Source of the DNA: Promethearchaeota archaeon
GTDB lineage: Archaea > Asgardarchaeota > Lokiarchaeia > Sigyniarchaeales > SOKP01
Assembly (NCBI GenBank): GCA_016839705.1
Contig: JAEOTR010000084.1
Location: forward strand, 1 to 64,000
DNA length: 64,000 nucleotides
Direction: 5' to 3'
Shown here: positions 1-64,000 of the stretch, in pieces
Numbering within the stretch: position 1 is the first letter of the stretch
Layout: every line of letters begins with the position of its first letter
Program-made: the position numbers and the translations under genes
Notes under the pieces: model-generated
Seen by the model: the letters and a program-made list of their open reading frames with translations, nothing else
Database searches by the model: none
What the model was told of the DNA's origin: nothing

Positions 1-2
1 CA

Positions 3-140
3 CTAAGAGATGCACAAGCTCATCCAGAAAAATATCCCGACCTATCAGTTAAGGTTACAGGCTACTCCGCTCGATTTATAGACATCGCAAGATCACTTCA
101 AGAGGATATTATCGCAAGAACAGTATTTAATGAACTATAG
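3..140 (+). CDS. Glycyl radical enzyme, C-terminal end (partial)
   Basis: Only the last 45 residues are in the window; the gene runs off the left edge. They contain the glycyl-radical loop 'KVTGYSARF' (family consensus RVxGY; the Arg is Lys here), with the radical-bearing Gly encoded at bases 60-62, followed by the typical tail 'LQEDIIARTVF'. Enzymes of this pyruvate formate-lyase/diol dehydratase superfamily use a protein glycyl radical for anaerobic radical chemistry. The matching activating enzyme lies just downstream on the other strand. The substrate cannot be told from the C-terminus; PFL-like, dehydratase, decarboxylase and alkyl- or arylsuccinate synthase types are all possible. The family call is firm, the subtype unknown. 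Confidence 0.93.
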   Translation, partial: LRDAQAHPEKYPDLSVKVTGYSARFIDIARSLQEDIIARTVFNEL

Positions 141-142
141 AC

Positions 143-180
143 TTTTTTTTATATTTTTATTTTTTAGTTTTTTAGTTTTT
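143..180 (+). terminator. T-rich terminator after the glycyl radical enzyme gene
   Basis: Directly after the stop codon are four T runs (8, 5, 6 and 6 T, broken by single A or AG) with no strong hairpin. Oligo-T tracts of this kind are typical archaeal intrinsic terminators. The location between convergent genes fits. Confidence 0.6.
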
Positions 181-244
181 CATCAAAAATTAAGAAGAAG
201 AGTGGTTGTTAATTAGGTTAAGATACAGAAATTGTATTATGCAA

Positions 245-1201
245 TTATCGAGTTAAGCCAGACCACTTAACGTTTTTTACTCCTGTACCTTTAGCAATTT
301 CGAGAAAATGTTCCATTTCTTCCTTCGTCATTAATGCTTCATCCCTTAAAGGCCATGATTTGCCTAATCTTGTATATTTAATTTCGCAGAGTTTATTAAA
401 ACTTAATAAATCCCATCGATCAGGAATATTATTTAATTCATTAACAATGAATTTTCCAATTCCTTTAACATTCTCTTCCGTGGCAGTATAGTTAGGTATT
501 ATTGGTGTCCTTATCCATATAATTTTTCCATTTTCTTTGGTGAACTGTGAAATCCATTTAGCATTTTCTAAAATTGTTTTATTTGAGACACCAGTATATT
601 CTTCATGCTTTTTAGGATCAATAACCTTTAAATCTAAAAGGATTATATCAACATAGGGTAATAAATCTTGATAAACTTTTATACTTGAATATCCACACGT
701 ATCTAAAGCAGTAGAAATACCTTTTGCCTTACATAATTTTAGTAGTCGTAAGAGAAAATCTGATTGTATTGTAGGTTCACCACCAGAAACGGTTATACCT
801 CCTTTGGTTTTATCAAAAAATATTTTCTCTTTCTCTATTTCATGAAAAAGAATTTCTAGATCCCACCACGTGCCAAGCATAGTTAATGCTGTACTGGGAC
901 AAGCTTCTACACAATCTCCACAACTATTACATTTCTCTCTATCAATATGTAAACCATCTTCTTCAAAAAATAAAACATCGTCTTGGCAAGCATCTATACA
1001 ACTATTGCAACCAATGCATTTACGATCTATCCATTGAAGTTGAGGTTTTTTCGGAATTGATTCTGGATTGTGACACCAAATGCATTTTAAGGGGCAATTG
1101 TTAAAAAAAATTGTGGTACGGACACCAGGACCATCGTCAGTCGCCATTCTCTCAATTTTAAAGATTAAACCTTTAGATTTTGACTCTACAATCGACACCA
1201 T
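245..1201 (-). CDS. Glycyl radical enzyme activating enzyme (radical SAM, two extra 4Fe-4S clusters)
   Basis: This is a 318-residue radical SAM activase that abstracts the Gly hydrogen of its partner glycyl radical enzyme. The N-terminal 'ERMATDDGPGVRTT' is the family signature. The radical SAM CX3CX2C is C36-C40-C43 ('CPLKCIWC'). A ferredoxin-like insert follows with two CX2CX2CX3C clusters near residues 62-72 and 91-101, then 'TVSGGEPT' (SAM binding) around 137. The clostridial-type insert is absent from E. coli PflA and typical of activases of decarboxylases, dehydratases and X-succinate synthases. The frame stays open 30 codons upstream, but that stretch is hydrophobic and AT-rich and not family-like, so the ATG at 1199-1201 was chosen. 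It converges on the glycyl radical enzyme and diverges from the TetR gene. Confidence 0.92.
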   Translation of the reverse strand: MVSIVESKSKGLIFKIERMATDDGPGVRTTIFFNNCPLKCIWCHNPESIPKKPQLQWIDRKCIGCNSCIDACQDDVLFFEEDGLHIDREKCNSCGDCVEACPSTALTMLGTWWDLEILFHEIEKEKIFFDKTKGGITVSGGEPTIQSDFLLRLLKLCKAKGISTALDTCGYSSIKVYQDLLPYVDIILLDLKVIDPKKHEEYTGVSNKTILENAKWISQFTKENGKIIWIRTPIIPNYTATEENVKGIGKFIVNELNNIPDRWDLLSFNKLCEIKYTRLGKSWPLRDEALMTKEEMEHFLEIAKGTGVKNVKWSGLTR

Positions 1202-1311
1202 TTTAATTTTTAAAATCTTGTTTAAAAAAAAGATCAAAAAGTACTTGAACAAAAAAATATTAATAAATATATTGTGTAAATTTAAACTCACTTTTATGTT
1301 CTGTGCAATCT
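1202..1311. promoter_or_regulatory. Divergent promoter region between activase and TetR genes
   Basis: A 110-base, very AT-rich divergent intergenic region. A TATA-like 'AATAAATATATT' lies near 1261-1272, a plausible TATA box for the TetR gene. A short perfect palindrome AAGTACTT sits at 1239-1246. It could be part of an operator, but eight bases is weak evidence. TetR proteins often regulate the gene they diverge from, so control of the activase is an inference from position only. Confidence 0.35.
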
Positions 1312-2046
1312 ATGAATAATGTAAAAAATATTCCTAAGAGCAAAAAAAATACAAGAAGCAGATCCCCTGAAAAGAAAGCTCAAGAATTTGATAGAATTTT
1401 GGATGTAGGGTCACAATTATTTCAAGAACAGGGTCAAGATGGTTTTACACTACGAGGTTTGGCGAAAAGATTAGGGATGACTCCAAATAATCTTTATAAT
1501 TATGTAGAAAGTAAACGAGAACTATGGATTGCAATAAGAAAAAAATTTTATGAACAATTTCGCAATGAAAACCGGGAAATCATTAAAAACTTCAGTGGAT
1601 CAACTATTGAATTATTATTAAAAGTTTTTGAACATTTTTTCAAATTCGCAGAAAAAGATTATGTTGCTTTTCGAATGATGCATATTATCCGTTCTCCCCC
1701 ATCAGATAAAATAGGACCGTTTGAAAAGGAATATAAACAATTTGGTTTTCTAGATGGTACTACTAATCTAATTCAAGAAGCAATTGATAATGGGGAAATC
1801 AAAGAAAAGAATGCCGCAATACTCACATTCTTTCTATTTAGTATTTTATTAGGAAGTGCTATGGTGGAATACGTTATGCGGGATATCGAGGAGAATAGTA
1901 ATAAAAAAGGAAAAGAAATAGAAGAATTTGTGCAATTTGGATCTCAAAATTTCACCAGTAAGGAATTTCGGAAGTATGCGTTAAAGAAAATTGAAAAAGG
2001 ATTAAATGATCCTAATTTATTATTAGATGAATCTGAATATAAATAA
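1312..2046 (+). CDS. TetR/AcrR family transcriptional regulator
   Basis: 244 residues. The N-terminus has the TetR helix-turn-helix: 'RILDVGSQLFQEQG' then 'FTLRGLAKRLGMTPNNLYNY' around residues 25-65, followed by 'KRELWIAI'. The C-terminal ~170 residues are helical and ligand-binding-like; they end in a charged tail. An upstream GTG (1303) is in frame, but the ATG at 1312 is the more usual choice. It is divergent from the glycyl radical activase, so it probably controls that system or itself. The ligand is unknown. Confidence 0.88.
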   Translation: MNNVKNIPKSKKNTRSRSPEKKAQEFDRILDVGSQLFQEQGQDGFTLRGLAKRLGMTPNNLYNYVESKRELWIAIRKKFYEQFRNENREIIKNFSGSTIELLLKVFEHFFKFAEKDYVAFRMMHIIRSPPSDKIGPFEKEYKQFGFLDGTTNLIQEAIDNGEIKEKNAAILTFFLFSILLGSAMVEYVMRDIEENSNKKGKEIEEFVQFGSQNFTSKEFRKYALKKIEKGLNDPNLLLDESEYK

Positions 2047-2675
2047 GTGCCCAAATATTTCATTTCTTCTAAAAAATTTACTTCTGCATAATCTCCTCAA
2101 AATAATATTTGTTTAAAATTCAATAATAACAAGACTCTTTTCCAGAAACAAATTTAATCAAAAATAAAATTTGTTTTAAATTCAGATTCTTTCAATTTTA
2201 AAGATTAATCCTTTAGATTTTAACTCTATAATGCACCACTAATAAATTCTAAAATATATTTTAGTAAAAAACTAGTTACTTAAGTAGAAGTTATTAATTT
2301 TTAAATTTTTTCTATAATCATGTTAAGCTTTGTCGAAAAACTATATGTTTCGAAGCAGATTATTTCAGTTTTATTCATAATGTTTTAAGTCTTCATAAGA
2401 ATTAAACGGATAACTTTCTCAACTTTTAAAATCTACTCCCCCATTATAATGAGTTTTTATATATTTCTAAGATTCTTAAAGTGTTTATATGAATTTGGGA
2501 AAATTCCTTCAAAAATTTATTAATGAAGATGAAATCATTGATTAAGATGTTAATAATTCATAAATTGTATACCCAGATTCCGTATATTTTTTCTCAATGT
2601 TAATACCAGTATGAAGTTTTAAAATATCTTAGAAAAACTTTTTTGATTTCCACAATTAGATAGAAATAGCAGAAT
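2047..2675. other. Long AT-rich intergenic region before uvrA
   Basis: About 630 bases without a credible gene on either strand. It holds two imperfect direct copies of an AT-rich stretch around 2101-2122 and 2163-2185, a relic of the activase 5' end at 2188-2238 (separate entry), and multiple short stops in all frames. No RNA gene was recognised. Confidence 0.6.
2188..2238 (-). pseudogene. Relic of the 5' end of a glycyl radical activase gene
   Basis: About 50 bases match the 5' end of the activase at 1149-1199, same orientation, with only a handful of differences. Read on the minus strand they still spell residues like 'SKGLIFKIER', but the start codon is lost and the in-frame sequence breaks off. 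The similarity fades on both sides. It looks like the scar of a duplicated or displaced second activase. Confidence 0.7.
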
Positions 2676-5546
2676 ATGAATGAATTTATAGTCATTAAGG
2701 GTGCTAGACAGAATAACTTAAAGAATATTGATGTGGTAATACCACGTAATAAGCTTGTAGTTGTAACTGGTATCAGTGGAAGTGGGAAATCTAGTTTGGC
2801 AATGGATACGTTATATGCTGAAGGGCAAAGAAGATTTTTAGAATCTTTATCCAGTTATGCTAGACAGTTTTTAGGTGAGATGGATAAACCTGATGTAGAT
2901 TCAATTGAGGGATTATCTCCCGCGATCGCAATTGAGCAAAAAACACTTTCTAAAAACCCAAGAAGCACTGTAGGAACAGTTACAGAGATTTATGATTATT
3001 ATAGGCTATTATTTGCAAATATTGGAATTCCTCATTGTCCCATATGTGGAAAAGAAATAAATCCGCAAACACCTCAACAAATTATTCAAATTGTTTTAGA
3101 TTCAATCAAACCTAATCAGAAATTTATAATTAAAGCACCAATAATTAGGGATCGGAAAGGAGAGTATAAAGAACTCCTACAAGACTTAAAGAAACAAGGT
3201 TACGTGAGAATAGAAATTGATGGAATTCAGTATACTTTAGATGAAGAAATATCAATGGAGAAAAATATCAAACATAATATCAATGTAATTATTGATAGGC
3301 TCATAATGCGCAAAGAAATTAAAACCAGGTTAGCTGATTCAATTGAAACTGCATTAGAATTAGCAGAAGGTTTAGTTATTATTGAGATTATTGACAAGGG
3401 AGAACAAATTTTTTCAGAGCATCTTGCGTGCATTGATTGTAAAACATCTTTCCCACAATTAGATCCAAAAATGTTTTCATTCAATATTCCTCATGGAAGT
3501 TGTAAATACTGCAGCGGATTAGGTACTGTTATGGAATTTGATTATAGTTTAATAATAGGGAATGATTTAACGGTTCCGCTTAAAGAAACACCAATCAGAA
3601 ATATACCCGGATCTGGATCTTTAACTGGATATTTTTGGCAATCTATGACCCAAGTGGCAAAGCATTATGGATTTAATGCTAACAAAACACCACTTCAAGA
3701 TATTGAGCCTGCTATACTCAAAAAAATATTGTTTGGTTCTGAAAATGAGTCAATTGATCTTCATTTTGAAAGCAATGGGAACGACTATAGAAATCAAAAT
3801 GGTGAATTTAAATCATCATATGACGTTACTAGACCTTTTGAAGGAATTATTCCAATGTTACATAGAAGATACATGGAAACTCGTTCAGATTGGGCTCGAG
3901 ATACATATGAAAGTTTTATGAATCGTATCGATTGTCCTCAATGCAAAGGAAAAAGACTAAGACCAGAGAGCTTATCGGTAACTATTAGTAATTTGAATAT
4001 CGCACAATTAACTGATTTAGCTGTAAAAGAATCTGTCAAATTTTTTAAATCATTAAAGTTAAATGAGACTGAAGTATCGATCGTAAAAGAAGTTATGAAA
4101 GAAATTATGGATCGATTGTCTTTTTTAGAAAATGTAGGTTTAGATTATATTTCATTGAGTCGACGTTCGCATACTCTATCAGTTGGAGAAGCAGAAAGAA
4201 TTAGATTAGCAACTCAATTAGGTTCTAGTTTGGTAGGAGTATTATACGTTTTAGATGAACCAAGCGTTGGTTTACATCAAAGGGATATAAATCGTCTTAT
4301 TAATATGTTAAAAAAGTTAAGGGATTTGGGTAATACTGTCATTGTTGTCGAACATGATGAAGCGATAATGCAAAACGCTGATCATATTATTGACTTGGGA
4401 CCTTTAGCTGGTGTCCATGGAGGAGAAATAGTAGCTGAAGGGACATTGGAAGAGATCACAAAATCTGACACTCTCACAGGAAAATATCTATCAGGTAAAG
4501 AAAAAATAATAATCCCAAAAAATCGTCGTATATCAACTGATGAAAATCTTGAGATATTAGGGGCACGAGAAAACAACCTCAAAAATATAAATGTGAAAAT
4601 TCCTTTAGGAGTATTTTCTTGTGTAACAGGTGTTTCAGGAGCTGGAAAAACAAGCCTCATTATAGAATGCTTATATAAAGGTTTACATAATTTGATAAAT
4701 ACACGGAGTTCAAAAATAAAAGAAGGGGATTTTGACTCCATCAAGGGTTATGACAATATAGATAAAATCATAAATATAGATCAATCTCCGATTGGAAGAA
4801 CTCCAAGATCTGTACCGGCAACATATACAAAAGCATTAGATTACATTAGAGATCTTTTTGCAGGATTGCTAGAATCAAGAGAAAGAGGATATAATAAAGG
4901 TAGATTTAGTTTCAATACTAAATCCGGTCACTGTAAAAAATGCAAAGGTACAGGATATATACTTAAAGAAATGTATTTCTTACCTGATGTATATATTAAA
5001 TGTGATTTATGTAAAGAAAAAAGATATAATGCTGAAACTTTAGAAGTTAAATATAAAGAGAAAACGATTGCTGACGTCTTGAAAATGACATTCAACCAAG
5101 CTCTAGAATTTTTTGAAAATATTCCAAATCTAAAAAGAACCCTAAAGACTGTCGTAGATGTGGGATTAGGATACTTAGAACTAGGTCAATCATCAACAAC
5201 ATTAAGTGGGGGAGAATCCCAAAGATTAAAAATTGCGAGAGAGTTGCGGAAAACTAGCACAGGAAATACTCTTTATGTACTAGATGAGCCCACAACGGGT
5301 TTACATATGTATGATATTAAGTTTTTATTAGAAGTTCTTCAAAGATTAGTAGATAAAGGAAACACAGTTATAATTATTGAACACAATATGGATATTATAA
5401 AATCTGCTGATTATATTATAGATCTTGGACCTGAGGGTGGTGAAAAGGGTGGAAATATTGTTGTAACAGGCACTCCCGAAGAAATTATAAAAAATAATCA
5501 TTCTTTCACCGCTCAGTTTTTAAATGAATACTTAAATAATAAATAA
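2676..5546 (+). CDS. uvrA: Excinuclease ABC subunit A (UvrA)
   Basis: 956 residues, normal UvrA length. This is the damage-recognition ATPase of bacterial-type nucleotide excision repair. The first Walker A 'GISGSGKSS' is at 32-40, the first zinc module begins 'CPICG' near 120, and there is a CX2C near 253. The first ABC signature is 'LSVGEAERIRLA' near 498 (consensus LSGGE; Val replaces Gly), followed by 'VLYVLDEPSVGLHQRD'. The second Walker A is 'GVSGAGKTS' near 652, the second zinc finger 'CKKCKGTGY...CDLC' near 755-775, and the second signature 'LSGGESQRLKIA' near 843. UvrABC in archaea is regarded as acquired from bacteria. uvrB and uvrC are not in the window. A GNAT gene follows after 26 bases. 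Confidence 0.97.
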   Translation: MNEFIVIKGARQNNLKNIDVVIPRNKLVVVTGISGSGKSSLAMDTLYAEGQRRFLESLSSYARQFLGEMDKPDVDSIEGLSPAIAIEQKTLSKNPRSTVGTVTEIYDYYRLLFANIGIPHCPICGKEINPQTPQQIIQIVLDSIKPNQKFIIKAPIIRDRKGEYKELLQDLKKQGYVRIEIDGIQYTLDEEISMEKNIKHNINVIIDRLIMRKEIKTRLADSIETALELAEGLVIIEIIDKGEQIFSEHLACIDCKTSFPQLDPKMFSFNIPHGSCKYCSGLGTVMEFDYSLIIGNDLTVPLKETPIRNIPGSGSLTGYFWQSMTQVAKHYGFNANKTPLQDIEPAILKKILFGSENESIDLHFESNGNDYRNQNGEFKSSYDVTRPFEGIIPMLHRRYMETRSDWARDTYESFMNRIDCPQCKGKRLRPESLSVTISNLNIAQLTDLAVKESVKFFKSLKLNETEVSIVKEVMKEIMDRLSFLENVGLDYISLSRRSHTLSVGEAERIRLATQLGSSLVGVLYVLDEPSVGLHQRDINRLINMLKKLRDLGNTVIVVEHDEAIMQNADHIIDLGPLAGVHGGEIVAEGTLEEITKSDTLTGKYLSGKEKIIIPKNRRISTDENLEILGARENNLKNINVKIPLGVFSCVTGVSGAGKTSLIIECLYKGLHNLINTRSSKIKEGDFDSIKGYDNIDKIINIDQSPIGRTPRSVPATYTKALDYIRDLFAGLLESRERGYNKGRFSFNTKSGHCKKCKGTGYILKEMYFLPDVYIKCDLCKEKRYNAETLEVKYKEKTIADVLKMTFNQALEFFENIPNLKRTLKTVVDVGLGYLELGQSSTTLSGGESQRLKIARELRKTSTGNTLYVLDEPTTGLHMYDIKFLLEVLQRLVDKGNTVIIIEHNMDIIKSADYIIDLGPEGGEKGGNIVVTGTPEEIIKNNHSFTAQFLNEYLNNK

Positions 5547-5572
5547 ATCCTTAAAAAATTAAGGTGTTCTAA

Positions 5573-6037
5573 ATGCAAATATTTTTAGCGGAAGAATCCC
5601 ATCTTTCAGGGATCTTGGAAATATGGAAAGAATTCATGGATTATCATAAGGATTTAGATTCTTTGTTTACTAGAAGAGAAGATGGTCATCTAAATTTCAA
5701 AAAATATATTAGAAATTTAATTAAATCAAATAACGCTCAGGTGTTAGTAGTTTTAGATAAAGAAGATGTTGTAGGATATTCAATATCTCTCATACAATTT
5801 TACCCTCCGGTCTTTAAACAAAGAGGTTATGGATTAATTAATGATATAGCTATAAAAGAAACCCATAGAAGGAAAGGTTTAGGGGAACAAATGCTTTCTA
5901 AAATGTTTCAATGGTTTGAATCTCATGGGTTAGATAGAATCGAATTACGTGTCTCTGTGAGAAATAAAATAGGCTATTCATTTTGGAAGAAAAATGGATT
6001 TAAAGATTATCAGCATATTTTATATTTAAAAAGGTAA
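5573..6037 (+). CDS. GNAT family N-acetyltransferase
   Basis: 154 residues, a single GNAT domain. Acetyl-CoA pyrophosphate loop 'RRKGLG' (motif A, consensus Q/RxxGxG/A) sits near residue 103, preceded by the beta-strand 'INDIAIKETH'. The end 'RNKIGYSFWKKNGFKDY' is typical motif B of the family. The substrate (amine, amino acid or protein N-terminus) cannot be read from the sequence. It lies 26 bases behind uvrA and may be co-transcribed. Confidence 0.88.
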   Translation: MQIFLAEESHLSGILEIWKEFMDYHKDLDSLFTRREDGHLNFKKYIRNLIKSNNAQVLVVLDKEDVVGYSISLIQFYPPVFKQRGYGLINDIAIKETHRRKGLGEQMLSKMFQWFESHGLDRIELRVSVRNKIGYSFWKKNGFKDYQHILYLKR

Positions 6038-6206
6038 TAGAATAAGATTAGTTTCAGAAGCTAAAAGAAATTTCATTTTTATGCTTAACATATTCTTTAT
6101 TAAATCTTAAAATTTAGGATAAAATTCTAAACTTATAGTTGATATTTTTATACTATTAATATAGATTATATAGATTGTATTAATTATTCGAGATTCGTGG
6201 TAATTT

Positions 6207-8012
6207 ATGACAGAAGTTGAAAATAAGATAATTAGGGCTCCTATTACTTGTATTTTAGGTCACATAGATCATGGTAAAACCACTATCCTAGATTATATTA
6301 GAGGAACAATTGTTCAGCAAAGAGAGGCTGCGGGAATTACTCAACATATTGGAGCATCTTATTTTCCAACTGAAGATATTAAAAATTTTTTAAGGAAATC
6401 AAAACAGGAATTCGCAGAAAAAGATATTAAACTTCCAGGCATATTAGTGATCGATACACCAGGTCACGCTGCCTTTCTAAATCTACGACGTCGCGGTGGT
6501 GCAGTAGCAGACATAGCTATCTTAGTAATTGACGTGACTGCTGGTACTATGCCAATAACCTGGGAATCTGTGAGAATTTTAAGAGATCGAAAAACACCTT
6601 TTGTAATCGCAGCAAATAAAATTGATAGAATCTCTGGTTGGAAGTCTAAAAAAGATGCAGATTTTTTAGATTCATACAACAGTCAAAAACCCCATGTTAA
6701 AGAATTTTTAGACGAAAAAATATTTCAAATTATGGGAAATTTTTTAGAAGAGGGATTTAAGGGAATAGAAAGATATGATAAAATTAAAGATTTTACCAAG
6801 CAGGTGGCTATTGTTCCTACAAGTGGTAAAACTGGAGAGGGAATTTCCACCTTGCTGTTGATATTAATGGGATTAGTTCAACAATATCTAACGGAAAATC
6901 TGAAGTTTTCTGAAGGACCTGCTAAAGGTGTAGTATTGGAAGTTAAAAAGGAGAAGGGACAAGGGAAAACTATGGACGTCTTAATCTATGATGGTGTTAT
7001 TAATAAGGGAGATGAGTTTATAGTTGGGGGTTTAGAAAAACCGATTAAATCAAAAGTGAGAGCGTTATTAATACCAAAGCCATTAGACGAAATAAGAGAT
7101 CCAAGACAAAAATTTGATTCAGTTGATTTAGTAGCTGCAGCAGCAGGTATTAAAATTCTTTCACCAAATATAGAAAATGTTGTAGCTGGATCCCCTTTTA
7201 GGGGAATTGGAGATCCCTCTGAAGAAACTACTATATATAATGAAGTTGAATCTGAAGTAGAAAGCATTCGTATTAAAACTGATAAAGCTGGTGTTGTTTT
7301 AAAAGCAGATACATTAGGATCTCTTGAAGCTTTAGAAAATCATTTTACAAAAAATGGAGTTAAAATCAGCATTGCGGATGTAGGACCAATTAAAAAAGAA
7401 GATATAATCAATGCGAATATTGTAAAAGAATTTGACCCTTACTCTGCAACCGTGCTTGGATTTAATGTTCCGATACTTCCTGAAGCAAACGAGCAAGCAC
7501 TTACTGATAACATACGGATTTTTACTAATAATGTAATCTATCGATTATTAGAAGATTACATAGAATATTCTGATACAAGAAAAGCAGAAGATACTGCTAA
7601 AGGATTAAGTGAGTTAATTCTACCCGCAAAACTAAAAATGTTACCAGATTTTATCTTTAGAAATTCAAATCCCGCTGTGTTCGGTGTAAAAGTTGAAGCA
7701 GGAACGTTATATCCAAAAGTACCATTAATAACTGAAGAAGGCAAAAGGGTTAAAAGAATTCATCAAATTCAAGACAAAGGACAGACTGTGGAAAAAGCAG
7801 TAAGGGATTCGGAAGTTGCAGTGTCTATCCGTGGTATCGAAATAGGAAGAGATATTGGAAATGATGAAACTCTTTTTGTGAATCTCCCAGAATCTCATGT
7901 AAGGCAATTAATGGGAAAATTCCTTGATGAATTAACCACAGATCAAAAGGAGGCTCTTAGAGAATTTATTAAATTAAAAAGAACTCATGAACACCCATGG
8001 TGGGGGATGTAG
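6207..8012 (+). CDS. infB: Translation initiation factor aIF5B (IF2 family)
   Basis: 601 residues, the usual archaeal aIF5B length. It is the GTPase that promotes ribosomal subunit joining and initiator tRNA positioning. G1 is 'GHIDHGKT' at residues 18-25, 'AAGITQHIGA' is the switch I region, G3 'DTPGH' near 83 and G4 'NKID' near 137. The C-terminus has the beta-barrel and helix organisation of aIF5B. It starts at ATG 6207, followed 8 bases later by cca, so the two are probably co-transcribed. It is notable in a genome that seems to use many unusual start codons. Confidence 0.97.
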   Translation: MTEVENKIIRAPITCILGHIDHGKTTILDYIRGTIVQQREAAGITQHIGASYFPTEDIKNFLRKSKQEFAEKDIKLPGILVIDTPGHAAFLNLRRRGGAVADIAILVIDVTAGTMPITWESVRILRDRKTPFVIAANKIDRISGWKSKKDADFLDSYNSQKPHVKEFLDEKIFQIMGNFLEEGFKGIERYDKIKDFTKQVAIVPTSGKTGEGISTLLLILMGLVQQYLTENLKFSEGPAKGVVLEVKKEKGQGKTMDVLIYDGVINKGDEFIVGGLEKPIKSKVRALLIPKPLDEIRDPRQKFDSVDLVAAAAGIKILSPNIENVVAGSPFRGIGDPSEETTIYNEVESEVESIRIKTDKAGVVLKADTLGSLEALENHFTKNGVKISIADVGPIKKEDIINANIVKEFDPYSATVLGFNVPILPEANEQALTDNIRIFTNNVIYRLLEDYIEYSDTRKAEDTAKGLSELILPAKLKMLPDFIFRNSNPAVFGVKVEAGTLYPKVPLITEEGKRVKRIHQIQDKGQTVEKAVRDSEVAVSIRGIEIGRDIGNDETLFVNLPESHVRQLMGKFLDELTTDQKEALREFIKLKRTHEHPWWGM

Positions 8013-8020
8013 TCAATTCA

Positions 8021-9478
8021 ATGTCCCCATTTGGTGAAATTTTTGAAGAAATTCTAAAGGAAATTACTCCCACTCAAAAAGAGATAGATTCAATTAATAA
8101 TATAGCTGAGATATTAAAAAAACAGCTGAAAAAAAGAGCCATTGAATTACAAATTAATTATACAAAGATCGAGCCTCAAGGTTCAACAGGAATCAAACAG
8201 ACACAATTAAAAGATGATTTTGATATCGATCTATTTATCGGATTAGATTATAAAGATTTTGAACCAAAATATCAGGGACTAAGCAGGAATAAATTAAAAA
8301 AAGAGTCTAAAAAGGATTTCTTGGATTTATGCAATAACTGGGTCATCCCAAGTTTGTCCTTGAGGGAATTTAAGAATCCTCGTCTTTTATATGCTGAACA
8401 TCCTTATGTAACAGTAGATTATCATAGTAGGGATGTAAGAATAAAGATTGATATTGTTCTGTATTTTGATTTAGAGTTAGAATTGATTCAAGAACAAGGA
8501 CCCATAACTGCTGTTGATAGATCTCCTTGGCATGGACGCTTTATACGAGATAATTTATCACAAGATCAAAAAAATAACGTTCGTCTTCTAAAACAATTTT
8601 TCAAATCTAATCATAGCTATGGTGATAAGAGCTCTTTAGGAAAAGTGGGTTTTATAGGATATAGTGCAGAATTACTCATTTATTATTTTAATAATATCTC
8701 AAACCTTTTTGATAACTTTATTAAACTGAGAACAACCCCATTAGATTATTACAATAGAAAAATCGAAGAATTAAAAAAAATTAAACATTTTCAAAATGAT
8801 TACTTAATTATTGTAGATCCCATTGATAAGAATAGAAATGTAGCTTCAGCAATATCAGAAAGAGCCTATAAATACTGTAACTATAGAATTAACAGTTTTT
8901 TAAAAAATCCAAGCAGAAGTTTTTTTGAAATAAAACCCATTCCTGAATTTGAATTAAAAAATTCAACAGAACTATCTCTCTCAAAAATTTTTATTATTGA
9001 AATAAGGAATCTTGATAGTAAAATTCATTACACAATAAATAGAGATAAACTACATTCTCTTGGAGAATACATTAAATCTGTAGGAGAAAAAGAGGCTACA
9101 CACGCAGAAAAATTTGGTACAATAATCTATGAAGTATATTTCGAAGATAATCTCAATGAATATAACATTGTTTTATATTGTGAAAAACCAGATATTACAA
9201 AAACTTATATTCGTAAGGGACCTTCAGTTAAAGATGGGTTTCATGCCAAAAATTTTAAAAAAAAAAATCCCAATCATTTTGAAAAAAACGGATATTTTTG
9301 GGTAGAAACTAAAAGAGATTTTAGCAATATCCTTCTCTTTTTACAATATATAATCAACCAGAGGATCCCCGAAAATTTCAAAGTTATCAATATCGCAAAT
9401 TGCTTAAATATAATTACCACTTCAGGAAAGAAAGCGACTACAATCCTTACTCGTATGGTGCTACCCTTTTATTTATAG
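8021..9478 (+). CDS. cca: CCA-adding tRNA nucleotidyltransferase (archaeal class I)
   Basis: 485 residues. It adds or repairs the 3'-CCA of tRNA. The nucleotidyltransferase core is 'GSTGIKQTQLKDDFDIDLF' near residues 53-72, where GS and the DxD pair are catalytic; the third acidic residue is in 'RIKIDIVLY' near 147. The protein is somewhat longer than common archaeal enzymes (~440-460). An ATG at 7997 inside infB is in frame, but the ATG at 8021 after the infB stop gives a family-like N-terminus and was chosen. It is directly downstream of infB. Confidence 0.93.
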   Translation: MSPFGEIFEEILKEITPTQKEIDSINNIAEILKKQLKKRAIELQINYTKIEPQGSTGIKQTQLKDDFDIDLFIGLDYKDFEPKYQGLSRNKLKKESKKDFLDLCNNWVIPSLSLREFKNPRLLYAEHPYVTVDYHSRDVRIKIDIVLYFDLELELIQEQGPITAVDRSPWHGRFIRDNLSQDQKNNVRLLKQFFKSNHSYGDKSSLGKVGFIGYSAELLIYYFNNISNLFDNFIKLRTTPLDYYNRKIEELKKIKHFQNDYLIIVDPIDKNRNVASAISERAYKYCNYRINSFLKNPSRSFFEIKPIPEFELKNSTELSLSKIFIIEIRNLDSKIHYTINRDKLHSLGEYIKSVGEKEATHAEKFGTIIYEVYFEDNLNEYNIVLYCEKPDITKTYIRKGPSVKDGFHAKNFKKKNPNHFEKNGYFWVETKRDFSNILLFLQYIINQRIPENFKVINIANCLNIITTSGKKATTILTRMVLPFYL

Positions 9479-9481
9479 AAC

Positions 9482-10788
9482 TCAATATTGTTCAGGAATT
9501 AAGAGTATAACTTTAGTGCCTTTAGTATAATCTCATTTAATTCGATCCTCAGCCCAGATAATTCCTTTAAAACTGTGTATAACTTCCCTAACAAGTAATA
9601 GACCTAAACCAATTCTTTTATGGTCTTTAGGTTTATCATAGATAGTAAAAAAATACTCTCTTTCATCTTTTCTGGCATCCCTATACCATTATCTATGAAT
9701 TCTATCCTTATATAGTTTATATCCTTTTCTTGGTGCTTAGAAATCTTTATCGTTATCTCTATTTCTGGATTATTGTTATATCGAATTGCATTATTTAATA
9801 ATATTCTAAAAACATCGTATAAAATTTCATTTGCATATACTTTTGTAGGTTTTTCCATCGAATTGAAATTGATCTTAATTTTTTTTTCTAGAAATCTTGT
9901 CTTCACATATTCTATTGCTTCTTCTAAGATACTCTCTACTTGAATTATTGCTTTTTGAATATCCCCTGATTATAGATCTGAGAGTTTTCTTACATTTACT
10001 CTAAGTTCCGCCCCTCGATTGACTTGGGTTTTAGCAAGATTTACTAGTTCAGTTATTTTCTTTTCATTTATTTGTTTCCCCGCTTCTTGAGCAATAATTT
10101 CCAATGAAAATTCTAAATTTTGGAGAATATTATTGATGTCATGAACAAAAAGATCTTTATAAAATTCCACTCTGTTATATGCTAATCGATATTTAGATTC
10201 CGATTTAATTATTCTATCTTCAATAAGAGCAACTAAACCAGTAAGAAGTATATTTGTTGCCATAACAGCTGAAGAAAATAGGAAAAATTCTTCTGCTCCT
10301 TCAACAACCACATCTCTCAATACTATAGCGATTAAATTTAATATCCCACCCATTAAAATAAAACACAAAAAAGCATGTGTGGGAGTCTTTTTCTTCAAAT
10401 AAATTCTGAAATTTAAAAATAGCGCAATAATCAATAATAAGCCAATTATTACTTGTAAACTAATTGATAGTATTAGCTGAAGACCAAATTGTAGAACTAG
10501 AAGAAGTGCCCCAGATTTAATAGGACGTATAAAACTATTGTAATATTCATAGGAAACAGCCACGATAATCAAGAGAAGAGTGAGAGATGAAAATATAAGA
10601 CCTGTTAGGTAATATGCATCATAATCTTCCTGAGATATTAACCTAAAAAGCTCAGAGATAGAACCTGCAATAAAAGCAAAGAGCCAAGAAAATTGATCTC
10701 GCCGTTAAAAACATACTCCTGCAAATAATATTGTCCCAAGAAAAAACATGCCTGTAATTGAAAGCTTAAACATAAAATAAGTAATCAT
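9482..10788 (-). pseudogene. Membrane sensor histidine kinase, decayed (at least four lesions)
   Basis: Reassembled across lesions, this is a multi-pass membrane sensor kinase. The N-terminus has several hydrophobic helices. The dimerisation/phosphoacceptor region contains 'FVHDINNILQNL' (H at the phosphorylation position). The ATPase domain has N box 'LLNNAIRYN', G1 'DNGIGMP', and beyond a frameshift G2 'RIGLGLLLVREV', ending 'GTKVILLIPEQY'. Lesions: a frameshift after the first ~27 residues (around 10705-10712), an in-frame TAA at 9970-9972, a frameshift at an A7 run (9647-9653; eight would restore the frame), and an in-frame TGA at 9533-9535. The final stop lies 4 bases from the cca stop (convergent). 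No response regulator is adjacent. The number of lesions argues for real decay rather than one sequencing error. Confidence 0.85.
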
Positions 10789-10984
10789 AATTATCGGTCT
10801 TAATCCTTCTAAATTTTTTTGCTAAAATACTAATAGAGTTAACTGTTTTAAATTTAAACCTATCCTAAGATAAGTGTTCCTCCTAAGAATAAGAATTTAT
10901 AGCTTAAATTCATAAAACTTTTATGATTTCACGTATTCTATTCCTTAATTAGAATATGAAAATATAGATAAAAAGAATTTAACA

Positions 10985-10990
10985 AGGTGA
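10985..10990 (+). promoter_or_regulatory. Shine-Dalgarno site of EF-2 (ATA start)
   Basis: AGGTGA lies 7 bases before an in-frame ATA at 10998. No ATG, GTG or TTG is available in frame between the upstream stop (TAA at 10980-10982) and the conserved part of the protein, so this site decides the start. Confidence 0.75.
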
Positions 10991-10997
10991 AAAACTT

Positions 10998-13280
10998 ATA
11001 GTCAAAGTAAAAAACCCAGAAGAAATTGCTCAACTGGTAACTTCTGGTTCTTATGATAAGAAAAGGATCTTCAGCATCACTGCTCATATTGATCACGGAA
11101 AGACTACCGCAACGGATTACCTATTAAGAAGAGCAGGATTAATGAGACCCGAGGATGCCGGACAGCTCCAAATGACAGATTCAGATTTAGATTAAGATCT
11201 ACTTGATCTACTGAAAGACGAGGAGCAAGCCCGCGGTATTACTATTTTTACAAGTGTAGTGTTACTAGCATTCAATGACTCTAGAAAACCAGATGATCCT
11301 GAACCTTATATTATTCAATTAAATGATACTCCTGGTCATATTAGTTTTACCGGAGAAGTATCGCGAGCTCTTAGAGGTAGCGATGGTGCTATAATTCTGG
11401 TTGATGCGCTTGAAGGTGTTATGACCCAAACAGAGACTAATATTCGTTTATCTGTTGGTGAGGAATACTGTAAACCAGTTTTATTCATTAACAAAGTTGA
11501 CCGATTGATAAGTGAATTGAAGTTAAGTCCTCAAGACACGTTTGCTAGAATAGACAAAATCACACGCGAAGTTAATGAACTTATAAGAAAAATTCGACCC
11601 GAAGGTTCTGATTGGAGTATTGACTTCGCTAAAAATTCTGTTGCAGTTGGTTCAGCAAAACATGGTTGGGGTTTTACTTATGAAATCTTACTCGAAAAGG
11701 GACTAAAACCACAAGATGTTTTCGCAAAATATAACGAAGGAGATATCCAATGGTTAAGGGATAATCTACCATTAGACGAACCCATGTTAAGAATGATTGT
11801 TGATCATCTTCCTGATCCTATTACCGCTGCTAAATACAGGATCCCTCATATATGGGGAGGTGACCTAAGTTCAGAACTTGGACAATCTCTCGTGAAGAGT
11901 GACCCAAATGGTCCACTTTATGGGATGATTACAAAAATTTTTCTCGATCCTAAAAGGAATTATCAAGCTACACTTATCGGTCGTGTTTTTTCAGGCACAT
12001 TTGACCAAACTGACTCAATATACTTAATTAATAGTGATTCAAGCAATCGGGTAAAGAGGTTAGGTGTTATGGAAATAACAGATCTTTTAGATATTTCTAG
12101 GATCCCTGCTGGAAACCTGTTTGCATTGTTTGGTTTTGTATGCCCTGCAGGTGAAACATTTATGTTAACAAATGATGTACCAAAGGATAAAGAAGAAAGA
12201 AAATTGTTGCATCCCTTTGAAAAAATTCAATACGCATGCGAAGCGGTTGTATCAAGAAGCATTAAACCAAAAGATCCACATGAAATTGATAAATTAGACG
12301 AAGTAGTTGGAAAATGGCTTAAAGCGAATCCCGAGGCAGAATACCGAAGAGATGAAGAATCTGGTGAATTTGTACTCTCTGGAATAGACCCTCTCCAAAT
12401 TGAAATCTTAACTAAGAGAATTAATAACCAAGTAGAAATAAGCATTGGAGAACCAATTATTATTTACAGAGAAAAAATTACGAAAAGGAGTCCTGAATTT
12501 CATACAAAATCAGCAAATACACACAATCGTATTTTGTTATACATCGAACCTTTAGATGAAACTACAGAAAAATTAATCGAAACTGGTAAAATAAATGATT
12601 TGCAAAGTGAAAAAGATAGAGCTCAAATACTTAGGGAAGATGCAGGATGGGATGCAAAAGAAGCAAGACGAATTGTTGACGTGTATCAAGGAAGTCTACT
12701 TGTGAATGGTACTTCAGGATTACAGAGATTTGATCGTGTAAAATCCTATTTGAGTGCTGCTTTTAGGGATTGGATTGGTAATTGTATAATTGCGAAAGAA
12801 CCTGCGACGGGTATTAAAGCCGTCTTTTTGGACATGACTATACATGAAGACCCCCGTCATACGCAATATGGACAGATTGCAGGTATGCTGTTCTCAGGTT
12901 TAGCACTTGCCATGTTGGATGCAGGTCCTCATCTGTTTGAGCCTGTACAGAGAATCGATATAAAAACGCCCCAAGGTACGGAAGGAGGTGTAACTGCAAT
13001 AATCTCTAAGCGTCGAGGAAGAATAACTAACGTTATTCCTGAAGGTGAATACGTTAGAATCAAAGGTCAGATTCCTACTGCCGAACAAATCGGCATTGCG
13101 GATGATATCCGAGGCTCAACTCAAGGAAGGGCATTTTTTGGCTACGAGTTTAAGGGATTTGAAAAAGTACCTGCTTCTTCAGAAGAAGATCTAATTTTAG
13201 AGATTCGCAAACGTAAAGGAATGGCACTAGAAATGCCAAATAGAAAGAGTTGGGAGCGTTTTATTTATAAACGGACCTAA
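10998..13280 (+). CDS. fusA: Translation elongation factor 2 (aEF-2), with ATA start and internal TAA
   Basis: About 760 codons; EF-2 drives ribosomal translocation. From an ATA start the protein reads 'VKVKNPEEIAQL', then G1 'AHIDHGKTT' near residue 32, 'DEEQARGITI' (switch I), 'NDTPGH' (G3) and 'NKVD' (G4). Codon 66 (11193-11195) is TAA, between 'MTDSDLD' and 'DLLDLLKDEEQ'. A single G-to-T change from GAA would explain it. Everything after it is intact for almost 700 codons and under apparent constraint. The domain IV tip reads 'IHEDPRHTQYGQ', where canonical archaeal EF-2 has a HRGxxQ-like diphthamide loop: the His is kept but the following Arg-Gly is lost. This resembles EF-2 paralogs described in Asgard archaea. 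It may be a recently damaged paralog, a sequencing error, or read through. Confidence 0.85.
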
Positions 13281-13288
13281 TTTTTTTT
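13281..13288 (+). terminator. Oligo-T terminator after EF-2
   Basis: Eight T follow the stop codon immediately, typical of archaeal intrinsic termination. The next gene is convergent. Confidence 0.5.
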
Positions 13289-13335
13289 AATTATCTTTAT
13301 TTGAAAATAGCAAAATAAAATATATTATATGATTA

Positions 13336-13934
13336 TTAAGAGAAACTGCTTATCTTAGCGATCATATATAATTTTTTCACTAGAGCTTGAAACGCATCGG
13401 TTACCCTTTGTCCTGTTAAAGCACTTGTTTTGTAATACCCTACAAATCTATTCTCTTTAGCAAATCGCTCTATATTACTATCTGATGTTGGTATATTTGG
13501 ATTCGAACCTAATTCCCCTTCATCAACCAAATCCACTTTATTTCCAAATAATACAATTGGTATATTCCCACAATGTGTTTTTAAGTCATTAAGCCATCTA
13601 GGAACATGTTCATAAGTCTGAGGTTGGTCATGAGAGTGAGAAAAAACAATTATAGCTCCACTACTCCCCGTATAGAATCTTTGGCGGAGTGCTTGAAAAG
13701 AATCTTGACCTGCTATATCCCAAAGATACAATTCAACTTTCTCACCATCAATAACCTCTTCATATTTAGAAAATTGCGTTCCAAGAGTTGAGATATACTC
13801 TTTCTGAAAAGCACCTTGAGTATATTTTTTGATTAATGATGTCTTTCCAACGGCTCCATCTCCAATAATTCCACTCTAAAGAATTTATTCAATAGATCTG
13901 TGATTTTGAAGCCGTAGCCTTTTTCAGTACTCAC
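13336..13934 (-). pseudogene. Ras-like small GTPase, disrupted by a ~29-base insertion
   Basis: This is a close paralog of the intact GTPase at 14093-14647. A GTG at 13934 opens 'STEKGYGFKIT', as in the paralog. About 29 extra bases (13870-13898) then break the frame just before the P-loop. Beyond them the other frame continues 'IIGDGAVGKTSLIKKYT' through 'WDIAGQDSF' (G3), 'GNKVDL' (G4) and 'KTSALTGQ' (G5) to a normal C-terminus. The remaining open frame in the second half lacks the P-loop. It is probably a dead copy of a tandem duplication; the insert is not a recognisable mobile element. Confidence 0.8.
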
Positions 13935-14092
13935 TTTTTCCAACCACCGTTTTTTTAAATTTCTCTTTCTTTGATTAGTAAAAGTTAGATGTTTTAAATT
14001 TTTACAAAAGATTATCCTTCTAAAATCGAAATAAAAGACAATATTATCCGTATATGTTAAAAAAACTACTAATGTGGAATATAAAAAGTAAT

Positions 14093-14647
14093 TTAAATTG
14101 TAGCTCGTTGGTATAATCTAAATACTAAGGTTTGAAAAGCTTCTTTTACACCCTGACCTGTTAAAGCGCTTGTTTTATAATATTTAATAATCTTATGATC
14201 TTGGGCAAATTTCTTTACATGAACATCTGAAGTTGCATAATTTGGGCTTGTAGCTACTGCATTTTGATCGACTAAATCCGCTTTATTTCCAAATAAAATA
14301 ATAGGGATATTCCCACATGCTTCTCTAATATTTGACAACCATTTATCAATGTGTTGATACGTTTCAAGTTGTTCAGGAGCAAGAGAAAATACAATAATAG
14401 CACCGCTACTTCCTTTATAAAATCTGTCACGTAGAGTGCTAAATGACTCTTGACCCGCTAAATCCCATAAAAACAAATCAACCAATTCTCCATTCAGAAT
14501 TTCTTCATATTTCGAAAATTGCATACCTAACGTAGAAATATAATCTTTTTCAAATGTATTTGATGTATATCTTTTAATAAGTGAAGTTTTACCTACTGCT
14601 GCATCACCCACTACCGTTATTTTAAATCCAAAAGCCTTTTCACTCAT
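14093..14647 (-). CDS. Ras/Rab-like small GTPase
   Basis: 184 residues and intact. G1 'GDAAVGKTS' is near residues 14-22, G2 'STLG' near 38, G3 'WDLAGQESF' near 62, G4 'GNKADL' near 120 and G5 'TSALTG' near 160. No C-terminal cysteine for prenylation is present, so membrane attachment would need another route. Expanded families of such GTPases are a hallmark of Asgard archaea and related to eukaryotic Ras superfamily proteins. A disrupted paralog lies 158 bases downstream on the same strand. The partner (GAP/GEF) is unknown; roadblock proteins in the window are at other loci. Confidence 0.93.
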   Translation of the reverse strand: MSEKAFGFKITVVGDAAVGKTSLIKRYTSNTFEKDYISTLGMQFSKYEEILNGELVDLFLWDLAGQESFSTLRDRFYKGSSGAIIVFSLAPEQLETYQHIDKWLSNIREACGNIPIILFGNKADLVDQNAVATSPNYATSDVHVKKFAQDHKIIKYYKTSALTGQGVKEAFQTLVFRLYQRATI

Positions 14648-14809
14648 CTTTAAGGTTAAATATATTTTTTATCGTTTTTTCTAATAGTATAAATAAGAAT
14701 TTTTAAGCCTTACTAAGTTTATCAAGTATTTAAAAATCATTACTAATTATTCATTACCCACCGAAGCTTCTTATGAATGACAGATTGAATTTTTAAAAAA
14801 AATTCAATT

Positions 14810-15523
14810 TTAAAAACCAAATAGCTGTATCAATTCATTAGTGTCATTTACTAATATATCTGGTTTGTATTTTATCAAAATTTCTTTTTGGGCGAGACCT
14901 GAGGCAACACAAACCATTTTTACATTAGCAGCTCTTCCAGCATCTATATCCGTGGTCATATCTCCAATGAAAATTGCTTCTGATGTCTTTACACCCCACT
15001 TATCAAGAATTTTTAGGATGCCTTCAGGATTTGGTTTAGTTTCTGAAACATCGTTAAAACCAATAATTGTGTTAAAATATTTGGTGAGATTGAATTTTTC
15101 TAAAACATCTTCGGCATAAGTGCTTTTATTATTAGTAAGAATTGCTAAATTCAATCTCTTATTGTATAATTTTGAAATTAATTTATCAATACCCTCAAAA
15201 ATTGTCGATTCTTGATCTTTATATTTATTAAATTGATTAAATATGAATATAGCGATACGGATTTTTTTAAAGAAACTTAAGCCCTCTAAAAATTTCACTT
15301 TAAGTAACTCATAGGAATTAAGCAGTATTTTAGGCACAGGATAATTTTGAATTTCCTCAATTAAGTGAGCAATTTCTTCCATCACTTCATCACGATTAAT
15401 TGATAATTGATATTTTTCTATCCCATCGTCAACTGCCTTTTTAATTGATTCAGTAATGTCGTAAATAACTCCATCAAGATCGAAGATTATCCCTTTATAT
15501 TTTTCTAAATTAATTTTTTCCAT
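14810..15523 (-). CDS. HAD superfamily hydrolase (phosphoglycolate phosphatase-like)
   Basis: 237 residues. Motif I 'FDLDGVIYD' is near residues 14-22, motif II 'ILTNNKS' near 133 and motif III Lys in 'ETKPNPEG'. Motif IV is 'FIGDMTTDIDAG' near 190. A helical cap of about 90 residues is inserted after motif I, as in subclass I phosphatases (Gph/PpaX type). The substrate is not determinable. It stands alone between two divergent or convergent neighbours. Confidence 0.88.
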   Translation of the reverse strand: MEKINLEKYKGIIFDLDGVIYDITESIKKAVDDGIEKYQLSINRDEVMEEIAHLIEEIQNYPVPKILLNSYELLKVKFLEGLSFFKKIRIAIFIFNQFNKYKDQESTIFEGIDKLISKLYNKRLNLAILTNNKSTYAEDVLEKFNLTKYFNTIIGFNDVSETKPNPEGILKILDKWGVKTSEAIFIGDMTTDIDAGRAANVKMVCVASGLAQKEILIKYKPDILVNDTNELIQLFGF

Positions 15524-15645
15524 ACTAGAGTGATTAAATATTGAGACTAATTTTAATTATACGATTCCTCAATATTTATAGGACTAAAGCACTATTATAA
15601 TTATTATACTAAAAACTGTTTAATATTGTCTAAACTAAATAAGCT

Positions 15646-16530
15646 ATGAGCGAAAATCAAAAAGATTACAGTGAAAATGAGGTTATAAAAGAAGAAGAAG
15701 TAGAAGATGATGATTTAAAAACTTATTTAGAAGAAATAAAGACCCTCGAGGCGGATTTTTCCGATTTAGAGGATTTAGACATGGAAGAACTTCAAGAAAT
15801 CCAAGAAGCTATTACCCAAGTTAAAGAAAGCGAAGAATTACCTGAAGCTGAAATAACTGGTGAATCGGAACCTGAGGAAGAAACAAAGGGTGAGCTAAGA
15901 CAAGAAAAAGAGCTTAGGGAAGCAATGATTACAGATTTTTCTGATATGGATGAAATTGATTTTGACGAATTAAGAGATATGCAAGATGCAATCTCTTCTG
16001 TTAAACAAGAAGAATTGCAGGGAATGCCAGATGGAGAAAGTGAAATCCAGCCAACTCAGGCAGTTGCTAAAGAATTAGAGGATAGAATAAAACAAGAGTT
16101 ATTAAAACGAAAAGAAGTTGAAGAAGAAGTCATCACTCCAGAGAAATTTTTAGAGTATATTAAAAATAAACGCGATAAAATTTGGTATCATGCTCTTTAT
16201 TACTTATTATTCCATGTTGAAGATCATATTGCCTCAAAAATTCTACTATATGATGTGTTAAAAGAAGTAACAAGCAAATCTCCAATAGATCCGATCCCAG
16301 AACATCAGTTTTATTTCGGGTTAGGATATATATTAAGATTGAATTTGAATAATAAACAGATCGTACGATTTCTAAAAGATGGAAAGTTTAAAATTAATGT
16401 TAATATTGATAATTTAAAAGAGCTTTTAGAGGTTGCTGGTGAACCTATAAGCACACGTCCAGTTATAAAAGAGGAAGAAAAAAAAAAGATGTATAGGGAT
16501 TTTCTTGATGAAGATTTTTTTGATATCTGA
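15646..16530 (+). CDS. Acidic two-repeat protein of unknown function
   Basis: 294 residues, not recognised. The N-terminal half is strongly acidic and carries two copies of a ~28-residue motif: 'DFSDLEDLDMEELQEIQEAI' near 38 and 'DFSDMDEIDFDELRDMQDAI' near 104, each followed by a Lys/Gln-Glu stretch. The C-terminal ~130 residues form a separate helical domain (beginning 'VITPEKFLEYIKNK', with 'WYHALYYLLFHVEDH'). A GTPase gene follows 31 bases later on the same strand, so the two are probably co-transcribed. The repeats look like short linear binding motifs; that is a guess. Confidence 0.75.
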   Translation: MSENQKDYSENEVIKEEEVEDDDLKTYLEEIKTLEADFSDLEDLDMEELQEIQEAITQVKESEELPEAEITGESEPEEETKGELRQEKELREAMITDFSDMDEIDFDELRDMQDAISSVKQEELQGMPDGESEIQPTQAVAKELEDRIKQELLKRKEVEEEVITPEKFLEYIKNKRDKIWYHALYYLLFHVEDHIASKILLYDVLKEVTSKSPIDPIPEHQFYFGLGYILRLNLNNKQIVRFLKDGKFKINVNIDNLKELLEVAGEPISTRPVIKEEEKKKMYRDFLDEDFFDI

Positions 16531-16561
16531 ATTAATAGGATTCTTAGTAATTTGAAGCAAA

Positions 16562-17188
16562 ATGAGTGATAAACCTTCTCTATTGATTATCGGGAATTCT
16601 AATGTGGGGAAAAGTTCAATCACTAGATTATTATTACCAAATCCTAGGCAGTTTAAGGGTAAAATTGGTAAGTCTCCCGGTAGTACTTTATTGTTAAAGC
16701 CAATTGAGCAACATAACTTACCTTATAGAATAATAGATCTACCTGGGTTTGGTTATACTAGCCATTCTAGTCGACGAAGGGGAGAACATATCAAGAAACA
16801 AATTGTTCGTCATATCGAAAAACATAGTAGGGATTATTTTTTTGGCCTAGTAGTAATTAATATCTTAAGAATTGAAGATGAGCTTAATAAGTATTTTATA
16901 AAGGAAAAAAAAACTATCCCTTTAAGTTTTGAATTAATTCAATTTTTAAGCGAGTTTAAAATCCCTCTCTTGATAGTTTTAAATAAGATTGATAAACTTA
17001 CCATATTTGATAAGGATAGAATTATCCAAATATTTATTAATCATGCTAAGGAGTTCGGACTTAATTTGGTTCAATTAAATAAATGCAGTTATAAAGACCA
17101 ATTCGAGATCCCTTTCTTAGAGTTTTCGGCATTAAAAAAAAGTAATTTAAAAGAGTTAAAACAGGCTATTCAAAATCATCTAAAATAA
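16562..17188 (+). CDS. EngB/YihA-like GTPase
   Basis: 208 residues. G1 'GNSNVGKSS' is near residues 11-19, 'GKSPGST' (G2-type loop) near 37, G3 'DLPGFGY' near 58 and G4 'NKID' near 140. G5 is around 'EFSALKK' near 188. The 'PGxT...DLPGFGY' combination is characteristic of the EngB (YsxC) family linked to ribosome assembly. It is read just after the acidic repeat protein; coupling to that protein is inferred from spacing only. Confidence 0.88.
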   Translation: MSDKPSLLIIGNSNVGKSSITRLLLPNPRQFKGKIGKSPGSTLLLKPIEQHNLPYRIIDLPGFGYTSHSSRRRGEHIKKQIVRHIEKHSRDYFFGLVVINILRIEDELNKYFIKEKKTIPLSFELIQFLSEFKIPLLIVLNKIDKLTIFDKDRIIQIFINHAKEFGLNLVQLNKCSYKDQFEIPFLEFSALKKSNLKELKQAIQNHLK

Positions 17189-17197
17189 AGCTTCGAT

Positions 17198-17806
17198 TTA
17201 TTTAATTCCTAAATGATTAGAAATAAAGTTTTTTAGTTCAGTATATTCTGTGTTCACTTGAAATTGTGGAAATTCTTGCTTTACCTTTTCAGACGGTCTA
17301 AATAAGATACCATAATCAGCATTCTCTAACATCCCAATATCGTTATAAGAATCACCAATCGCAATAATAGTGTAATTTAAATCTTTAAAAGCTCTCACAG
17401 TTTCCTTTTTCATATCTCTCAGACGCAATTTATAATTAATTATAAACCCATTTTTGTCAACTTCAAGATTATGACAAAAGATCATTGGATATTTTAGTTT
17501 TTTTGCGAAAGGTTTAATAAACTCAACAAAACTATCAGTGACAATTATTAATTGAGCATTCAACTGAAGCCAATCAATAAATTCTATCGCTCCAGGCAAA
17601 AGATCCATTTTCTCAATAATACTTTGAATATCATTTAATGAAATATCATTATCTCTAAGAATTTTCAATCTTTGATTCATAAGCATATCATAATCAGGAA
17701 TATCTCTTGTGGTTAAGCTGAGTTTTTCAATTCCTGTCTTATAAGCCACAGCTTCCCATATTTCTGGAGTAAATATTCCTTCTAAATCTAAACAGATAAT
17801 ATACAT
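17198..17806 (-). CDS. thrH: ThrH-like phosphoserine phosphatase / homoserine phosphotransferase (HAD)
   Basis: 202 residues, the family length. It begins 'MYIICLDLEGIFTPEIWEAV' with the ThrH-specific motif I DLEG in place of DxDGT. Then come 'TTRDIPDYDMLMNQRL', 'IVTDSF' (motif II) and 'GDSYNDIGML' (motif IV). The match extends along the whole Pseudomonas ThrH family pattern, including 'EFPQF' near the end. ThrH hydrolyses phosphoserine and can transfer the phosphate to homoserine. No serine or threonine genes are nearby. It is convergent with the EngB-like gene. Confidence 0.88.
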   Translation of the reverse strand: MYIICLDLEGIFTPEIWEAVAYKTGIEKLSLTTRDIPDYDMLMNQRLKILRDNDISLNDIQSIIEKMDLLPGAIEFIDWLQLNAQLIIVTDSFVEFIKPFAKKLKYPMIFCHNLEVDKNGFIINYKLRLRDMKKETVRAFKDLNYTIIAIGDSYNDIGMLENADYGILFRPSEKVKQEFPQFQVNTEYTELKNFISNHLGIK

Positions 17807-17898
17807 TACATTTGGGAAAATAATGGGATCAATTTGAATCTTACGATTTCATTAGAGCTCTTCACATAAAAAGGAGGTGTAGCTTTTGCAGATATTAT

Positions 17899-19191
17899 TT
17901 ACAAGTTAGTTATTTTAGGGTCTTTATCTTTATCCCAATTTACTGCAAATAAAAAATCTCTACTAGCTTGGTTTTTATAAATCAGGGGGAAACCACTCAT
18001 TTCTTGAAATTTAAAAGCGAGATTTTCTAAGTATTTATATTCTGGAAAATAATACTGTAATGGTTTATCGCTCCTTAACCGTTCTTTTATTGATAAAGCT
18101 TTAGCTTGTAATGTAAAACCCTTTATTTCAAAAAAATTTGGGTTTGTTTTCTTAATAATATTTATATAATCCTTTAAGTATAGTTCATCAGTATTTAAGT
18201 TTTTAATCGCGATAAGTCTCACTACAGTTCTACAAGATAATGTATTTACAGATTCTAAGCTTTTATTAATTTTATCCCATCCATTTTTAATCATTGGACG
18301 ACAAACTTGTTTATAAATTCGCTCATTCGGAGCAGGTAAAGTAATATATAATTGACTCGGTAAAGAATCAAGCCCCATAATTCTTTCAGGGAGTGTTCCA
18401 TTTGTCACAATAAAGGTCGACATTGACCGATTTTTAAACTCTTGAATAAATTCTGACATTTTTGGGTATAACAATGGTTCTCCATCGAGGGAAATTGCAG
18501 CGTGATTAGGAGTCATAGCTTCATTATGAGTTTGCATAATTTCATCTGGAGACGTTAGCGCTCGATTAATTAAAACCTCTATTTCTTCTCTGGAGTTAAT
18601 GCAGCATCGAATATCATCATCCAGTTCAAATCCTGAAGGTGAATTATTATTAAGTGTAATGAAATGTTGATTTTTTAGTAGATTTATAGCTCTCTCAATT
18701 TTATTTTTTGAAACATGAATTCCATTCATTAATGAATTTAAACTGTGAGAATCATCTTTATTTAACAACATATAGTATAGGAGATCTTTCATTATTTCAT
18801 AATTGTCAAGATATCTTCTTAATGGTAAATGGTTCGTAATAATATCTTGTTGATGGCGCAGCATTTCTTGTACTATTTCTTTAGGTTCATCTGGTTTCAC
18901 AATAAACTCGCTCCCAAGAGATCCTATTTCAATATCTCGCCAACAAAAGACACATTGGTGATTACAAAATGGTAATGAAGGAGTGTTTTGTAAACATTTA
19001 TGGCTTTTTACTCCAAAAACTCCCTTATAACAATTACGGTTATCTCTTCCCGTCATTAATCTCTGTTCTAACCAATGACACGGTTTAATGGAGCTATGCT
19101 TATTTTCACCAATAACTCTGTATGTTGTTTTTGTATAGGTCTCGACAAATTTCGTTGTAATTTTGTTGTCAAGAATAAATTCATTTTTCAT
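17899..19191 (-). CDS. taw1: Taw1/TYW1 4-demethylwyosine synthase with a winged-helix-like insertion
   Basis: 430 residues. Taw1 makes the tricyclic base 4-demethylwyosine at G37 of tRNA-Phe. The radical SAM CX3CX2C is C76-C80-C83 ('CNHQCVFC'); upstream cysteines C38, C54 and C66 fit the second 4Fe-4S cluster. 'HAAISLDGEPLLYP' is the family GEP motif. Archaeal Taw1 is usually about 310-340 residues. The excess is one block between residues ~122 and ~210 that looks like a small winged helix (with 'NKIERAINLLKNQHFITL'), inserted before the GEP motif. Its role is unknown. A strong SD-like AAGGAGGTG at 17871-17879 points the other way. Confidence 0.93.
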   Translation of the reverse strand: MKNEFILDNKITTKFVETYTKTTYRVIGENKHSSIKPCHWLEQRLMTGRDNRNCYKGVFGVKSHKCLQNTPSLPFCNHQCVFCWRDIEIGSLGSEFIVKPDEPKEIVQEMLRHQQDIITNHLPLRRYLDNYEIMKDLLYYMLLNKDDSHSLNSLMNGIHVSKNKIERAINLLKNQHFITLNNNSPSGFELDDDIRCCINSREEIEVLINRALTSPDEIMQTHNEAMTPNHAAISLDGEPLLYPKMSEFIQEFKNRSMSTFIVTNGTLPERIMGLDSLPSQLYITLPAPNERIYKQVCRPMIKNGWDKINKSLESVNTLSCRTVVRLIAIKNLNTDELYLKDYINIIKKTNPNFFEIKGFTLQAKALSIKERLRSDKPLQYYFPEYKYLENLAFKFQEMSGFPLIYKNQASRDFLFAVNWDKDKDPKITNL

Positions 19192-19364
19192 TAGAAGAAC
19201 ACGTCAAACTCGAAATACTCAATAATATAAATAATTTTATTTTATTAAGATATTAAATTATATTCTTTAAAATTATAAGTACATTAGTAATTAGTAAAGA
19301 ACTTTTAAATTATAATTAAAAAAGAATAATAGATTAAGTAGAATAATTACTATTACGGTTTAAG

Positions 19365-20246
19365 ATGTTAAACAAAATCAAAAGTGAATTGCTGAATTTA
19401 GGTTTGAAATTTATTTCGGTTGATGAGAAAATAGTTAGAATGATATTAGAAACAAATCCTTCAAATATTAACGAAATCGTAATATTGCCAGCAGTAAAAC
19501 TTGTTATGAAAAAAATACTCAAAAAATTGGAAAATAAAAGAATATATGGAAGAGTATATAATGGAGAATTGAATAATGTTAAGGTCAGTGTCATCCGCTC
19601 ATTAATAGGAGCCCCAAATTGTGCGATCGCCGTAGAATGTTTAAAACGGTGTAAAACAAAGATTATAATCCGTCTAGATGTTTGTGGGGGAATAGAAAAT
19701 GTTGAGTCTAAAATTAATATAGGAGATATTTTAATTCCGCAATCAGTTTATTGTGATGATGGAACAAGCCCCCAATACATAAGAGAACATCCCTCTTTGG
19801 CAAACGATTTAGAGTGTATTACAAATCCCCTATCAAAATTTCAAAACCTTTTAACAGGAAACCAAACAATCTTTATTTCACAACCGAATAAACATTTGAA
19901 GGACTTATTGCTGGAAGTAGGAAATTCACTTTTTCCCAATAAGGTAAAACAAGTAAAATTATGGGGTACAGATGGAATGTTTTGTGAATCGTTAGATTTT
20001 ATTAGAGCATTACAATCAATCAATATACAAGCTATTGATATGGAATCCTCAATATTGTTTCTTTTAGGTAAATTATATAACTTAAAAACTGCATCGATTC
20101 TTTCTGTAACTGATTTACCCGGGGACTCAAAATATGATTTACTTGCATCCAAAGAGATACATCCAGATATGGAAAATGGGATTGATTATGCAATACGGAT
20201 TTTAATAAAGGCGCTGCCCAAATTTAAGTCGAGTTTATTGAATTAA
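19365..20246 (+). CDS. Nucleoside phosphorylase (PNP/UDP family 1)
   Basis: 293 residues. It contains 'GAPNCAIAVE', 'RLDVCGGIEN' (phosphate-binding Arg and the glycine-rich loop), 'IGDILIP', and 'AIDMESS' (the conserved Met-Glu that contacts ribose). The late strand 'SILSVTDLPGD' carries the base-pocket Asp. These enzymes split nucleosides with phosphate into base and ribose 1-phosphate. The N-terminal ~70 residues are less conserved. Uridine- or purine-type specificity is not resolved. Confidence 0.88.
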   Translation: MLNKIKSELLNLGLKFISVDEKIVRMILETNPSNINEIVILPAVKLVMKKILKKLENKRIYGRVYNGELNNVKVSVIRSLIGAPNCAIAVECLKRCKTKIIIRLDVCGGIENVESKINIGDILIPQSVYCDDGTSPQYIREHPSLANDLECITNPLSKFQNLLTGNQTIFISQPNKHLKDLLLEVGNSLFPNKVKQVKLWGTDGMFCESLDFIRALQSINIQAIDMESSILFLLGKLYNLKTASILSVTDLPGDSKYDLLASKEIHPDMENGIDYAIRILIKALPKFKSSLLN

Positions 20247-20267
20247 TAAAAAATGAAAAACTAGAAT

Positions 20268-21161
20268 CTATAATCCTTGTAAGAGCTTGCTAAAATCTGG
20301 TTCTTTAAAGAATTCATTATACACTTTTAACAATTCGATATTTACTAAGAATATTTTTTTGCCAGCTTTATTTTTTGTTGATCTGACTAAATTAAGATCT
20401 TTTAATTTGTTAAGATGGTAGAGGATAGTCCCTGGATAAATTTGTAGAGTTTCTCCAATATTAGATACGGTAACAGTCTCCTCTTTTAAGATCTCTTCCA
20501 AAATATTGAGAATTAGTGAGTTTAGAAAAATAATTTTAAATCGATCATAATCTTCTGGGATATCAGGCAAAAAATAATGAAGGGTTTTTCCGATTTTTTT
20601 TGATCTTATAAGATTGAATCTTTCTAGAGTCATAATATGTTTTAAAAAAGGAGTTCTAGTGATCTTTAAAATTTCTCCAATCCTTTCGTCTCTTGCATGT
20701 ATACCCGGGTTTTTCTTTATAAAATTTAATATTGCTACCAGTTTCTCATTAGTAAGAATTTCCAATTTTGTTCGTCTTTCATTTGTTACAATCCAAGTTT
20801 TTTCTTCTAATCCTCTAATAGCGAGAAAAATTTCTTCTTTACTGTATCCTTTTTTATAAGATAATTTTGCGATACATTTGGCATATAACTTTTCGATTAT
20901 TGGATATTTCTGGATTTGACCCTCAGATTCAACTTCGAATTCGGCATCATATCGCTTTAATTTTAATATATTTTTAGCGATATCCAAAACGTCCTTTTCT
21001 ATTTCTGTTAATTCCTCTACTATTTGTTCCTCTTTTAATTTTTTCTTTTTCTGTTCTTTCAATTCATTCAGAGGACTAAAATCTAAACGCCTAAATGAGC
21101 TTTCTTTTAGTAAATCTTTTTCCTTTGGTTCTTTGATCTCTCTTCTTCTCTCAAGCGACAT
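20268..21161 (-). CDS. Double winged-helix DNA-binding protein
   Basis: 297 residues. The first 65 residues are Lys/Glu-rich and disordered-looking. Two winged helix domains follow: near 135-195 ('ILTNEKLVAILNFIKKNPGI'...'RTPFLKHIMTLERFNLI'), and near 210-275 ('LILNILEEILKEETVTVSNI'...'YPGTILYHLNKLKDLNLV'). The latter resembles ArsR-like or archaeal IclR-like transcription factors. The preceding membrane zinc-ribbon gene ends one base before this start, so the pair forms a tight operon, suggesting membrane-signal-linked regulation (inference). Confidence 0.75.
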   Translation of the reverse strand: MSLERRREIKEPKEKDLLKESSFRRLDFSPLNELKEQKKKKLKEEQIVEELTEIEKDVLDIAKNILKLKRYDAEFEVESEGQIQKYPIIEKLYAKCIAKLSYKKGYSKEEIFLAIRGLEEKTWIVTNERRTKLEILTNEKLVAILNFIKKNPGIHARDERIGEILKITRTPFLKHIMTLERFNLIRSKKIGKTLHYFLPDIPEDYDRFKIIFLNSLILNILEEILKEETVTVSNIGETLQIYPGTILYHLNKLKDLNLVRSTKNKAGKKIFLVNIELLKVYNEFFKEPDFSKLLQGL

Positions 21162-21162
21162 T

Positions 21163-22740
21163 TTAAGCGTTTTCCTCTAAGAACAGTACAAATTTTAATT
21201 GTTCTTCCATATCCATTACCCTTAACTGCTCTACAATTTTATCCAAGTGTTTAGGGTCAACATTTGGGAGCTTCCGAATTCTCTCAATTAATTTTTTTGG
21301 TATTTCTTTATACAAATCTACAATTGCCTCGATATACCTAACCTGTTCTTCTTGGTTTAAGAATGCAAGTTCCTCCAATAATTCTCTTTTTTCTTTCTTA
21401 GAGATTTCTAGATTGATGATTTGTTCTCTTAAATCCTTCGATAATACCGCAAATATCTTCGAAAAATATTCCTTAACTAATTTCTTATCTTTTTCACCCT
21501 TCACCGGCAAAAGTGATTCATGTAGTCTTAATTCAATGTCCTTCCCTTTTTTTTCTCTTTCTATTTTCTCAATAGTCTCTACCGAATCTTCAACCTTTTC
21601 CAACTTTTGTTCAATTTTAGCATCAATTATAGGAGGTTCTTTTTCTATTGGTAAAATTTCTGGATGTAGTGGTTTTCCAACAGGTTCTTTTAGTAGTTCC
21701 TCTTTTCCTTCAGTTTCGGATTTTAATGAGGGCTCAATTACTTTATAAATCTGTTGAGTATAGGTGGATTTTTCTTCTTTTGATGTTATTTGAGGTTTTT
21801 CTGAAGGTTTAGTTACAAAAAGGAAGAATAGAAGAACTCCCTTTAACAAAGTAAATATCCCTGCAGCATAGAAAAGCACGCCCAGAACGCCAATGATTAC
21901 AATTTTAATGGAATCTCCAATTTCGAAGCTTTGTTTAGTTCCAATTAAAGATCTTAATTTTCTATCAATAAGCAAAGCTATAGATGAAATTATTAAAAAG
22001 CCAAAATAAATCAACAATATTATAGGGATTTCAAGGAAAAATGGATAATAAATCGTGATTGAATCTCCTGTTGGAATGTATAATCTATCAGAAAATACCG
22101 TAAAGATTCCAATAAGTATTATTACAAACCCGGCCTTGCTAGAAAAATAATTAATTGAATTTTTTGCTAACAATCCGTAGTCATAAGATTTAAGGTTTTT
22201 ATTTTCACTATTCACGATGACATAAATAAAAATAAATACCCCTTTTATCAAAATTATAACCCCAGTTCCATATAGAACACAACCCAGAATTCCCCAACAT
22301 AGGGAATCTAGAAAAATTTCATTATACTTTTTTTCCTTGATTTTAGGAGCAATATACGCCCTTTCATATACTAATAAGAGGAGCCCAATCAGACCTGGTA
22401 AAAACCGGTTAAAAAGGATAAAGCTCCAACTATTTAAATTAAATGCAATTTCAGCAATTAAACCGAATGATATAAATGTGAAGAAAAACAAAGGGAGAAA
22501 TGAGATTTTGTTTAAGAATTGAATCATCTTGTCAAGGTTCGAAGATTCTTTCTCAGATAAAGCAATAGTGTTAGTAAATTTTCTGGTAATCGGAGTTGGT
22601 GCTGGTTTAAATTTCACACCTTCTAAATTAAATGGGGAACCACACCTCTCACAATATACTTGAATTTGACTATCTATTAAATTTGATAGTTCACTTGGAA
22701 ATGAATAACCGCACTCTCTACAAATAAAAGTCTTTTTCAT
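21163..22740 (-). CDS. Zinc-ribbon membrane protein with long cytoplasmic tail
   Basis: 525 residues, not a named family. An N-terminal zinc ribbon 'CRECGYSFPSE' ... 'YCERCGSPF' (CX2C twice) is at residues 5-40. Around eight hydrophobic segments follow between ~80 and ~310. The remaining ~200 residues are charged and probably coiled-coil and helical, ending 'LPNVDPKHLDKIVEQLRVMD'. The stop is one base from the start of the wHTH gene, so the two are translated together. A second protein with the same kind of ribbon at its C-terminus lies just upstream. Confidence 0.75.
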   Translation of the reverse strand: MKKTFICRECGYSFPSELSNLIDSQIQVYCERCGSPFNLEGVKFKPAPTPITRKFTNTIALSEKESSNLDKMIQFLNKISFLPLFFFTFISFGLIAEIAFNLNSWSFILFNRFLPGLIGLLLLVYERAYIAPKIKEKKYNEIFLDSLCWGILGCVLYGTGVIILIKGVFIFIYVIVNSENKNLKSYDYGLLAKNSINYFSSKAGFVIILIGIFTVFSDRLYIPTGDSITIYYPFFLEIPIILLIYFGFLIISSIALLIDRKLRSLIGTKQSFEIGDSIKIVIIGVLGVLFYAAGIFTLLKGVLLFFLFVTKPSEKPQITSKEEKSTYTQQIYKVIEPSLKSETEGKEELLKEPVGKPLHPEILPIEKEPPIIDAKIEQKLEKVEDSVETIEKIEREKKGKDIELRLHESLLPVKGEKDKKLVKEYFSKIFAVLSKDLREQIINLEISKKEKRELLEELAFLNQEEQVRYIEAIVDLYKEIPKKLIERIRKLPNVDPKHLDKIVEQLRVMDMEEQLKFVLFLEENA

Positions 22741-22831
22741 ATATCTAAACTACACCTTGGTAATTAAATTTTAATTTGGTTGCTTTAATTTTTTTTTATA
22801 TTTTTTTTTCAATTAGAAAAACATTGAAGTA

Positions 22832-23308
22832 TTAGGGAGTTGGAATCAATGGTTCTTGATATTTAATTAACCTTAATCCCTTCCCACAGTTAACACAATA
22901 AGCAATATTCCGTAAAAGCATTTGATTAATCATTTTTTCAGTAAATCTTTTACCACATTCAGTGCAGTATAAATTGTTATTTCTAATACTCATTGCATTC
23001 TGAAGATTATCATTTTGTGTTTGTTTCTTAAGTTTTTTTTCTCCTGAAATTAAGTCATAAAATCCCTTACATAATTTATAAAATAACAGACCAATTCCCT
23101 TGAGAATATAATAGATACCCTTAAGAATATAATAAATTAAGTATGCTATACCCTTTATAATATAATATACAAGCGTTATGATTAGTGTCAGAATTGCAAT
23201 GATTCCGATAATAGATAAGATCTGTCCATAAATAGGTTGTACCAAATACCAATTAATAAACTCATTATACCACAGAGTTAAATTGTCAATAATATCTCTC
23301 CAATCCAT
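22832..23308 (-). CDS. Small membrane protein with C-terminal zinc ribbon
   Basis: 158 residues, not recognised. There is one strong membrane segment near 25-55. It is followed by a repetitive amphipathic stretch with a recurring 'YYILKGI'-type heptad (residues 48-80, Tyr/Ile/Lys-Gly). A C-terminal zinc ribbon is 'YCTECGKRFTEK' ... 'YCVNCGKGL'. The ribbon resembles the N-terminal one of the neighbouring 525-residue protein, which suggests a shared binding role. It is 92 bases upstream of that gene on the same strand. Confidence 0.7.
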   Translation of the reverse strand: MDWRDIIDNLTLWYNEFINWYLVQPIYGQILSIIGIIAILTLIITLVYYIIKGIAYLIYYILKGIYYILKGIGLLFYKLCKGFYDLISGEKKLKKQTQNDNLQNAMSIRNNNLYCTECGKRFTEKMINQMLLRNIAYCVNCGKGLRLIKYQEPLIPTP

Positions 23309-23449
23309 TTTTTATATCACATTTTATATAAATTTATTACTAATTAACAAGCATTAAAAGATGATTTTAAAAAATTTGGGGTCCAATGTTTATAAAAAAA
23401 TTGGAAATAACTGATACTAACAGAATTATTTACAAAATGACTACGAAAT

Positions 23450-23956
23450 TCAAGTGTCTAGAATTTTTTTTTGCCAATTTATTGAGGTGACAGTCTTGTG
23501 GAGAAAGTGATCATCATCTACGATATTATATGCTAAATTAGTAAAAAAATGTCGTGCTCTTTCTCGCGCTGGTTTATAGGGAACAGTTGAATCATTTTTT
23601 CCATGATAAACGGTTACTGGAATATCTACAGGTTTGTACATGTTTAGCTTAAGTTTACGGGACACGATAAAAGGTGCTAATAAGATTAATTGCTTAACAT
23701 TAGTAGGATTTTGCAACGCATATAAAGCACTCATTAACCCCCCAAAGCTAGAACCAATTATTATCCATTGTTTTTTTGAATTTAGTATAGCGTTCAATTC
23801 AGTCATTCTATATTCTAACAATTCATACATAGTGATATTTTCATTAGACTCCTTAAAATCAGGAGTGAGAATATCGGGAAACACACTTTTTAGGAATCTA
23901 CCTTTAAAACCTCGACCTGAACTTTCAAGTCCATGTATAAAAATTATATTTTGCAT
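23450..23956 (-). CDS. Alpha/beta hydrolase (YqiA/UPF0227-like esterase)
   Basis: 168 residues. The protein opens 'MQNIIFIHGLESSGRGFKGR', an oxyanion-region HG motif at the N-terminus. The nucleophile elbow is 'GSSFGG' near residue 69, the acid is the Asp of 'HGKNDSTVP' near 122, and the catalytic His is in 'DDHFLHKT' near 152. The size fits the small YqiA-type esterases. The substrate is unknown. It lies in a run of minus-strand genes. Confidence 0.85.
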   Translation of the reverse strand: MQNIIFIHGLESSGRGFKGRFLKSVFPDILTPDFKESNENITMYELLEYRMTELNAILNSKKQWIIIGSSFGGLMSALYALQNPTNVKQLILLAPFIVSRKLKLNMYKPVDIPVTVYHGKNDSTVPYKPARERARHFFTNLAYNIVDDDHFLHKTVTSINWQKKILDT

Positions 23957-23993
23957 GAAATTTGACTTTAAAAAAATTTAATTTAAACTTCAA

Positions 23994-25070
23994 TCATTCA
24001 ACTTCAGACTTTGAAAGATAACTATAATCTTCCTCTCTTAGTAATCTCATTTCTTTCTTATGCCCAAAATAAACCAAGATACCAAACACACTAAAATATA
24101 TAATGAGAAACAATACAGTAAAGAAGTAATACTTATAGGTAAAACTCATAAAATGCAAAGCACTCCCTAAAATAAATCCAGTAAATAACCTTGATTTAGT
24201 AGTGCTTTTCCTAAATAATAGTCTTTGAGTACCCCAATCAATTATTGCGGGGATCGGTAAAATTATGATCAAAATTAAGGCAATCTCGTTACTGAACTGT
24301 ACCTGGAAAATCCTCTCCATTAAATAGGTAAAGAACATAGAGAAAAGTCCACCAAGTATTACACCGGAACATCTTGAACAAAAGTATATTTTCGTTCTCC
24401 CAAATTTTAGGTAAAAAGTATGATCAGAGTCGGATATTGGATGATGTGTTAAAAACATATAATACAAATGCCTTTCGCTTGCAGCAAAGGTTTTATCATA
24501 AAGAAATAACAATATTGGGATTATAAAGACAACAGAAATTAGAGCTTGAGTAAAATAATTAAAGCCATAATTGATGATCAATATTTCTAAGGTAAATTGA
24601 TCTAGATAAAACAATCCTTGAAGGATGGTAATTATTCCAGCCATGATAAAAGAGATAATAATTAAAACGACAAAGGTATAATATATTTTAATTCCCTCAA
24701 GGTACTTTGATGGCTTGTATTTATATAATCCTACTAATAATCCAAAAATAGCCACAATTAGGCACCACTCAAAGTAAATTTGATTATAAAAAGCCAATTG
24801 ATAGAGAAATTCTGCCATGAAACCATCTATTAAACCATGTATAGAACCCGCTAAAACTGATAAAAATCCAAATAACAATAGTGTAATACCAAACCTAAGG
24901 ATAAATCCTGGAGATTCTATAAAAATGGTTGAGATCGAGCCAAATGTCTCTGCAATATAGACATAAGAGATGATGATAAACATACTTATAAGTAGATTTA
25001 AAAAAATTAATCGAAAATAGCTATTTCTCTCTGCTTCTTGAGGAACTTCATTCAATGTAATTGAATACAC
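23994..25070 (-). CDS. Multi-pass membrane protein with C-terminal DUF2085-like domain
   Basis: 358 residues with a GTG start. About six hydrophobic segments fill the first ~190 residues. The C-terminal part has 'HHPISDSDHTFYL', then 'YFCSRCSGVILGGLF' near 240-254. This matches the DUF2085 pattern, in which an Arg-Cys and a following Gly-rich helix are conserved. Further hydrophobic helices follow. DUF2085 proteins usually stand alone at 100-150 residues, so the N-terminal membrane domain is an extension. The function is unknown. Confidence 0.75.
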   Translation of the reverse strand: MYSITLNEVPQEAERNSYFRLIFLNLLISMFIIISYVYIAETFGSISTIFIESPGFILRFGITLLLFGFLSVLAGSIHGLIDGFMAEFLYQLAFYNQIYFEWCLIVAIFGLLVGLYKYKPSKYLEGIKIYYTFVVLIIISFIMAGIITILQGLFYLDQFTLEILIINYGFNYFTQALISVVFIIPILLFLYDKTFAASERHLYYMFLTHHPISDSDHTFYLKFGRTKIYFCSRCSGVILGGLFSMFFTYLMERIFQVQFSNEIALILIIILPIPAIIDWGTQRLLFRKSTTKSRLFTGFILGSALHFMSFTYKYYFFTVLFLIIYFSVFGILVYFGHKKEMRLLREEDYSYLSKSEVE

Positions 25071-25104
25071 TCTTAATATTTATAGCTTTCAATTTATAAT
25101 CTTA

Positions 25105-25764
25105 TTAATTAAAGATAATATCAAGGTCTTCAATTAGTTGTTTTTTGGTTAACTCAAAACCTTTTCTGAGGACATTTAAAATGATTTTCTTCCCGATCGG
25201 CACGCTTAGAATACTATCATCCCGTTCAACTATTGATATTCCCTCATCATTATAATCCAATTGGCGTTTTAAAGCTTGGTACGCCTTTTCTTTTGTTTTG
25301 AATGCTGCTCTTGACAATTCTGCATAATCATTTATATCTTCATTAACTTTCAGTAATAAAACACTTTCTTCCACTTGTGTAATAAAACATTTCTTTGTTA
25401 CTTCCTTTAAAGATGTATAATTTCGATGATTCTTCTTACACTGTCTATCGGTTTGATCATTCTCCAAGTAGACTGGAAAATTTCTATTAATAATTCTATT
25501 ATATTGTTCTTTTGATATTTCCCCATTAGTAATTAATTCCTTAGCAGAATCAAGAGTTATCTTTATTTGTTCCCGAGTTCCTACACGAGCATCTTTATCA
25601 GACCAGTATTTATAAAAAGATTTTACGATGGGTTTCACAATCACGTTTAAAATCCCACTTTCTAGTTCATCATCAATTAATGACTTTCCATAATTAAGGG
25701 AAATATCCATTTGATCCATCATTCTTCTTTCTAAGATTTTATAATTTCTCTCGATACCTTCCAT
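25105..25764 (-). CDS. Unknown helical protein, tandem paralog B
   Basis: 219 residues from the ATG that aligns with its neighbour (an in-frame ATG seven codons upstream is also possible). It is not recognised. It is paralogous along its whole length to the gene at 25829-26491, sharing 'ERNYKILERRM', 'LIDDELESGILN', 'DQTDRQCKKNHRNYTSLKEV' and 'VPIGKKIILNVLRKGF'. A single conserved Cys-x3-His in the middle could bind a metal or act in catalysis. No signal or membrane segment is seen. It is predicted soluble and mostly helical. Confidence 0.78.
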   Translation of the reverse strand: MEGIERNYKILERRMMDQMDISLNYGKSLIDDELESGILNVIVKPIVKSFYKYWSDKDARVGTREQIKITLDSAKELITNGEISKEQYNRIINRNFPVYLENDQTDRQCKKNHRNYTSLKEVTKKCFITQVEESVLLLKVNEDINDYAELSRAAFKTKEKAYQALKRQLDYNDEGISIVERDDSILSVPIGKKIILNVLRKGFELTKKQLIEDLDIIFN

Positions 25765-25828
25765 GCTAATTTTTCCAAAAAGCAATATAAGAATAATTGT
25801 TAGAATTTTTCATGAGTTTAATTTTTTA

Positions 25829-26491
25829 TTATTTTTGATTATATGTTTCATTTAGCGATTGAAAAAACTCCTTCTTTGTTTTTAAAAAACCTTTCCTTAG
25901 AGTTTTTACTATTATCTTTCTCCCCACAGGTATTTTTAAAATAGAAAGATCCTCTTCAACGATTTTAATTCCTCTATCTGTAAAATTTAATTGTTTCATC
26001 AAATTTTCCTCAGCAACTTCTTTTGATTTAAAAGCAACTCGGCATAAATCACCGTAATCTTCAACATCATCCTTTACTTCTAGAAGCTTTATTACTTCTT
26101 TTAAATAATTTATAAACGTTTTTCTTGCTACTTCTATTATTCTATTATAATTTTTATGCTGTTTACTACATTGTTGCGACGTTTGATCTGCTTCAAGATA
26201 TTTTGGTAAGCTCTCAGTAACAATTCTATTAAAATTGTCATCAGTAATTCCATTCTTTAATAACTTTATACCCGCATCTAAAGTTAGGTTAATTTGTTTA
26301 AGAGTATTTCCTCTTACATCGTTTTGAGCCCAGTTGTCATAGAAAATTTTAACAAGCGGTTTAATTAGAAAATTCAGAAGTCCTGTATCCAATTCCTCAT
26401 CAATAAGTTTTCTGCCCATTAAAATTGAATTTTCCATCTGTTGAATCATTCGTTGTTTTACCAGATGATAATTTCTTTCTAAATAATCCAA
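25829..26491 (-). CDS. Unknown helical protein, tandem paralog A
   Basis: 220 residues, not recognised. It aligns end to end with the next gene: 'ERNYHLVKQRM', 'LIDEELDTGLLNFLIKPLVK', 'DQTSQQCSKQHKNYNRIIEV', 'VPVGRKIIVKTLRKGF'. The two are separated by 64 bases on the same strand, so this is a tandem duplication. They have diverged to roughly 40% identity by eye, so both copies are probably under selection. They may form a heterodimer, which is a guess. Confidence 0.78.
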   Translation of the reverse strand: MDYLERNYHLVKQRMIQQMENSILMGRKLIDEELDTGLLNFLIKPLVKIFYDNWAQNDVRGNTLKQINLTLDAGIKLLKNGITDDNFNRIVTESLPKYLEADQTSQQCSKQHKNYNRIIEVARKTFINYLKEVIKLLEVKDDVEDYGDLCRVAFKSKEVAEENLMKQLNFTDRGIKIVEEDLSILKIPVGRKIIVKTLRKGFLKTKKEFFQSLNETYNQK

Positions 26492-26676
26492 TGTTTAATC
26501 TCCGAATGGTTCAAAACAAAAATATAAATTTCTAAACTCAATTAATTATTATTAAAAGAGTTCTATTCTTTTAAAATAATTTCATAAGTTTTATACTATT
26601 AATTTTATGTGTTTAAAATTAAAAATGAGAAAGAATTAATTACAACAAAAGATTGTGAAAATAAAACTTTATAAAA

Positions 26677-29600
26677 ATGCCTTATCACTTAAAGGTTTTA
26701 ATCTTAGGAGATCCTGACATTATTCATTTCTATGTGTCTAGAGCTTTTGGTGAGCCCGGAGAAGATAAAGAAACATATTTTGAATGGTATAAAGAAGTAA
26801 AAGTATTAGAAGATACATGTGCTTTAGAAATAGATGCAATTACAAACATATCTGCTGATTTAGACGAAATACTAGACATGGTAGATGGGATCGTTTACTT
26901 TTTAAACCCTTTGAACGAGGAGGAATCTGAATTATTTCAAATGGTTCTTCCTGACATTTTTGCCGTGAAGCGAGAAATACCCACAGTTGTTATCTTTTAT
27001 GATCAAAATGGGATTCTTCCTTTATCGGTAAATGAGCTACTAACTAATATTTGGGTCAGTTATCCAAGTCTAGAAGCTTTTGTAAATCTGAATCCAAAAG
27101 AATTTCACCAAGCGCTTCAATCTCTATGTATGGCTATTATAAATGGGGATACTCCTTTAAATATAGAGAATGCCTGGATGAGATTTCCAATCTTTATTCA
27201 GATGGCTAACGTGTACTTTGCCAATAATAATTACTATTATGCAGCTCAAGCTGTAAAAAAAGCTGCAGCAATTGCAGAAATTTACAATAAAGAAGAATAT
27301 TATATTATATTAGACCAAGCAGCTAATCTTTATTCAAAAATTAACTTATATTTAGAAGCCAGCAAGATCTTAGAAGAAATAGATAAAAAAAAATCACTAA
27401 ATTTTAAGAAATTATATGCTGATGCCATGATTAGAGAGGGAAATATCCATTTTAATAAACGGGAATTTGAAACCGCTGCTAAGCAATATGAAAGAGCGGG
27501 CCAATGGTTAAGTATAGAATTATTAGATAAAGAAATGGTTAGTGAGGCATTTAGATTAGCTATCAATTCTTGGATATCTGCTTGCCAAGTTGAGAGAGCC
27601 TTTAGAATCCTTGAAAATTTACCTCACGAAGAATCACAAAATATATTAAATCGCATTTCTGAAAAAATTGGAGCCGCAGCAGAATTTTTAGTAGAGGCTA
27701 AAAAGTATGAGTTAGCAAGAGAGCAATTATACTTCGCAATAAATAAATATCAAAGAGAAGCACTTTCAGATCATCTAAAATACCTTACTGATAAATTAAC
27801 TGAAATTTTAATTCAGATTTTTAAAATTCAAGTAAAAACTAATGAAATTTATGCTGCAAAATATACTTATGATGAAATTGAGAATATGTGGGATTCTTAT
27901 AAAGTGGAAACAACTGATTTAGATTCAATTATAAAGATACTAATTAATTCATTCTTAGCAAAAAATAACTTTGGAATCGCAACAGTCTTAATAAACAAAT
28001 TAAATTCTTTGATGTTAAAACAAGATTTAAGCAAAATTAGTGCAGAATTAGAAGATAAATATAATGATTCAATAAAAAAAGAAATCAGGGATTATATTAA
28101 GAAAGGTGAAAAAATTCTTGCTGAGTTTGTTAAAGCTGAATTAGATATAATAACAGATATGAATAGAAATAAAATAGAAGAAGCTAACGCATTTATTACA
28201 GAGAATAAACACCTCAAAGCCGGAAATCTTTTATTGAACCAAGCGAATTACCTAAAAAAAATAGGAAAGGATGATATAACGGATCAAATCCTCACAAAAT
28301 CTTTGGACACATTTTTGGAAGGTGAAATTTTCGATGAATTTTTTATTACTTTTAACAGCTTGTCAAAAGAAATGAAAGGAAAGTACTTAATCAGGATTTT
28401 TCAGGTTTTTCTTGATAAATTAAAAGGTATTGAAAAATTAGACGATTATGAAAGAAAAGAAAAAATTTTAGAAGAATCAAATCGGATTTATCGTAGCCAT
28501 GAATTATATGATGAATCAAAGGAAATCAGTTTAATGTTCATAAAAAATATCAAAAAAGAAGCTTTAGTAATACTCGAAAATGAAGAAAATAGTTCTGGGA
28601 TTAAAAAAGTTAATGAATTAGTAAAGAAAGCTGCTAATGTATCATCAGCTTATTTAGATAAGGAAGAAAGAGCTCAAGTAAATTTTGATGAAATATATAA
28701 GAAGATTTCCGAAATTTATATTGATTTAGACGACTTACATTCTGCTCAAACATATAATGATAGAATTGAGAATAAAGCTTATACCAAAGAGATTCATAAA
28801 AAGATAGCTGAACTTGAAGCGGAAAAAAGTAGTGAGTGGACAAAAAAAGCAGAAGAATCCCGAGAAGAAGAGGTTTCGAAAGAAAGTCTTTCAATTATTG
28901 AAAGTAAAGCGAGAGAAGCCTTTTTAGACAAAAGTAACGAATATAAAGGAAGGAAAGCCCTAATAAAATCATATTTTCAAGAATGCTTAAATCATCTCAA
29001 AAACAACGAATTTGAAAAATCAATCTTAGAGTACAAAAATACAATCAGTCGGTTAATTAATATAAAAAAATATAATCTAGCAGGTGTTTCATTAGCAGTA
29101 GTAAGCTTATTGCTAATAAGGGAAAATAAATTTGAAGAAATTAAAGAAATATTAGAAAAAACAAAAGAAAAACTTTCTGGATTGGATATAGAAACTTTCT
29201 CAGTTACCTTAATAGAATACATAATTCTAGTAAAAAAGTTCCAAGATAAAAACAAGGTTGACAAGGTTATTTCGCTCATGAAAAATCTCCCATTATTTGA
29301 AGAAGAATTGAAAATTCTTTATGATTATCTAGGAGAAGAATATAAGAAAGAAGGAAAAGGTGAACCAATTGAAAAAAAAAAATTGGTGGAAATAGATCAA
29401 AGATATGGTAAACTCGAATCTAAAAAGGGAGATGCTAGAACAAGTAAGGATATTCTATTCAAGCAAAGAAAAGTAATGAGAAAACGATTATATTCAACCA
29501 TATTAGAGTTATTAGAAGCGCAAGAATACGAAGCAGCGGCAACAGAATATTTACAATTAGCAAACTCACGTTTAAAAATGAAAGACTTCGGAACTAGTTC

Positions 29601-29859
29601 TTTAATGATACTCTTACATGGATTAAGCCTCTTAAAGGCAGAAGAATCTTTAAAATTAATTAAAAAGAACATAACTGATTTTTTAAATAGCCTAGGAGTT
29701 AATAAGAAATTGATTGAAGAAACATTTTATATTATGCTTATAATGTTTATAATTGATATTAAAATATACTCTTTAGATAAGTATTTACCAAAAATTAAAG
29801 AGATGTTAGATTTACTACCGTTATTTGAGAAAGAAAATCAGCTTATAGATATCTTATAA
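26677..29859 (+). CDS. Pseudo-GTPase head fused to a long TPR/alpha-solenoid
   Basis: 1060 residues. Residues 1-155 look like a Ras-like fold without nucleotide-binding motifs: 'HLKVLILGDPDII' replaces the P-loop strand (no GxxxxGK), 'DMVDGIVYFLNPL' resembles the strand after switch II, and 'IPTVVIFYDQNG' sits where NKxD would be. From ~165 on it is a repeat solenoid of helical hairpins with TPR signatures such as 'YYYAAQAVKKAAAIAEIYNK' and 'FETAAKQYERAGQWLSIELL', recalling alpha-SNAP/TPR proteins. There are charged coiled-coil stretches near 640-760. No membrane segment or signal peptide is present. It is likely a scaffold in the cytoplasm; the partner is unknown. Confidence 0.8.
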   Translation: MPYHLKVLILGDPDIIHFYVSRAFGEPGEDKETYFEWYKEVKVLEDTCALEIDAITNISADLDEILDMVDGIVYFLNPLNEEESELFQMVLPDIFAVKREIPTVVIFYDQNGILPLSVNELLTNIWVSYPSLEAFVNLNPKEFHQALQSLCMAIINGDTPLNIENAWMRFPIFIQMANVYFANNNYYYAAQAVKKAAAIAEIYNKEEYYIILDQAANLYSKINLYLEASKILEEIDKKKSLNFKKLYADAMIREGNIHFNKREFETAAKQYERAGQWLSIELLDKEMVSEAFRLAINSWISACQVERAFRILENLPHEESQNILNRISEKIGAAAEFLVEAKKYELAREQLYFAINKYQREALSDHLKYLTDKLTEILIQIFKIQVKTNEIYAAKYTYDEIENMWDSYKVETTDLDSIIKILINSFLAKNNFGIATVLINKLNSLMLKQDLSKISAELEDKYNDSIKKEIRDYIKKGEKILAEFVKAELDIITDMNRNKIEEANAFITENKHLKAGNLLLNQANYLKKIGKDDITDQILTKSLDTFLEGEIFDEFFITFNSLSKEMKGKYLIRIFQVFLDKLKGIEKLDDYERKEKILEESNRIYRSHELYDESKEISLMFIKNIKKEALVILENEENSSGIKKVNELVKKAANVSSAYLDKEERAQVNFDEIYKKISEIYIDLDDLHSAQTYNDRIENKAYTKEIHKKIAELEAEKSSEWTKKAEESREEEVSKESLSIIESKAREAFLDKSNEYKGRKALIKSYFQECLNHLKNNEFEKSILEYKNTISRLINIKKYNLAGVSLAVVSLLLIRENKFEEIKEILEKTKEKLSGLDIETFSVTLIEYIILVKKFQDKNKVDKVISLMKNLPLFEEELKILYDYLGEEYKKEGKGEPIEKKKLVEIDQRYGKLESKKGDARTSKDILFKQRKVMRKRLYSTILELLEAQEYEAAATEYLQLANSRLKMKDFGTSSLMILLHGLSLLKAEESLKLIKKNITDFLNSLGVNKKLIEETFYIMLIMFIIDIKIYSLDKYLPKIKEMLDLLPLFEKENQLIDIL

Positions 29860-29888
29860 AATTAGAATAATTGGTAGTTTTTTTAGAA

Positions 29889-30812
29889 TTAATCTACAAT
29901 ATTTGCGTACTTTTGCAAGTCCTTTACTCTCATCCGCAAAGTCACTTCAGTTACACGTGCTAATTTTGAGATTTCCTTCTGGGTTCTGTTTTCATTGCTT
30001 ATTTTTGAAGCGATATAAATAGCGGCGGCAGCAATTCCTTTTGGGTCCTTACCTGCTGAATTAAATCCACTCTCTCTTGCTTTATCAATCAATTTTACCG
30101 CTATATTCCTACATTGCATTGAAAGTTTTAACTCTTCATTAAATTTATCAACATAGCGATCTGCTGAGAAGTGTTGGACTTTCATTCCTAATTTTGGGAG
30201 AACTTCCATAAGTATTAAGCGATAACTTTTAATGACTTTCTTTTTAGGAATTTGTGCGACTTTAGTTATTTCTTCGGCAGTTCTAGGTATTCCATGAACT
30301 CTTAATGCCGCAAATATCGAGGCTGATAATAATGTATCTATACTTCTTCCCATGGTTAATTTCTTTTTAACGGTTTGGGTATAGATTCGAAGGGCATCCT
30401 CTGCAACAGCATCCGGAATTCCTAATCTTTTCTGTAAACGTTGTAAATTTGGTAAAGCTATCCATAAATTTCTCTCATAACTGGTTGTTAAAGATCTATG
30501 GATTTTCGCTAACCGGTTAAATTTCGATTTATATTTAGGACTTAGTAAGGTACCTCTTGCGTCTCTTGATCCTCTGATAATCGTTCTGGGACCTATAGGG
30601 CTATAAACTCTTTCACTACTTTTCCTCTTCTGAATTTCTTCTTGCGTGAAAGCTCTCCGAGGACTATCATCAAGAATTCTAGAATATACAAAACCACAGT
30701 TTAAACAAACGTAAAATCCATCTTCTTCACTAATCTTTGAATTATCACAACAAGGTCTTCCTTCCTCTCCATTCTCTTCAAAAAAATCATTATCTTCAGA
30801 ATGAGACGGCAT
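29889..30812 (-). CDS. tfb: Transcription initiation factor B (TFB / TFIIB)
   Basis: 307 residues. TFB recruits RNA polymerase to TBP-bound promoters. The N-terminal ribbon region is 'GRPCCDNSKISEEDGFYVCL' near 18-37 followed by 'NCG'. The downstream CX2C is present, but the first pair is CC rather than CX2C, so zinc binding may be altered. The B-reader/linker region ('SPRRAFTQEE'...'YSPIGPRT') and two cyclin repeats follow, with the helix-turn-helix near the C-terminus ('RTQKEISKLARVTEVTLRMR') that reads the BRE. It stands alone on the minus strand. The family call is certain; whether it is the main TFB or a variant is not. Confidence 0.95.
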   Translation of the reverse strand: MPSHSEDNDFFEENGEEGRPCCDNSKISEEDGFYVCLNCGFVYSRILDDSPRRAFTQEEIQKRKSSERVYSPIGPRTIIRGSRDARGTLLSPKYKSKFNRLAKIHRSLTTSYERNLWIALPNLQRLQKRLGIPDAVAEDALRIYTQTVKKKLTMGRSIDTLLSASIFAALRVHGIPRTAEEITKVAQIPKKKVIKSYRLILMEVLPKLGMKVQHFSADRYVDKFNEELKLSMQCRNIAVKLIDKARESGFNSAGKDPKGIAAAAIYIASKISNENRTQKEISKLARVTEVTLRMRVKDLQKYANIVD

Positions 30813-31017
30813 AATTACTTAAATTATTAAGGGATGAATATGGAATTTTCCATTTTTAGTATAAAATACATAATCTAATAAATATTTAAGTGTGATTAAT
30901 AAAAAAATTAAGTTGTGAAAATTTAAATCAAAACCTTTTAACTAGTATAATAAAATTATAATAATAATTATAAAAACGAAATTACCCTATAATTATTTAA
31001 AAAAACCTTGATATACT

Positions 31018-32256
31018 ATGTCTTCTGAAAGTTCTGATATAATCGACGTGTTTTCTAAGTTTTTAGATCCGAAATTAACAAAGGTTAATAAATTACACTC
31101 AATTGATGATGTATTAAAATTACCAATTCACTCATATAAGTTTGTAGATAAAGAAGAATCAACTATAATGAAACAGTTACTAGAGATTTCTAGTATAGGG
31201 GATGCTTCTAAACTGAATAAGGAAAATCCTTTTGAAAGTCTGATTAAAATAGAAGAATCAGACGAATCTTTAGAATTGACGGAGAACTTGAAGAAAAAGA
31301 TTGAAGCGTTAAAAAAAAAATACCCAACCTTAGAAAAAACATTGAAAAAAACAATTACAATAAGCTCACTCATTTCAAGTGTTAATAAAGAAAAAGAAGG
31401 AATAGAAGTAATAGGACAAAAAGTTCTCGTGGCAGGACTCGATGAAGCAGGCAAAACCGCTACACTTTCAAAATTCGGTGGCCGACTAGGTATTACTGAT
31501 ACTATTGCAACACACCCAACAAGAGGAGTTGTTCGGATGAAATTTGGGAGTTCCAATTTGAACTTATACATTTGGGATCTAGGAGGGCAGGAAGAATATC
31601 GTGAAAGGTATTTAAGCAATCCAGAGCAATATTTTATTCAATTAGATTTACTCCTCTATGTAATTGATGTGCAAAACCCAGACCGATTCGATGAATCTCT
31701 CGAATACTTTGATGGAATCCTTGATTCAATAATAATGTTAGAAGAAAAACCTTACATTTTAATTTTCATCCATAAATTTGACCCAGATATTAAAGGGGAC
31801 CCAAAGATTCAGCTAAATGTTGAACTATTGAAGGATAATTTAAACGAACTTATTAAAGGCAAGGATTATGATTTTGATATTGAGATCTATTTAACATCTA
31901 TATATTCGATGATTTCCCGTGAACCACAATTTGCTAAATATCTTAAAAATCTCATGAGCTCACATTATTCCCTTACAGATCCAACAGTTAAGAAAGTTGA
32001 AGGTCTTGGAAAAACTTTAGAAGAAACTCTTAATGCGGTTATTCGTTTATCAGAAAGCATTTCTTCACAGTTAAATGATCTTGATAGTCGTCTTCGTGCC
32101 TTAGAGGCGGGTGCATTCCAAGCGGCTCAAAGTGGATTACCTTTGGAAATATCTAATCCTTCCCAAAGTACATCTAGACAAGAGGGAAATGCAAGATTAA
32201 ATGTTCTCAATGAATTAAAAGATCTTTTTAGCAAGAGAAAAAGCCTAGACCTTTAA
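31018..32256 (+). CDS. Arf-like GTPase with long N-terminal extension
   Basis: 412 residues. Residues 1-135 are an extension of unknown fold. The GTPase domain follows: G1 'GLDEAGKTA' near 140, G2 Thr in 'HPTRGV', G3 'WDLGGQEEY' near 186 and G4-like 'HKFD' near 250 (His where Asn is usual). WDLGGQ is the Arf/SRbeta/Gtr signature. The C-terminal ~75 residues start with a coiled coil ('SSQLNDLDSRLRALEAGAFQ'), then a Ser-rich linker. The classical N-terminal myristoylation Gly of Arf is absent. Asgard genomes hold many such GTPases; the role is unknown. Confidence 0.88.
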   Translation: MSSESSDIIDVFSKFLDPKLTKVNKLHSIDDVLKLPIHSYKFVDKEESTIMKQLLEISSIGDASKLNKENPFESLIKIEESDESLELTENLKKKIEALKKKYPTLEKTLKKTITISSLISSVNKEKEGIEVIGQKVLVAGLDEAGKTATLSKFGGRLGITDTIATHPTRGVVRMKFGSSNLNLYIWDLGGQEEYRERYLSNPEQYFIQLDLLLYVIDVQNPDRFDESLEYFDGILDSIIMLEEKPYILIFIHKFDPDIKGDPKIQLNVELLKDNLNELIKGKDYDFDIEIYLTSIYSMISREPQFAKYLKNLMSSHYSLTDPTVKKVEGLGKTLEETLNAVIRLSESISSQLNDLDSRLRALEAGAFQAAQSGLPLEISNPSQSTSRQEGNARLNVLNELKDLFSKRKSLDL

Positions 32257-32258
32257 AA

Positions 32259-32984
32259 CTAATTCTTCCATCTTTTAAAATTGTCTATAATTATCTTGTA
32301 AGTAGCAGATAAGAAGATTATCAAAAATATTAAAATACATATAATTAAATACCAAAAGTGCTCATTTAACATTGAATTTATTTTATGATAATCGATTTCA
32401 TATACGACAAATTGCTCAAAATATGTTACAATTATTTGGAGCAATGGAGACATTAAATAAATTGAAAATAGGAAACCAATTATTCCTAATAGACTTCCAA
32501 TAATCACATCGGTGGGATAGTGAACACCTAATTGAATTCTTGAAAAAGAAACTAAAGCTGCTAATATCAACATTAAAAATGTCATAAATGGTGATTTCAA
32601 AAAATATACTCCGAATAATAATCCATAAGCCATTATATTAAATGAATGCCAAGATGGAAAACTGCGAGATCTTGGTTTTCTTTCAAGAACTATAATCTTG
32701 CCTTCTTCTAATTTTTCAAATGGTCTTTGTCTATTAAAAATTTTTTTAAATACTGCAATAAAAAGCAAACCCGTCAAAAATATCGCAGATATATTAGTAA
32801 GTAAAAAAGGATCATACCAAATAAACAAGAAAAATGCAATTAAAGAAATCCATAAAGTTTCTCTCCCAAAGAAAGATAAACACTTAAAAATGAATGTAAC
32901 TGATTTTCCTCCAAAATTATTATATTTTAAAATTATCTTTTGGTCCCAGGTGTCTACCTTCTTAGGGAAATCTTTAAGTTCCAT
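32259..32984 (-). CDS. PAP2 family membrane phosphatase
   Basis: 241 residues with about six membrane helices. The catalytic signature is split as in the family: 'KKIFNRQRPFEK' (KxxxxxxRP), 'RSFPSWHSFN' (PSxH) and 'SRIQLGVHYPTDVIIG' (SRxxxxxHxxxD). It probably dephosphorylates a lipid phosphate or polyprenyl diphosphate. It starts one base after the stop of the PHP gene, so it is the last gene of a minus-strand operon. Confidence 0.93.
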   Translation of the reverse strand: MELKDFPKKVDTWDQKIILKYNNFGGKSVTFIFKCLSFFGRETLWISLIAFFLFIWYDPFLLTNISAIFLTGLLFIAVFKKIFNRQRPFEKLEEGKIIVLERKPRSRSFPSWHSFNIMAYGLLFGVYFLKSPFMTFLMLILAALVSFSRIQLGVHYPTDVIIGSLLGIIGFLFSIYLMSPLLQIIVTYFEQFVVYEIDYHKINSMLNEHFWYLIICILIFLIIFLSATYKIIIDNFKRWKN

Positions 32985-32985
32985 G

Positions 32986-33801
32986 TTATTTATCGGATAG
33001 GTGATTTCTTATTGAATTTAAATATTTATATGCATCTTTTACTTTAGGAATCTGCTTCTCAAAATAATTTAATGAATGTGAATCGGAACCAACAAAGTAT
33101 TTTCCTCCTTCTTTAACTAATTGAGTGATTATTGCTTTTGAAGGAAATGGACGTCCAATTGGAAATCTTTCACCCGAAATATTGTATTCTATCCTTAAAT
33201 TATTCTTTATGCACATTCGTCCTAATTCCAACACTCTTTCTTCCGATATATTACAATCTTTTGTAGGTTTTATATCATTTTCATTAATATAACGGAAAAT
33301 AGTATCGATGTGACAAATATTTTTAAATATTTTTGAATTAACCATCATCTCACATGTCTCAAAATATTCATCAATAATGGTTTTTATCTCTTTTATATCT
33401 AGTAATTTTAATAGCTTTTCCCTCGTTGTGATTGGATAACCTGGAATCCATTCATGAATTGTACCCCCAATGAAATCTAATTCTCTGTTATAATCATCCA
33501 TGAACTCTAATAATTCAATTTCTCTATCTCTGTAGTATTCAACTTCAAGCCCGCTAAATATGAAATCATAAGTTTCTTTCAATTCATCGATCTCTTCAAG
33601 GTAATTATCGATGTTTCCATCAGAGAAAGGATTTGTTTTATCCTCTTCAATCGAATATAGTTCGAAATGGTCAAGGAAACAAACGTTAATTTCATGAATT
33701 TCTGCTAATTTTATATAATCTTCGAAATAAGGCCCGTTTCTGTCAATATCCGTACTCCATTTTGCAGTATGGACATGATAATCAGTGAATTTAAACTTCA
33801 T
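32986..33801 (-). CDS. PHP-domain phosphatase (histidinol-phosphatase-like)
   Basis: 271 residues. It starts 'FKFTDYHVHTAKWSTD' with the HxH metal motif of PHP (polymerase and histidinol phosphatase) enzymes. 'CFLDHFELY', 'SGLEVEYY', 'IHEW' and 'CHIDTIFR' supply further metal ligands, and the C-terminal 'FVGSDSHSLNYF' gives the last Asp-x-His. The size fits HisK-type histidinol phosphatase, but no other histidine genes are near and the family is broad, so the substrate is open. It is in an operon with PAP2 downstream and the CoA-transferase/GNAT gene 49 bases upstream. Confidence 0.85.
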   Translation of the reverse strand: MKFKFTDYHVHTAKWSTDIDRNGPYFEDYIKLAEIHEINVCFLDHFELYSIEEDKTNPFSDGNIDNYLEEIDELKETYDFIFSGLEVEYYRDREIELLEFMDDYNRELDFIGGTIHEWIPGYPITTREKLLKLLDIKEIKTIIDEYFETCEMMVNSKIFKNICHIDTIFRYINENDIKPTKDCNISEERVLELGRMCIKNNLRIEYNISGERFPIGRPFPSKAIITQLVKEGGKYFVGSDSHSLNYFEKQIPKVKDAYKYLNSIRNHLSDK

Positions 33802-33850
33802 ATTCTAACAAGGTTAATAATTAAGAAAGAGAAATAAAAATAATGATTAA

Positions 33851-35743
33851 CTAATCATCTGAATCTTCTTGGTCAAAAAAAACTTCATAAAAAAGTTCTT
33901 TTTCACCACTTTCTGGAGGTGTTATTTTTGTACGCCCCCCCCGCTGTATAATACGAACAGTGCTTTTGTTCTGAAGATGAATTGTTCCGTAGAATCCCTT
34001 TATTCCTTTTTCTTTTGCGATGATAATTAAATGTTGGTAAAGAAATGTACCGATTCCTTCTCCTCTCCATTTTTCAGATACAATAAAACTGTATTCCGCC
34101 ATGTTTAAAGAAGGGTTAAAATAATATGTTGCGTTTCCTATCATATTCTCTCTCCCAATTTCCCCTGTAAAAGCACCAATAGAGAAAACTTTATCATAAT
34201 CAATATTTACTTCATCTTGAGTCTTAGAATGGGTAAACTCCTTCCTTACTTCAAAAAATCGTAAATATCTATCTGTTTCGTTCAAGGCGTAATATAAATC
34301 TTTAAGTAAGGGTTCATCTGTAGTTTTAACAGGTCTTACTCTAATTTTTTCATTATTCCTGGCAGTGTAAATCGTTTCATATCCAGAAGGATATAAACAT
34401 ATTCGTCCATCTTCGTCACATGGAAGTAATTGATCCGAATAAACATATTTTAATTTTTTTGCTTTGTCCAATAATGATTGTCGAAAGTCTGGATGAGCAA
34501 CACATATCAATTCAAGCACCCTTTCTCTTATCGTTTTCCCATGAAGATAAGCTACACCCCATTCAGTTACAACATAATACACATCTCCACGAGAAAGCAT
34601 TATTCCTGCACCCTCATCTAAATGTGGAACTATTCGTGACTTTTTGCCATCTCTAGATGTTGAAGGCATAATTATGATAGGTTTCCCCCGTTTAGAAAAG
34701 GCTGCTCCCCTCATAAAATCAATCGTTTCTCCTAACCCTGAATAAAATTTATAGCCTTCTGTTGCTGCATTTACTTGTCCAGTAAGGTCTATTTGTCGAG
34801 CAGAATTAATTGAGACCATACTTTTGTTCATTCCAATATTCCTAGGGTTACACACATAATCAGAAGGGAAAAATTCAATATAGGGATTATTATGAACGAA
34901 TTCGTATAATTTTCTAGTACCTAGAGCATAACTCGTAATTATTTTTTCTGGATGAAAATTTTTTTTTCTACAAGTAAGAATGCCCTCTTCGATAAGAGGT
35001 ATGATATTATCTGTAATATAGTGAGAGTGCATTCCAAGGTCTTTTTTATCCTTTAAATATTTTAGTGCTGCATTTGGCAAATCACCAAAACCAATATGAA
35101 TCGTCGATTTATTTTCAATAATATTCGCAAGATTTTTACCAATTCTTTCAGCTATATCATCAGGTTCCTCAAAGAAAAACTCTAATAAAGGTTGATTGTT
35201 ATAAACAAAAAAATCAATTTCTTTCATATGCATAAAACTGTTTCCTAAAGTACGAGGCATTTGAGGATTGATCTCAGCTATAGTTAGATAAGATGATTGT
35301 GCCAAGGTTTTTGCGATATCGACATTAATACCTAAAGAACAAAAACCGTATGGATCTGGGGGGGAGACTTGTATAAGAGCAACATCTATATGTTTTCGAC
35401 CAGTTAAAAATAGTGAAGGTATTTCACTCGCATAAATCGGGGTGTAGTCTGCTTGACCATTATTGATTTCTTCACGAAGATTTGATCCTATAAAAAATAC
35501 ATTATGTCTAAAAAGATCCTCCGCTTTATTTTTAAAATATTTCTCAGGGCCAATTGTTAGAAAGTGAAGAATCTCCGTGTCGATTAACTTCTCTGAATGT
35601 TTAATCAATTCGGTTGTTAATAATTGAGGTTCAGAACATCCAGAATCAATAAAAACTCTATTCCCCGGTATTATTTTCTTTATGGCATCTTCTGCATTGA
35701 TTTGTTTATCCTTCCATTTTTCTCTCCATTTCTCATCTATCAA
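33851..35743 (-). CDS. Acetyl-CoA hydrolase/transferase fused to a GNAT acetyltransferase domain
   Basis: 630 residues. Residues ~1-435 are an acetyl-CoA hydrolase/transferase (4-hydroxybutyrate CoA-transferase type): 'NRVFIDSGCSEPQLL', 'VSPPDPYGFCSLGINVD', 'IHIGFGDLPNAAL' and 'YVVTEWGVAYLHGKTIRER'. Residues ~465-625 are a GNAT domain: 'VRPVKTTDEPLLKDLYYAL', and acetyl-CoA loop 'EKWRGEGIGTFLYQHL' near 560. Such fusions occur in bacteria and archaea. Acyl-CoA metabolism and protein acetylation are both possible outputs. The divergent neighbour is acetyl-CoA synthetase, whose activity in other organisms is shut off by lysine acetylation. Confidence 0.92.
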   Translation of the reverse strand: MIDEKWREKWKDKQINAEDAIKKIIPGNRVFIDSGCSEPQLLTTELIKHSEKLIDTEILHFLTIGPEKYFKNKAEDLFRHNVFFIGSNLREEINNGQADYTPIYASEIPSLFLTGRKHIDVALIQVSPPDPYGFCSLGINVDIAKTLAQSSYLTIAEINPQMPRTLGNSFMHMKEIDFFVYNNQPLLEFFFEEPDDIAERIGKNLANIIENKSTIHIGFGDLPNAALKYLKDKKDLGMHSHYITDNIIPLIEEGILTCRKKNFHPEKIITSYALGTRKLYEFVHNNPYIEFFPSDYVCNPRNIGMNKSMVSINSARQIDLTGQVNAATEGYKFYSGLGETIDFMRGAAFSKRGKPIIIMPSTSRDGKKSRIVPHLDEGAGIMLSRGDVYYVVTEWGVAYLHGKTIRERVLELICVAHPDFRQSLLDKAKKLKYVYSDQLLPCDEDGRICLYPSGYETIYTARNNEKIRVRPVKTTDEPLLKDLYYALNETDRYLRFFEVRKEFTHSKTQDEVNIDYDKVFSIGAFTGEIGRENMIGNATYYFNPSLNMAEYSFIVSEKWRGEGIGTFLYQHLIIIAKEKGIKGFYGTIHLQNKSTVRIIQRGGRTKITPPESGEKELFYEVFFDQEDSDD

Positions 35744-35974
35744 ATTAGGGTTTACCTTTATTGTTGTTTAATCTAAAATCATTGATTTTTTAATTTATAA
35801 AAATTTACTTCAATCTCGTTATTAAATGTATTTTCCTCAATATAATGTTTTTGAAATTATAAATAAAATGTTTAAATTCAATTCATATCTTATTTGATTT
35901 AGAAGTATACTTGTAAGATGAAAATATTAAAAAAATTTAAAGTTATAATTCAAGATTCAAAAGTGTAAAAGACT

Positions 35975-37954
35975 ATGTCTAAAGAAGAAAGAATGGAAAG
36001 CATTCTTACTGAAAATCGTATTTTTAATCCTGTTGACCTTAATCCTGAATACGTTAAAACCGGAATGTCAATGGAAGAATATAAAAAGCTATATAAGCAA
36101 TCGATTGAAGATATGGAAGGATTTTGGGGTGAACAAGCAAAATCTCTTGATTGGTTTAAACCCTATGATAAAGTATGGGAAAAAACGGACTTGTTTCCAG
36201 GAAAGTGGTTTGTTGGTGGAAAACTTAATGTTGCTTATAACTGTTTAGATAGGCATGTGAAAGCAGGAAAAGGAAAGAGGACTGCTCTAATTTGGGAAGC
36301 TGATGAGCCAGGACAAGTTAGAACATATTCTTACGATGAGTTATTAAAAGAGGTTTCAAAGGTTGCGAATGGGATGAAAAAACTTGGGTTAGAAAAAGGA
36401 GATAGAGTTACTATTTGGTTACCCATGATTCCTGAGCTTGCAATAATTATGTTGGCATGCGCTAGAATCGGTGTCATACATTCTATTGTATTTGGTGGAT
36501 TTTCTAAAGAAGCAGTGAAAGATAGAATAAAAGATTCAGATTCTCGACTTCTCTTTACGAGCGATGAAACTGTAAGGGCTGGAAAGTATTATCCTAAATT
36601 AGCTGATGTTGTTAATATCATTGATGATGTTCCAACTATAGAACACATTATAGTTGTAAAGCGATCCGGAAGAGATATACCCCACACAAATAAGGATATC
36701 TGGTATCATGACTTTATCGAAGGGATGAGTGAAGAAAATGAACCTGAAGAAATGGATTCTGAAGATACCTTGTTTATCTTATATACAAGCGGAACTACTG
36801 GTAAACCAAAGGGAGTAAAACATACCACCGCAGGATATATCCTATATACATCATTCACCCATAGAATAGTTTTTAATTATCATGAAGGTGATATTTGGTA
36901 TTGCACTGCGGATATCGGGTGGATCACTGGACATTCTTATATTGTTTATGGACCTCTAGCAAATGGTGCTACAAGTCTAATGTTCGAAGGAGTTCCAACT
37001 TACCCTGAAGTCGATCGGTTTTGGGATATCGTTGAATCCAATAAAGTCACTCATTTCTATACAGCTCCTACTGCAATTAGAGCGTTAATGAGATATGGGG
37101 ATGATCCTGTGAAGAAACACGATGTGAGCTCACTGAAAATCTTAGGAACTGTTGGAGAACCTATAAATCCCGAAGCATGGACGTGGTATCATAGAGTGGT
37201 TGGACAAAATAGATGTCCCATTGTTGATACATACTGGCAAACTGAAACAGGGGGATTTATCATGACACCTATAGCAACCGCAACACCAACCAAACCAGGA
37301 TCTTGCTGTATGCCTTTCTTGGGTATAAAACCAATAATCTTTGACCTTGAAGGAGAAGAAGTCACTGAACCTGATGAGGGGGGATATTTTGCGATGGCCC
37401 AACCATGGCCAGGGATATTGAGAGACGTTTGGGGCAATACTGAGCGATTTAAATCAACCTATCTCGCAAAATATCCGGGATATTATTATACAGGTGATGG
37501 AGCACGACGAGATCAGGATGGTTATTATTGGATTTTAGGCAGACTTGATGATGTTATTAAAGTATCAGGGCATAGAATAGGAACCATGGAAGTAGAATCT
37601 GCTCTTGTAAGTCATCCAAGCGTTGCGGAAGCCGCAGTTGCTCCATTTCCGCATAAAATAAAAGGTCAGGCAATCTGGGCCTACGTAACTCTAATGCAAG
37701 GAGTTGAGAAATCAGCGAAACTATCTAAAGAGATACGTATGCATGTAAGAAATGAAATTGGACCTGTATTCCAACCTGATGTAATTCAATTTGCTGATGC
37801 TTTACCTAAAACGAGAAGCGGTAAGATAATGCGTAGAATCTTAAAAGCTATCGCAGCAGGTACAGATATTGGAAATGTTACAACATTGGCAGATCCATCT
37901 GTAGTAGATACTCTATTAGAAGAACGTAAGAAAATAGACGTTGAAATAGGTTAA
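35975..37954 (+). CDS. acsA: Acetyl-CoA synthetase (AMP-forming)
   Basis: 659 residues, the full family length. It activates acetate to acetyl-CoA with ATP. 'LYTSGTTGKPKGVKHT' near residue 270 is the AMP-binding P-loop, 'DTYWQTETGG' near 413 the adenylate motif and 'YYTGDGARRDQDGYYWILGR' near 505 the hinge region. 'PKTRSGKIMRRIL' near 615 has the catalytic Lys that is acetylated in bacteria. It diverges from the CoA-transferase/GNAT fusion with a 231-base AT-rich gap that must hold both promoters. No signs of damage. Confidence 0.97.
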   Translation: MSKEERMESILTENRIFNPVDLNPEYVKTGMSMEEYKKLYKQSIEDMEGFWGEQAKSLDWFKPYDKVWEKTDLFPGKWFVGGKLNVAYNCLDRHVKAGKGKRTALIWEADEPGQVRTYSYDELLKEVSKVANGMKKLGLEKGDRVTIWLPMIPELAIIMLACARIGVIHSIVFGGFSKEAVKDRIKDSDSRLLFTSDETVRAGKYYPKLADVVNIIDDVPTIEHIIVVKRSGRDIPHTNKDIWYHDFIEGMSEENEPEEMDSEDTLFILYTSGTTGKPKGVKHTTAGYILYTSFTHRIVFNYHEGDIWYCTADIGWITGHSYIVYGPLANGATSLMFEGVPTYPEVDRFWDIVESNKVTHFYTAPTAIRALMRYGDDPVKKHDVSSLKILGTVGEPINPEAWTWYHRVVGQNRCPIVDTYWQTETGGFIMTPIATATPTKPGSCCMPFLGIKPIIFDLEGEEVTEPDEGGYFAMAQPWPGILRDVWGNTERFKSTYLAKYPGYYYTGDGARRDQDGYYWILGRLDDVIKVSGHRIGTMEVESALVSHPSVAEAAVAPFPHKIKGQAIWAYVTLMQGVEKSAKLSKEIRMHVRNEIGPVFQPDVIQFADALPKTRSGKIMRRILKAIAAGTDIGNVTTLADPSVVDTLLEERKKIDVEIG

Positions 37955-38108
37955 ATCTATATTTTTTTATATTCTTTATGCCTTTGTTAGGGAACTCAGA
38001 AATTTATTATATTTAAGTTTTATAATTTTATTTTATTTTTTAGGCATGTCAACTCTTTAATAGTTTTTTATTCTTCTTATAAATAGGAATTTTGATAAAA
38101 AGGAAAGA

Positions 38109-39110
38109 TTGATTAAAAAGTTAAAAAATATTGATCTAATGAAATCAATTTTAGTATTTATAGATGGTACTATTTGCGATACAAGGCAGAGACATCATTT
38201 TGGGATAAATACACTAGAATTTAATAAACGTGAAGCAATAATCAAAGATAAGGCTGTAGCTAATAGTGTAAATTGCTTAAATAATCTATCAACTAGATAT
38301 GTGATTGTTTATATTGGGGCAAGACCAAAATTCACAATCGACTCTACGAAAGAATGGTTAGAGAAAGAAGGATTTCCAAAAGGAGATGTGTATTTAGGCA
38401 AAACTAAAAAAGACCGAGTTGAAATAATAAAGAAAATAAATAAGAAGTATAATTTTGTTGCAGGGATAGGTGATCGATGGGATGATAATGAATTGCATTT
38501 AGAAATAGGATGTTTGAGCATTATATTAGAAGAATTTAATGGTAAGTGGGATTTTGTAAGTGATTACATTATGAATTATGAACGGAAAATAAAAATTAGC
38601 CAAAATGAAATCCATTTAAAAGGAAAAATTGAAGGTTTAGCCCGTGTACTACCAAAGCTCCACAATAAATATAGAGATGCAATGTGGGAAGTATATCTCA
38701 ATGCAGTTCTTAAAAAGGCAGAAGAAACCAGGGAAGAAAGAAGAAAAGAAGATCTTGAATTATTTGAAAGATTTAATCTGAATCCTCGAGATTTAAGAGA
38801 TGTGGCAAAATGGGAAAAATCAGTAGATGAAAAAGAATGGGAAATTAATGAGGCTTATGGTTTGCAAGATAAAGAAATAGTAGAAGCAACAAAAAATCGT
38901 TTTGAAATGAAAATAACACGATGTCGATATGCAGAAATTTGGAAAGAGTTTGGTTTTCCTGAAATTGGATATCAAATTCATTGTCGAACAGACATAGCTT
39001 GGTGGGATCGTCCCGTATGGGATCCGAGTGTGCGATTTAAACAGCCAAAAACTCTTATGAAAGGTGACGAATATTGTTTATTTATACAATATAGACCTGA
39101 TGCAGATTAA
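38109..39110 (+). CDS. HAD-like domain (nucleophile missing) fused to an ATC-hydrolase-like domain
   Basis: 333 residues. The N-terminus reads 'LVFIDGTICDTRQRHH', where HAD enzymes need DxDGT; Phe replaces the nucleophilic Asp. Later 'GIGDRWDDNELH' retains motif IV. Residues ~170-330 resemble the L-2-amino-thiazoline-4-carboxylate hydrolase family (PF14196), notably the end 'GYQIHCRTDIAWWDRPVWDP' and 'KTLMKGDEYCLFIQYR'. The start is uncertain: TTG 38109 after AGGA, or ATG 38139. The HAD half may act only in binding. The family assignment of the second half is from memory of its pattern. Confidence 0.65.
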   Translation: MIKKLKNIDLMKSILVFIDGTICDTRQRHHFGINTLEFNKREAIIKDKAVANSVNCLNNLSTRYVIVYIGARPKFTIDSTKEWLEKEGFPKGDVYLGKTKKDRVEIIKKINKKYNFVAGIGDRWDDNELHLEIGCLSIILEEFNGKWDFVSDYIMNYERKIKISQNEIHLKGKIEGLARVLPKLHNKYRDAMWEVYLNAVLKKAEETREERRKEDLELFERFNLNPRDLRDVAKWEKSVDEKEWEINEAYGLQDKEIVEATKNRFEMKITRCRYAEIWKEFGFPEIGYQIHCRTDIAWWDRPVWDPSVRFKQPKTLMKGDEYCLFIQYRPDAD

Positions 39111-39303
39111 CGTTAATGCAAATCCTAATCAAATAGCACCATACTCTTTAATAATTTTCTAAATCTCATCATTTAATATAACAAATTAATCACTCCTAGT
39201 TTTGAAAATGTAGAAAAACCTTGAATTATTATAACCTTAAATACTTGCTTTTTTTAAAAAAAGATTTTAATTTATCAAAGGCAATGCATTATGGATTCCA
39301 ATC

Positions 39304-41088
39304 ATGAATAAGGATAAGGAAACGAATAAGGGATATCGGAAGTGGCTTTTTAAACACTTATATAAACAATTTCATTTAGTAATACTAGTAATTATTGGGA
39401 TTTTTTTTGTTAGTCTGACACTTACCTTAATTCCGATTATAATCGGTGATATAATTGATAATGTCCTTATTGTACGTGATTTAGCAAATTTATTATTAAT
39501 GTTAGGAATCGGACTTATTGTTTCTCTTCTTTATGCTGTTCTAGATTACGGAGTTATGATGCTCGGACATTTTCTTGGCTTAAAAATTGAAAAAGATATG
39601 AGACAAGAATTTTTTGATACTATTCAATTAAAACCACTAAGTTACCACGATAATGTACGAACAGGTGATTTGCTAGCCCTAGCTACTAATGATGTTCGAG
39701 TAATTAACACAATGGTGGCTCATGGAAGTTTTTTTATTTATCCTTTCATGCAAATTTTTATAACAATATATCTGTTGATTCAGTTCTTAGATTACCGCTT
39801 AGCTTTATTTTGTATACCATTTATTATTAGCTATATCTACTTTGTTTTGGATTATCGTAAAAAACTTTCTCCTTATGTTACTAACCGAATGAAAAAGTAT
39901 TCAAATTTGGCAGTAGTTTTACAAGACTCTATAAGTGGTGCGTCAACTGTTAGGAGCTTTACTGCTGAGAAGCTGGAGCGTAAAAAATTTAGACGCTCCG
40001 TACTTGATTTTAAGAATAATATGATAGGAGAAAATAGAGTTCAAGCTAGGTACTACCCCCTACTTGCACTTAACCTTGTAATCGGCAGCACATTTTTTAT
40101 TGGCTCTATATTTGTTTATCAGAATACTCTATATCCTGGGGATCTAGTTGCAGCAAACTTACTTTTAATAGCACTTCTCGAGCCTACCAGAATGATTCAT
40201 TGGTCTACCAATGATATGATGAGTGGGTTTGCAGCTTGTTCGCGTCTGTATACTTCACTTACTAAAGGAGATAGTGAAAATACTCGTAAAGAGTCTGAGG
40301 AGTGGCCAGAACAATTTAAAGGAAAAATTGAATTCAAAAATATAACATTTATTCATCAAAACGGAAAAGATAACAAACGTCCTACTCTAAATAATTTGAA
40401 TTTTACTATTGAACCATTTCAACGAGTTGCTCTCGTCGGCCCTACAGGATGTGGAAAATCGACTCTTGCGAAGTTAATATTATCTCTTTACACACCCCAA
40501 AAAGGATCGATTCTTTTAGATGGAATAGATATTCAAAATATTCCTCTTGAAACCTTACGTAAACACATTGGTTATATAGAGCAAGAAATTTACCTTTATC
40601 CTAGATCTATAAAGGAGAATATTATGTTTGGAAAACCAGATGCATCTGAAGAAAAAGTATTAAACGCTGCGAAACTCGCTCAAGTAGAGGATTTTGTGAA
40701 GGATTTTCCAAACGATTATAATACTATTGTCGGAGAGCGAGGGACAAGACTCTCTGGAGGAGAAAAACAGCGAATTGCAATAGCACGGGCTTTTTTAACT
40801 GATCCTGCAATTCTTATACTTGATGATTCTGTTTCAGCTGTAGATAGTGAAACAGAAGAAAAAATAGGGCGTGCAATGGAAAATATCTTAAAAAATAGGA
40901 CTACAATAATCATAACTCACAGGTTACATACAATAAGAACCTCTGATAAGATAATTGTCTTAAAACACGGGGAGCTTGTCGCAGAGGGAAGTCATAAAGA
41001 ATTATTACAAAGTTCAGAAGATTACCGCCGAATTTTTGGTAAAAAATTAAGTTTAACAGACTCAAAAATTAAAATAAAGACAGTGTGA
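39304..41088 (+). CDS. ABC exporter subunit 1 (fused permease/ATPase, degenerate site)
   Basis: 594 residues: six membrane helices in residues ~20-310, then the ATPase domain. Walker A is 'GPTGCGKST' near 382, signature 'LSGGEKQRIAIARAF' near 482, Walker B 'AILILDDSVSAVD' near 505 and the H-loop 'ITHRLHTI'. The catalytic Glu after Walker B is Asp, as in the noncatalytic site of heterodimeric exporters. It is followed by a partner ABC gene within 30 bases. The substrate (drug, lipid or peptide) is unknown. Confidence 0.93.
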   Translation: MNKDKETNKGYRKWLFKHLYKQFHLVILVIIGIFFVSLTLTLIPIIIGDIIDNVLIVRDLANLLLMLGIGLIVSLLYAVLDYGVMMLGHFLGLKIEKDMRQEFFDTIQLKPLSYHDNVRTGDLLALATNDVRVINTMVAHGSFFIYPFMQIFITIYLLIQFLDYRLALFCIPFIISYIYFVLDYRKKLSPYVTNRMKKYSNLAVVLQDSISGASTVRSFTAEKLERKKFRRSVLDFKNNMIGENRVQARYYPLLALNLVIGSTFFIGSIFVYQNTLYPGDLVAANLLLIALLEPTRMIHWSTNDMMSGFAACSRLYTSLTKGDSENTRKESEEWPEQFKGKIEFKNITFIHQNGKDNKRPTLNNLNFTIEPFQRVALVGPTGCGKSTLAKLILSLYTPQKGSILLDGIDIQNIPLETLRKHIGYIEQEIYLYPRSIKENIMFGKPDASEEKVLNAAKLAQVEDFVKDFPNDYNTIVGERGTRLSGGEKQRIAIARAFLTDPAILILDDSVSAVDSETEEKIGRAMENILKNRTTIIITHRLHTIRTSDKIIVLKHGELVAEGSHKELLQSSEDYRRIFGKKLSLTDSKIKIKTV

Positions 41089-41115
41089 TATAAAGTGGGA
41101 CTCTACGCAGGATTA

Positions 41116-42882
41116 ATGGCAGAGGAGCATAAAAGAAAATACTCTGATCGAGAATTATTTAGTAGATACATTAAAAGAATTATTCCTTTTAAAAAGAGTG
41201 TTATACGAATTGCACTTTTTATAGTAATTTCAGCAGTAGCGGATATCATTAGTCCATTATTGATAGGATTTGGCGTAGATGAATTGGCTAAACCAAATCC
41301 CAATCTTCTTTTAGTAATCAATGCTACGGTAGTTTACATTTTGTTATATGTGATTATTTGGGTTATGTTTTTCCTGCAATATAAGGAGATTGCCAAATTT
41401 GTTCCATTTTTTTCAGAAAGGCTCCGTATGGATATCTTTGATAAGTTACAGGAACAAGATATGAGTTTTTTTGATAAAAAACAGACTGGTGAATTAAATA
41501 CAAGAGTTACTAATGATGTCTCTGATTTTGGAAATATTACCTTTTTAATAGTAGAGACAATAGGCAATCTTATTCTTAGTGGCTTTACGTTTGCTATTTT
41601 GGTATGGTTAAACATATCTCTTGCCCTTATTGCTTTAATTACTGTTCCTTTAATCTTATTGTTGATGTTCTCTCTTAGAAAAATAGCTAGAATTGTAAGT
41701 AGGGCATATAGAAGCTCCCTAGATGATGTTAATATCGCAATGGTTGAATTAGTAGAGGGAATTCATGTTTGCAAAAGCTATGGCCAGGAAGCTATAGTAT
41801 CTGAACAATTTAATGAAATTAATAAAAAATATTTCAAAAGAGGATTTAAATTAACTGCTGTAACACATCTGTGGAGAAGACTTCTTGGAATTATATCGAC
41901 ACTAACTTTTATTATCATTATGTATGTGGGTGGACAACTTGTTTTCAATGGTTTGATGAGTCCTGGACGTGTTTTCATCTTTTATCTCTACTTACCTAAA
42001 TTTTTTCGTCCAATTATGGTGCTAGCTACCTTTTTTCCTCAATTTAGTACAGGTATGGCTGCATTCGAACGAATTCTTGATATCCTTGATTCAGCACCAT
42101 TAGTTACTCAATATCCTAATGCCTATGATGTAGGTGGATTAGAAGGAGAGATTGAATTCGAAAATGTAGATTTTAGTTATAAAAATGATGAATGGGTTTT
42201 TAAAGGATTGAATCTTAAAATTGAAAAGGGGGAGAAAATGGCAATAGTTGGGCATACTGGTTCAGGAAAAACATCCATAGTTTCACTTCTTGCACGATAT
42301 TATGAATTTCAAGGAGGATCAATTAAGATTGATGGAATTGATATTAGAAATATGAAATTAGAATCATACAGAAAGAATATTGGCATCGTTCAACAAGATG
42401 TTTTTCTTTTTTCAGGAACAATAGAGGAAAATATCCTGTACGGAAGGCAAGATGCGTCTGAAGATGATTTGTGGAAAGCAGTTACCGCTGTCCACGCTGA
42501 AGAACTAATTGAATATTTACCAGAAGGTTTACAAACTCAAGTAGGAGAAAGAGGAAAAGGAGTGTCAGCAGGGCAAAGACAGCTTATTAGTTTTGCTCGA
42601 GCATTACTTACAAATCCTAACATTCTTATCCTTGATGAAGCGACTTCAAGTGTAGATGCCTATACTGAAGCAATCATCCAAGAAGCTCTGGAAGTGCTTT
42701 TATCTGATCGAACTTCAATAATAATCGCTCACAGACTTTCTACTGTAATCAACGCCGATAGGATTATCGTTATGGACAATGGGAGAATAATAGAGGAAGG
42801 CAATCATAGGTCATTACTTTCACAAGGAGGTAAATATGCTCAGTTGTATAAACAATATTTTGAACATCAAAAGTTAGAGTAG
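41116..42882 (+). CDS. ABC exporter subunit 2 (fused permease/ATPase, catalytic)
   Basis: 588 residues: six membrane helices, then an ATPase domain. Walker A is 'GHTGSGKTS', the Q-loop sits in 'GIVQQDVFLFSGTI', the signature is 'VSAGQRQLISFARAL', Walker B 'ILILDEATSSVD' keeps the catalytic Glu, and the H-loop is 'IAHRLST'. Together with the preceding gene it forms an asymmetric heterodimer. An in-frame GTG at 41095 also exists. The ATG at 41116 follows GCAGGA and was preferred. Confidence 0.93.
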   Translation: MAEEHKRKYSDRELFSRYIKRIIPFKKSVIRIALFIVISAVADIISPLLIGFGVDELAKPNPNLLLVINATVVYILLYVIIWVMFFLQYKEIAKFVPFFSERLRMDIFDKLQEQDMSFFDKKQTGELNTRVTNDVSDFGNITFLIVETIGNLILSGFTFAILVWLNISLALIALITVPLILLLMFSLRKIARIVSRAYRSSLDDVNIAMVELVEGIHVCKSYGQEAIVSEQFNEINKKYFKRGFKLTAVTHLWRRLLGIISTLTFIIIMYVGGQLVFNGLMSPGRVFIFYLYLPKFFRPIMVLATFFPQFSTGMAAFERILDILDSAPLVTQYPNAYDVGGLEGEIEFENVDFSYKNDEWVFKGLNLKIEKGEKMAIVGHTGSGKTSIVSLLARYYEFQGGSIKIDGIDIRNMKLESYRKNIGIVQQDVFLFSGTIEENILYGRQDASEDDLWKAVTAVHAEELIEYLPEGLQTQVGERGKGVSAGQRQLISFARALLTNPNILILDEATSSVDAYTEAIIQEALEVLLSDRTSIIIAHRLSTVINADRIIVMDNGRIIEEGNHRSLLSQGGKYAQLYKQYFEHQKLE

Positions 42883-42929
42883 CACTACTCTTCATTAAAA
42901 AAAGTGGATGAATCTAGTGACAAATGTCT

Positions 42930-43406
42930 TCATTGATTCGAATTTTCACTTGATTTTGATAATAAAAGAGTTTTTAAATGATTTTTTAATTCCTTTTCTA
43001 ATTTAGGGTCTGCAGGATAACCCAATTTTATCTTACCCATAATTTTTTTATTCAGATAGTTCTCAAGAGTTCTACAGTCTTCAAATTTTTTAATCAAATT
43101 ATCTAAATTTTCTCCTGTTTTGGTTATCTGAGACAGGTAAACATATTTTATTATGTTTTTTGCCTCTTCAGTATCTCCAGAGCCAATAACTAATATTGTG
43201 TTGTGATTAAATAAATCACCTAAATAACTAAAAATATTTGAATTCCCCCAATTCTCAATTTTATACTTAAGAAAGTCTAATACGCCAATAATCTCCGTTG
43301 GATCTTTGCCTTTCTCAATTTTAAAGAAGATTCCACACTTTTCCTCATCTTTATAGGCTAATAGTAAGTTTTCTATACATTTTAGAATTTGTTCTTTCAT
43401 AGACAT
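42930..43406 (-). CDS. Hypothetical protein, small
   Basis: 158 residues, not recognised. The N-terminus starts 'MSMKEQILKCIENLLLAYKD' with a helical, Lys-rich character. A central 'FNHNTILVIGSGDTEEAKNI' strand-loop-helix is the only conspicuous feature; it could be a nucleotide- or ligand-binding turn, but no known motif fits. The tail is Lys/Ser-rich. It is convergent with the ABC exporter and divergent from the HEAT protein gene. Confidence 0.6.
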   Translation of the reverse strand: MSMKEQILKCIENLLLAYKDEEKCGIFFKIEKGKDPTEIIGVLDFLKYKIENWGNSNIFSYLGDLFNHNTILVIGSGDTEEAKNIIKYVYLSQITKTGENLDNLIKKFEDCRTLENYLNKKIMGKIKLGYPADPKLEKELKNHLKTLLLSKSSENSNQ

Positions 43407-43565
43407 GACATTAATGCATTAGATATAATTATTACTTATGATTGGCTCAAATCAGTTTTTTGTATTAATAAATAAATAAAAATAAATAAATCTACTTTTA
43501 TGAATATTTCAAGGATTATATTTTCTTTTTGTTAATTAAATCTCACAAATTTAAGGTTATTCAAC

Positions 43566-45236
43566 TTGAGCCATAATGATAAGCAATTGTTTGAAAAAAT
43601 AGAGACCATGGATCAAGAAGAAGCTGTGAATTTCCTTCTCTCTATCCTATCATCTTCCGAAAATTTAGAAGATAAAGTTAAATCTGTTAAAATTTTAGCA
43701 AAGTTTGAAGATAATGAGAATTCTCGATTACAAGATTTAAAAAACTTATTTTTGAATGACAGGCATCCCCAATTACGCATTAAATTAATTGATCTGCTCG
43801 CGAAGATTTATGGGAATGAAGGTATTAAATTTTTAAAAGAACAGTATAAGAATTGTAGTGATGGTACTGTTAGGAAAACCCTTATTGAAAAAGTTGGAAA
43901 TGCAGATCTTAATGGCTCAATACCTTTCTTCATTAAAGTTTTAGGTGATCCAAACATCGAAGCAATTGAATTAGTTATTACATTTTTGGGAAATTCAGGT
44001 GCAAAAGAAGCCTTAGCACCCTTAATTGAACGTTTGCACTTTAGAAATCCTGAAATCTATGTTCCATTAATTAATTCAATTGTTAAAATCGGAAAAAAAG
44101 GGCATCAACAGCCTATATTTAATTATATAGATAGTGATGATGTATATATTAAAAGAGAAATTCCCGTTATCTTAGGAAAAATAGGAAACAAGGAGAGTGA
44201 AACCGTTTTAATTAATTTTTTGAAAGATGGAAATCCACTTATTAGAAAAAATTCCTTGAAAGCCTTAGAAAAAATAATTGAACTAAAAAACATTAAATAT
44301 ATTTTAGCAACGCTTAAAGATCAAAACATAGATGTGAGAAAGGAATCCATTCGAGTATTAGGAAATATTGGAAGTAAAAGAGCAATTAATCCCTTAACAG
44401 AAATTCTAAAAGATAAGGATGTCAAAGTAAGAAATCTTTCTAAAAACGCACTATACAAGATCTTTAAGAAAATCAAATCAAACGATGTACTTTATGATAT
44501 CTTGAAAGGAAAAAACATCAATGCGAGAAGAGAAGCAATAAAATTACTAGGAATGTTGAAAGATGTAAATGCCATTGAGTATTTAATAAAGACCTTCGAT
44601 AGCACAGTAGCGAGTATAAGAAGAGCATCCTATCGAGCAATTCTTCGAATTTTGCAAAATAGAATTGATGAAAAGATAATAGATTCACTAGCAGAAAAAT
44701 CTTGGCGTGTAAGGATGTATTGTACTAAAATATTAGGTGAAATTGGAGATCCTGCTGCTATTGAAACTGTTTTTGAATTAATCCAAGATGAAAACGGAAG
44801 TGTTAGAAAGGCAGCGATTGATGCGTTAATTAATTTCAAGTCGGATAAAGTAATTGAAATGGCAAAAAGCTCTTTGAAAAACACAAACTGGAAAATTAGA
44901 AGGGCTGGAGTCAAATTATTAATAAGAGTTGGAAGTAAGGAATCTATCAATTCTCTCATTTCTTGCTTGGATGACAATGATGTATATATTAAAAGTTGGG
45001 CGGCCATGGCTTTAGGAAAAATAAAAGATGTTGATTCAATCGAACCCTTTATTCAATTATTAAAAGAAACCGATGATAAGATCCGACTATCAGCAATTAA
45101 GGCTTTGGGTGAAATAGGAAACAAAGATGCTATAAAATCCCTTATCGAAATACTAGGCGACGATAATTGGGATGTCAAGAAAGAAGTAGAAAACTCTTTA
45201 AATCGTATAAATCCTGATTGGATGGAAGATTTATAA
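43566..45236 (+). CDS. HEAT-repeat protein (PBS-lyase-like repeats)
   Basis: 556 residues built of about 15 HEAT-like repeats of ~31 residues. The typical repeat is 'DVRKESIRVLGNIGSKRAIN' followed by 'PLTEILKDKD'. It starts at TTG 43566 after AAGGT nine bases upstream. No other domain. It is a superhelical scaffold for protein-protein contact and probably soluble. A roadblock/LC7 gene is convergent 16 bases away; a functional link is speculative. Confidence 0.85.
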   Translation: MSHNDKQLFEKIETMDQEEAVNFLLSILSSSENLEDKVKSVKILAKFEDNENSRLQDLKNLFLNDRHPQLRIKLIDLLAKIYGNEGIKFLKEQYKNCSDGTVRKTLIEKVGNADLNGSIPFFIKVLGDPNIEAIELVITFLGNSGAKEALAPLIERLHFRNPEIYVPLINSIVKIGKKGHQQPIFNYIDSDDVYIKREIPVILGKIGNKESETVLINFLKDGNPLIRKNSLKALEKIIELKNIKYILATLKDQNIDVRKESIRVLGNIGSKRAINPLTEILKDKDVKVRNLSKNALYKIFKKIKSNDVLYDILKGKNINARREAIKLLGMLKDVNAIEYLIKTFDSTVASIRRASYRAILRILQNRIDEKIIDSLAEKSWRVRMYCTKILGEIGDPAAIETVFELIQDENGSVRKAAIDALINFKSDKVIEMAKSSLKNTNWKIRRAGVKLLIRVGSKESINSLISCLDDNDVYIKSWAAMALGKIKDVDSIEPFIQLLKETDDKIRLSAIKALGEIGNKDAIKSLIEILGDDNWDVKKEVENSLNRINPDWMEDL

Positions 45237-45252
45237 GAATCTCTTGAATTCT

Positions 45253-45642
45253 TCAGATCACCATACTGATTTTTTGGATATAATCTTCCATATGATTAAA
45301 AATGAAACTAGAATCTACTTGATTATCTATTATGAATATCAAAAATACCTTTTTCTCTTTAATTTCTACCATTAATATTGACGTCTTCTCTAACTCAGCA
45401 ATAATTTTAACAATTGTTTGATTACCCATTGTTTCACCAAGACCAACTGCACTCTCAAAAACTGATGCACACATAGATGTTAATTTTTTACAATCTGCCT
45501 TATTTCCAATATTCTCATAAATAATTTCCCCGTTTCTATTTGCAAATATAATCCCTTTAAATTTCCCTTTTACCTTTAATTCATCCAGTATTAAAATTAA
45601 TTCACTGATATCATCTTTGTTAATTTTCGTTGGTGTGGTCAT
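45253..45642 (-). CDS. Roadblock/LC7 domain protein
   Basis: 129 residues from ATG 45642 (a TTG three codons upstream is in frame). The pattern is that of the roadblock/LC7/MglB fold: an initial helix 'DISELILILDELK', a strand 'FKGIIFANRNGEIIYEN', a central helix 'LTSMCASVFESAVGLGETM', and the strands 'TSILMVEIKEKKVFLIFI'. Such proteins are GTPase partners or GAPs in bacteria and eukaryotic Ragulator. The cognate GTPase is not adjacent. Confidence 0.8.
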   Translation of the reverse strand: MTTPTKINKDDISELILILDELKVKGKFKGIIFANRNGEIIYENIGNKADCKKLTSMCASVFESAVGLGETMGNQTIVKIIAELEKTSILMVEIKEKKVFLIFIIDNQVDSSFIFNHMEDYIQKISMVI

Positions 45643-45708
45643 AATCTGCAATAGTCTAAGTATAGATAATTAAATTAATTAATTACTACATTTAACTATT
45701 GAATATAT

Positions 45709-47115
45709 ATGAAATCAATTAATACCATTGAGAACAAATTGAAAATAAGCAATGAAAAATTCATTGAAACAGATCTTCTACCTTTTTTAAGAATTCCTAG
45801 TGAAACTCTTAATAAAGAAGGAATAATAAAGGCTAAAGATTTTATTATTTCCTATCTCTCAGATTTTTGTAAAGAAGTTGAGGAATATCCCGGAAAAATC
45901 AATCCCTTAATCTTAGCTAAAGTTAATGGGAAATCCCAGAAATGCCTATTAATTTATATGATGTATGATACTCAACCAATAAGTCGGGAAAATGAATGGG
46001 TTAGTAACCCATATGAGGCGAGAATTCATATACTCCCTCCTCCTTTGGATGTTATAGGAAACTGTATTATAGCAAGGGGAGCTTACAATTCGAAAACTCC
46101 ACTAATATGCTTTTTAAATATAGTAAAATTACTAAAAAACGAAAATAAGTTACCATTATCACTTCTACTATTATTTGATGGTGAGGAAGAACTTGGTTCT
46201 CCCAGTCTGTTAAAAATGCTTGAGAATAATAAAAATAAGTTTAAAGATTGTATAGATGTGTATTATCCTTCTACAAAACAAAATATTAATGGAAAGCTAA
46301 TTTTAAAGCTTGGTTATAAGGGAATTTTATCTATAACTATAAAAGTGTCGTCTAAAAACAAGGAACCACATTCAGCTTTCAGTGCAATAATTCCCAATCC
46401 CGCAATTGATTTAGTTGCTTTACTAAACGCTATTTATACCAATAATGAATTTTTGATTACTTCCTTGAAAAAGCCTTATAATCTTTCTAAAGAGGAACAT
46501 TTAATTTTTGATAGGTTAATGAAAACACTTGATTTAGAAAAAATTAAGGAAAAAGCAGGGATTTCACATACTCATGAAACTGATCCAAGGAAATTTTTTA
46601 TGAATTACCTATTTAAACCAACATTTAATATTTCGACTTTAAAATCGGGTTTTATGAAAGAAGGAACAAAAAATTTTGTACCTAACGAAGCACTGTGTAA
46701 TATTGATATCAGGTTTGCTCACAAAATACCTGAAAATGTTATATTTAAAGAAATTAAAGAAAAAATCGAAGAATTTTCTCAAACCTCAAAATCTAAAATC
46801 GATGTTATCAAAAATATTGGTTATGAAAGTTCTCGGGTTACAAAAGAATCTAGGCTAGTAAAAAGTCTGATTGAAAGTGCAAAGAACTTAGGAGTTAAAA
46901 CTGAGATCTGGCCGATAAGTGCCGCGGCTGCCCCTTTAACAATAATTCAAAACACTTTAGGACTAAATTATATCACTGGTGGTTTAGGAATAGGAGGATA
47001 TGCTCATTCAGCAAATGAATTTATTCAATATAGTTCCATTATTGATATAAGATTGTTTTATTCCGAATTTCTACAATTATATTCAAGATTTTTGAACGAT
47101 CTAAATTCTACTTAA
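45709..47115 (+). CDS. M20-like peptidase/deacylase with altered metal site
   Basis: 468 residues. Its overall plan is that of the ArgE/DapE/carnosinase family. The first metal motif HxD reads 'YMMYDTQP' (the His is Met), and the DDKG motif reads 'ARGAYNSKTP' (Asp to Asn). The catalytic 'FDGEEELGSPS' and the late 'GGLGIGGYAHSANEF' His are kept. With two ligands lost, dinuclear zinc binding is doubtful. It may be a mononuclear enzyme or a non-catalytic homolog. The dimerisation domain is present in the middle. The substrate is unknown. Confidence 0.85.
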   Translation: MKSINTIENKLKISNEKFIETDLLPFLRIPSETLNKEGIIKAKDFIISYLSDFCKEVEEYPGKINPLILAKVNGKSQKCLLIYMMYDTQPISRENEWVSNPYEARIHILPPPLDVIGNCIIARGAYNSKTPLICFLNIVKLLKNENKLPLSLLLLFDGEEELGSPSLLKMLENNKNKFKDCIDVYYPSTKQNINGKLILKLGYKGILSITIKVSSKNKEPHSAFSAIIPNPAIDLVALLNAIYTNNEFLITSLKKPYNLSKEEHLIFDRLMKTLDLEKIKEKAGISHTHETDPRKFFMNYLFKPTFNISTLKSGFMKEGTKNFVPNEALCNIDIRFAHKIPENVIFKEIKEKIEEFSQTSKSKIDVIKNIGYESSRVTKESRLVKSLIESAKNLGVKTEIWPISAAAAPLTIIQNTLGLNYITGGLGIGGYAHSANEFIQYSSIIDIRLFYSEFLQLYSRFLNDLNST

Positions 47116-47117
47116 TA

Positions 47118-48272
47118 TTAGTGAAATAATCCTGATAAACCTCTAGTTTTTGCCTCAATAGCGATCTCACTACATAATTCGGCACAACAAAAACAGGAGA
47201 TGCATTTATTCCTTAAAAATATAGGAAAATCCCCTTCTTTAAATTCTATAGCTGCAGCGGGACAATTTTGAGCACATTCGCCACATTTGATACATTTCGC
47301 TTTTAATAATTTGGGAAATTTTTTATATATTTTATATCCGATATGTCCGGTCATATAAGCAATAAAACTTGTAAAAGTACCTCCAGGTACTTTAAATTTA
47401 GGAACTTGTTTCTTCGCTTCTTCTAAAGACACCCCTAAAATTTCAATTTCTTCTACATTTCCAATGCCTAAACCTCTTTCCATGGCATTTTTAAGATGAG
47501 GAACACTACTCGGTTTTATCTTCCCTATTTCCATGGCAACTATATCTAAAGCTAATTCATCTGTCCCAACCAATATCAAATCCCAATCTACCATTTTCCC
47601 TCCTCCAGGGCCCATGGATCCTTCCATTATATTCTGTAAATCATAGACAGTAAATCGCTTTTGTTTATTTTTTACTACCCATGAAAAATTATCCGCGAGA
47701 ACTTCCCCGAATTGTTTTGCTGTTTTTCCATACAAATGATAATTAGCTTTTAAACCTCCCGGTATAATACCCCAATAATTCTTTATTGCCCCCGTCATCG
47801 TTGCTTCTATATGGGATTTTAAGCGTGGAAGATTAATCAATATATCACATTCTTTAACTGCTCTAGCAACACGTATTTCTTTTAAACTAGAGGCTCCTTC
47901 AATTTTCTCAATTATAGGTTTATTAGCTTCAAAGTTAATAAAATTTATTCCATGAACTTCGCATAGGTCATAAATTCCAATTTCCTTCGCGACATCAGAA
48001 CCGAATTTTTCAGATTGGCCTGGTGAATCTCCTAAATACACATTACTCATCGGAACACCAACCTCTTTGAGATAAGAAATTACACCTTCAACAAACGCAG
48101 GTTGAGTACACGCATCTTTTTTTGATGTTAATAAATTTGGTTTTAGGAGAATTTTTTCTGATTGTGTAATATCAAAACCTAAGTCATTTTCTATTAATTT
48201 TATTGCACTTATTACTGCTTCGGGAATTGTTTCAAATTCTTTAACATTTACAATACTAATTTTTGTTGACAT
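47118..48272 (-). CDS. DUF362 protein with C-terminal 2x[4Fe-4S] ferredoxin domain
   Basis: 384 residues from the second of two adjacent starts (GTG 48275, ATG 48272). The DUF362 part contains 'KPNLLTSKKDACTQPAFVEG', 'GDSPGQSEKFG' and 'INLPRLKSH', a family of uncharacterised iron-sulfur proteins common in anaerobes. The end has two clusters: 'CIKCGECAQNCPAAAIEF' and 'CISCFCCAELCSEIAIE' near residues 328-375. Probably an electron-transfer or maturation protein in the cytoplasm. No redox enzyme is adjacent. Confidence 0.92.
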   Translation of the reverse strand: MSTKISIVNVKEFETIPEAVISAIKLIENDLGFDITQSEKILLKPNLLTSKKDACTQPAFVEGVISYLKEVGVPMSNVYLGDSPGQSEKFGSDVAKEIGIYDLCEVHGINFINFEANKPIIEKIEGASSLKEIRVARAVKECDILINLPRLKSHIEATMTGAIKNYWGIIPGGLKANYHLYGKTAKQFGEVLADNFSWVVKNKQKRFTVYDLQNIMEGSMGPGGGKMVDWDLILVGTDELALDIVAMEIGKIKPSSVPHLKNAMERGLGIGNVEEIEILGVSLEEAKKQVPKFKVPGGTFTSFIAYMTGHIGYKIYKKFPKLLKAKCIKCGECAQNCPAAAIEFKEGDFPIFLRNKCISCFCCAELCSEIAIEAKTRGLSGLFH

Positions 48273-48480
48273 CACTTATCAAATTTGAAAGTCAAGTAAA
48301 AAATTAAAACCTGATCCTTACCCATTGGTATTTTTTCATAGTTAATATGATGTGTTTGTATTCCTTAATTTCAGATACCAATTATTTTTAAGAATTGAAT
48401 ATATTATATTTTAAAAAAACAACAACAATTTTTATTCAATTCTACAGTTAAACCCAGATAGGTCAATTAATATTAATTAA

Positions 48481-48487
48481 AAGGTGA
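48481..48487 (+). promoter_or_regulatory. Shine-Dalgarno site of a small GTPase (ATT start)
   Basis: AAGGTGA, 9 bases before an in-frame ATT at 48497. The next in-frame ATG is inside the GTPase domain, beyond the P-loop and switch regions, so the true start must be at or near this ATT. Confidence 0.75.
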
Positions 48488-48496
48488 AGATATAGT

Positions 48497-49036
48497 ATTC
48501 CGTCTAGTGATCTAACGTATAAAGTCTGTATTTTCGGTGATGGTGGTGTCGGGAAAACCACGTTAATTGGACGTTATTTAACCGGTGTATTTCAAAGTAA
48601 TTCGGAAATTACTATAGGAGTCGACTTTCATATTAAGAGATTAGAGATTCAGGATAAACGAGTCACATTACAAATCTGGGATTTTGCTGGTGAGGACAGG
48701 TTTAGATTTTTATTACCCAGTTATGTACTTGGTGCTTCAGGTGGAATTTTCATGTATGATATAACTCGTTATAGTTCACTTAAGAATTTTCAAGATTGGT
48801 TATATATTTTTAAACAAGGCTATAAGGGGCCAATTGCTCAAATACCTATCATAATGGTCGGAAGTAAATTAGATCTGGAATATAAAAGAGCTGTTTCTAG
48901 GAAAGACGCATATGAACTGGCAAAACAAAATGATTTATTTGGATATATTGAATGTTCCTCTAAAAATGGTCAAAATGTAGAAGAAGTTTTTGCTGAAATT
49001 GCTAGGTTGATGATGAAGAATACTAAAAATGATTAA
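48497..49036 (+). CDS. Rab-like small GTPase with ATT start
   Basis: 179 residues if begun at ATT 48497: 'PSSDLTYKVCIFGDGGVGKT' (G1 near 13-21), then G2 in 'EITIGVDFH' and G3 'WDFAGEDRF' near 63 (Glu where Gln61 is usual, as in many Lokiarchaeal GTPases). G4 is 'GSKLDLEYK' near 122 and G5 'CSSKNGQNVEEVF' near 155. The ordinary start (ATG 48752) would leave out the P-loop. No C-terminal cysteine is present. It is a single gene, unlinked to the other GTPases. Confidence 0.88.
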   Translation: MPSSDLTYKVCIFGDGGVGKTTLIGRYLTGVFQSNSEITIGVDFHIKRLEIQDKRVTLQIWDFAGEDRFRFLLPSYVLGASGGIFMYDITRYSSLKNFQDWLYIFKQGYKGPIAQIPIIMVGSKLDLEYKRAVSRKDAYELAKQNDLFGYIECSSKNGQNVEEVFAEIARLMMKNTKND

Positions 49037-49067
49037 ATCTAAACCTGAAAAAATAAATCTTCACGAA

Positions 49068-49904
49068 TCAATTGCTCTTATAGATTTCTCCTAAATTTTC
49101 TAAAACTAAATCTGGGATAAGATTATTATCAAATTTACTCTCCTTGTTTTTGACCTCTTCAATCATTTCTCTTGTGACAACCCCTGTCAAAACTGCTATT
49201 GACATAATCCCCACCCTGTTTCCCGCTAGAATATCGGTATTTAATCGATCTCCAAAAATGCATGCTTGTTCAGGAGGGATTTGAGTATCCTGCAAAATTA
49301 ATTCTATACCAAAAGGTTCAGGTTTCCCAAATACCCTAATTGGATTTTGTCCTGTACAAGTAATCAAAGCATTCACCATTGAACCCGCTCCCGGTTTAAA
49401 ACCTCTAGCAACTGGTAAGGTAGAATCTGCATTTGTTGCATAAAATTGCGCTCTTCCCTCTAAGATACATTTTTGAGCAATCGATAATTTCTCATAGGTA
49501 AAATCTCTATCTAGTCCGACTATTACAAAATCGATATCCTCAATTGACGGATTAGTTTGGACTCTGTGACCCGCAAGTTCTAGTTCTTCTCTTAATCCAT
49601 TTTCCCCAATTACATAAATATTTGCATTCTTCTTTAATTTTGTGATTTCAGCAGACGCAATTGAGGCGCTGGTGTAAAAATCAGTTCTCTCACTCGAAAT
49701 TTTAAAACTTTTCAGTCTCTCAACGTAGGCTTGCCGTGAAATTGTGGAATTATTAGAGTTATATACTACCTTGATAGAGAGATTTTTAAGCTCATTTATG
49801 ATCTTATCAACATTTTGGATTAATTTATTTCCACGGTACACAACCCCATCAAGATCAAAAATAGCCAGTCTGATTTGTTTTAATGAGTCTATAAATTCTC
49901 GCAT
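49068..49904 (-). CDS. HAD-IIA family phosphatase (NagD-like)
   Basis: 278 residues. 'AIFDLDGVVYRGNKL' is motif I with the subclass IIA 'YRG' signature. Motif II is 'VVYNSNNST' and the cap region starts 'IYVIGENGLREELE'. Motif III is the Lys of 'RVFGKPEPFGIELI' and motif IV 'IFGDRLNTDILAG'. The family covers phosphoglycolate, p-nitrophenyl and nucleotide phosphatases. The length fits. It is a single gene. Confidence 0.92.
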   Translation of the reverse strand: MREFIDSLKQIRLAIFDLDGVVYRGNKLIQNVDKIINELKNLSIKVVYNSNNSTISRQAYVERLKSFKISSERTDFYTSASIASAEITKLKKNANIYVIGENGLREELELAGHRVQTNPSIEDIDFVIVGLDRDFTYEKLSIAQKCILEGRAQFYATNADSTLPVARGFKPGAGSMVNALITCTGQNPIRVFGKPEPFGIELILQDTQIPPEQACIFGDRLNTDILAGNRVGIMSIAVLTGVVTREMIEEVKNKESKFDNNLIPDLVLENLGEIYKSN

Positions 49905-49939
49905 GGTTTTAAATTAGATAAATATTTTTTAAGATGTTT

Positions 49940-51094
49940 CTACCAGCCTACTGGCAATCCTAGTAATAATATAAAAAGCTGGATACCAATAGGGATGAAA
50001 ATTGGGTTTAAAAGATTATCCGCTGTAAATTTGGGAAAGTAATCTGTTATAAAAAATATAACTGCCCCAATTATTGCGTATATTGGTCCTACAAGGATTA
50101 AGCCTATTAAATACGCTACAATCATGCCTGCAAGAAAACCTTCTATGGATTTTTTATCTTTACTCCTTACCTTGACTTTATGTTTTCCGTATTTTCTACC
50201 AATTAACGCAGCAGCAGCATCCGATAGACAGGCAATAAGAATCCCCGAAAATACCGCTTTTATATGAACTAAATTTACCATATAGAGCATGTATGAAAAA
50301 ACAAAACCTGTAATTATATAAATTTGCGGTCCAGCAGCATTTCTTTCCTTTTTTCTTAACATGGATTTTGTTAAAAAGTTAAAGACTGAATACTCTGGTC
50401 CCCAAAAAATTCTGATTAAATCTGAGATTATAGCAAATATTAACGCTCCAATCAGCGCCATCATTGTAAGGTAAACAACTGCGAAATAATTGGATATTGG
50501 GTCTCCAATCGTAAATGGAAATAAGGTTAAATCCCCCCATATAAGGTTATACGCAGGTTCGATATTATGTATTAATTCAATCACTCCATCGCTTATTATC
50601 CGTGTAACAGGGTACATAAAAGGTAATCCAAAATAAGCTAACACTAGTAAAAGTCCTGTTAAATGAAAACTTTTTCTTATATACTCCATTCTCATAGTAA
50701 TTTCTTCTCCGTATTGGTTCTCTTTTGTCATTCTTTCAACGTATCTTCTTAACAGTGGTTTTTCCCCTTCTTCAATAATTACTCCATCGTCTTCTCTATT
50801 CATTTTCTTTTTTACTCTTTTGATCAAGAAAGAAAAAATAAAGTTTACGAGTAAAATAATACCGATCCACCATACCATAAATCCATTATAAGGATAAACA
50901 AAAAATCTTACAAGAGAATTATAATATCCAAAAATCAAGAAACAAATACCACTTAAAATAGAGGAAATCCCACCATACCGATTGCCTAATTTATATCCCC
51001 TTTTCCCTATAAAAAACATTAAAAGGGCTAAAATGAAAAATGTGAGAGATAAAGTAACATTGTAAGCTTCACCAATAGCAGTCCAGTAATCCAT
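49940..51094 (-). CDS. CTP-type lipid kinase / dolichol kinase-like membrane protein
   Basis: 384 residues with about ten membrane helices. The C-terminal part shows the CTP-transferase/dolichol kinase signature: 'ACLSDAAAALIGRKYGKHKV' and 'DKKSIEGFLAGM' near residues 280-325. This is the pattern of Sec59/DGK1/VTE5-type enzymes, which phosphorylate polyprenols, diacylglycerol or phytol with CTP. In an archaeon the substrate may be an isoprenoid alcohol. The N-terminal ~100 residues are an extra membrane domain. Confidence 0.82.
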   Translation of the reverse strand: MDYWTAIGEAYNVTLSLTFFILALLMFFIGKRGYKLGNRYGGISSILSGICFLIFGYYNSLVRFFVYPYNGFMVWWIGIILLVNFIFSFLIKRVKKKMNREDDGVIIEEGEKPLLRRYVERMTKENQYGEEITMRMEYIRKSFHLTGLLLVLAYFGLPFMYPVTRIISDGVIELIHNIEPAYNLIWGDLTLFPFTIGDPISNYFAVVYLTMMALIGALIFAIISDLIRIFWGPEYSVFNFLTKSMLRKKERNAAGPQIYIITGFVFSYMLYMVNLVHIKAVFSGILIACLSDAAAALIGRKYGKHKVKVRSKDKKSIEGFLAGMIVAYLIGLILVGPIYAIIGAVIFFITDYFPKFTADNLLNPIFIPIGIQLFILLLGLPVGW

Positions 51095-51440
51095 ATCTAA
51101 TCACCAAAAGAATGGTATTAATTAATTTAATAATTCACAATCTAATAATTATTCTTTGATTTCAGAATAAAATTAAAATAGAGGTAAAGAAAATCATTGA
51201 TAACCATTTATTATCTAAATTTTGAAAAAAGGATTATCCTAAGTTCTTAAAAGGTATATCCTCTTCTAAATCATTACAATACAAAAATTTCAAAACTAAA
51301 TTAATAAAGAACTAATAATATATTTTATTAGAGAATAAGTAATACAAAAAAATAAATAAAATTAAAATAAGTTAATTATAACTAGTATATTATAATTTTT
51401 TCTATCTCTAAATCGATTTTAATACTAAATAACAGGTAAA
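51095..51440. other. AT-rich intergenic region
   Basis: About 345 bases between divergent genes. AT-rich, with short poly-A and poly-T runs and several TATA-like stretches (for example near 51362-51395). No gene, RNA or inverted repeat of note. Confidence 0.5.
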
Positions 51441-51818
51441 ATGATGGGAATAGAGCCAACTACAGAGAATCTTGACGAAATTTTAAAGAAACTTTTAGCT
51501 GCTATGCCAGAAGTTAGAGCCGCAGCGATAGTTTCTGCAGAAGGGCTACCCATTGCATCTGCGCTACCTCAAGGAGTTGATGAAACAAGAATTGCGGCAA
51601 TGACTGCTGCGTTGCTCTCCTTAGCCGAAAGGGCAGTTATCGAGATGGATAAAGGTGAATTCTCAGAATTATACGTAAAGGGAACCGATGGATATCTTCT
51701 AGTCATGGAAGCAGGTCCCAACGCAGTATTAACGGTCTCTACTACGAAAGATGTAAGGTTAGGTTTAATTTTTCTGGATTGTAAGCGTACTTGCGAAAAA
51801 ATCGCTAAGTTAATTTAG
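51441..51818 (+). CDS. Roadblock/LC7 (MglB-like) protein
   Basis: 125 residues. The first helix is 'NLDEILKKLLAAMPEVR', the strand 'AAAIVSAEGLPIASALPQGV' has the invariant Gly, and the long helix is 'AAMTAALLSLAERAVIEM'. The strands 'YLLVMEAGPNAVLTVSTTKD' follow. It is the compact bacterial/archaeal roadblock type that binds small GTPases (MglB-like). A second ATG at 51444 is an equal start choice. The next gene, a YCII protein, is 98 bases downstream. Confidence 0.9.
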   Translation: MMGIEPTTENLDEILKKLLAAMPEVRAAAIVSAEGLPIASALPQGVDETRIAAMTAALLSLAERAVIEMDKGEFSELYVKGTDGYLLVMEAGPNAVLTVSTTKDVRLGLIFLDCKRTCEKIAKLI

Positions 51819-51916
51819 ATTAATTCTTACTCTATTACTGAGATTTTTTATTTATCACTTAGTGATATTTGTTATCCTAAGAGGTTTCTAAAGAAATTAA
51901 GAAATGTAAATCAATA

Positions 51917-52225
51917 ATGCCGAAAAAGAATCATTTTTATGCTATTATAAGACCTTATCGTAAAGATTTTATTACAAGACCGAATGAAGAAGAGGAAAAA
52001 ATCATGATTGATCATTTAAACTATCTAAAATCTTTGATGAATCAGAAGAAACTATATCTAGCCGGTCCAACATTAATCGCGGAGGATCCTTTTGGTGTAG
52101 TGATCTTTGAAACAGAAAATGCAGATGAGGCAAAATCCTTACTTGAAAACGATCCTTCAGTAAAAGCAGGAATACAGAAAATAGCAGACTTTAGGCCTAT
52201 TAGATTATCATTAATAAGAAAGTAA
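51917..52225 (+). CDS. YCII-family protein
   Basis: 102 residues. It shows the YCII pattern: an N-terminal strand 'HFYAIIRPYRKDF', a helix 'EEEKIMIDHLNYLKSLM', 'LYLAGPTL' (the conserved Gly) and 'GVVIFETENADEAKSLLEND'. The possible catalytic His and Asp of the family are H36 (in 'IDHLNYL') and the Asp of 'ENDPSV'. Ferredoxin-like fold of unsettled function. It stands behind the roadblock gene. Confidence 0.85.
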   Translation: MPKKNHFYAIIRPYRKDFITRPNEEEEKIMIDHLNYLKSLMNQKKLYLAGPTLIAEDPFGVVIFETENADEAKSLLENDPSVKAGIQKIADFRPIRLSLIRK

Positions 52226-52245
52226 TCTGTATTATAAATTTAATA

Positions 52246-53049
52246 TTAAAGGTTCAACTCTTTTATTGCGTCTTCTACTTCATAACCTTTTTGAACTATT
52301 AGATATAATGCTCTTACAAATTTTGTGGGATCATCTGCTTGAAAAACGTTTCTCCCAAATGCTACTCCAGCGCCTCCTACTTCAATTGATTGTTTTGTGA
52401 TTTCTAATATGTCTTTAATTCCTGACTTTTCTCCCCCTGCTATTATTACTGGTGCCATACAACCCTCAACAACTTCTTTAAACGAATCAGGATCTCCCGT
52501 CCAATTAGTTTTAACAATATCTGCTCCCAATTCGGCTGCAACTCTTGCGGCAATCTTTACTACTTCGACGTCTTGTTCATTTTCTATATTTTCACCTCTC
52601 GGATACATCATGGCAATAAGCGGCATACCAAGATCACGACATTCCCTTGATACCCCTCCTAGTATCTCAAGCATTTCAGGATCTGATTTTGTACCAACGT
52701 TGATATGAATCGATACTCCATCTGCTCCAAATTTGACTGCTTCTAAAACCGTATTTACAAGAACTTTATAATTTGAATCGGGGCTTAAAGATGTCGAACC
52801 AGATAAATGAAGAATTAATCCTATATCTGGTCCATACCCTCTATGAGCGTATAAAGGTATACCTACATGCCCCAAAATTGCATTAGCTCCACCTAATGCA
52901 ATCTTATTTACTACTTCTCCTAAGTTTTTTTCAATTCCCTTAATTGGTCCTAAAGTTAGACCGTGATCCATGGGGATGATGATTGATTTTTTAGTTTCTC
53001 GATTAATTATCCTTTCCAATCTAATTTTTTTACCAATATAGCCAGACAA
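52246..53049 (-). CDS. DhnA-type class I aldolase / ADH synthase
   Basis: 267 residues from TTG 53049, which follows GAGGGA. Starts further upstream would add about 40 hydrophobic residues not seen in the family. 'GKKIRLERIINRETKKSI' and 'IPMDHGLTLGPIKG' open the barrel, 'HINVG' and 'MMYPRGENI' follow, and 'IVKTNWTGDP' has the Schiff-base Lys. 'APVIIAGGEKS' is the phosphate site. The pattern fits archaeal fructose-bisphosphate aldolase (DhnA) and 2-amino-3,7-dideoxy-D-threo-hept-6-ulosonate synthase; 'KIRLERI' at the N-terminus leans to the latter, which feeds archaeal aromatic amino acid synthesis. Confidence 0.88.
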   Translation of the reverse strand: MSGYIGKKIRLERIINRETKKSIIIPMDHGLTLGPIKGIEKNLGEVVNKIALGGANAILGHVGIPLYAHRGYGPDIGLILHLSGSTSLSPDSNYKVLVNTVLEAVKFGADGVSIHINVGTKSDPEMLEILGGVSRECRDLGMPLIAMMYPRGENIENEQDVEVVKIAARVAAELGADIVKTNWTGDPDSFKEVVEGCMAPVIIAGGEKSGIKDILEITKQSIEVGGAGVAFGRNVFQADDPTKFVRALYLIVQKGYEVEDAIKELNL

Positions 53050-53268
53050 GCTTAAAATTCCCTCATTTTTTATTTTAATTAAAATTATTTGACTAAATAG
53101 AATATTAGAAAATACCTTTAATAATTCTTTCAAACACTCTAAATATTTCTTTAAGCACAAAACCACAAACTATTAATTTTTTCTTTCATATAATAAAATA
53201 CAAAACTTCGTTTTGCTTCATTATACAAACAGTTTAGCAAATATATCATTATCAATTAATTTTTGAAC

Positions 53269-53273
53269 AGGTG
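53269..53273 (+). promoter_or_regulatory. Shine-Dalgarno site of rpo7 (ATC start)
   Basis: AGGTG, 6 bases before ATC at 53280. The GTG inside this site (53271) is in frame with rpo7, but used as a start it would have no SD of its own and would add three residues before the conserved N-terminus. Confidence 0.65.
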
Positions 53274-53279
53274 TTTAAT

Positions 53280-53882
53280 ATCTTTAAACTTTTTACAATT
53301 GAAGGAAAAATTGAGATACCACCATTTCTTTTTGACCAGGAAAAGAGTGTAAGTGCCAGAATAATCTTAAGTGAAGATTATGAAGGCATTATCACAAGAG
53401 ACTTTGGATTTATTATTGCTGTTGTTGATGTTATAAATGTTGGAATGGGAATAATTATTCCAGGGAATGCTAATACGTTCCATGAGGTTGAATTTACGAT
53501 CCTTACATTTAAACCAATTGTTTCAGAAGTAGTTGAAGGAACTGTAGTTGAAATTGTGGATTTTGGCTCTTTCATTCGTTTAGGTCCTTTGGACGGTTTG
53601 GTTCATGTATCTCAAATTTGTGATGATTATATTTCTTACGAACAAGTAGGGAATAGATTTATCGGTAAGGAAACTGGAAAGATCCTTGAAGTAAATGATC
53701 AAGTAAGAGCAAAAATTATTGCAGTCTCTTTAGGAACAGGAAGAAGTGGAAAGCTTGGATTGACGATGCGTCAGAGGTATTTGGGAAAGGAAGAATGGAT
53801 TGAAAATGATCTCGAGGAAGATATTACTAACCAACAAACCGATCAAACAAAAGTTGATGAAGAAGAAAGTGCAACTGAATGA
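53280..53882 (+). CDS. rpo7: RNA polymerase subunit Rpo7 (RpoE1/Rpb7)
   Basis: 200 residues from ATC: 'FKLFTIEGKIEIPPFLF' is the Rpb7 start ('M-F/Y-x-L-x-x-I-x-x-x-I-R-I-P-P'). The N-terminal RNP domain is followed by an S1 domain ('EGTVVEIVDFGSFIRLGPLD' near 83 and 'DGLVHVSQI'). It has an acidic tail. Subunit of the Rpo4/7 stalk. The alternative GTG at 53271 is the SD core itself. Spt4 follows after 34 bases. Confidence 0.93.
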   Translation: MFKLFTIEGKIEIPPFLFDQEKSVSARIILSEDYEGIITRDFGFIIAVVDVINVGMGIIIPGNANTFHEVEFTILTFKPIVSEVVEGTVVEIVDFGSFIRLGPLDGLVHVSQICDDYISYEQVGNRFIGKETGKILEVNDQVRAKIIAVSLGTGRSGKLGLTMRQRYLGKEEWIENDLEEDITNQQTDQTKVDEEESATE

Positions 53883-53916
53883 TTAGTTAAAAAAAAACGA
53901 GGTTCAAGGTGAGGAT

Positions 53917-54105
53917 ATGAAAGAGAGAGCGTGCAAAAACTGTCATTTGATAACCAAGAACGAAACAGTTTGTCCTAAATGCAAAACCCACACTTTAAGT
54001 GAGGATTATACAGGCGAGGTTATAATCATAAATCCTAAAGAATCGAAATTTGCTGCTCATTTGAAAGTGCACTACCCCGGTAAGTACGCTTTAAGAGTAC
54101 GTTAA
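53917..54105 (+). CDS. spt4: Transcription elongation factor Spt4 (RpoE2)
   Basis: 62 residues. Zinc-binding 'CKNCHLIT...CPKC' (C6, C9, C19, C22) is followed by 'SEDYTGEVIIINPKESKFA', the conserved Spt4 core. It partners Spt5 in processive elongation. The ATG follows AAGGTGAGGAT, a good SD. It sits between rpo7 and the dephospho-CoA kinase gene, the usual archaeal order. Confidence 0.95.
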   Translation: MKERACKNCHLITKNETVCPKCKTHTLSEDYTGEVIIINPKESKFAAHLKVHYPGKYALRVR

Positions 54106-54159
54106 GCTTATAACCCATTTTAGTTATCATATTTTCCTATATAATAAAACTTGATTTTC

Positions 54160-54744
54160 ATGAACGATAATCTAAAGGTTCCAAAGAGAACTCGGAGATC
54201 ATTTGCACAACCACTGGATATGCTAATCGCTGGGAGTCGAGAAGATACTATCCCCCAAGTCGAAAATATGTTTAGAGATCTTCTACAACTTGGGAGATCA
54301 TTAAACTTTTATATAGTTGGGGATATTGTTGCCCAAGATTTCTTATCAAACTCATTTTTAAAGTCATTCATTAAAATCTGTGTTATAGATGAAAAAACTC
54401 AGAGGAACCAAATTAATATCGAGTATGGAGGTTTTTTTGAAGTAGAAATTGAATTAACCAATCCAGCAGGTTCAATTAATAAGGAGAGTTGGGAAATTTT
54501 TCGAACATCTATAGCTTCGAATAAAAGAACATTGATAAAAGTAACGGAAGGAGAGGAAGATTTGCTAATTCTTCCTCTAATAGATGAACTCCCCCTTGAT
54601 GATCGAGGACATTTTGCTTTTTATGGTCAACCTCCTATTACTGATTCCCGTTTTATTATTCCCGAAGGGATTGTCATTGTAAATGTTGATAAGAATATTA
54701 AAGAAAAGGTAAAGAGAGCTTTAGCGGTTATGGATTCGATTTGA
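54160..54744 (+). CDS. GTP-dependent dephospho-CoA kinase (DUF359 family)
   Basis: 194 residues. 'GRSLNFYIVGDIVAQDFLSN' near 40-60 and 'INIEYGGFFEVEIELTNPAG' are typical of the DUF359 family. So is 'LIKVTEGEEDLLILPLIDEL' with the 'GEEDLL' motif near 130. 'FYGQPPI' is near 155. Members of this family phosphorylate dephospho-CoA with GTP in archaea. It starts at ATG 54160 rather than TTG 54151. Its place after spt4 matches other archaea. Confidence 0.9.
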   Translation: MNDNLKVPKRTRRSFAQPLDMLIAGSREDTIPQVENMFRDLLQLGRSLNFYIVGDIVAQDFLSNSFLKSFIKICVIDEKTQRNQINIEYGGFFEVEIELTNPAGSINKESWEIFRTSIASNKRTLIKVTEGEEDLLILPLIDELPLDDRGHFAFYGQPPITDSRFIIPEGIVIVNVDKNIKEKVKRALAVMDSI

Positions 54745-54779
54745 GGATTCGAGTTTATTTCTTCCTCTTTTATTTGAAG

Positions 54780-54788
54780 CTTTATACT
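54780..54788 (+). promoter_or_regulatory. Possible TATA box upstream of rps24e
   Basis: CTTTATACT preceded by GAAG is a plausible BRE+TATA about 110 bases before rps24e, so the transcript would have a leader of some 85 bases. The evidence is only the sequence resemblance. Confidence 0.3.
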
Positions 54789-54895
54789 AATAAAAAGCAA
54801 AATTTTATTTTTTATCTCTCCTTTTGATTTTTATTAAAAAGAAATAAAGATAATATTACTTTTTAGATAATATCAAATTTGAAAAAAGGTTCAAA

Positions 54896-55249
54896 ATGTC
54901 CCTAAATATTGAGATTAAAGAGGAAAAGAAAAATCCCCTAATAGATAGAATAGAAGTGACATTTATAATAGATCATTTCCAGCAGGGAACCCCAAATAGA
55001 TTAGAAGTGAAAAAAAAAATAGCTGCAATGCAAGGTTCTGATGAAAAATTAACTATTATTAAATCCCTGAACACTCATTTCGGTAGATCTTCTACCCAGG
55101 GAGTTGCTTATATTTATGATAATTCAAAAGAACTACAATTCTACGAACCTTTTCATATCCAAGTTCGAAATCTTAGAAAAGACAAGCGAACTGAAATAAT
55201 ACAGCTAAAGAAAAGAAAGGAATCTTATAAACATCTTTTTGAATATTAA
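54896..55249 (+). CDS. rps24e: Ribosomal protein S24e
   Basis: 117 residues. 'NPLIDRIEVTFIIDH' and 'GTPNRLEVKKKIAAMQGSDE' are the S24e start. 'NTHFGRSSTQGVAYIYDN' is the family core motif. A component of the small ribosomal subunit. ATG with an AAGGTT SD. S27ae follows after 25 bases. Ordinary. Confidence 0.96.
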   Translation: MSLNIEIKEEKKNPLIDRIEVTFIIDHFQQGTPNRLEVKKKIAAMQGSDEKLTIIKSLNTHFGRSSTQGVAYIYDNSKELQFYEPFHIQVRNLRKDKRTEIIQLKKRKESYKHLFEY

Positions 55250-55274
55250 CAATTACAAAAATCATGGAATAAAA

Positions 55275-55493
55275 ATGGATGCATCAAAATATTATAAATT
55301 GGAAGGAGACAAGTTAGTACGAACTCATAGATCGTGCCCTAAGTGTGGACCAAGTTATTTTCTTGCAAACCACTATGACCGGTCGAGTTGTGGAAAATGT
55401 GGTTACACTGTATTTAAGAGAAAAGGAATTGCTAAAGGAAAAACCACTAGAAGGGCTCCTCGTAAACGTATGAAATCAATAGACGGGAGTTAA
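55275..55493 (+). CDS. rps27ae: Ribosomal protein S27ae
   Basis: 72 residues. 'YYKLEGDKLVRTHRSCPKCG' then 'SSCGKCGYTVFKRKG' gives the CX2C...CX2C zinc ribbon of S27ae. An in-frame ATG exists 12 codons upstream inside the S24e stop region. The ATG at 55275 gives the family length. In archaea the gene is not fused to ubiquitin, as here. Confidence 0.95.
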   Translation: MDASKYYKLEGDKLVRTHRSCPKCGPSYFLANHYDRSSCGKCGYTVFKRKGIAKGKTTRRAPRKRMKSIDGS

Positions 55494-55594
55494 TCTCAAA
55501 ATTTAAAGAAATCTAAAAAAAAATACCTCTTTAAACATATTGATTTTCATTTTAAAAAATTTTAGATTTCAATAAGGAAAATACGGCGAAATTA

Positions 55595-56605
55595 ATGCAA
55601 AAATATTGTTTGGGTATTGAAAGTACTGCACACACATTTGGAATAGGAATTGTTGATTTTGAAGGAATAGTTCATAGTTTGATAAACGATATCTTTATAC
55701 CCGAAGAAGGAGGACTCCATCCTGCTTTAGTACGTGAACAACATTTAAATAATTTTAAAACGGTAATAATTAAAGCACTCAAAGAGTCAGAATTATCAAT
55801 AAAAGATATAGATCTAATTGCTTTCAGTCAAAGTCCTGGATTAGGACCTGTTCTAAAAATTGGAGCTTTAATTGCTCGAATGTTAAGCCAAGTTCTAAAC
55901 ATTCCACTTGTAGGTGTAAATCATTGTATAGCTCATGTAGAAATTGGACGTTTAATGTGTAAAATTGATGATCCCCTTACTTTATATGTATCTGGAGGTA
56001 ATACTATTGTCAGTGCTTTTGAATCTGATAGATATCAAATTTTTGGAGAAACACTTGATTTAGCTGTTGGGAATATGATTGATTCCTTTGCTCGAGATGC
56101 GGGACTAAGTCATCCTGGGGGTCCAAAGATCGAGAAACTGGCGCTAAAATCAGATAAATATCTTCCATTGCCTTATACTGTCAAAGGTATGGATTTATCA
56201 TTTTCAGGACTATATACGGCATCAAAAAGATTATTAGAATCTCAAGACTTTAATGTTAAGTATAACTTAAATGACGTCGCTCGATCTCTTCAAGAAACCG
56301 CTTTTTCTATGCTTGTTGAAGTTACTGAACGAGCTCTTGCACACACAGAGAAGAAAGAAGTGTTATTAACAGGAGGTGTAGCAGCAAATAAAAGATTGCA
56401 ACAAATGGTTCATTCTATTAGTAACGAGCATGGAGCAAGATTCGCAGTAGTTCCTTTAAAGTATGCAGGAGATAATGGAGCCATGATAGCTTGGGCGGGA
56501 ATATTACGATATCAGTCTGAAGGTGAGCATGAAATAGGCAATACAATAATCAAACCAAAAGAGAGAATGGATTATATCAAAATTCCTTGGAGGTCAGGGG
56601 ATTAA
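55595..56605 (+). CDS. kae1: KEOPS subunit Kae1 (tRNA threonylcarbamoyltransferase)
   Basis: 336 residues. It starts 'YCLGIESTAHTFGIGIVDFE' (phosphate 1 motif). The metal-binding HxxxH is 'VNHCIAHVEIGR' near 107-118. 'YVSGGNTIV' and 'LTGGVAANKRL' are further nucleotide motifs. It forms t6A37 on ANN-decoding tRNAs. It ends one base before bud32, which suggests coupled translation. Confidence 0.97.
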   Translation: MQKYCLGIESTAHTFGIGIVDFEGIVHSLINDIFIPEEGGLHPALVREQHLNNFKTVIIKALKESELSIKDIDLIAFSQSPGLGPVLKIGALIARMLSQVLNIPLVGVNHCIAHVEIGRLMCKIDDPLTLYVSGGNTIVSAFESDRYQIFGETLDLAVGNMIDSFARDAGLSHPGGPKIEKLALKSDKYLPLPYTVKGMDLSFSGLYTASKRLLESQDFNVKYNLNDVARSLQETAFSMLVEVTERALAHTEKKEVLLTGGVAANKRLQQMVHSISNEHGARFAVVPLKYAGDNGAMIAWAGILRYQSEGEHEIGNTIIKPKERMDYIKIPWRSGD

Positions 56606-56606
56606 G

Positions 56607-57278
56607 ATGAGTTCTGAAATAACTACAGAAAAACTTATCCATAAGGGTGCTGAAGCAAGTTTATTCTATGGTCATTGGTTTGGTAGAAACGTAATTTTTA
56701 AGCATCGAATTCCTAAAAAATATAGACTAGAAGAACTCGATAAAAAAATTCGAAGCGAGAGAACATTAAACGAAGGAAAAGCACTGATAAAGGTAAAAGG
56801 TTATGGATTAAATGTACCTCAAATTTACGAAATTGACACCCAGAATTCTATTCTCATCATGAAATATATCGAAGGAAAAAAATTGAAAAATATCTTAGAA
56901 AGCCTTAGTAAAAATAAAAAAGAAAAATATTTTAAGAAAATTGGTCGAGACATCGCAGTTTTACATAAGAATGGACATATTCACGGCGACATAACTACAA
57001 GTAATTTAATCGTTACAGATGAAGAAGAAATATTCCTCATCGATTTTGGACTACATGAATATTCTGATACAATAGAAGATAAAAGCGTTGATCTTCATCT
57101 TTTCAAGAGGGTCTTGATTTCTAGTCATGGTGATGATTTTGAATTCTGCTTTAATGCCTTCCTTGAGGGTTATAAGTCTGAATATGAGATTATCAACAAA
57201 ACAGATTGTGATCAGATTATTAAAAACATTAATGCAATAGAGTCAAGAGGTAGGTATGTAAAACCAGAGGATAGATAA
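56607..57278 (+). CDS. bud32: KEOPS subunit Bud32 kinase
   Basis: 223 residues. A minimal kinase fold: 'KGAEASLFYG' (P-loop), 'HGDITTSNLI' (catalytic loop; Asp near 133) and 'LIDFGLHEYS' (metal-binding DFG). It is the regulatory ATPase of Kae1. Kae1 and Bud32 are separate genes here, as opposed to the fused version in some archaea. Confidence 0.97.
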   Translation: MSSEITTEKLIHKGAEASLFYGHWFGRNVIFKHRIPKKYRLEELDKKIRSERTLNEGKALIKVKGYGLNVPQIYEIDTQNSILIMKYIEGKKLKNILESLSKNKKEKYFKKIGRDIAVLHKNGHIHGDITTSNLIVTDEEEIFLIDFGLHEYSDTIEDKSVDLHLFKRVLISSHGDDFEFCFNAFLEGYKSEYEIINKTDCDQIIKNINAIESRGRYVKPEDR

Positions 57279-57664
57279 TATGGTAAAATCCTCATATAAG
57301 AGATTTGAATTTATCTAGAAAATAGTATATTTTTGTTTTAAAAGGTAGATTTATTCTAAAAAGAGGAAATATAAAAGAAATGATGATTTTTTAATAAGAA
57401 TAAAATTTTTTCAGTCACTCATTTATTTATTCATATAAAATGTTCATCTAAATAGTTAAACATTTAAAATAATGTATATCTGGTATAGAATACTTTAAAT
57501 ACTTTAAATAGAGACAAATAACTTTATAAATTTATTTTACTTATACTATATTAGTGGAAAAGAGTGAATAACAGTAAGGGCAAAGCATATATCTGCGTTT
57601 CTTATTCACATTTTGATTTTTTATAAAAATAGTTTTCAACTCTAGATTACTTGGAGTAAATCTA
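57279..57664. other. AT-rich intergenic region before RHH gene
   Basis: 386 bases without a gene. AT-rich with a TATA-like stretch near 57520-57535. Contains the inverted repeat at 57564-57609 (separate entry), about 56 bases ahead of the RHH gene. No tRNA-like folding was recognised. Confidence 0.5.
57564..57609. repeat. Inverted repeat upstream of the RHH gene
   Basis: GTGAATAA (57564-57571) and its perfect complement TTATTCAC (57602-57609) enclose 30 bases. They could form a hairpin in RNA or two half-sites for the ribbon-helix-helix protein encoded just downstream. The spacing of 30 bases is close to three helical turns, which suits paired half-sites on one DNA face (inference). Confidence 0.55.
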
Positions 57665-57868
57665 ATGACAGACATGAAGAAAAAGAAACCTAAGATGATC
57701 AATATTACAATAAACATACCGGAAATTTATGATGAAAATATTCAGAATCTTATTAAAAAAAAAATTGTACCAAGTCGATCTGAAGCTATAAGAATTGCCC
57801 TTAGAGAATTTTTACACAATGAGTATAAGAACTTAAAATTACTTGGCTTTTTTGAAAATACTTCTTAG
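57665..57868 (+). CDS. Ribbon-helix-helix (CopG/NikR-like) DNA-binding protein
   Basis: 67 residues. 'MINITINIPEIYDENIQNLI' gives the DNA-reading ribbon and 'VPSRSEAIRIALREFLHNE' the two helices of an RHH domain. The N-terminus is Lys-rich. It is probably a dimeric repressor. No toxin gene is adjacent on either side. The inverted repeat upstream suggests autoregulation. Confidence 0.88.
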   Translation: MTDMKKKKPKMINITINIPEIYDENIQNLIKKKIVPSRSEAIRIALREFLHNEYKNLKLLGFFENTS

Positions 57869-58003
57869 TCTTTTAATCTACTCATATTAAGCTTCCTTTA
57901 AAGTAAGATGTCTTATTTTATGTTTATTTTTGATAAGTTAAAATTAAAAACACTATTTTATTTAGTTTTACTATACAAATTTTAAACTAATGAGAGAAAC
58001 TCC

Positions 58004-58606
58004 ATGAAATTATTTACTATATATGAAAATGGTGTTCTAAAGAAAATTGATAAAGTAGACTTTAACGATAAGAAAGTTTATCTGATTGATGATTTTAAAG
58101 TTTATTATTTATGGTTTGGTTCACACTGCTCTGAGAAGAAGAAAGAATTCGGAAAAAAAAGAGCAAAAGATCTAAATAATAAACGTAAATCCCCCGCTAA
58201 AATTCAAATTATTCATCAAAATAAGGAGTATGGAGCCTTTCTGGCTATTATGGATATCTTAAAGGAAGGATTAAACAGTGAGGATTCTAGAATAAAAAGA
58301 GACGAATTAGTTTTTGAGTTAGAAGAAACACTAGAACTTATTGATGCGGGATTAGAATTGGATTTAGAAGCCGAGATAACTCTAAAGGCCCACAAACTAT
58401 CACAAGAAGGAATATCATATGAAGATTTATCTAAGCGACTAGCAGAAACACAACTAATTCTCTTAAAGGGAAAAGAAAAGCCTTTAGAAAGTGAAATTAA
58501 GAAAAAAACTGAAGAGATACTAAATTCTTCTTCTACGTTTGAGGAATTGGCCTGGCTTGTATCAGAACTTGAAATTTTAATTATAAAAAAACAATTGAAA
58601 CAGTAA
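58004..58606 (+). CDS. Gelsolin-like domain protein
   Basis: 200 residues. Residues ~22-90 follow the gelsolin domain plan: 'KVYLIDDFKVYYLWFGSHCS' (LD...W.G strand pair), 'EKKKEFGKKRAKDL' (the long helix) and 'AKIQIIHQNKEYGAFLAIMD' (the closing strand and 'E-x-x-x-F' edge). A charged, helical C-terminal half (110-200) follows, with no second gelsolin domain evident. Asgard archaea are known to encode gelsolin-like actin regulators; this seems to be a single-domain version. No actin gene is in the window. It is convergent with rps28e. Confidence 0.75.
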   Translation: MKLFTIYENGVLKKIDKVDFNDKKVYLIDDFKVYYLWFGSHCSEKKKEFGKKRAKDLNNKRKSPAKIQIIHQNKEYGAFLAIMDILKEGLNSEDSRIKRDELVFELEETLELIDAGLELDLEAEITLKAHKLSQEGISYEDLSKRLAETQLILLKGKEKPLESEIKKKTEEILNSSSTFEELAWLVSELEILIIKKQLKQ

Positions 58607-58658
58607 TGAATTACTAAGTGAGGTTCAATCTATATTTAAATTATAGCCGTCTTTGTTT

Positions 58659-58901
58659 TTATCTTCTTGTTCGAATTTTTCTTGCTTCCCGTTCTACTTC
58701 TCTTAAAATTACAACATCATTCATTTTAATAGGCCCCTTGACATTACGAGTTAAGATTCGATTTTTATCTGGTCCATCTAAGATCCGAACCTTAATTTGT
58801 GTTATTTCTCCTGTAAGACCAGTTCGACCAATTATTTGAATAACCTGAGCTGGTGTAGACTGATCTTTAACTGAAACCTTAGATTTATCTAATTTTACTA
58901 T
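58659..58901 (-). CDS. rps28e: Ribosomal protein S28e (ATA start)
   Basis: 80 residues. '[20 protein letters not shown]' then '[20 protein letters not shown]' and '[19 protein letters not shown]' match S28e throughout, ending 'RKIRTRR'. The start is ATA at 58899-58901, 6 bases after TTGGTGA. No ATG, GTG or TTG exists in frame at the N-terminus, so ordinary gene callers miss this gene. It follows rpl7ae by 19 bases. Confidence 0.93.
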
Positions 58902-58907
58902 GATTAT

Positions 58908-58914
58908 TCACCAA
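58908..58914 (-). promoter_or_regulatory. Shine-Dalgarno site of rps28e
   Basis: TTGGTGA on the minus strand, located 6 bases before the ATA start of rps28e and just after the rpl7ae stop. Confidence 0.75.
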
Positions 58915-58920
58915 GTTGTT

Positions 58921-59292
58921 CTATTTTTTTATTTCTTCCAAATTCTTAATTACATCATTTAAAATACCATCATTTCCGGTTCCAACGTTTTCTATAGCTA
59001 TAGCACTTGCTGATACATTAATTCTAGCAGTATTACCAAGCTCTTTCTTTGTTGTTAAATAACCATAAGGAATACCTTTTTCTTCGCACAATAATGGTAT
59101 GTGGAATAATATCTCTGGGGGACTAACATCTTCAGCCATGATAACGATTTTAGCTTGTACTCTTTCGATTGATTTAGTAACTTCATTCATCCCTTTTCGT
59201 AATTTAGAATCTCTAGTCTCTGCGATTTTACTTAAGGCATTCTTAAGCTGATTTTTTAATTTATCCGGAATTTTAAATTTAATATATGAAAT
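58921..59292 (-). CDS. rpl7ae: Ribosomal protein L7Ae (ATT start)
   Basis: 123 residues from ATT 59292: 'SYIKFKIPDKLKNQLKNAL', then 'LRKGMNEVTKSIERVQAKIV' with the kink-turn recognition motif, and 'AEDVSPPEILFHIPLLCEEK'. It binds K-turn RNA in the ribosome, box C/D and H/ACA particles and RNase P. 123 residues is the family length. The next in-frame ATG (59190) would remove 34 conserved residues. The SD is AAGGAGAT, 8 bases upstream. Operon with rps28e. Confidence 0.93.
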   Translation of the reverse strand: MSYIKFKIPDKLKNQLKNALSKIAETRDSKLRKGMNEVTKSIERVQAKIVIMAEDVSPPEILFHIPLLCEEKGIPYGYLTTKKELGNTARINVSASAIAIENVGTGNDGILNDVIKNLEEIKK

Positions 59293-59300
59293 ATTTAATC

Positions 59301-59308
59301 ATCTCCTT
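59301..59308 (-). promoter_or_regulatory. Shine-Dalgarno site of rpl7ae
   Basis: AAGGAGAT on the minus strand, 8 bases before the ATT start of rpl7ae. It is among the strongest SD sequences in the window. Confidence 0.75.
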
Positions 59309-59439
59309 CAAATATACATTAATATATTTTCATAAATCATCGATATTCGATACACTTTTTAATACAAGATTAAAGATAAAATTTGTCATTTGGGACAAAA
59401 AGCCTAAAAATTTTTCTTTATATACTCTTGAGGGATTAA

Positions 59440-59583
59440 GTGATAAACATTCCAAATAATTGTGAATTTATCATGAAAGTTAGTCTGAAAAAATTAAAAG
59501 GATTAAAAAAAATTAATAATTTATTTGCACTTATAATTTGGCTAGGGTTATTAACAGAAGCAATTATCTGTATGTGGATTTGA
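59440..59583 (+). CDS. Possible small membrane protein
   Basis: 47 residues from GTG 59440, six bases after GAGG (36 from the in-frame ATG at 59474). A Lys-rich start ('KVSLKKLKGLKK') leads into a single hydrophobic helix ('NLFALIIWLGLLTEAIICMW'), so a one-pass membrane peptide with positive-inside topology. A TATA-like CTTTATATA (59416-59424) lies very close upstream. There is no homolog known to me; it may be chance. Confidence 0.3.
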   Translation: MINIPNNCEFIMKVSLKKLKGLKKINNLFALIIWLGLLTEAIICMWI

Positions 59584-59688
59584 GAAATGGAAAAACTTAT
59601 TTTTAATGAATTACTTGATAACATACATTTAGAATAATTCTAATTTTATTATCAAATCTATTAAATACATAAAGCAAATTAACCCAAA

Positions 59689-59698
59689 GGAGGAGATG
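59689..59698 (+). promoter_or_regulatory. Shine-Dalgarno site of rpo10
   Basis: GGAGGAGATG ends 4 bases before the ATA start of rpo10 (the GGAGG core ends 9 bases before). The ATG inside it is out of frame. Confidence 0.75.
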
Positions 59699-59702
59699 TA
59701 TC

Positions 59703-59903
59703 ATAATTATACCGATCCGCTGCTTTTCATGCGGAAAATTAATAGCTCATATTTACGAGCCTTATTTGGAGCTTTTGGAGAAAGGTGAATCATCCGAAAA
59801 AGCCTTTAAAGAATTAGGGATTGAAAGGTTCTGTTGTAAAAGAATGGTGGTTAGCCACGTGGATTTAATAGATGAGTTACTTAAATTTCCACGCTTGCAA
59901 TAA
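59703..59903 (+). CDS. rpo10: RNA polymerase subunit Rpo10 (RpoN/Rpb10), ATA start
   Basis: 66 residues. After the ATA the protein reads 'IIPIRCFSCGKLIAHIYEPY', the Rpb10 start, where M-I-I-P-x-R-C is nearly invariant. 'ERFCCKRMVVSHVDLIDELL' follows with the CC pair. C6, C9, C43 and C44 bind zinc. The subunit lies in the Rpo3/10/11/12 platform. It has no ATG, GTG or TTG start and so is missed by routine gene callers. It is convergent with rpl24e. Confidence 0.95.
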   Translation: MIIPIRCFSCGKLIAHIYEPYLELLEKGESSEKAFKELGIERFCCKRMVVSHVDLIDELLKFPRLQ

Positions 59904-59917
59904 TTTTTTCTTTTTTT
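59904..59917 (+). terminator. Oligo-T terminator after rpo10
   Basis: Six T and seven T separated by a single C directly after the stop codon. Confidence 0.5.
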
Positions 59918-59951
59918 AAATATTAATAAGATTTAATTAGAATAAAATTTT

Positions 59952-60134
59952 CTATTCTTTTCCGTAATAAGCAGTCCATCTGGTCTTTCTTGCTTTTTTC
60001 TTAAATATCAACATTGATTTTTTACACTTATTAGTACAAAAATTTAGAATTGTACCGTCTCTTCTAATAAACATAATTCCACGACCAATCGGTATGTCAT
60101 ACCCACAAAATGAGCAACGCTTGACTTTTGCCAT
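59952..60134 (-). CDS. rpl24e: Ribosomal protein L24e
   Basis: 60 residues. 'RCSFCGYDIPIGRGIMFIRR' then 'LNFCTNKCKKSMLIFKKKAR' gives the zinc ribbon and the tail of L24e. ATG with a GGATGA SD. It follows rps6e by 22 bases and is convergent with rpo10. In many archaea L24e lies next to L7Ae and S28e; here rpo10 interrupts that run on the opposite strand. Confidence 0.95.
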   Translation of the reverse strand: MAKVKRCSFCGYDIPIGRGIMFIRRDGTILNFCTNKCKKSMLIFKKKARKTRWTAYYGKE

Positions 60135-60156
60135 ATTATATCATCCTAATATTTGA

Positions 60157-60561
60157 TTATTCTTTTTCTTTCTTAAAGAGTTCGGCTTCTCCGTATTTCA
60201 TAACCTTTAAATTGATTAAAGTCATATCAGATGTGACTTCATTGCCTCGTACTGTTTTTCTCCTCTTTTCCCCTTGCCTTCTTGGTTTGTATCCAATACC
60301 ACGTTTGGAAACAAGAATTTTCTTTTTCACAGGCCCATGAACATCTTTTCTCATTGGAAAGCCACTTGAATCACTTCCACCTGTAATTTCAAACTCATAG
60401 TTAGGAAATCCGATTAAACCTCCCTTAATGATCTCGCCCATTTTCATACCTTCAAATCGAAATTTTTTTTCATCGATCTCAATAAGTTTAGTCATTCCTT
60501 TTCCAGAGCCTTCCTTTCCACCACTAATATTTAGCTTGTAAACAATTTTTTCCGAAGACAC
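60157..60561 (-). CDS. rps6e: Ribosomal protein S6e
   Basis: 134 residues from GTG 60561. 'VYKLNISGGKEGSGKGMTKL', 'LIGFPNYEFEITGGSDSSGF' and 'PMRKDVHGPVKKKILVSKR' are the S6e core. The 'RRQGEKRRKTVRGNEVTSDM' stretch is the family end. An in-frame ATC directly precedes the GTG, and no clear SD lies upstream, so the exact start is uncertain. First gene of the rps6e-rpl24e pair. Confidence 0.94.
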   Translation of the reverse strand: MSSEKIVYKLNISGGKEGSGKGMTKLIEIDEKKFRFEGMKMGEIIKGGLIGFPNYEFEITGGSDSSGFPMRKDVHGPVKKKILVSKRGIGYKPRRQGEKRRKTVRGNEVTSDMTLINLKVMKYGEAELFKKEKE

Positions 60562-60733
60562 GATACATCATATTCGAACTTGAAAAAATAAGATTAACTT
60601 CAGAAATGTATATTTTCATAAAAATTTTATGGATTAGGACTAGATTAATATTCTGAATTAATATATATAATGAAATTTATTTTAACAATAATTTCCTATA
60701 AAAATTATAGAAAATTTTCATGTATTATCTTTT

Positions 60734-61576
60734 ATGCAGATTTTTGAAGTAATTGAGCTGAAAGAGTTTCCTTTTATGGAAACAAGAGAAATTGTAGAGG
60801 GTACAACAGTTCGTGATATATTAAAAAATGGGTGCATTAATAGGGTATTTTTACTTGTTGATCACGATACGAAAAGAATTTTAATATATAATTGTCCCCA
60901 GAGTTCAATAAAAAAACAAATCTATGGTGGAATTTTAGCAGGAAAGTTCCGTCAACAATTAAAAGGGTTTTATAGAGTTTATCCCTTAAATATGTATTCC
61001 ACTACTGATAAAGAATTTCAAGAAATAATAGATAAACCATTGGGTCCTGGGAGAACAAAACCAATTGAGAAAGAAGATTTTTCAAAGCCAACACCAGACC
61101 GATTTATTGTTAATGTCTCAACCCAAAATCCGAATATGAAAAAAGCAATTGAATATATTTCTCAACTTCCAAAACAAGAAAATTTGGTTAGAAGATTTAT
61201 GATAATTGGAGGCCAAATTTTTACTGATGAAGAAATTACAGAAACTTTTCTTAAAGAGGAGAGACACATTATAAAACCTATAAAATTAGGACGATTGAAT
61301 AATGGTTTTACGTTCTTTAAAGATCATAATTATGCTACTAGACTAATAATAAAAGATCGCAAAATACAGGGAATTGAATTATATGTTGATAAAGATGACC
61401 AATCTCCTCCATTGGAATTGCAAATCCCAATAATTTATGAGGAAAAATTCAATAAACCAGGTTCGATTAAAACGTTAATAAATGCTTTTCAAATCCCAGA
61501 TAAAATGCCAGAAGAAACAGAAGTACAAAAAGAAAAGGATATTCTCTCAAAAGATGATTTTACTAATCAACCCTAA
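60734..61576 (+). CDS. Hypothetical protein, possibly gelsolin/ADF-like N-terminus
   Basis: 280 residues, not recognised as a named family. Residues ~36-95 show a gelsolin-like plan: 'RVFLLVDHDTKRILIYNCPQ', then a helix 'KKQIYGGILAGKFRQQLKG' and the strand 'FYRVYPLNM'. The rest has a second alpha/beta region ('FMIIGGQIFTDEEITETFLK', 'NGFTFFKDHNYATRLIIKDR') and a Pro/Glu/Lys-rich tail. The gene for a radical SAM enzyme overlaps its end by 23 bases. The gelsolin idea needs a structure prediction. Confidence 0.6.
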   Translation: MQIFEVIELKEFPFMETREIVEGTTVRDILKNGCINRVFLLVDHDTKRILIYNCPQSSIKKQIYGGILAGKFRQQLKGFYRVYPLNMYSTTDKEFQEIIDKPLGPGRTKPIEKEDFSKPTPDRFIVNVSTQNPNMKKAIEYISQLPKQENLVRRFMIIGGQIFTDEEITETFLKEERHIIKPIKLGRLNNGFTFFKDHNYATRLIIKDRKIQGIELYVDKDDQSPPLELQIPIIYEEKFNKPGSIKTLINAFQIPDKMPEETEVQKEKDILSKDDFTNQP

Positions 61577-62897
61577 AACTTCTAAAGTATCAGAAGTTCA
61601 AAGAGAATTTTTTAGAGAACCAAATTTGGGATTGCTATATTTAGCCGCAATATTAGATTTTAACAATATTTCTGTTGATATCTTAGATCTAGAGCAGTAT
61701 TTAGATTTTACAGATTTAGAAATAAAAGATATCATTAAGGAGAAGTCAAAAAATTACTCTATTTTTGGAATTACATCATTGACAAACACATTCCATCTAG
61801 CTCTTGATATCGCACGAATTATTAAAGGACAAAACAGGAACAGTTTCATTATGTTAGGTGGTCCACATGTCACATTTATGTATAATGAAATCTTGGAAAA
61901 TGATAAAAATTCAGAAAACTTAATCGATTTCATTTGTATTGGAGAAGCTGAAATTTCAATGCTTACATTAGTAAAAATCTTAGTCTCTCATAATCAAACC
62001 AACAAAAAATTAAACATTTATGAGGATAGATTAAAAAAGATTAAGGGACTAGCTTTCTATGATTCAAAAGGGAAGCTCAATGTGAATTTAGGGACCAATG
62101 AAATCGATCTAGAAAATTTACCCTTACCTGCTCGTTATAAATTATCTCAAGATTATTATTATTACACTATCGCTAACGTAATAGTTAATAGAGGATGCCC
62201 TAATCAATGCTCATTTTGTTCAAGACAAAAATTATTCAAAAAAACAAAAATCAGAAGTATTTCATCAATATTATCAGAGATAAGAGCAATTCAAGCCTTG
62301 CAAACGTACAAATACATAAACTTTTACGATAATATCAACATTAATAGTGCCTTCCTTAGAGAATTTTGCAACATGTTCATTGAAAATAAGATCGATATTC
62401 CTTGGGGTTGTGAAATTCGTGTGGATACCATAACTTTTGAAGAAGCTCGCTTGTTAAAATCGGCTGGTTGTATGCTTATAGCGACGGGTATAGAATCTGC
62501 TAGTATTGATGTACTCAATAAAAACTTTAAATTCCAGGAACCAGAAAAAGTAAAAAAAGGAATAGAAAATTTAAAAAAAAACAAGATTCCAATCCAAGCA
62601 TATTTTGTGTTAGGATTACCAGGCGAGACTGAAAAAACCTTTCAAAAAACGATTAATTATATTAAAAATTTACCTTTAGATGAAAATGATAAATTGAATT
62701 ACTTCGTAGCAACGCCCTATCCTGGATCTCGATTATGGGATGAAAAAAATCAATTTAATATAAATATTATAGAAACCAATTTTGCTAATTACGATTGCGA
62801 ACATTTGATTTTTGAAACAACAGAATTAAACCAAAGCAAGTTAGAAAATCTCTACCATACCGCAAAGGAAATAGAAAATCAATTTAATAGAAAATAG
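61554..62897 (+). CDS. B12-binding-domain radical SAM enzyme
   Basis: 447 residues from ATG 61554 (earlier in-frame starts lie within the previous gene and give an unnatural Lys-rich N-terminus). The N-terminal B12-binding-type domain is 'ILLINPKTSKVSEVQREFF', 'NLGLLYLAAILDFNNISVDI' and 'FIMLGGPHVTFM'. The radical SAM CX3CX2C is in 'NRGCPNQCSFCSRQ' near residue 215-226. 'GIESASIDVLNK' and 'YFVLGLPGETEKT' are the later motifs of the B12-radical SAM family. The reaction (methylation, ring change or other) is open. It overlaps the preceding gene by 23 bases, so the two are linked. Confidence 0.9.
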   Translation: MILLINPKTSKVSEVQREFFREPNLGLLYLAAILDFNNISVDILDLEQYLDFTDLEIKDIIKEKSKNYSIFGITSLTNTFHLALDIARIIKGQNRNSFIMLGGPHVTFMYNEILENDKNSENLIDFICIGEAEISMLTLVKILVSHNQTNKKLNIYEDRLKKIKGLAFYDSKGKLNVNLGTNEIDLENLPLPARYKLSQDYYYYTIANVIVNRGCPNQCSFCSRQKLFKKTKIRSISSILSEIRAIQALQTYKYINFYDNININSAFLREFCNMFIENKIDIPWGCEIRVDTITFEEARLLKSAGCMLIATGIESASIDVLNKNFKFQEPEKVKKGIENLKKNKIPIQAYFVLGLPGETEKTFQKTINYIKNLPLDENDKLNYFVATPYPGSRLWDEKNQFNINIIETNFANYDCEHLIFETTELNQSKLENLYHTAKEIENQFNRK

Positions 62898-62926
62898 AAA
62901 TTTCTAAAAATAAAAACAAGAGGTGC

Positions 62927-63259
62927 ATTGAGGTTCCTAGTGAGTTTACTAAAAATGTGATCAATATTATTCAAAAAATCCCAAAAGGAAAAGTTCTAAC
63001 CTATGGTTTTATAGCTAGATTAGCAGGAAATCCAAGAGCTGCGCGGCAAGTTTCATGGATTTTACACTCGTCTAGCAAGAAATATCACTTACCCTGGCAC
63101 CGTGTTATAAGCTCAAATGGGTCATTATCAATGAAATCAATTGAAGATAGACAATATCACAAAAAACTTCTGGAATTAGAAGATATCACGTTTTTAGATA
63201 ATTTTAAAATAAATCTAGAGAAATATCTTTGGAAACCCAAGATGGGTGAATTGGTTTAA
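62927..63259 (+). CDS. Alkyltransferase-like protein (ATL/MGMT fold)
   Basis: 110 residues. 'FTKNVINIIQKIPKGKVLTY' and 'GFIARLAGNPRAARQVSWIL' are the DNA-binding part of the alkylguanine transferase fold. The active-site motif reads 'LPWHRVISS', with Trp for the Cys of MGMT. ATL proteins bind O6-alkylguanine without repairing it and pass it to nucleotide excision repair. The start is doubtful: ATT 62927 gives a family-like N-terminus, but GAGGTG lies only one base away. GTG 62957 is the ordinary alternative and would trim ten residues. Confidence 0.85.
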   Translation: MEVPSEFTKNVINIIQKIPKGKVLTYGFIARLAGNPRAARQVSWILHSSSKKYHLPWHRVISSNGSLSMKSIEDRQYHKKLLELEDITFLDNFKINLEKYLWKPKMGELV

Positions 63260-63289
63260 GTAATTTAACCTAATAAGGTTCCGGGTTTT

Positions 63290-63646
63290 TTAACGATTTG
63301 ATCTATGTGGAAGACAAGTTGGATATGTCTGAAAAAATAATGAAAACGCCATATCTTCTTTACCCACTTTAATCAGTTTCCTAATACCTTCTAAACTTTG
63401 TTTTTGGGCAAAATGTATTTTACGGTCATTAATTACTTGAGTAGGTAGCACAAATTGCTCATTTAAGAACTCATTTATCTTACTTTCTTCAATATCTTTA
63501 AATTTCCTGAAATCCTTTCTACAAATCTCTAAGTAATTACCATATTCAGGTTTTTTAGGGAACTTCCCCTCAGCAATCGTATAAGCCATTTGTTTTTCAC
63601 TCTTTCTATCTTTAAATTTTATTTGATTCTTTGATATTAATGTCAA
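63290..63646 (-). CDS. Hypothetical protein
   Basis: 118 residues, not recognised. It starts with TTG 63646 or ATG 63589. The sequence is charged, with a motif 'CRKDFRKFKDIEESKINEFL' and a C-terminal hydrophobic 'MAFSLFFQTYPTCLP'. No known domain is seen. It is convergent with the ATL gene and divergent from the aminotransferase. Confidence 0.5.
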   Translation of the reverse strand: MTLISKNQIKFKDRKSEKQMAYTIAEGKFPKKPEYGNYLEICRKDFRKFKDIEESKINEFLNEQFVLPTQVINDRKIHFAQKQSLEGIRKLIKVGKEDMAFSLFFQTYPTCLPHRSNR

Positions 63647-63797
63647 TTTTAGTATATATAATTTTTTAATTTAGATTTAAAACGGCTTTATGATTGATTT
63701 CACCTTTAATTATAAAACTAAAAAAAAAGTTTATGTTAAGAATGAACAATTTAAAACATATTTCATATATTAGTTCAAAATTAAAAATATTGAAAAA

Positions 63798-64000
63798 ATG
63801 CCAAAATTTCAACCCTTTCTTATGGAACGTTGGATGTCTAAATATGAGCAAGATGTTGAATTCAACCTATCAGAAAGCGGTGTTCACCCAATCTTACTCA
63901 AAGAGTTGTTATCTGATGATTCTAATTATATTGACCAATTACTTGCGACGGATCTAAATTACCCCCATGTTAATGGCATCCCAAGTTTAAGAAAAAATAT
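63798..64000 (+). CDS. PLP-dependent aminotransferase, N-terminal part (partial)
   Basis: 67 residues before the window ends. 'PKFQPFLMERWMSKYEQDVE' and 'FNLSESGVHPILLKELLSD' are typical of class I/II aminotransferases, and 'YPHVNGIPSLRKN' is the typical Tyr and Gly-x-P-x-L-R segment of the small domain. The substrate cannot be told. The catalytic Lys lies beyond the right edge. Confidence 0.85.
   Translation, partial: MPKFQPFLMERWMSKYEQDVEFNLSESGVHPILLKELLSDDSNYIDQLLATDLNYPHVNGIPSLRKN

Follow-up and report, generated by a model that had tools for sequence, protein, structure and literature searches.

RESULTS

AUH codons behind Shine–Dalgarno-like sites in the window

In the window, the whole 64-kb stretch of DNA analysed here, seven genes carry an AUU, AUC or AUA codon (together AUH) downstream of a Shine–Dalgarno (SD)-like site. 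AUH codons are start codons in the standard prokaryotic code (NCBI table 11). On the forward strand, sequence inspection places the SD of EF-2 (AAGGTGA) at 10984–10990 and its ATA at 10998–11000, the gene running to 13280, and a Rab/Ras-like GTPase gene that extends to 49036 has AAGGTGA at 48481–48487 and ATT at 48497–48499. Rpo7 follows on the same strand, with AGGTG at 53269–53273, ATC at 53280–53282 and its end at 53882; the residue encoded by this ATC aligns with position 1 of the NCBIfam model NF006333. S28e (58662–58901) and L7Ae (58924–59292) lie on the reverse strand, the former with TTGGTGA at 58908–58914 and ATA at 58899–58901, the latter with AAGGAGATGA at 59299–59308, whose TGA is an in-frame stop, and ATT at 59290–59292. 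The two remaining genes are again on the forward strand: Rpo10 (59703–59903) has AAGGAGGAGAT at 59687–59697 and ATA at 59703–59705, and an alkyltransferase-like (ATL) gene provides the weakest site, a possible ATT start at 62927–62929 only 1 nt from the SD-like GAGGTG at 62920–62925. Coordinates and frames agree with those of the first-pass annotation, and the gene identities hold by profile (EFG domains/aEF-2, Ras, Rpb7-N plus S1, S28e, L7Ae, RNA_pol_N and, for ATL, DNA_binding_1). The AUH-start observation in the window is real and confirmed.

The annotation had also stated that no ATG, GTG or TTG would preserve these N-termini. For EF-2, the Rab-like gene, S28e, L7Ae, Rpo10 and ATL, the stretch from the preceding in-frame stop to the AUH holds no such codon. 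In Rpo7 a previously unrecorded GTG at 53271, three codons 5' of the ATC, lies in frame inside the SD. If initiation moved to the first canonical codon further downstream, the loss would be 48 residues in EF-2, 85 in the Rab-like protein, 55 in Rpo7, 59 in S28e, 34 in L7Ae, 21 in Rpo10 and 10 in ATL.

The EF-2 frame is interrupted by an in-frame TAA (11193–11195), absent from the annotation, within a 30-nt forward-strand insertion at 11187–11216 that is likely a bulge-helix-bulge mRNA intron; one relative in the comparison, G007, had no anchor. An ARAGORN call of tRNA-Stop(tta) in the same genome, which would suit this TAA, was rejected as it reads as a tRNA-Lys(TTT) with an intron. An mRNA intron is described for archaeal cbf5 (PMC2738675), likewise in a protein gene, albeit another gene in another lineage, and splicing of EF-2 is predicted.

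Counts of AUH codons at SD spacing

Scans independent of homology gave a slight enrichment. In 0.49 Mb of the genome to which the window belongs, open frames headed by an AUH codon 5–9 nt past a strong SD numbered 20 against 10.2 expected, compared with 38 against 33.8 at other spacings. Window sites already known account for eight of the 20 (Rpo10 alone gives four), so that 12 lie outside the window, where about 9 would be expected from length alone; spacings of 1, 2 and 15 also gave 5–6 AUH codons against about 2. Scans by duplex energy returned 47 seen and 41.9 expected at −6, 33 and 26.0 at −7, 18 and 12.8 at −8, and 11 and 5.8 at −9. In an earlier SD-to-codon scan ATT ranked third (11 versus 5.6), and ATA and ATC were not among the 14 codons listed. 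Four small contigs of this genome read as all N, and their four loci were left out. The strongest evidence that AUH exceeds chance comes from comparison of orthologues.

Start columns of orthologues

Start columns were placed in relatives by anchored motifs; these replaced automatic, alignment-derived columns, which often landed on internal ATGs. A gene outside the original seven, uS14, has AUH in all 16 readable genomes of the window's genus and in 17 of 22 family rows. Its third base is A, T or C and changes at an ordinary rate. L7Ae has AUH in 13/13 readable genus genomes and 13/27 family rows, and Rpo10 in 16 of 35 family rows. Every one of these 16 Rpo10 rows has an SD, as against a lack of it in 14 of 15 ATG rows, the counterexample being G030 (ATG with SD). 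Nine switches between the AUH-plus-SD and ATG forms were counted among 20 of the 23 tree taxa, leaving out G024 and G025 (TTG) and G030; none of 67 Rpo10 loci outside Lokiarchaea has AUH.

The case is weaker for EF-2, S28e and Rpo7, which have canonical codons in most relatives. Among 30 EF-2 loci, three of them unreadable (G006, G007, G012), ATG occupies 25 of 27 readable rows and the ATA is common to one of 26 other readable relatives (G017). The S28e ATA was found in the window's genome alone, 13 other genus rows carrying TTG, GTG or ATG at that column. For Rpo7, six of eight rows have ATG, G025 has ATT and the window has ATC. For the Rab-like gene, whose motif matched 6 of 17 loci, the same ATT CCT follows GGTGA in G007 and G014, each with an additional ATG six codons downstream; the starts in G003, G005 and G016 differ from that in the window.

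According to the first-pass annotation, ATG at the same positions in related genomes would point to local errors. Such ATGs are indeed present at EF-2, but other genes have AUH in many relatives, which argues that the EF-2 difference is natural variation. Errors at true ATG sites are conceivable in a metagenome assembly, above all at the single sites of EF-2 and S28e that differ from most relatives. Elsewhere the AUH codons recur in many independently assembled genomes, named GTDB records included, and for uS14, L7Ae, Rpo10 and aIF1 (see below) the sequences already contradict this explanation, to which we attach almost no probability.

As judged from their start columns, AUH codons are gene-specific and not general to ribosomal protein genes: uS3 has ATG in 10/10 rows, and the 22 uL14 rows comprise 17 ATG, 3 GTG, 1 TTG and 1 ATA. 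Columns of uL22 and uL15 were not counted because ATG, GTG or TTG adjoins the anchored column in many rows, and uS8 was not counted as its anchored motif had zero matches in relatives. Beyond translation, AUH candidates include ETF alpha (ATA) and a Ras-like GTPase. That AUH is found neither in all translation genes nor exclusively in them was counted against the aIF1-based explanation developed below.

The start of aIF1, a fidelity factor

The main addition to the first-pass annotation is a conserved AUH on aIF1, a gene outside the window. In all 29 Lokiarchaeal rows (G004, with a masked N-terminus, was left out) an AUH lies five (25 rows) or six (4 rows) codons 5' of the ICxxC motif. A canonical codon upstream of it is missing from 27 of the 29, G024 and G032 having a GTG there, and seven rows offer no further canonical codon until 81 residues beyond ICxxC. 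The isoleucine codon of ICxxC is AUH too, so that by codon alone a start there would be allowed. An open ATN pattern built from these starts had matches in 37 of the 65 family genomes, with 36 ATT, 1 ATC and 0 ATG, plus one further stray ATA match; 18 of the 37 matches adjoin a separately located aIF1 locus. Outside the family aIF1 starts are mixed, several Asgard genomes having ATG, GTG or TTG, and none of 27 non-Asgard archaeal loci lacks a canonical codon. This outgroup comparison started from the best 80 of 580 confirmed stretches; of the 80 genomes that carry them 36 were included, and 27 of the 30 non-Asgard genomes gave a match.

Could the proteins begin elsewhere, at a GTG within the SD, at a leaderless upstream start or at an internal ATG, GTG or TTG? 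The GTG in the Rpo7 SD, those upstream of aIF1 in G024 and G032 and the downstream ATG of the Rab-like relatives are compatible with this. At uS14, however, in-frame stops lie two codons upstream and the whole frame is free of ATG, GTG and TTG in eight AUH genomes, and the 81-residue distance in aIF1 also speaks against it; we regard other starts as very improbable. By orthologous start column, preceding SD and lack of a canonical alternative, the AUH codons behave as start codons would. At the sequence level, comparison within the Lokiarchaeal family delineates a set of SD-bearing genes whose start column is occupied by AUU, AUC or AUA and which have no usable canonical codon.

A further reading accepts AUH codons as genuine starts and dispenses with regulation: the SD places the ribosome, and the third base drifts under weak selection. 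The AUH codons of EF-2 and S28e, scattered among ATG and TTG relatives, are consistent with it, as are the ordinary third-base rate of uS14 and the occurrence of AUH in non-translation genes. Selection against a third-base G was not significant for any gene alone, since 38 of 171 four-fold columns (aIF1 taxa), 57 of 172 (L7Ae) and 32 of 138 (uS14) equally lack G. Against drift stand the 13/13 AUH genus rows of L7Ae and an aIF1-type site at which 36 of 37 genomes have ATT and none has ATG. On a 17-taxon tree the aIF1 third base changed twice, a count as low as this being seen in just 4 of the 171 four-fold columns; a low count stands out weakly in L7Ae (11/172). The aIF1 test left out G034, which has two candidate AUH codons, and the L7Ae test left out taxa absent from the tree. 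We consider drift a serious possibility, with perhaps one chance in three.

The window's genome has a single detectable SUI1 gene (SUI1 E 1e-17). Its product scores above the cut-off of NCBIfam NF002096, a profile named after YciH, and matches the eukaryotic SUI1 model TIGR01160 below cut-off only; no IF3 model in the two profile libraries scanned was matched.

Initiator tRNA and 16S tail

CAU is the anticodon of the initiator tRNA, whose anticodon loop the first-pass annotation had proposed to examine. The 5' part of this tRNA (36 bases, anticodon excluded, at most 2 mismatches) has exactly one match in 18 of 36 genomes, the window's own included, with no second copy in these 18; the other 18 gave no match. 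No initiator bearing any anticodon but CAU was found; the tRNA set of the window's genome is incomplete, with 20 genes listed. The 16S tail GGCTGGATCACCTCC is present in the window's genome, and both elements look ordinary. A special initiator tRNA, or initiation with isoleucine, might also read AUH; with single copies wherever a match was obtained, we deem this improbable.

Might RNA editing or splicing instead convert AUH to AUG before translation? RNA processing does exist in this lineage, whose data contain tRNA introns, and the EF-2 insertion probably adds an mRNA intron. Nonetheless, three third bases would demand three separate changes, and the SD-to-start distance is near constant in the anchored rows, with no sign of an insertion; such conversion seems highly unlikely.

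DISCUSSION

Based on these comparisons, we propose that AUH codons are genuine starts in Lokiarchaea whose use is governed by aIF1. That the initiation machinery accepts AUH, as the first-pass annotation suggested, is well supported: AUH fills the start column of uS14, L7Ae, Rpo10 and aIF1 across many independent assemblies, and stops or missing canonical codons leave no good alternative. The companion suggestion that the codon tunes expression is plausible and has become stronger than could then be known, because aIF1 itself appears to start at a conserved AUU.

What would a conserved AUU on aIF1 mean for these genes? An ordinary CAU initiator tRNA, positioned by the SD, would pair with the first two bases of AUH and leave the third pair mismatched. 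In S. solfataricus aIF1 has a fidelity role and disfavours non-canonical starts (PMC6237735). By rejecting mismatched starts, aIF1 would likely hold AUH genes at a reduced, adjustable level. With a conserved AUU on its own gene, aIF1 should then repress its own synthesis, as IF3 does through infC; we infer this feedback from sequence. Self-repression would in turn set the output of uS14, L7Ae and Rpo10, to which some species would add Rpo7, EF-2 and others. Genuine AUH starts, output held down by aIF1 and feedback of aIF1 on itself together make up the explanation that we favour, if only modestly. We put forward more tentatively, at slightly under even chances, that Lokiarchaea possess an aIF1-governed AUH regulon, in which aIF1 would limit its own synthesis via the conserved AUU and, through the same discrimination, determine how much is made of ribosomal proteins, subunits of RNA polymerase and further products of AUH-start genes. 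In practical terms, gene callers restricted to ATG, GTG and TTG would be expected to shorten or overlook small core genes, among them uS14, Rpo10 and aIF1, in these genomes.

The density of AUH in Lokiarchaea is unusual given that a survey of 36 prokaryote groups reports a single AUG-to-AUU change among 61,358 ancestral AUG starts (PMC5622118). The first-pass annotation knew of no AUH report for Asgard archaea, a statement that needs amending: the tubulin gene AtubA of Kariarchaeaceae likely has a 'rare ATT start codon' with a ribosome-binding site (PMC13394414). Like the Lokiarchaeal genes it is an Asgard gene with a likely ATT behind such a site; it differs as a single gene whose start was deduced from predicted structure and alignment, and the accessible text does not mention a wider pattern or a link to aIF1. 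Among the matches listed in our literature search, whose scope excluded preprints and most subscription journals, none reports AUH starts as an Asgard pattern or a non-AUG start of aIF1. A non-translation parallel is sigR of Streptomyces, a GTC-start gene kept low by IF3 (PMC5472188); sigR is bacterial, single and experimentally tested, whereas the Lokiarchaeal AUH starts are known from sequence.

The nearest counterparts are fidelity factors that regulate themselves by way of a weak start. Eukaryotic eIF1, a SUI1 homologue, does so with an AUG in poor context and without an SD, whereas in Lokiarchaea the codon itself would be non-AUG. In bacteria infC starts with ATT in E. coli and ATC in Streptomyces, and the ATT is repressed by IF3 (PMC5472188). 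As apparently in aIF1, a near-cognate AUH opens the very gene that encodes the fidelity factor. The differences are that aIF1 is a SUI1-family protein, that regulation in Lokiarchaea is predicted and that several other core genes share AUH. Thus aIF1 combines a fidelity-factor gene, an apparent near-cognate non-AUG start and conservation in the family with a lack of IF3 homology; with a match to SUI1 and none to IF3 models in the two libraries scanned, it may work like the infC/IF3 system without being a member of it. In archaea close to eukaryotic origins, a conserved AUU start of aIF1 would connect the bacterial and eukaryotic cases and provide a simple, testable circuit. We speculate, with odds just short of even, that the proposed regulon is an archaeal counterpart of infC, reached via an unrelated factor of the eukaryotic eIF1 lineage.

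RESULTS

All seven AUH start sites (AUU, AUC or AUA) proposed in the first-pass annotation, in the genes for EF-2 (ATA 10998), a Rab-like GTPase (ATT 48497), Rpo7 (ATC 53280), S28e (ATA 58901), L7Ae (ATT 59292), Rpo10 (ATA 59703) and an alkyltransferase-like protein (ATT 62927), were recovered with the same positions, frames and strands, and profile matches gave the same gene identities. For each site we computed the distance to the upstream stop, the intervening canonical codons and the cost of moving to the next one. The statement that canonical alternatives are lacking is borne out at six sites, with no ATG, GTG or TTG from upstream stop to AUH, and fails for Rpo7, where a GTG lies within the Shine-Dalgarno (SD) site. 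The window is contig C82 of G000, a Lokiarchaeal genome of 3.36 Mb. As the 16S tail GGCTGGATCACCTCC is present in this genome, GGAGGTGATC-like sites are able to pair as SD. In 0.49 Mb of this genome we counted codons that open a reading frame 5-9 nt downstream of a strong SD: AUH occurred 20 times (10.2 expected), ATG 7 (2.9) and GTG or TTG 9 (2.2), against 1 (3.4) for GTH and 5 (10.3) for TTH. The remaining AUH excess is slight, since 8 of the 20 matches are window sites already known; certain other SD spacings were also elevated and looser scans of this genome gave little signal. One further candidate is ETF alpha (ATA, L038:14853).

A further case lies outside the window, in the gene for aIF1, the archaeal SUI1-family start-codon fidelity factor. 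In 29 Lokiarchaeal orthologues an AUH codon (ATT 26, ATA 2, ATC 1) stands five (25 rows) or six codons (4 rows) ahead of the N-terminal ICxxC motif. From upstream stop to ICxxC, 27 of them contain no canonical codon and the other two a GTG ten codons up; the next canonical codon comes 81 residues on in seven rows, and in most rows no AUH candidate remains besides the isoleucine codon of the motif itself. The start pattern with its third base left open, GGTTGTGA N4-10 ATN AAAGANGA, matched 37 of the 65 family genomes searched, reading ATT in 36, ATC in one and ATG in none; an extra match, ATA in G119, may be due to chance. Eighteen matches adjoin a mapped aIF1, 18 fall in genomes without one mapped, and the last is in G004, where N masks the aIF1 N-terminus and the pattern is found elsewhere in the genome (C1:1385131 and 1032069). 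Differing flanks explain at least some of the 28 genomes without a match (G012). The aIF1 SD, AGGTTGTGAT at L252:10261-10270 (complement), departs from AGGAGGTGAT at two positions, and most family rows have kept this SD as well. Second SUI1 copies, at G013:C101:70448-70663 and G032:C222:16454-16669, may be contamination.

By alignment to the column preceding the conserved N-terminal motif, AUH with an SD occupies the start column in many genomes of the family. uS14 has AUH in 17 of 22 family rows (the rest ATG 3, TTG 2) and in 16/16 of the genus (ATA 8, ATT 7, ATC 1). In the genus the GGTGA of the SD places a stop, TGA, in frame two codons ahead of the AUH, and eight genomes (G001, G002, G011, G012, G013, G015, G018, G030) have no ATG, GTG or TTG from that TGA to the stop; with no canonical codon in these frames, essential uS14 cannot, as we read them, be made from them without a non-canonical start. 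L7Ae has AUH in 13 of 27 family rows, all 13 of the genus (ATT 12, ATA 1), and ATG in 14/14 of other genera. At EF-2, 25 of 27 readable rows have ATG, which the first-pass annotation would have taken as a sign of local error, and the window's genome and G017 have ATA; as AUH occurs at other genes in many relatives, we read this as natural variation. Rpo7 is ATC here, ATT in G025 and ATG in 6 of 8 rows; S28e is ATA here and TTG (9), GTG (2) or ATG (2) in 13 other genus rows; the Rab-like genes of G007 and G014 have, as here, ATT CCT behind GGTGA. S28e of G027 (L357) lacks ATG, GTG and TTG over the stretch from the GGTGA stop to the conserved body; its start column reads TTA and an ATC is just ahead. 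AUH is not a trait of every ribosomal gene (uS3, ATG 10/10; uL14, AUH 1/22).

Rpo10 occurs in two forms. Among 35 family rows (AUH 16, ATG 15, TTG 3, GTT 1), all 16 AUH codons follow an SD run of 5 or more and no SD is found in 14 of 15 ATG rows (Fisher p 5.7e-8, a statistic that ignores shared ancestry). The ATG forms look leaderless, as the SD is missing there. A tree built from seven ribosomal genes requires 9 switches among the 20 taxa showing either form, with G030 (SD with ATG) and two TTG taxa left out. The forms swap between close species of the genus, a sign that promoters turned over or the gene was replaced. In G036 (L008) a strong SD is followed by GTT, so the third-base mismatch may reach GUU too.

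Third-base change on the tree differed among genes. aIF1 showed 2 changes (17 taxa), as few as 4 of 171 four-fold columns (mean 5.5), and L7Ae 1 change (11 taxa; 11 of 172 columns equally low); uS14 showed 4 (17 taxa; 53/138) and the SD copies of Rpo10 showed 3 (10 taxa; 81/160). Lack of G at this base, taken alone, proves nothing, because many four-fold columns also lack it (aIF1 38/171, L7Ae 57/172, uS14 32/138, Rpo10 57/160).

Among more distant Asgard archaea, aIF1 starts with ATA in G040 and G044 and probably in G051, G053 and G054, with TTG in G042, G046 and G052, GTG in G055, and ATG in G041, G045, G047, G056, G057 and a Heimdallarchaeon (L320). All 27 non-Asgard archaeal loci examined possess a canonical codon, which is ATG, 21-24 codons ahead of the SUI1 domain, in 25 of them and TTG in L309 and L311. 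For Rpo10, the best 80 of 580 loci from named genomes include 13 Lokiarchaeal ones (ATG 9, ATT 3, ATA 1); the other 67, one Heimdallarchaeon and one labelled bacterium included, contain no AUH (ATG 58, TTG 2, GTG 2), and of five with another codon in that column three have an ATG or GTG immediately before it, while for two (L207, L244) no start was located. Beyond the family, Asgard Rpo10 has ATA in G056 and G052.

The initiator tRNA gene of the window's genome starts AGCGGGG; its anticodon stem has a GGG arm, and an apparent CAT leads into an intron. ARAGORN labels this locus tRNA-Ser(aga) and five sister loci Met(cat); the anticodon identity that the first-pass annotation had singled out for inspection thus reads CAT, by our manual reading here and by ARAGORN in the sisters. 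In 18 of 36 genomes the 5' part without the anticodon matched once each, and no second initiator gene was seen in those 18; the tRNA list of the window's genome is incomplete, at 20. Many initiator loci (L142-L161) have an anticodon-loop intron and several an insertion nearer the T arm. An ARAGORN tRNA-Stop(tta) at L132:1501-1604 (also L037:5785-5888) was rejected, the sequence reading as tRNA-Lys(TTT) with an intron.

EF-2 also carries a 30-nt insertion with an in-frame TAA (11187-11216, + strand) in otherwise gap-free alignment. Of the 29 genomes aligned, 9 have a 30-nt insertion at that site, counting the window's own, and the others lack it. In our reading of the predicted fold, bulges AUU and AAG flank a 4-bp helix, UCAG/CUGA (z-scores -2.1 and -2.9); cuts at these bulges would excise exactly those 30 nt, and the insertion is likely a short bulge-helix-bulge intron in a protein gene. 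Additional in-frame stops in EF-2 of G012 (L335) and G006 (L328) are perhaps more introns.

DISCUSSION

The prokaryotic code permits AUH as start codons. How might they be read in these archaea? The CAU initiator tRNA would pair with two bases of AUH, and the SD would make up for the mismatch. The gene set of PMC5397173 includes annotated AUA, AUU and AUC genes, and changes to AUU are described as rare in PMC5622118. Among the matches listed, we found no paper that reports an Asgard AUH-start pattern or an aIF1 gene starting at a codon other than AUG; one probable Asgard ATT start appears in PMC13394414, and PMC7531240 describes SD sites as not prevalent at annotated starts of Prometheoarchaeum.

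What are the implications of an AUU start for aIF1 itself? Discrimination against such codons by S. solfataricus aIF1 is cited in PMC6237735, whose own work shows rejection of an elongator tRNA in P. abyssi. The factor in these archaea likely discriminates against AUH codons as well; if so, it would thereby restrain its own synthesis through its AUU start. That the other AUH genes form an aIF1 regulon, rather than being merely tolerated, is plausible, at slightly short of an even chance. The proposed self-limitation would resemble that of bacterial IF3, which limits itself through the start of infC, as PMC5472188 describes.

Follow-up and report, generated by a model that had tools for sequence, protein, structure and literature searches.

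A Lokiarchaeal protein family with a predicted, degenerate Ras-like domain joined to a TPR-like alpha-solenoid

Results

A conserved gene of one Lokiarchaeal order

The window, by which we mean the whole 64,000-nucleotide stretch of Promethearchaeota DNA that was analysed, carries a forward-strand reading frame that starts with ATG and runs through 1060 codons with no break; the coordinates and the length given for it in a preliminary description of this DNA proved exact. The gene, the features within it and its neighbours are listed in Table 1. Identity between the protein and its full-length relatives is roughly 37-66% within its own family, f1, and drops to 16-30% in f2-f4 (three further families); synteny of the gene is conserved inside f1. 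The full-length relatives and the conserved synteny rule out a chance reading frame, and the gene is real. Since the orthologues of f2-f4 keep the head and the full length at such low identity (in f4, at 16-20%, head and solenoid are both present), we conclude that evolution has kept head and arm together. The family is unrecognised by Pfam, NCBIfam or PDB: Pfam returned a single sub-threshold TPR_2 match at residues 248-274 (16.5 bits, the TPR gathering cut-off being 27) and nothing else, NCBIfam had no match to the 1060-aa protein, and profile or single-sequence searches of PDB with the protein and with its head gave nothing significant.

Table 1. Coordinates, in the window, of the pseudoGTPase-solenoid gene, its parts and its neighbours
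Feature	Position	Strand	Basis
DUF2085 membrane protein adjoining A4 genes	23994..25070	-	domain search
A4 family, copy 2	25105..25785	-	synteny, family searches
A4 family (220 aa), copy 1, divergent neighbour	25829..26491	-	synteny, family searches
Whole gene, 1060-aa protein, stop codon included	26677..29859	+	ORF reading; orthologues
Predicted head, residues 1-160, b1-a1-b2-b3-a2-b4-a3-b5-a4-b6-a5	26677..27156	+	model, PDB fold matches, profile matches to Ras GTPases
P-loop (G1) equivalent, residues 11-18, GDPDIIHF	26707..26730	+	motif count, alignment, conservation
G3/switch II equivalent, residues 56-61, TNISAD, no DxxG	26842..26859	+	motif count, alignment
G4 equivalent, residues 108-113, YDQNGI replacing NKxD	26998..27015	+	motif count, alignment, conservation
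G5 equivalent, residues 135-137, FVN replacing SAK	27079..27087	+	alignment
Head-solenoid junction NAWMR, residues 165-169	27169..27183	+	alignment of 26 members
Predicted alpha-solenoid, residues 166-1056, helix-turn-helix, TPR-like	27172..29844	+	model; weak TPR_2; generic TPR fold matches
C-terminal module copy 1, residues 756-886, LPLFEEE near end	28942..29334	+	module comparison
C-terminal module copy 2, residues 926-1060	29452..29856	+	module comparison
TFIIB, convergent neighbour	29889..30812	-	Pfam, synteny

A profile built from 26 members found relatives in 71 of the 79 genomes of the Lokiarchaeal order, one of which (G008) holds only a 113-aa relic (L116:6203-6544, +), and a credible relative in none of 149 Asgard genomes outside it. 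This run scored two candidates per genome, such that a very distant relative could escape; two weak matches outside the order, in G051 and G202, are at the level of the repeats, and archaea beyond Asgard were covered by a scan for close relatives only. The alternative that the preliminary description had set against its own reading, a TPR protein common among other archaea, is thus ruled out by the 149 genomes. A single-sequence search gave a match in 44 of 58 relatives, and the nine named relatives found are all MAGs of Candidatus Lokiarchaeota/Lokiarchaeia. Normally there is one copy per genome; a short fragment at G006:C26:15261-15734 is apparently another relic.

In two genomes, G034 (L112, G034:C1:176000-190000) and G085 (L113, G085:C200), precisely this gene has gone from the locus: a gap of about 120-130 bp separates TFIIB from A4, and the neighbours are intact. 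Since it was lost cleanly from a locus otherwise intact, the gene is dispensable and not essential to the order, and a lineage of this kind offers a natural comparison for finding partners by co-loss profiling.

A head of predicted Ras fold

Residues 1-172 were modelled with AlphaFold2 from nine sequences, and the best model (pLDDT 79, pTM 0.79) contains eleven secondary structure elements in the order of Ras. The best 50 Foldseek matches of this model in PDB are all Ras/Rab small GTPases, with E values of 5e-9 to 3e-8 and TM scores of 0.64-0.71, and the predicted fold, which the preliminary description had proposed to check in this way for residues 1-160, is GTPase-like. The three motifs that it had read in Ras order fall on the predicted strands b1, b4 and b5, and a canonical Asgard Ras GTPase has KIIIVGDAAVGKT, ADGCIAVFDLT and IPCVVLGNKSD at the aligned positions. 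Just two of the five head models were good (pLDDT 79, 73, 57, 55 and 41), the models were built on shallow alignments of 9 and 10 sequences, and the full-length run did not reproduce the head confidently, pLDDT being below 50 over most of it.

When a profile of the head was run against 58 whole genomes, Ras-family GTPases came second only to the family's own members, with a best E of 3e-8. The best of these matches, co-linear over positions 2-157 of 162, is an Asgard Ras protein of 175 aa whose P-loop, GDAAVGKTS, is intact, and all eight GTPase matches checked with Pfam, the best one included, are Ras (PF00071), Arf or Gtr1. In the reverse direction, Pfam GTPase models gave no significant match to the heads of 26 members, the best being Gtr1_RagA (E 0.022, in 2 of the 26). 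As the next matches of the head profile are small GTPases, the head reads as a GTPase by descent, and as judged from these matches the Asgard Rab/Rag/MglA-like small GTPases are its likely source. Fold comparison and profile search, two independent lines, rule out a head unrelated to GTPases.

Other truncated or degenerate GTPase sequences were seen in the window and elsewhere. A 131-aa Ras-family reading frame at 13336-13731 (-) matches the Ras profile at positions 51-160 only, the P-loop half being missing; it lies near an intact Ras GTPase (14093-14647), and a similar truncated reading frame occurs at L112:1774-2157. Contig C52 of the same genome encodes a Ras-family protein (L110:558-1160, -) whose degenerate P-loop, GEPEVEKTA, possibly represents a halfway stage of decay. 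The window also encodes a 132-aa protein (45253-45651, -) with a weak Roadblock/LC7 match just below the Pfam cut-off.

The GTP-binding motifs are lost throughout the family

In none of the 73 distinct relatives did we find GxxxxGK[ST] within the first 80 residues, DxxG in the switch II region or [NT]KxD at G4, which bears out the earlier statement that no nucleotide-binding residue is kept. An intact P-loop was sought in distant members, and none was found. When the head is aligned with canonical Asgard GTPases, I-H-F stands at the G-K-S/T positions and Y-D-x-N at the N-K-x-D position; with another aligner the P-loop contains a gap of five residues instead, so that the P-loop is either substituted or shortened. 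Conservation amounts to 2.15-2.37 bits in the loops equivalent to the pocket, of which those of the P-loop, G4 and G5 have 2.15-2.27 bits, and is lowest in the a1-b2 loop (1.84 bits), as against 2.7-3.4 bits in b1, b3, b4 and b5, with a peak of 3.44 bits at VDGIVYFLN. The loops thus rank below the sheet core, the reverse of an active GTPase, a pattern as would be expected if selection acts on the fold and not on the pocket.

Class (i) pseudoGTPases, as defined by Stiegler and Boggon (PMC5593906), combine a GTPase fold and homology to small GTPases with the lack of at least one G motif and of nucleotide binding. The head has the fold by prediction and fold comparison and the homology by its profile matches, and it lacks G1, G3 and G4 in all 73 relatives and G5 by alignment; neither the P-loop nor the NKxD of an active Ras-superfamily GTPase is there. 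Because a Ras fold and GTPase homology go with lost G motifs and with pocket loops less conserved than the sheet core, the head is, as far as sequence and model can tell, a pseudoGTPase by descent, and we infer that it would bind no nucleotide in the test tube.

Some degenerate G domains do bind nucleotide, for example human LIC1, which binds GDP, whereas the fungal LIC does not (PMC4359372), and the tyrosine and the aspartate of the G4 equivalent are fairly conserved (Y in 18 and D in 16 of 26 members). The head could accordingly be imagined to bind nucleotide or another ligand in an atypical manner and to regulate the solenoid; with G1, G3 and G4 all gone in every relative, and with the P-loop equivalent among the least conserved stretches, we regard this as very unlikely.

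A TPR-like solenoid with duplicated C-terminal modules

Head and solenoid meet at a conserved NAWxR, of which W167 is invariant in 26 diverse members and A166 and R169 are conserved in at least 90%. Conserved residues of the head include W126 and E133. The model shows helix-turn-helix structure all the way from residue 166 to 1056; pLDDT is 75-92 over most of this length, and weak joints occur near 716-730 and 891-899. The tandem antiparallel helix pairs of a TPR solenoid are seen in this model and in its fold matches; the earlier assignment holds for the helical repeat, while of TPR signatures only the one weak TPR_2 match was found. The same description had likened the repeat to alpha-SNAP, a likeness that we have dropped, as Pfam gives no alpha-SNAP match and none is among the best 50 PDB fold matches.

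A module of about 130 residues occurs twice near the C terminus and three times in relatives of about 1245 aa, the third copy in many relatives sitting between the other two; the tree requires at least six changes between two and three copies.

The best fold matches of the whole model are the TPR chains of Ski3, Ctr9 and IFT-A, and TFIIB adjoins the gene in f1. Both would suit a Ski3- or Ctr9-like TPR protein at work in complexes for chaperoning, RNA or transcription, whose head is just a structural cap or dimerisation element. However, the whole-chain TM is about 0.1, which is what any long TPR arm would give, the head is as well conserved as the arm, and among the stretches compared TFIIB is adjacent in f1 only and was not seen beside the gene in f2-f4. 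We therefore consider this reading unlikely.

Neighbouring genes suggest a possible partner

Two tandem paralogues of a family of about 220 aa, termed A4, lie upstream on the opposite strand (25105-26491, -), with invariant residues that include D102, H112 and N114 of copy 1; the family has no significant Pfam or NCBIfam match. A4 lies near the gene in f1, f2 and f3, no more than a few kilobases off in the last two, and on other contigs in f4. Further families of the class, in which the pseudoGTPase-solenoid protein was not found, have A4 as well. This wider spread and the lack of linkage in f4 rule out A4 as an exclusive, strictly linked partner. The DUF2085 gene is near in f1 and f2. A Gtr1-like GTPase gene (31018-32256) adjoins in f1, but in f2-f4 it lies at a great distance or on a different contig, and being unlinked there it is ruled out as a linked partner. 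A possible operon partner in two f2 genomes is the adjacent gene, which has the same orientation and lies 20-87 bp away (L047:2700-5027, -; L048:4029-5915, -); by eye its product has a gelsolin-like N-terminus (YIW[VI]G) followed by coiled-coil or KAEEAR repeats, and Pfam gives no gelsolin match for it. Taken together, synteny suggests, without fixing, a partner.

The preliminary description had pointed to eukaryotic trafficking and coat assemblies. In such an assembly, coat-like or remodelling membranes, the head would contact active Asgard GTPases or membrane proteins, and there is no shortage of the former, as 74 sequences related to small GTPases are given for MK-D1 in PMC10933270; the A4 genes nearby in three families and the membrane-protein gene in two of them also fit. 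But A4 linkage is not strict, and neither the protein nor its immediate neighbours contain a trafficking domain recognised by Pfam. We judge a role of this kind quite unlikely, and the analogy to eukaryotic coats would be an idea only. Of the earlier interpretation, the degenerate Ras head without P-loop and the TPR-like solenoid stand, and alpha-SNAP and the link to trafficking find no support, no trafficking gene having been recognised beside the gene.

Discussion

Based on our data we propose that the protein is a pseudoGTPase scaffold, in which a dead Ras/Rab-like head on a TPR-like solenoid provides fixed docking and helps organise a Lokiarchaeal complex, a reading that we hold to be rather probable. 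A Ras/Rab-like GTPase domain would have lost all nucleotide-binding motifs while keeping its fold, and would have become fused to a long TPR-like alpha-solenoid. Without GTP/GDP cycling, the head may act as a fixed module for protein docking that engages a partner or packs back against the protein's own solenoid, and the solenoid with its two or three C-terminal modules may bind other subunits of the complex that the protein would organise. The scaffold role, that is, a non-switching docking head on a platform for several subunits, we infer by analogy with the class (i) pseudoGTPases CENP-M, fungal LIC and p190 pG1. That the protein forms the core of an undescribed Lokiarchaeal complex, with the dead Ras-like domain docked on or beside the solenoid, is a more tentative suggestion, to which we give somewhat less than even chances; it would mean that Asgard archaea, and not eukaryotes alone, already turned GTPases into fixed structural modules. 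The protein is a concrete, expressible bait for a Lokiarchaeal complex.

The scaffold or bridging role of class (i) pseudoGTPases is established in eukaryotes (PMC5593906, PMC4080450, PMC4359372). The pseudoGTPases treated there, CENP-M, dynein LIC and p190RhoGAP, are eukaryotic, and where their role is known it lies in bridging partners or keeping assemblies together; the dead-switch scaffold design has so far been known chiefly in eukaryotes. An order-wide archaeal family with such a domain fused to a solenoid would, if confirmed, indicate that small GTPases did more than multiply in Asgard archaea: a dead one was also put to structural use. The preliminary description recognised the architecture in no described Asgard system, and in agreement with this a literature search for an Asgard pseudoGTPase or TPR-GTPase fusion turned up nothing relevant within a coverage that is incomplete (bioRxiv and subscription papers lie outside it). 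As far as literature and libraries show, pseudoGTPases are thus a known kind, and the archaeal architecture of head and solenoid in one chain, like the family itself, is undescribed.

Among known systems, the Asgard Rab/Rag/MglA-like small GTPases and their roadblock or longin fusions belong to the same superfamily and clade; PMC10933270 has them for the most part as P-loop GTPases, either single or joined to roadblock/longin, and its section on them does not mention a TPR solenoid with a P-loop-less head. The generic TPR solenoids of Ski3, Ctr9 and IFT-A subunits share the long helix-turn-helix arm and some TPR signature, but those matches are without such a head, and the sequence of the Lokiarchaeal arm is below Pfam TPR cut-offs. 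The pG1/pG2 domains of p190RhoGAP (PMC5593906) are degenerate G domains of a large multidomain protein with every G motif degraded, joined to RhoGAP and not to a solenoid. The Ras-like G domain of the dynein light intermediate chain (PMC4359372) bridges partners, in its fungal form without nucleotide binding; it differs in its attached region and its insertions, and the human form still binds GDP.

The closest analogue is CENP-M of the human kinetochore (PMC4080450, PMC5593906), because CENP-I, to which it binds, was modelled on an importin-beta/Ran template as an alpha-solenoid (PMC4080450). CENP-M, too, descends from an active GTPase and has kept the small-GTPase fold while losing the essential nucleotide-binding motifs; it goes with an alpha-helical solenoid and is required for complex assembly. 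Unlike the Lokiarchaeal protein, in which head and solenoid form one chain, CENP-M is a separate chain that binds CENP-I in trans, and it has lost b2, which is modelled in the Lokiarchaeal head; the Lokiarchaeal solenoid, moreover, is TPR-like and not HEAT/importin-like, and its host is an archaeon. We would accordingly regard CENP-M as a mechanistic analogue and claim no family relationship.
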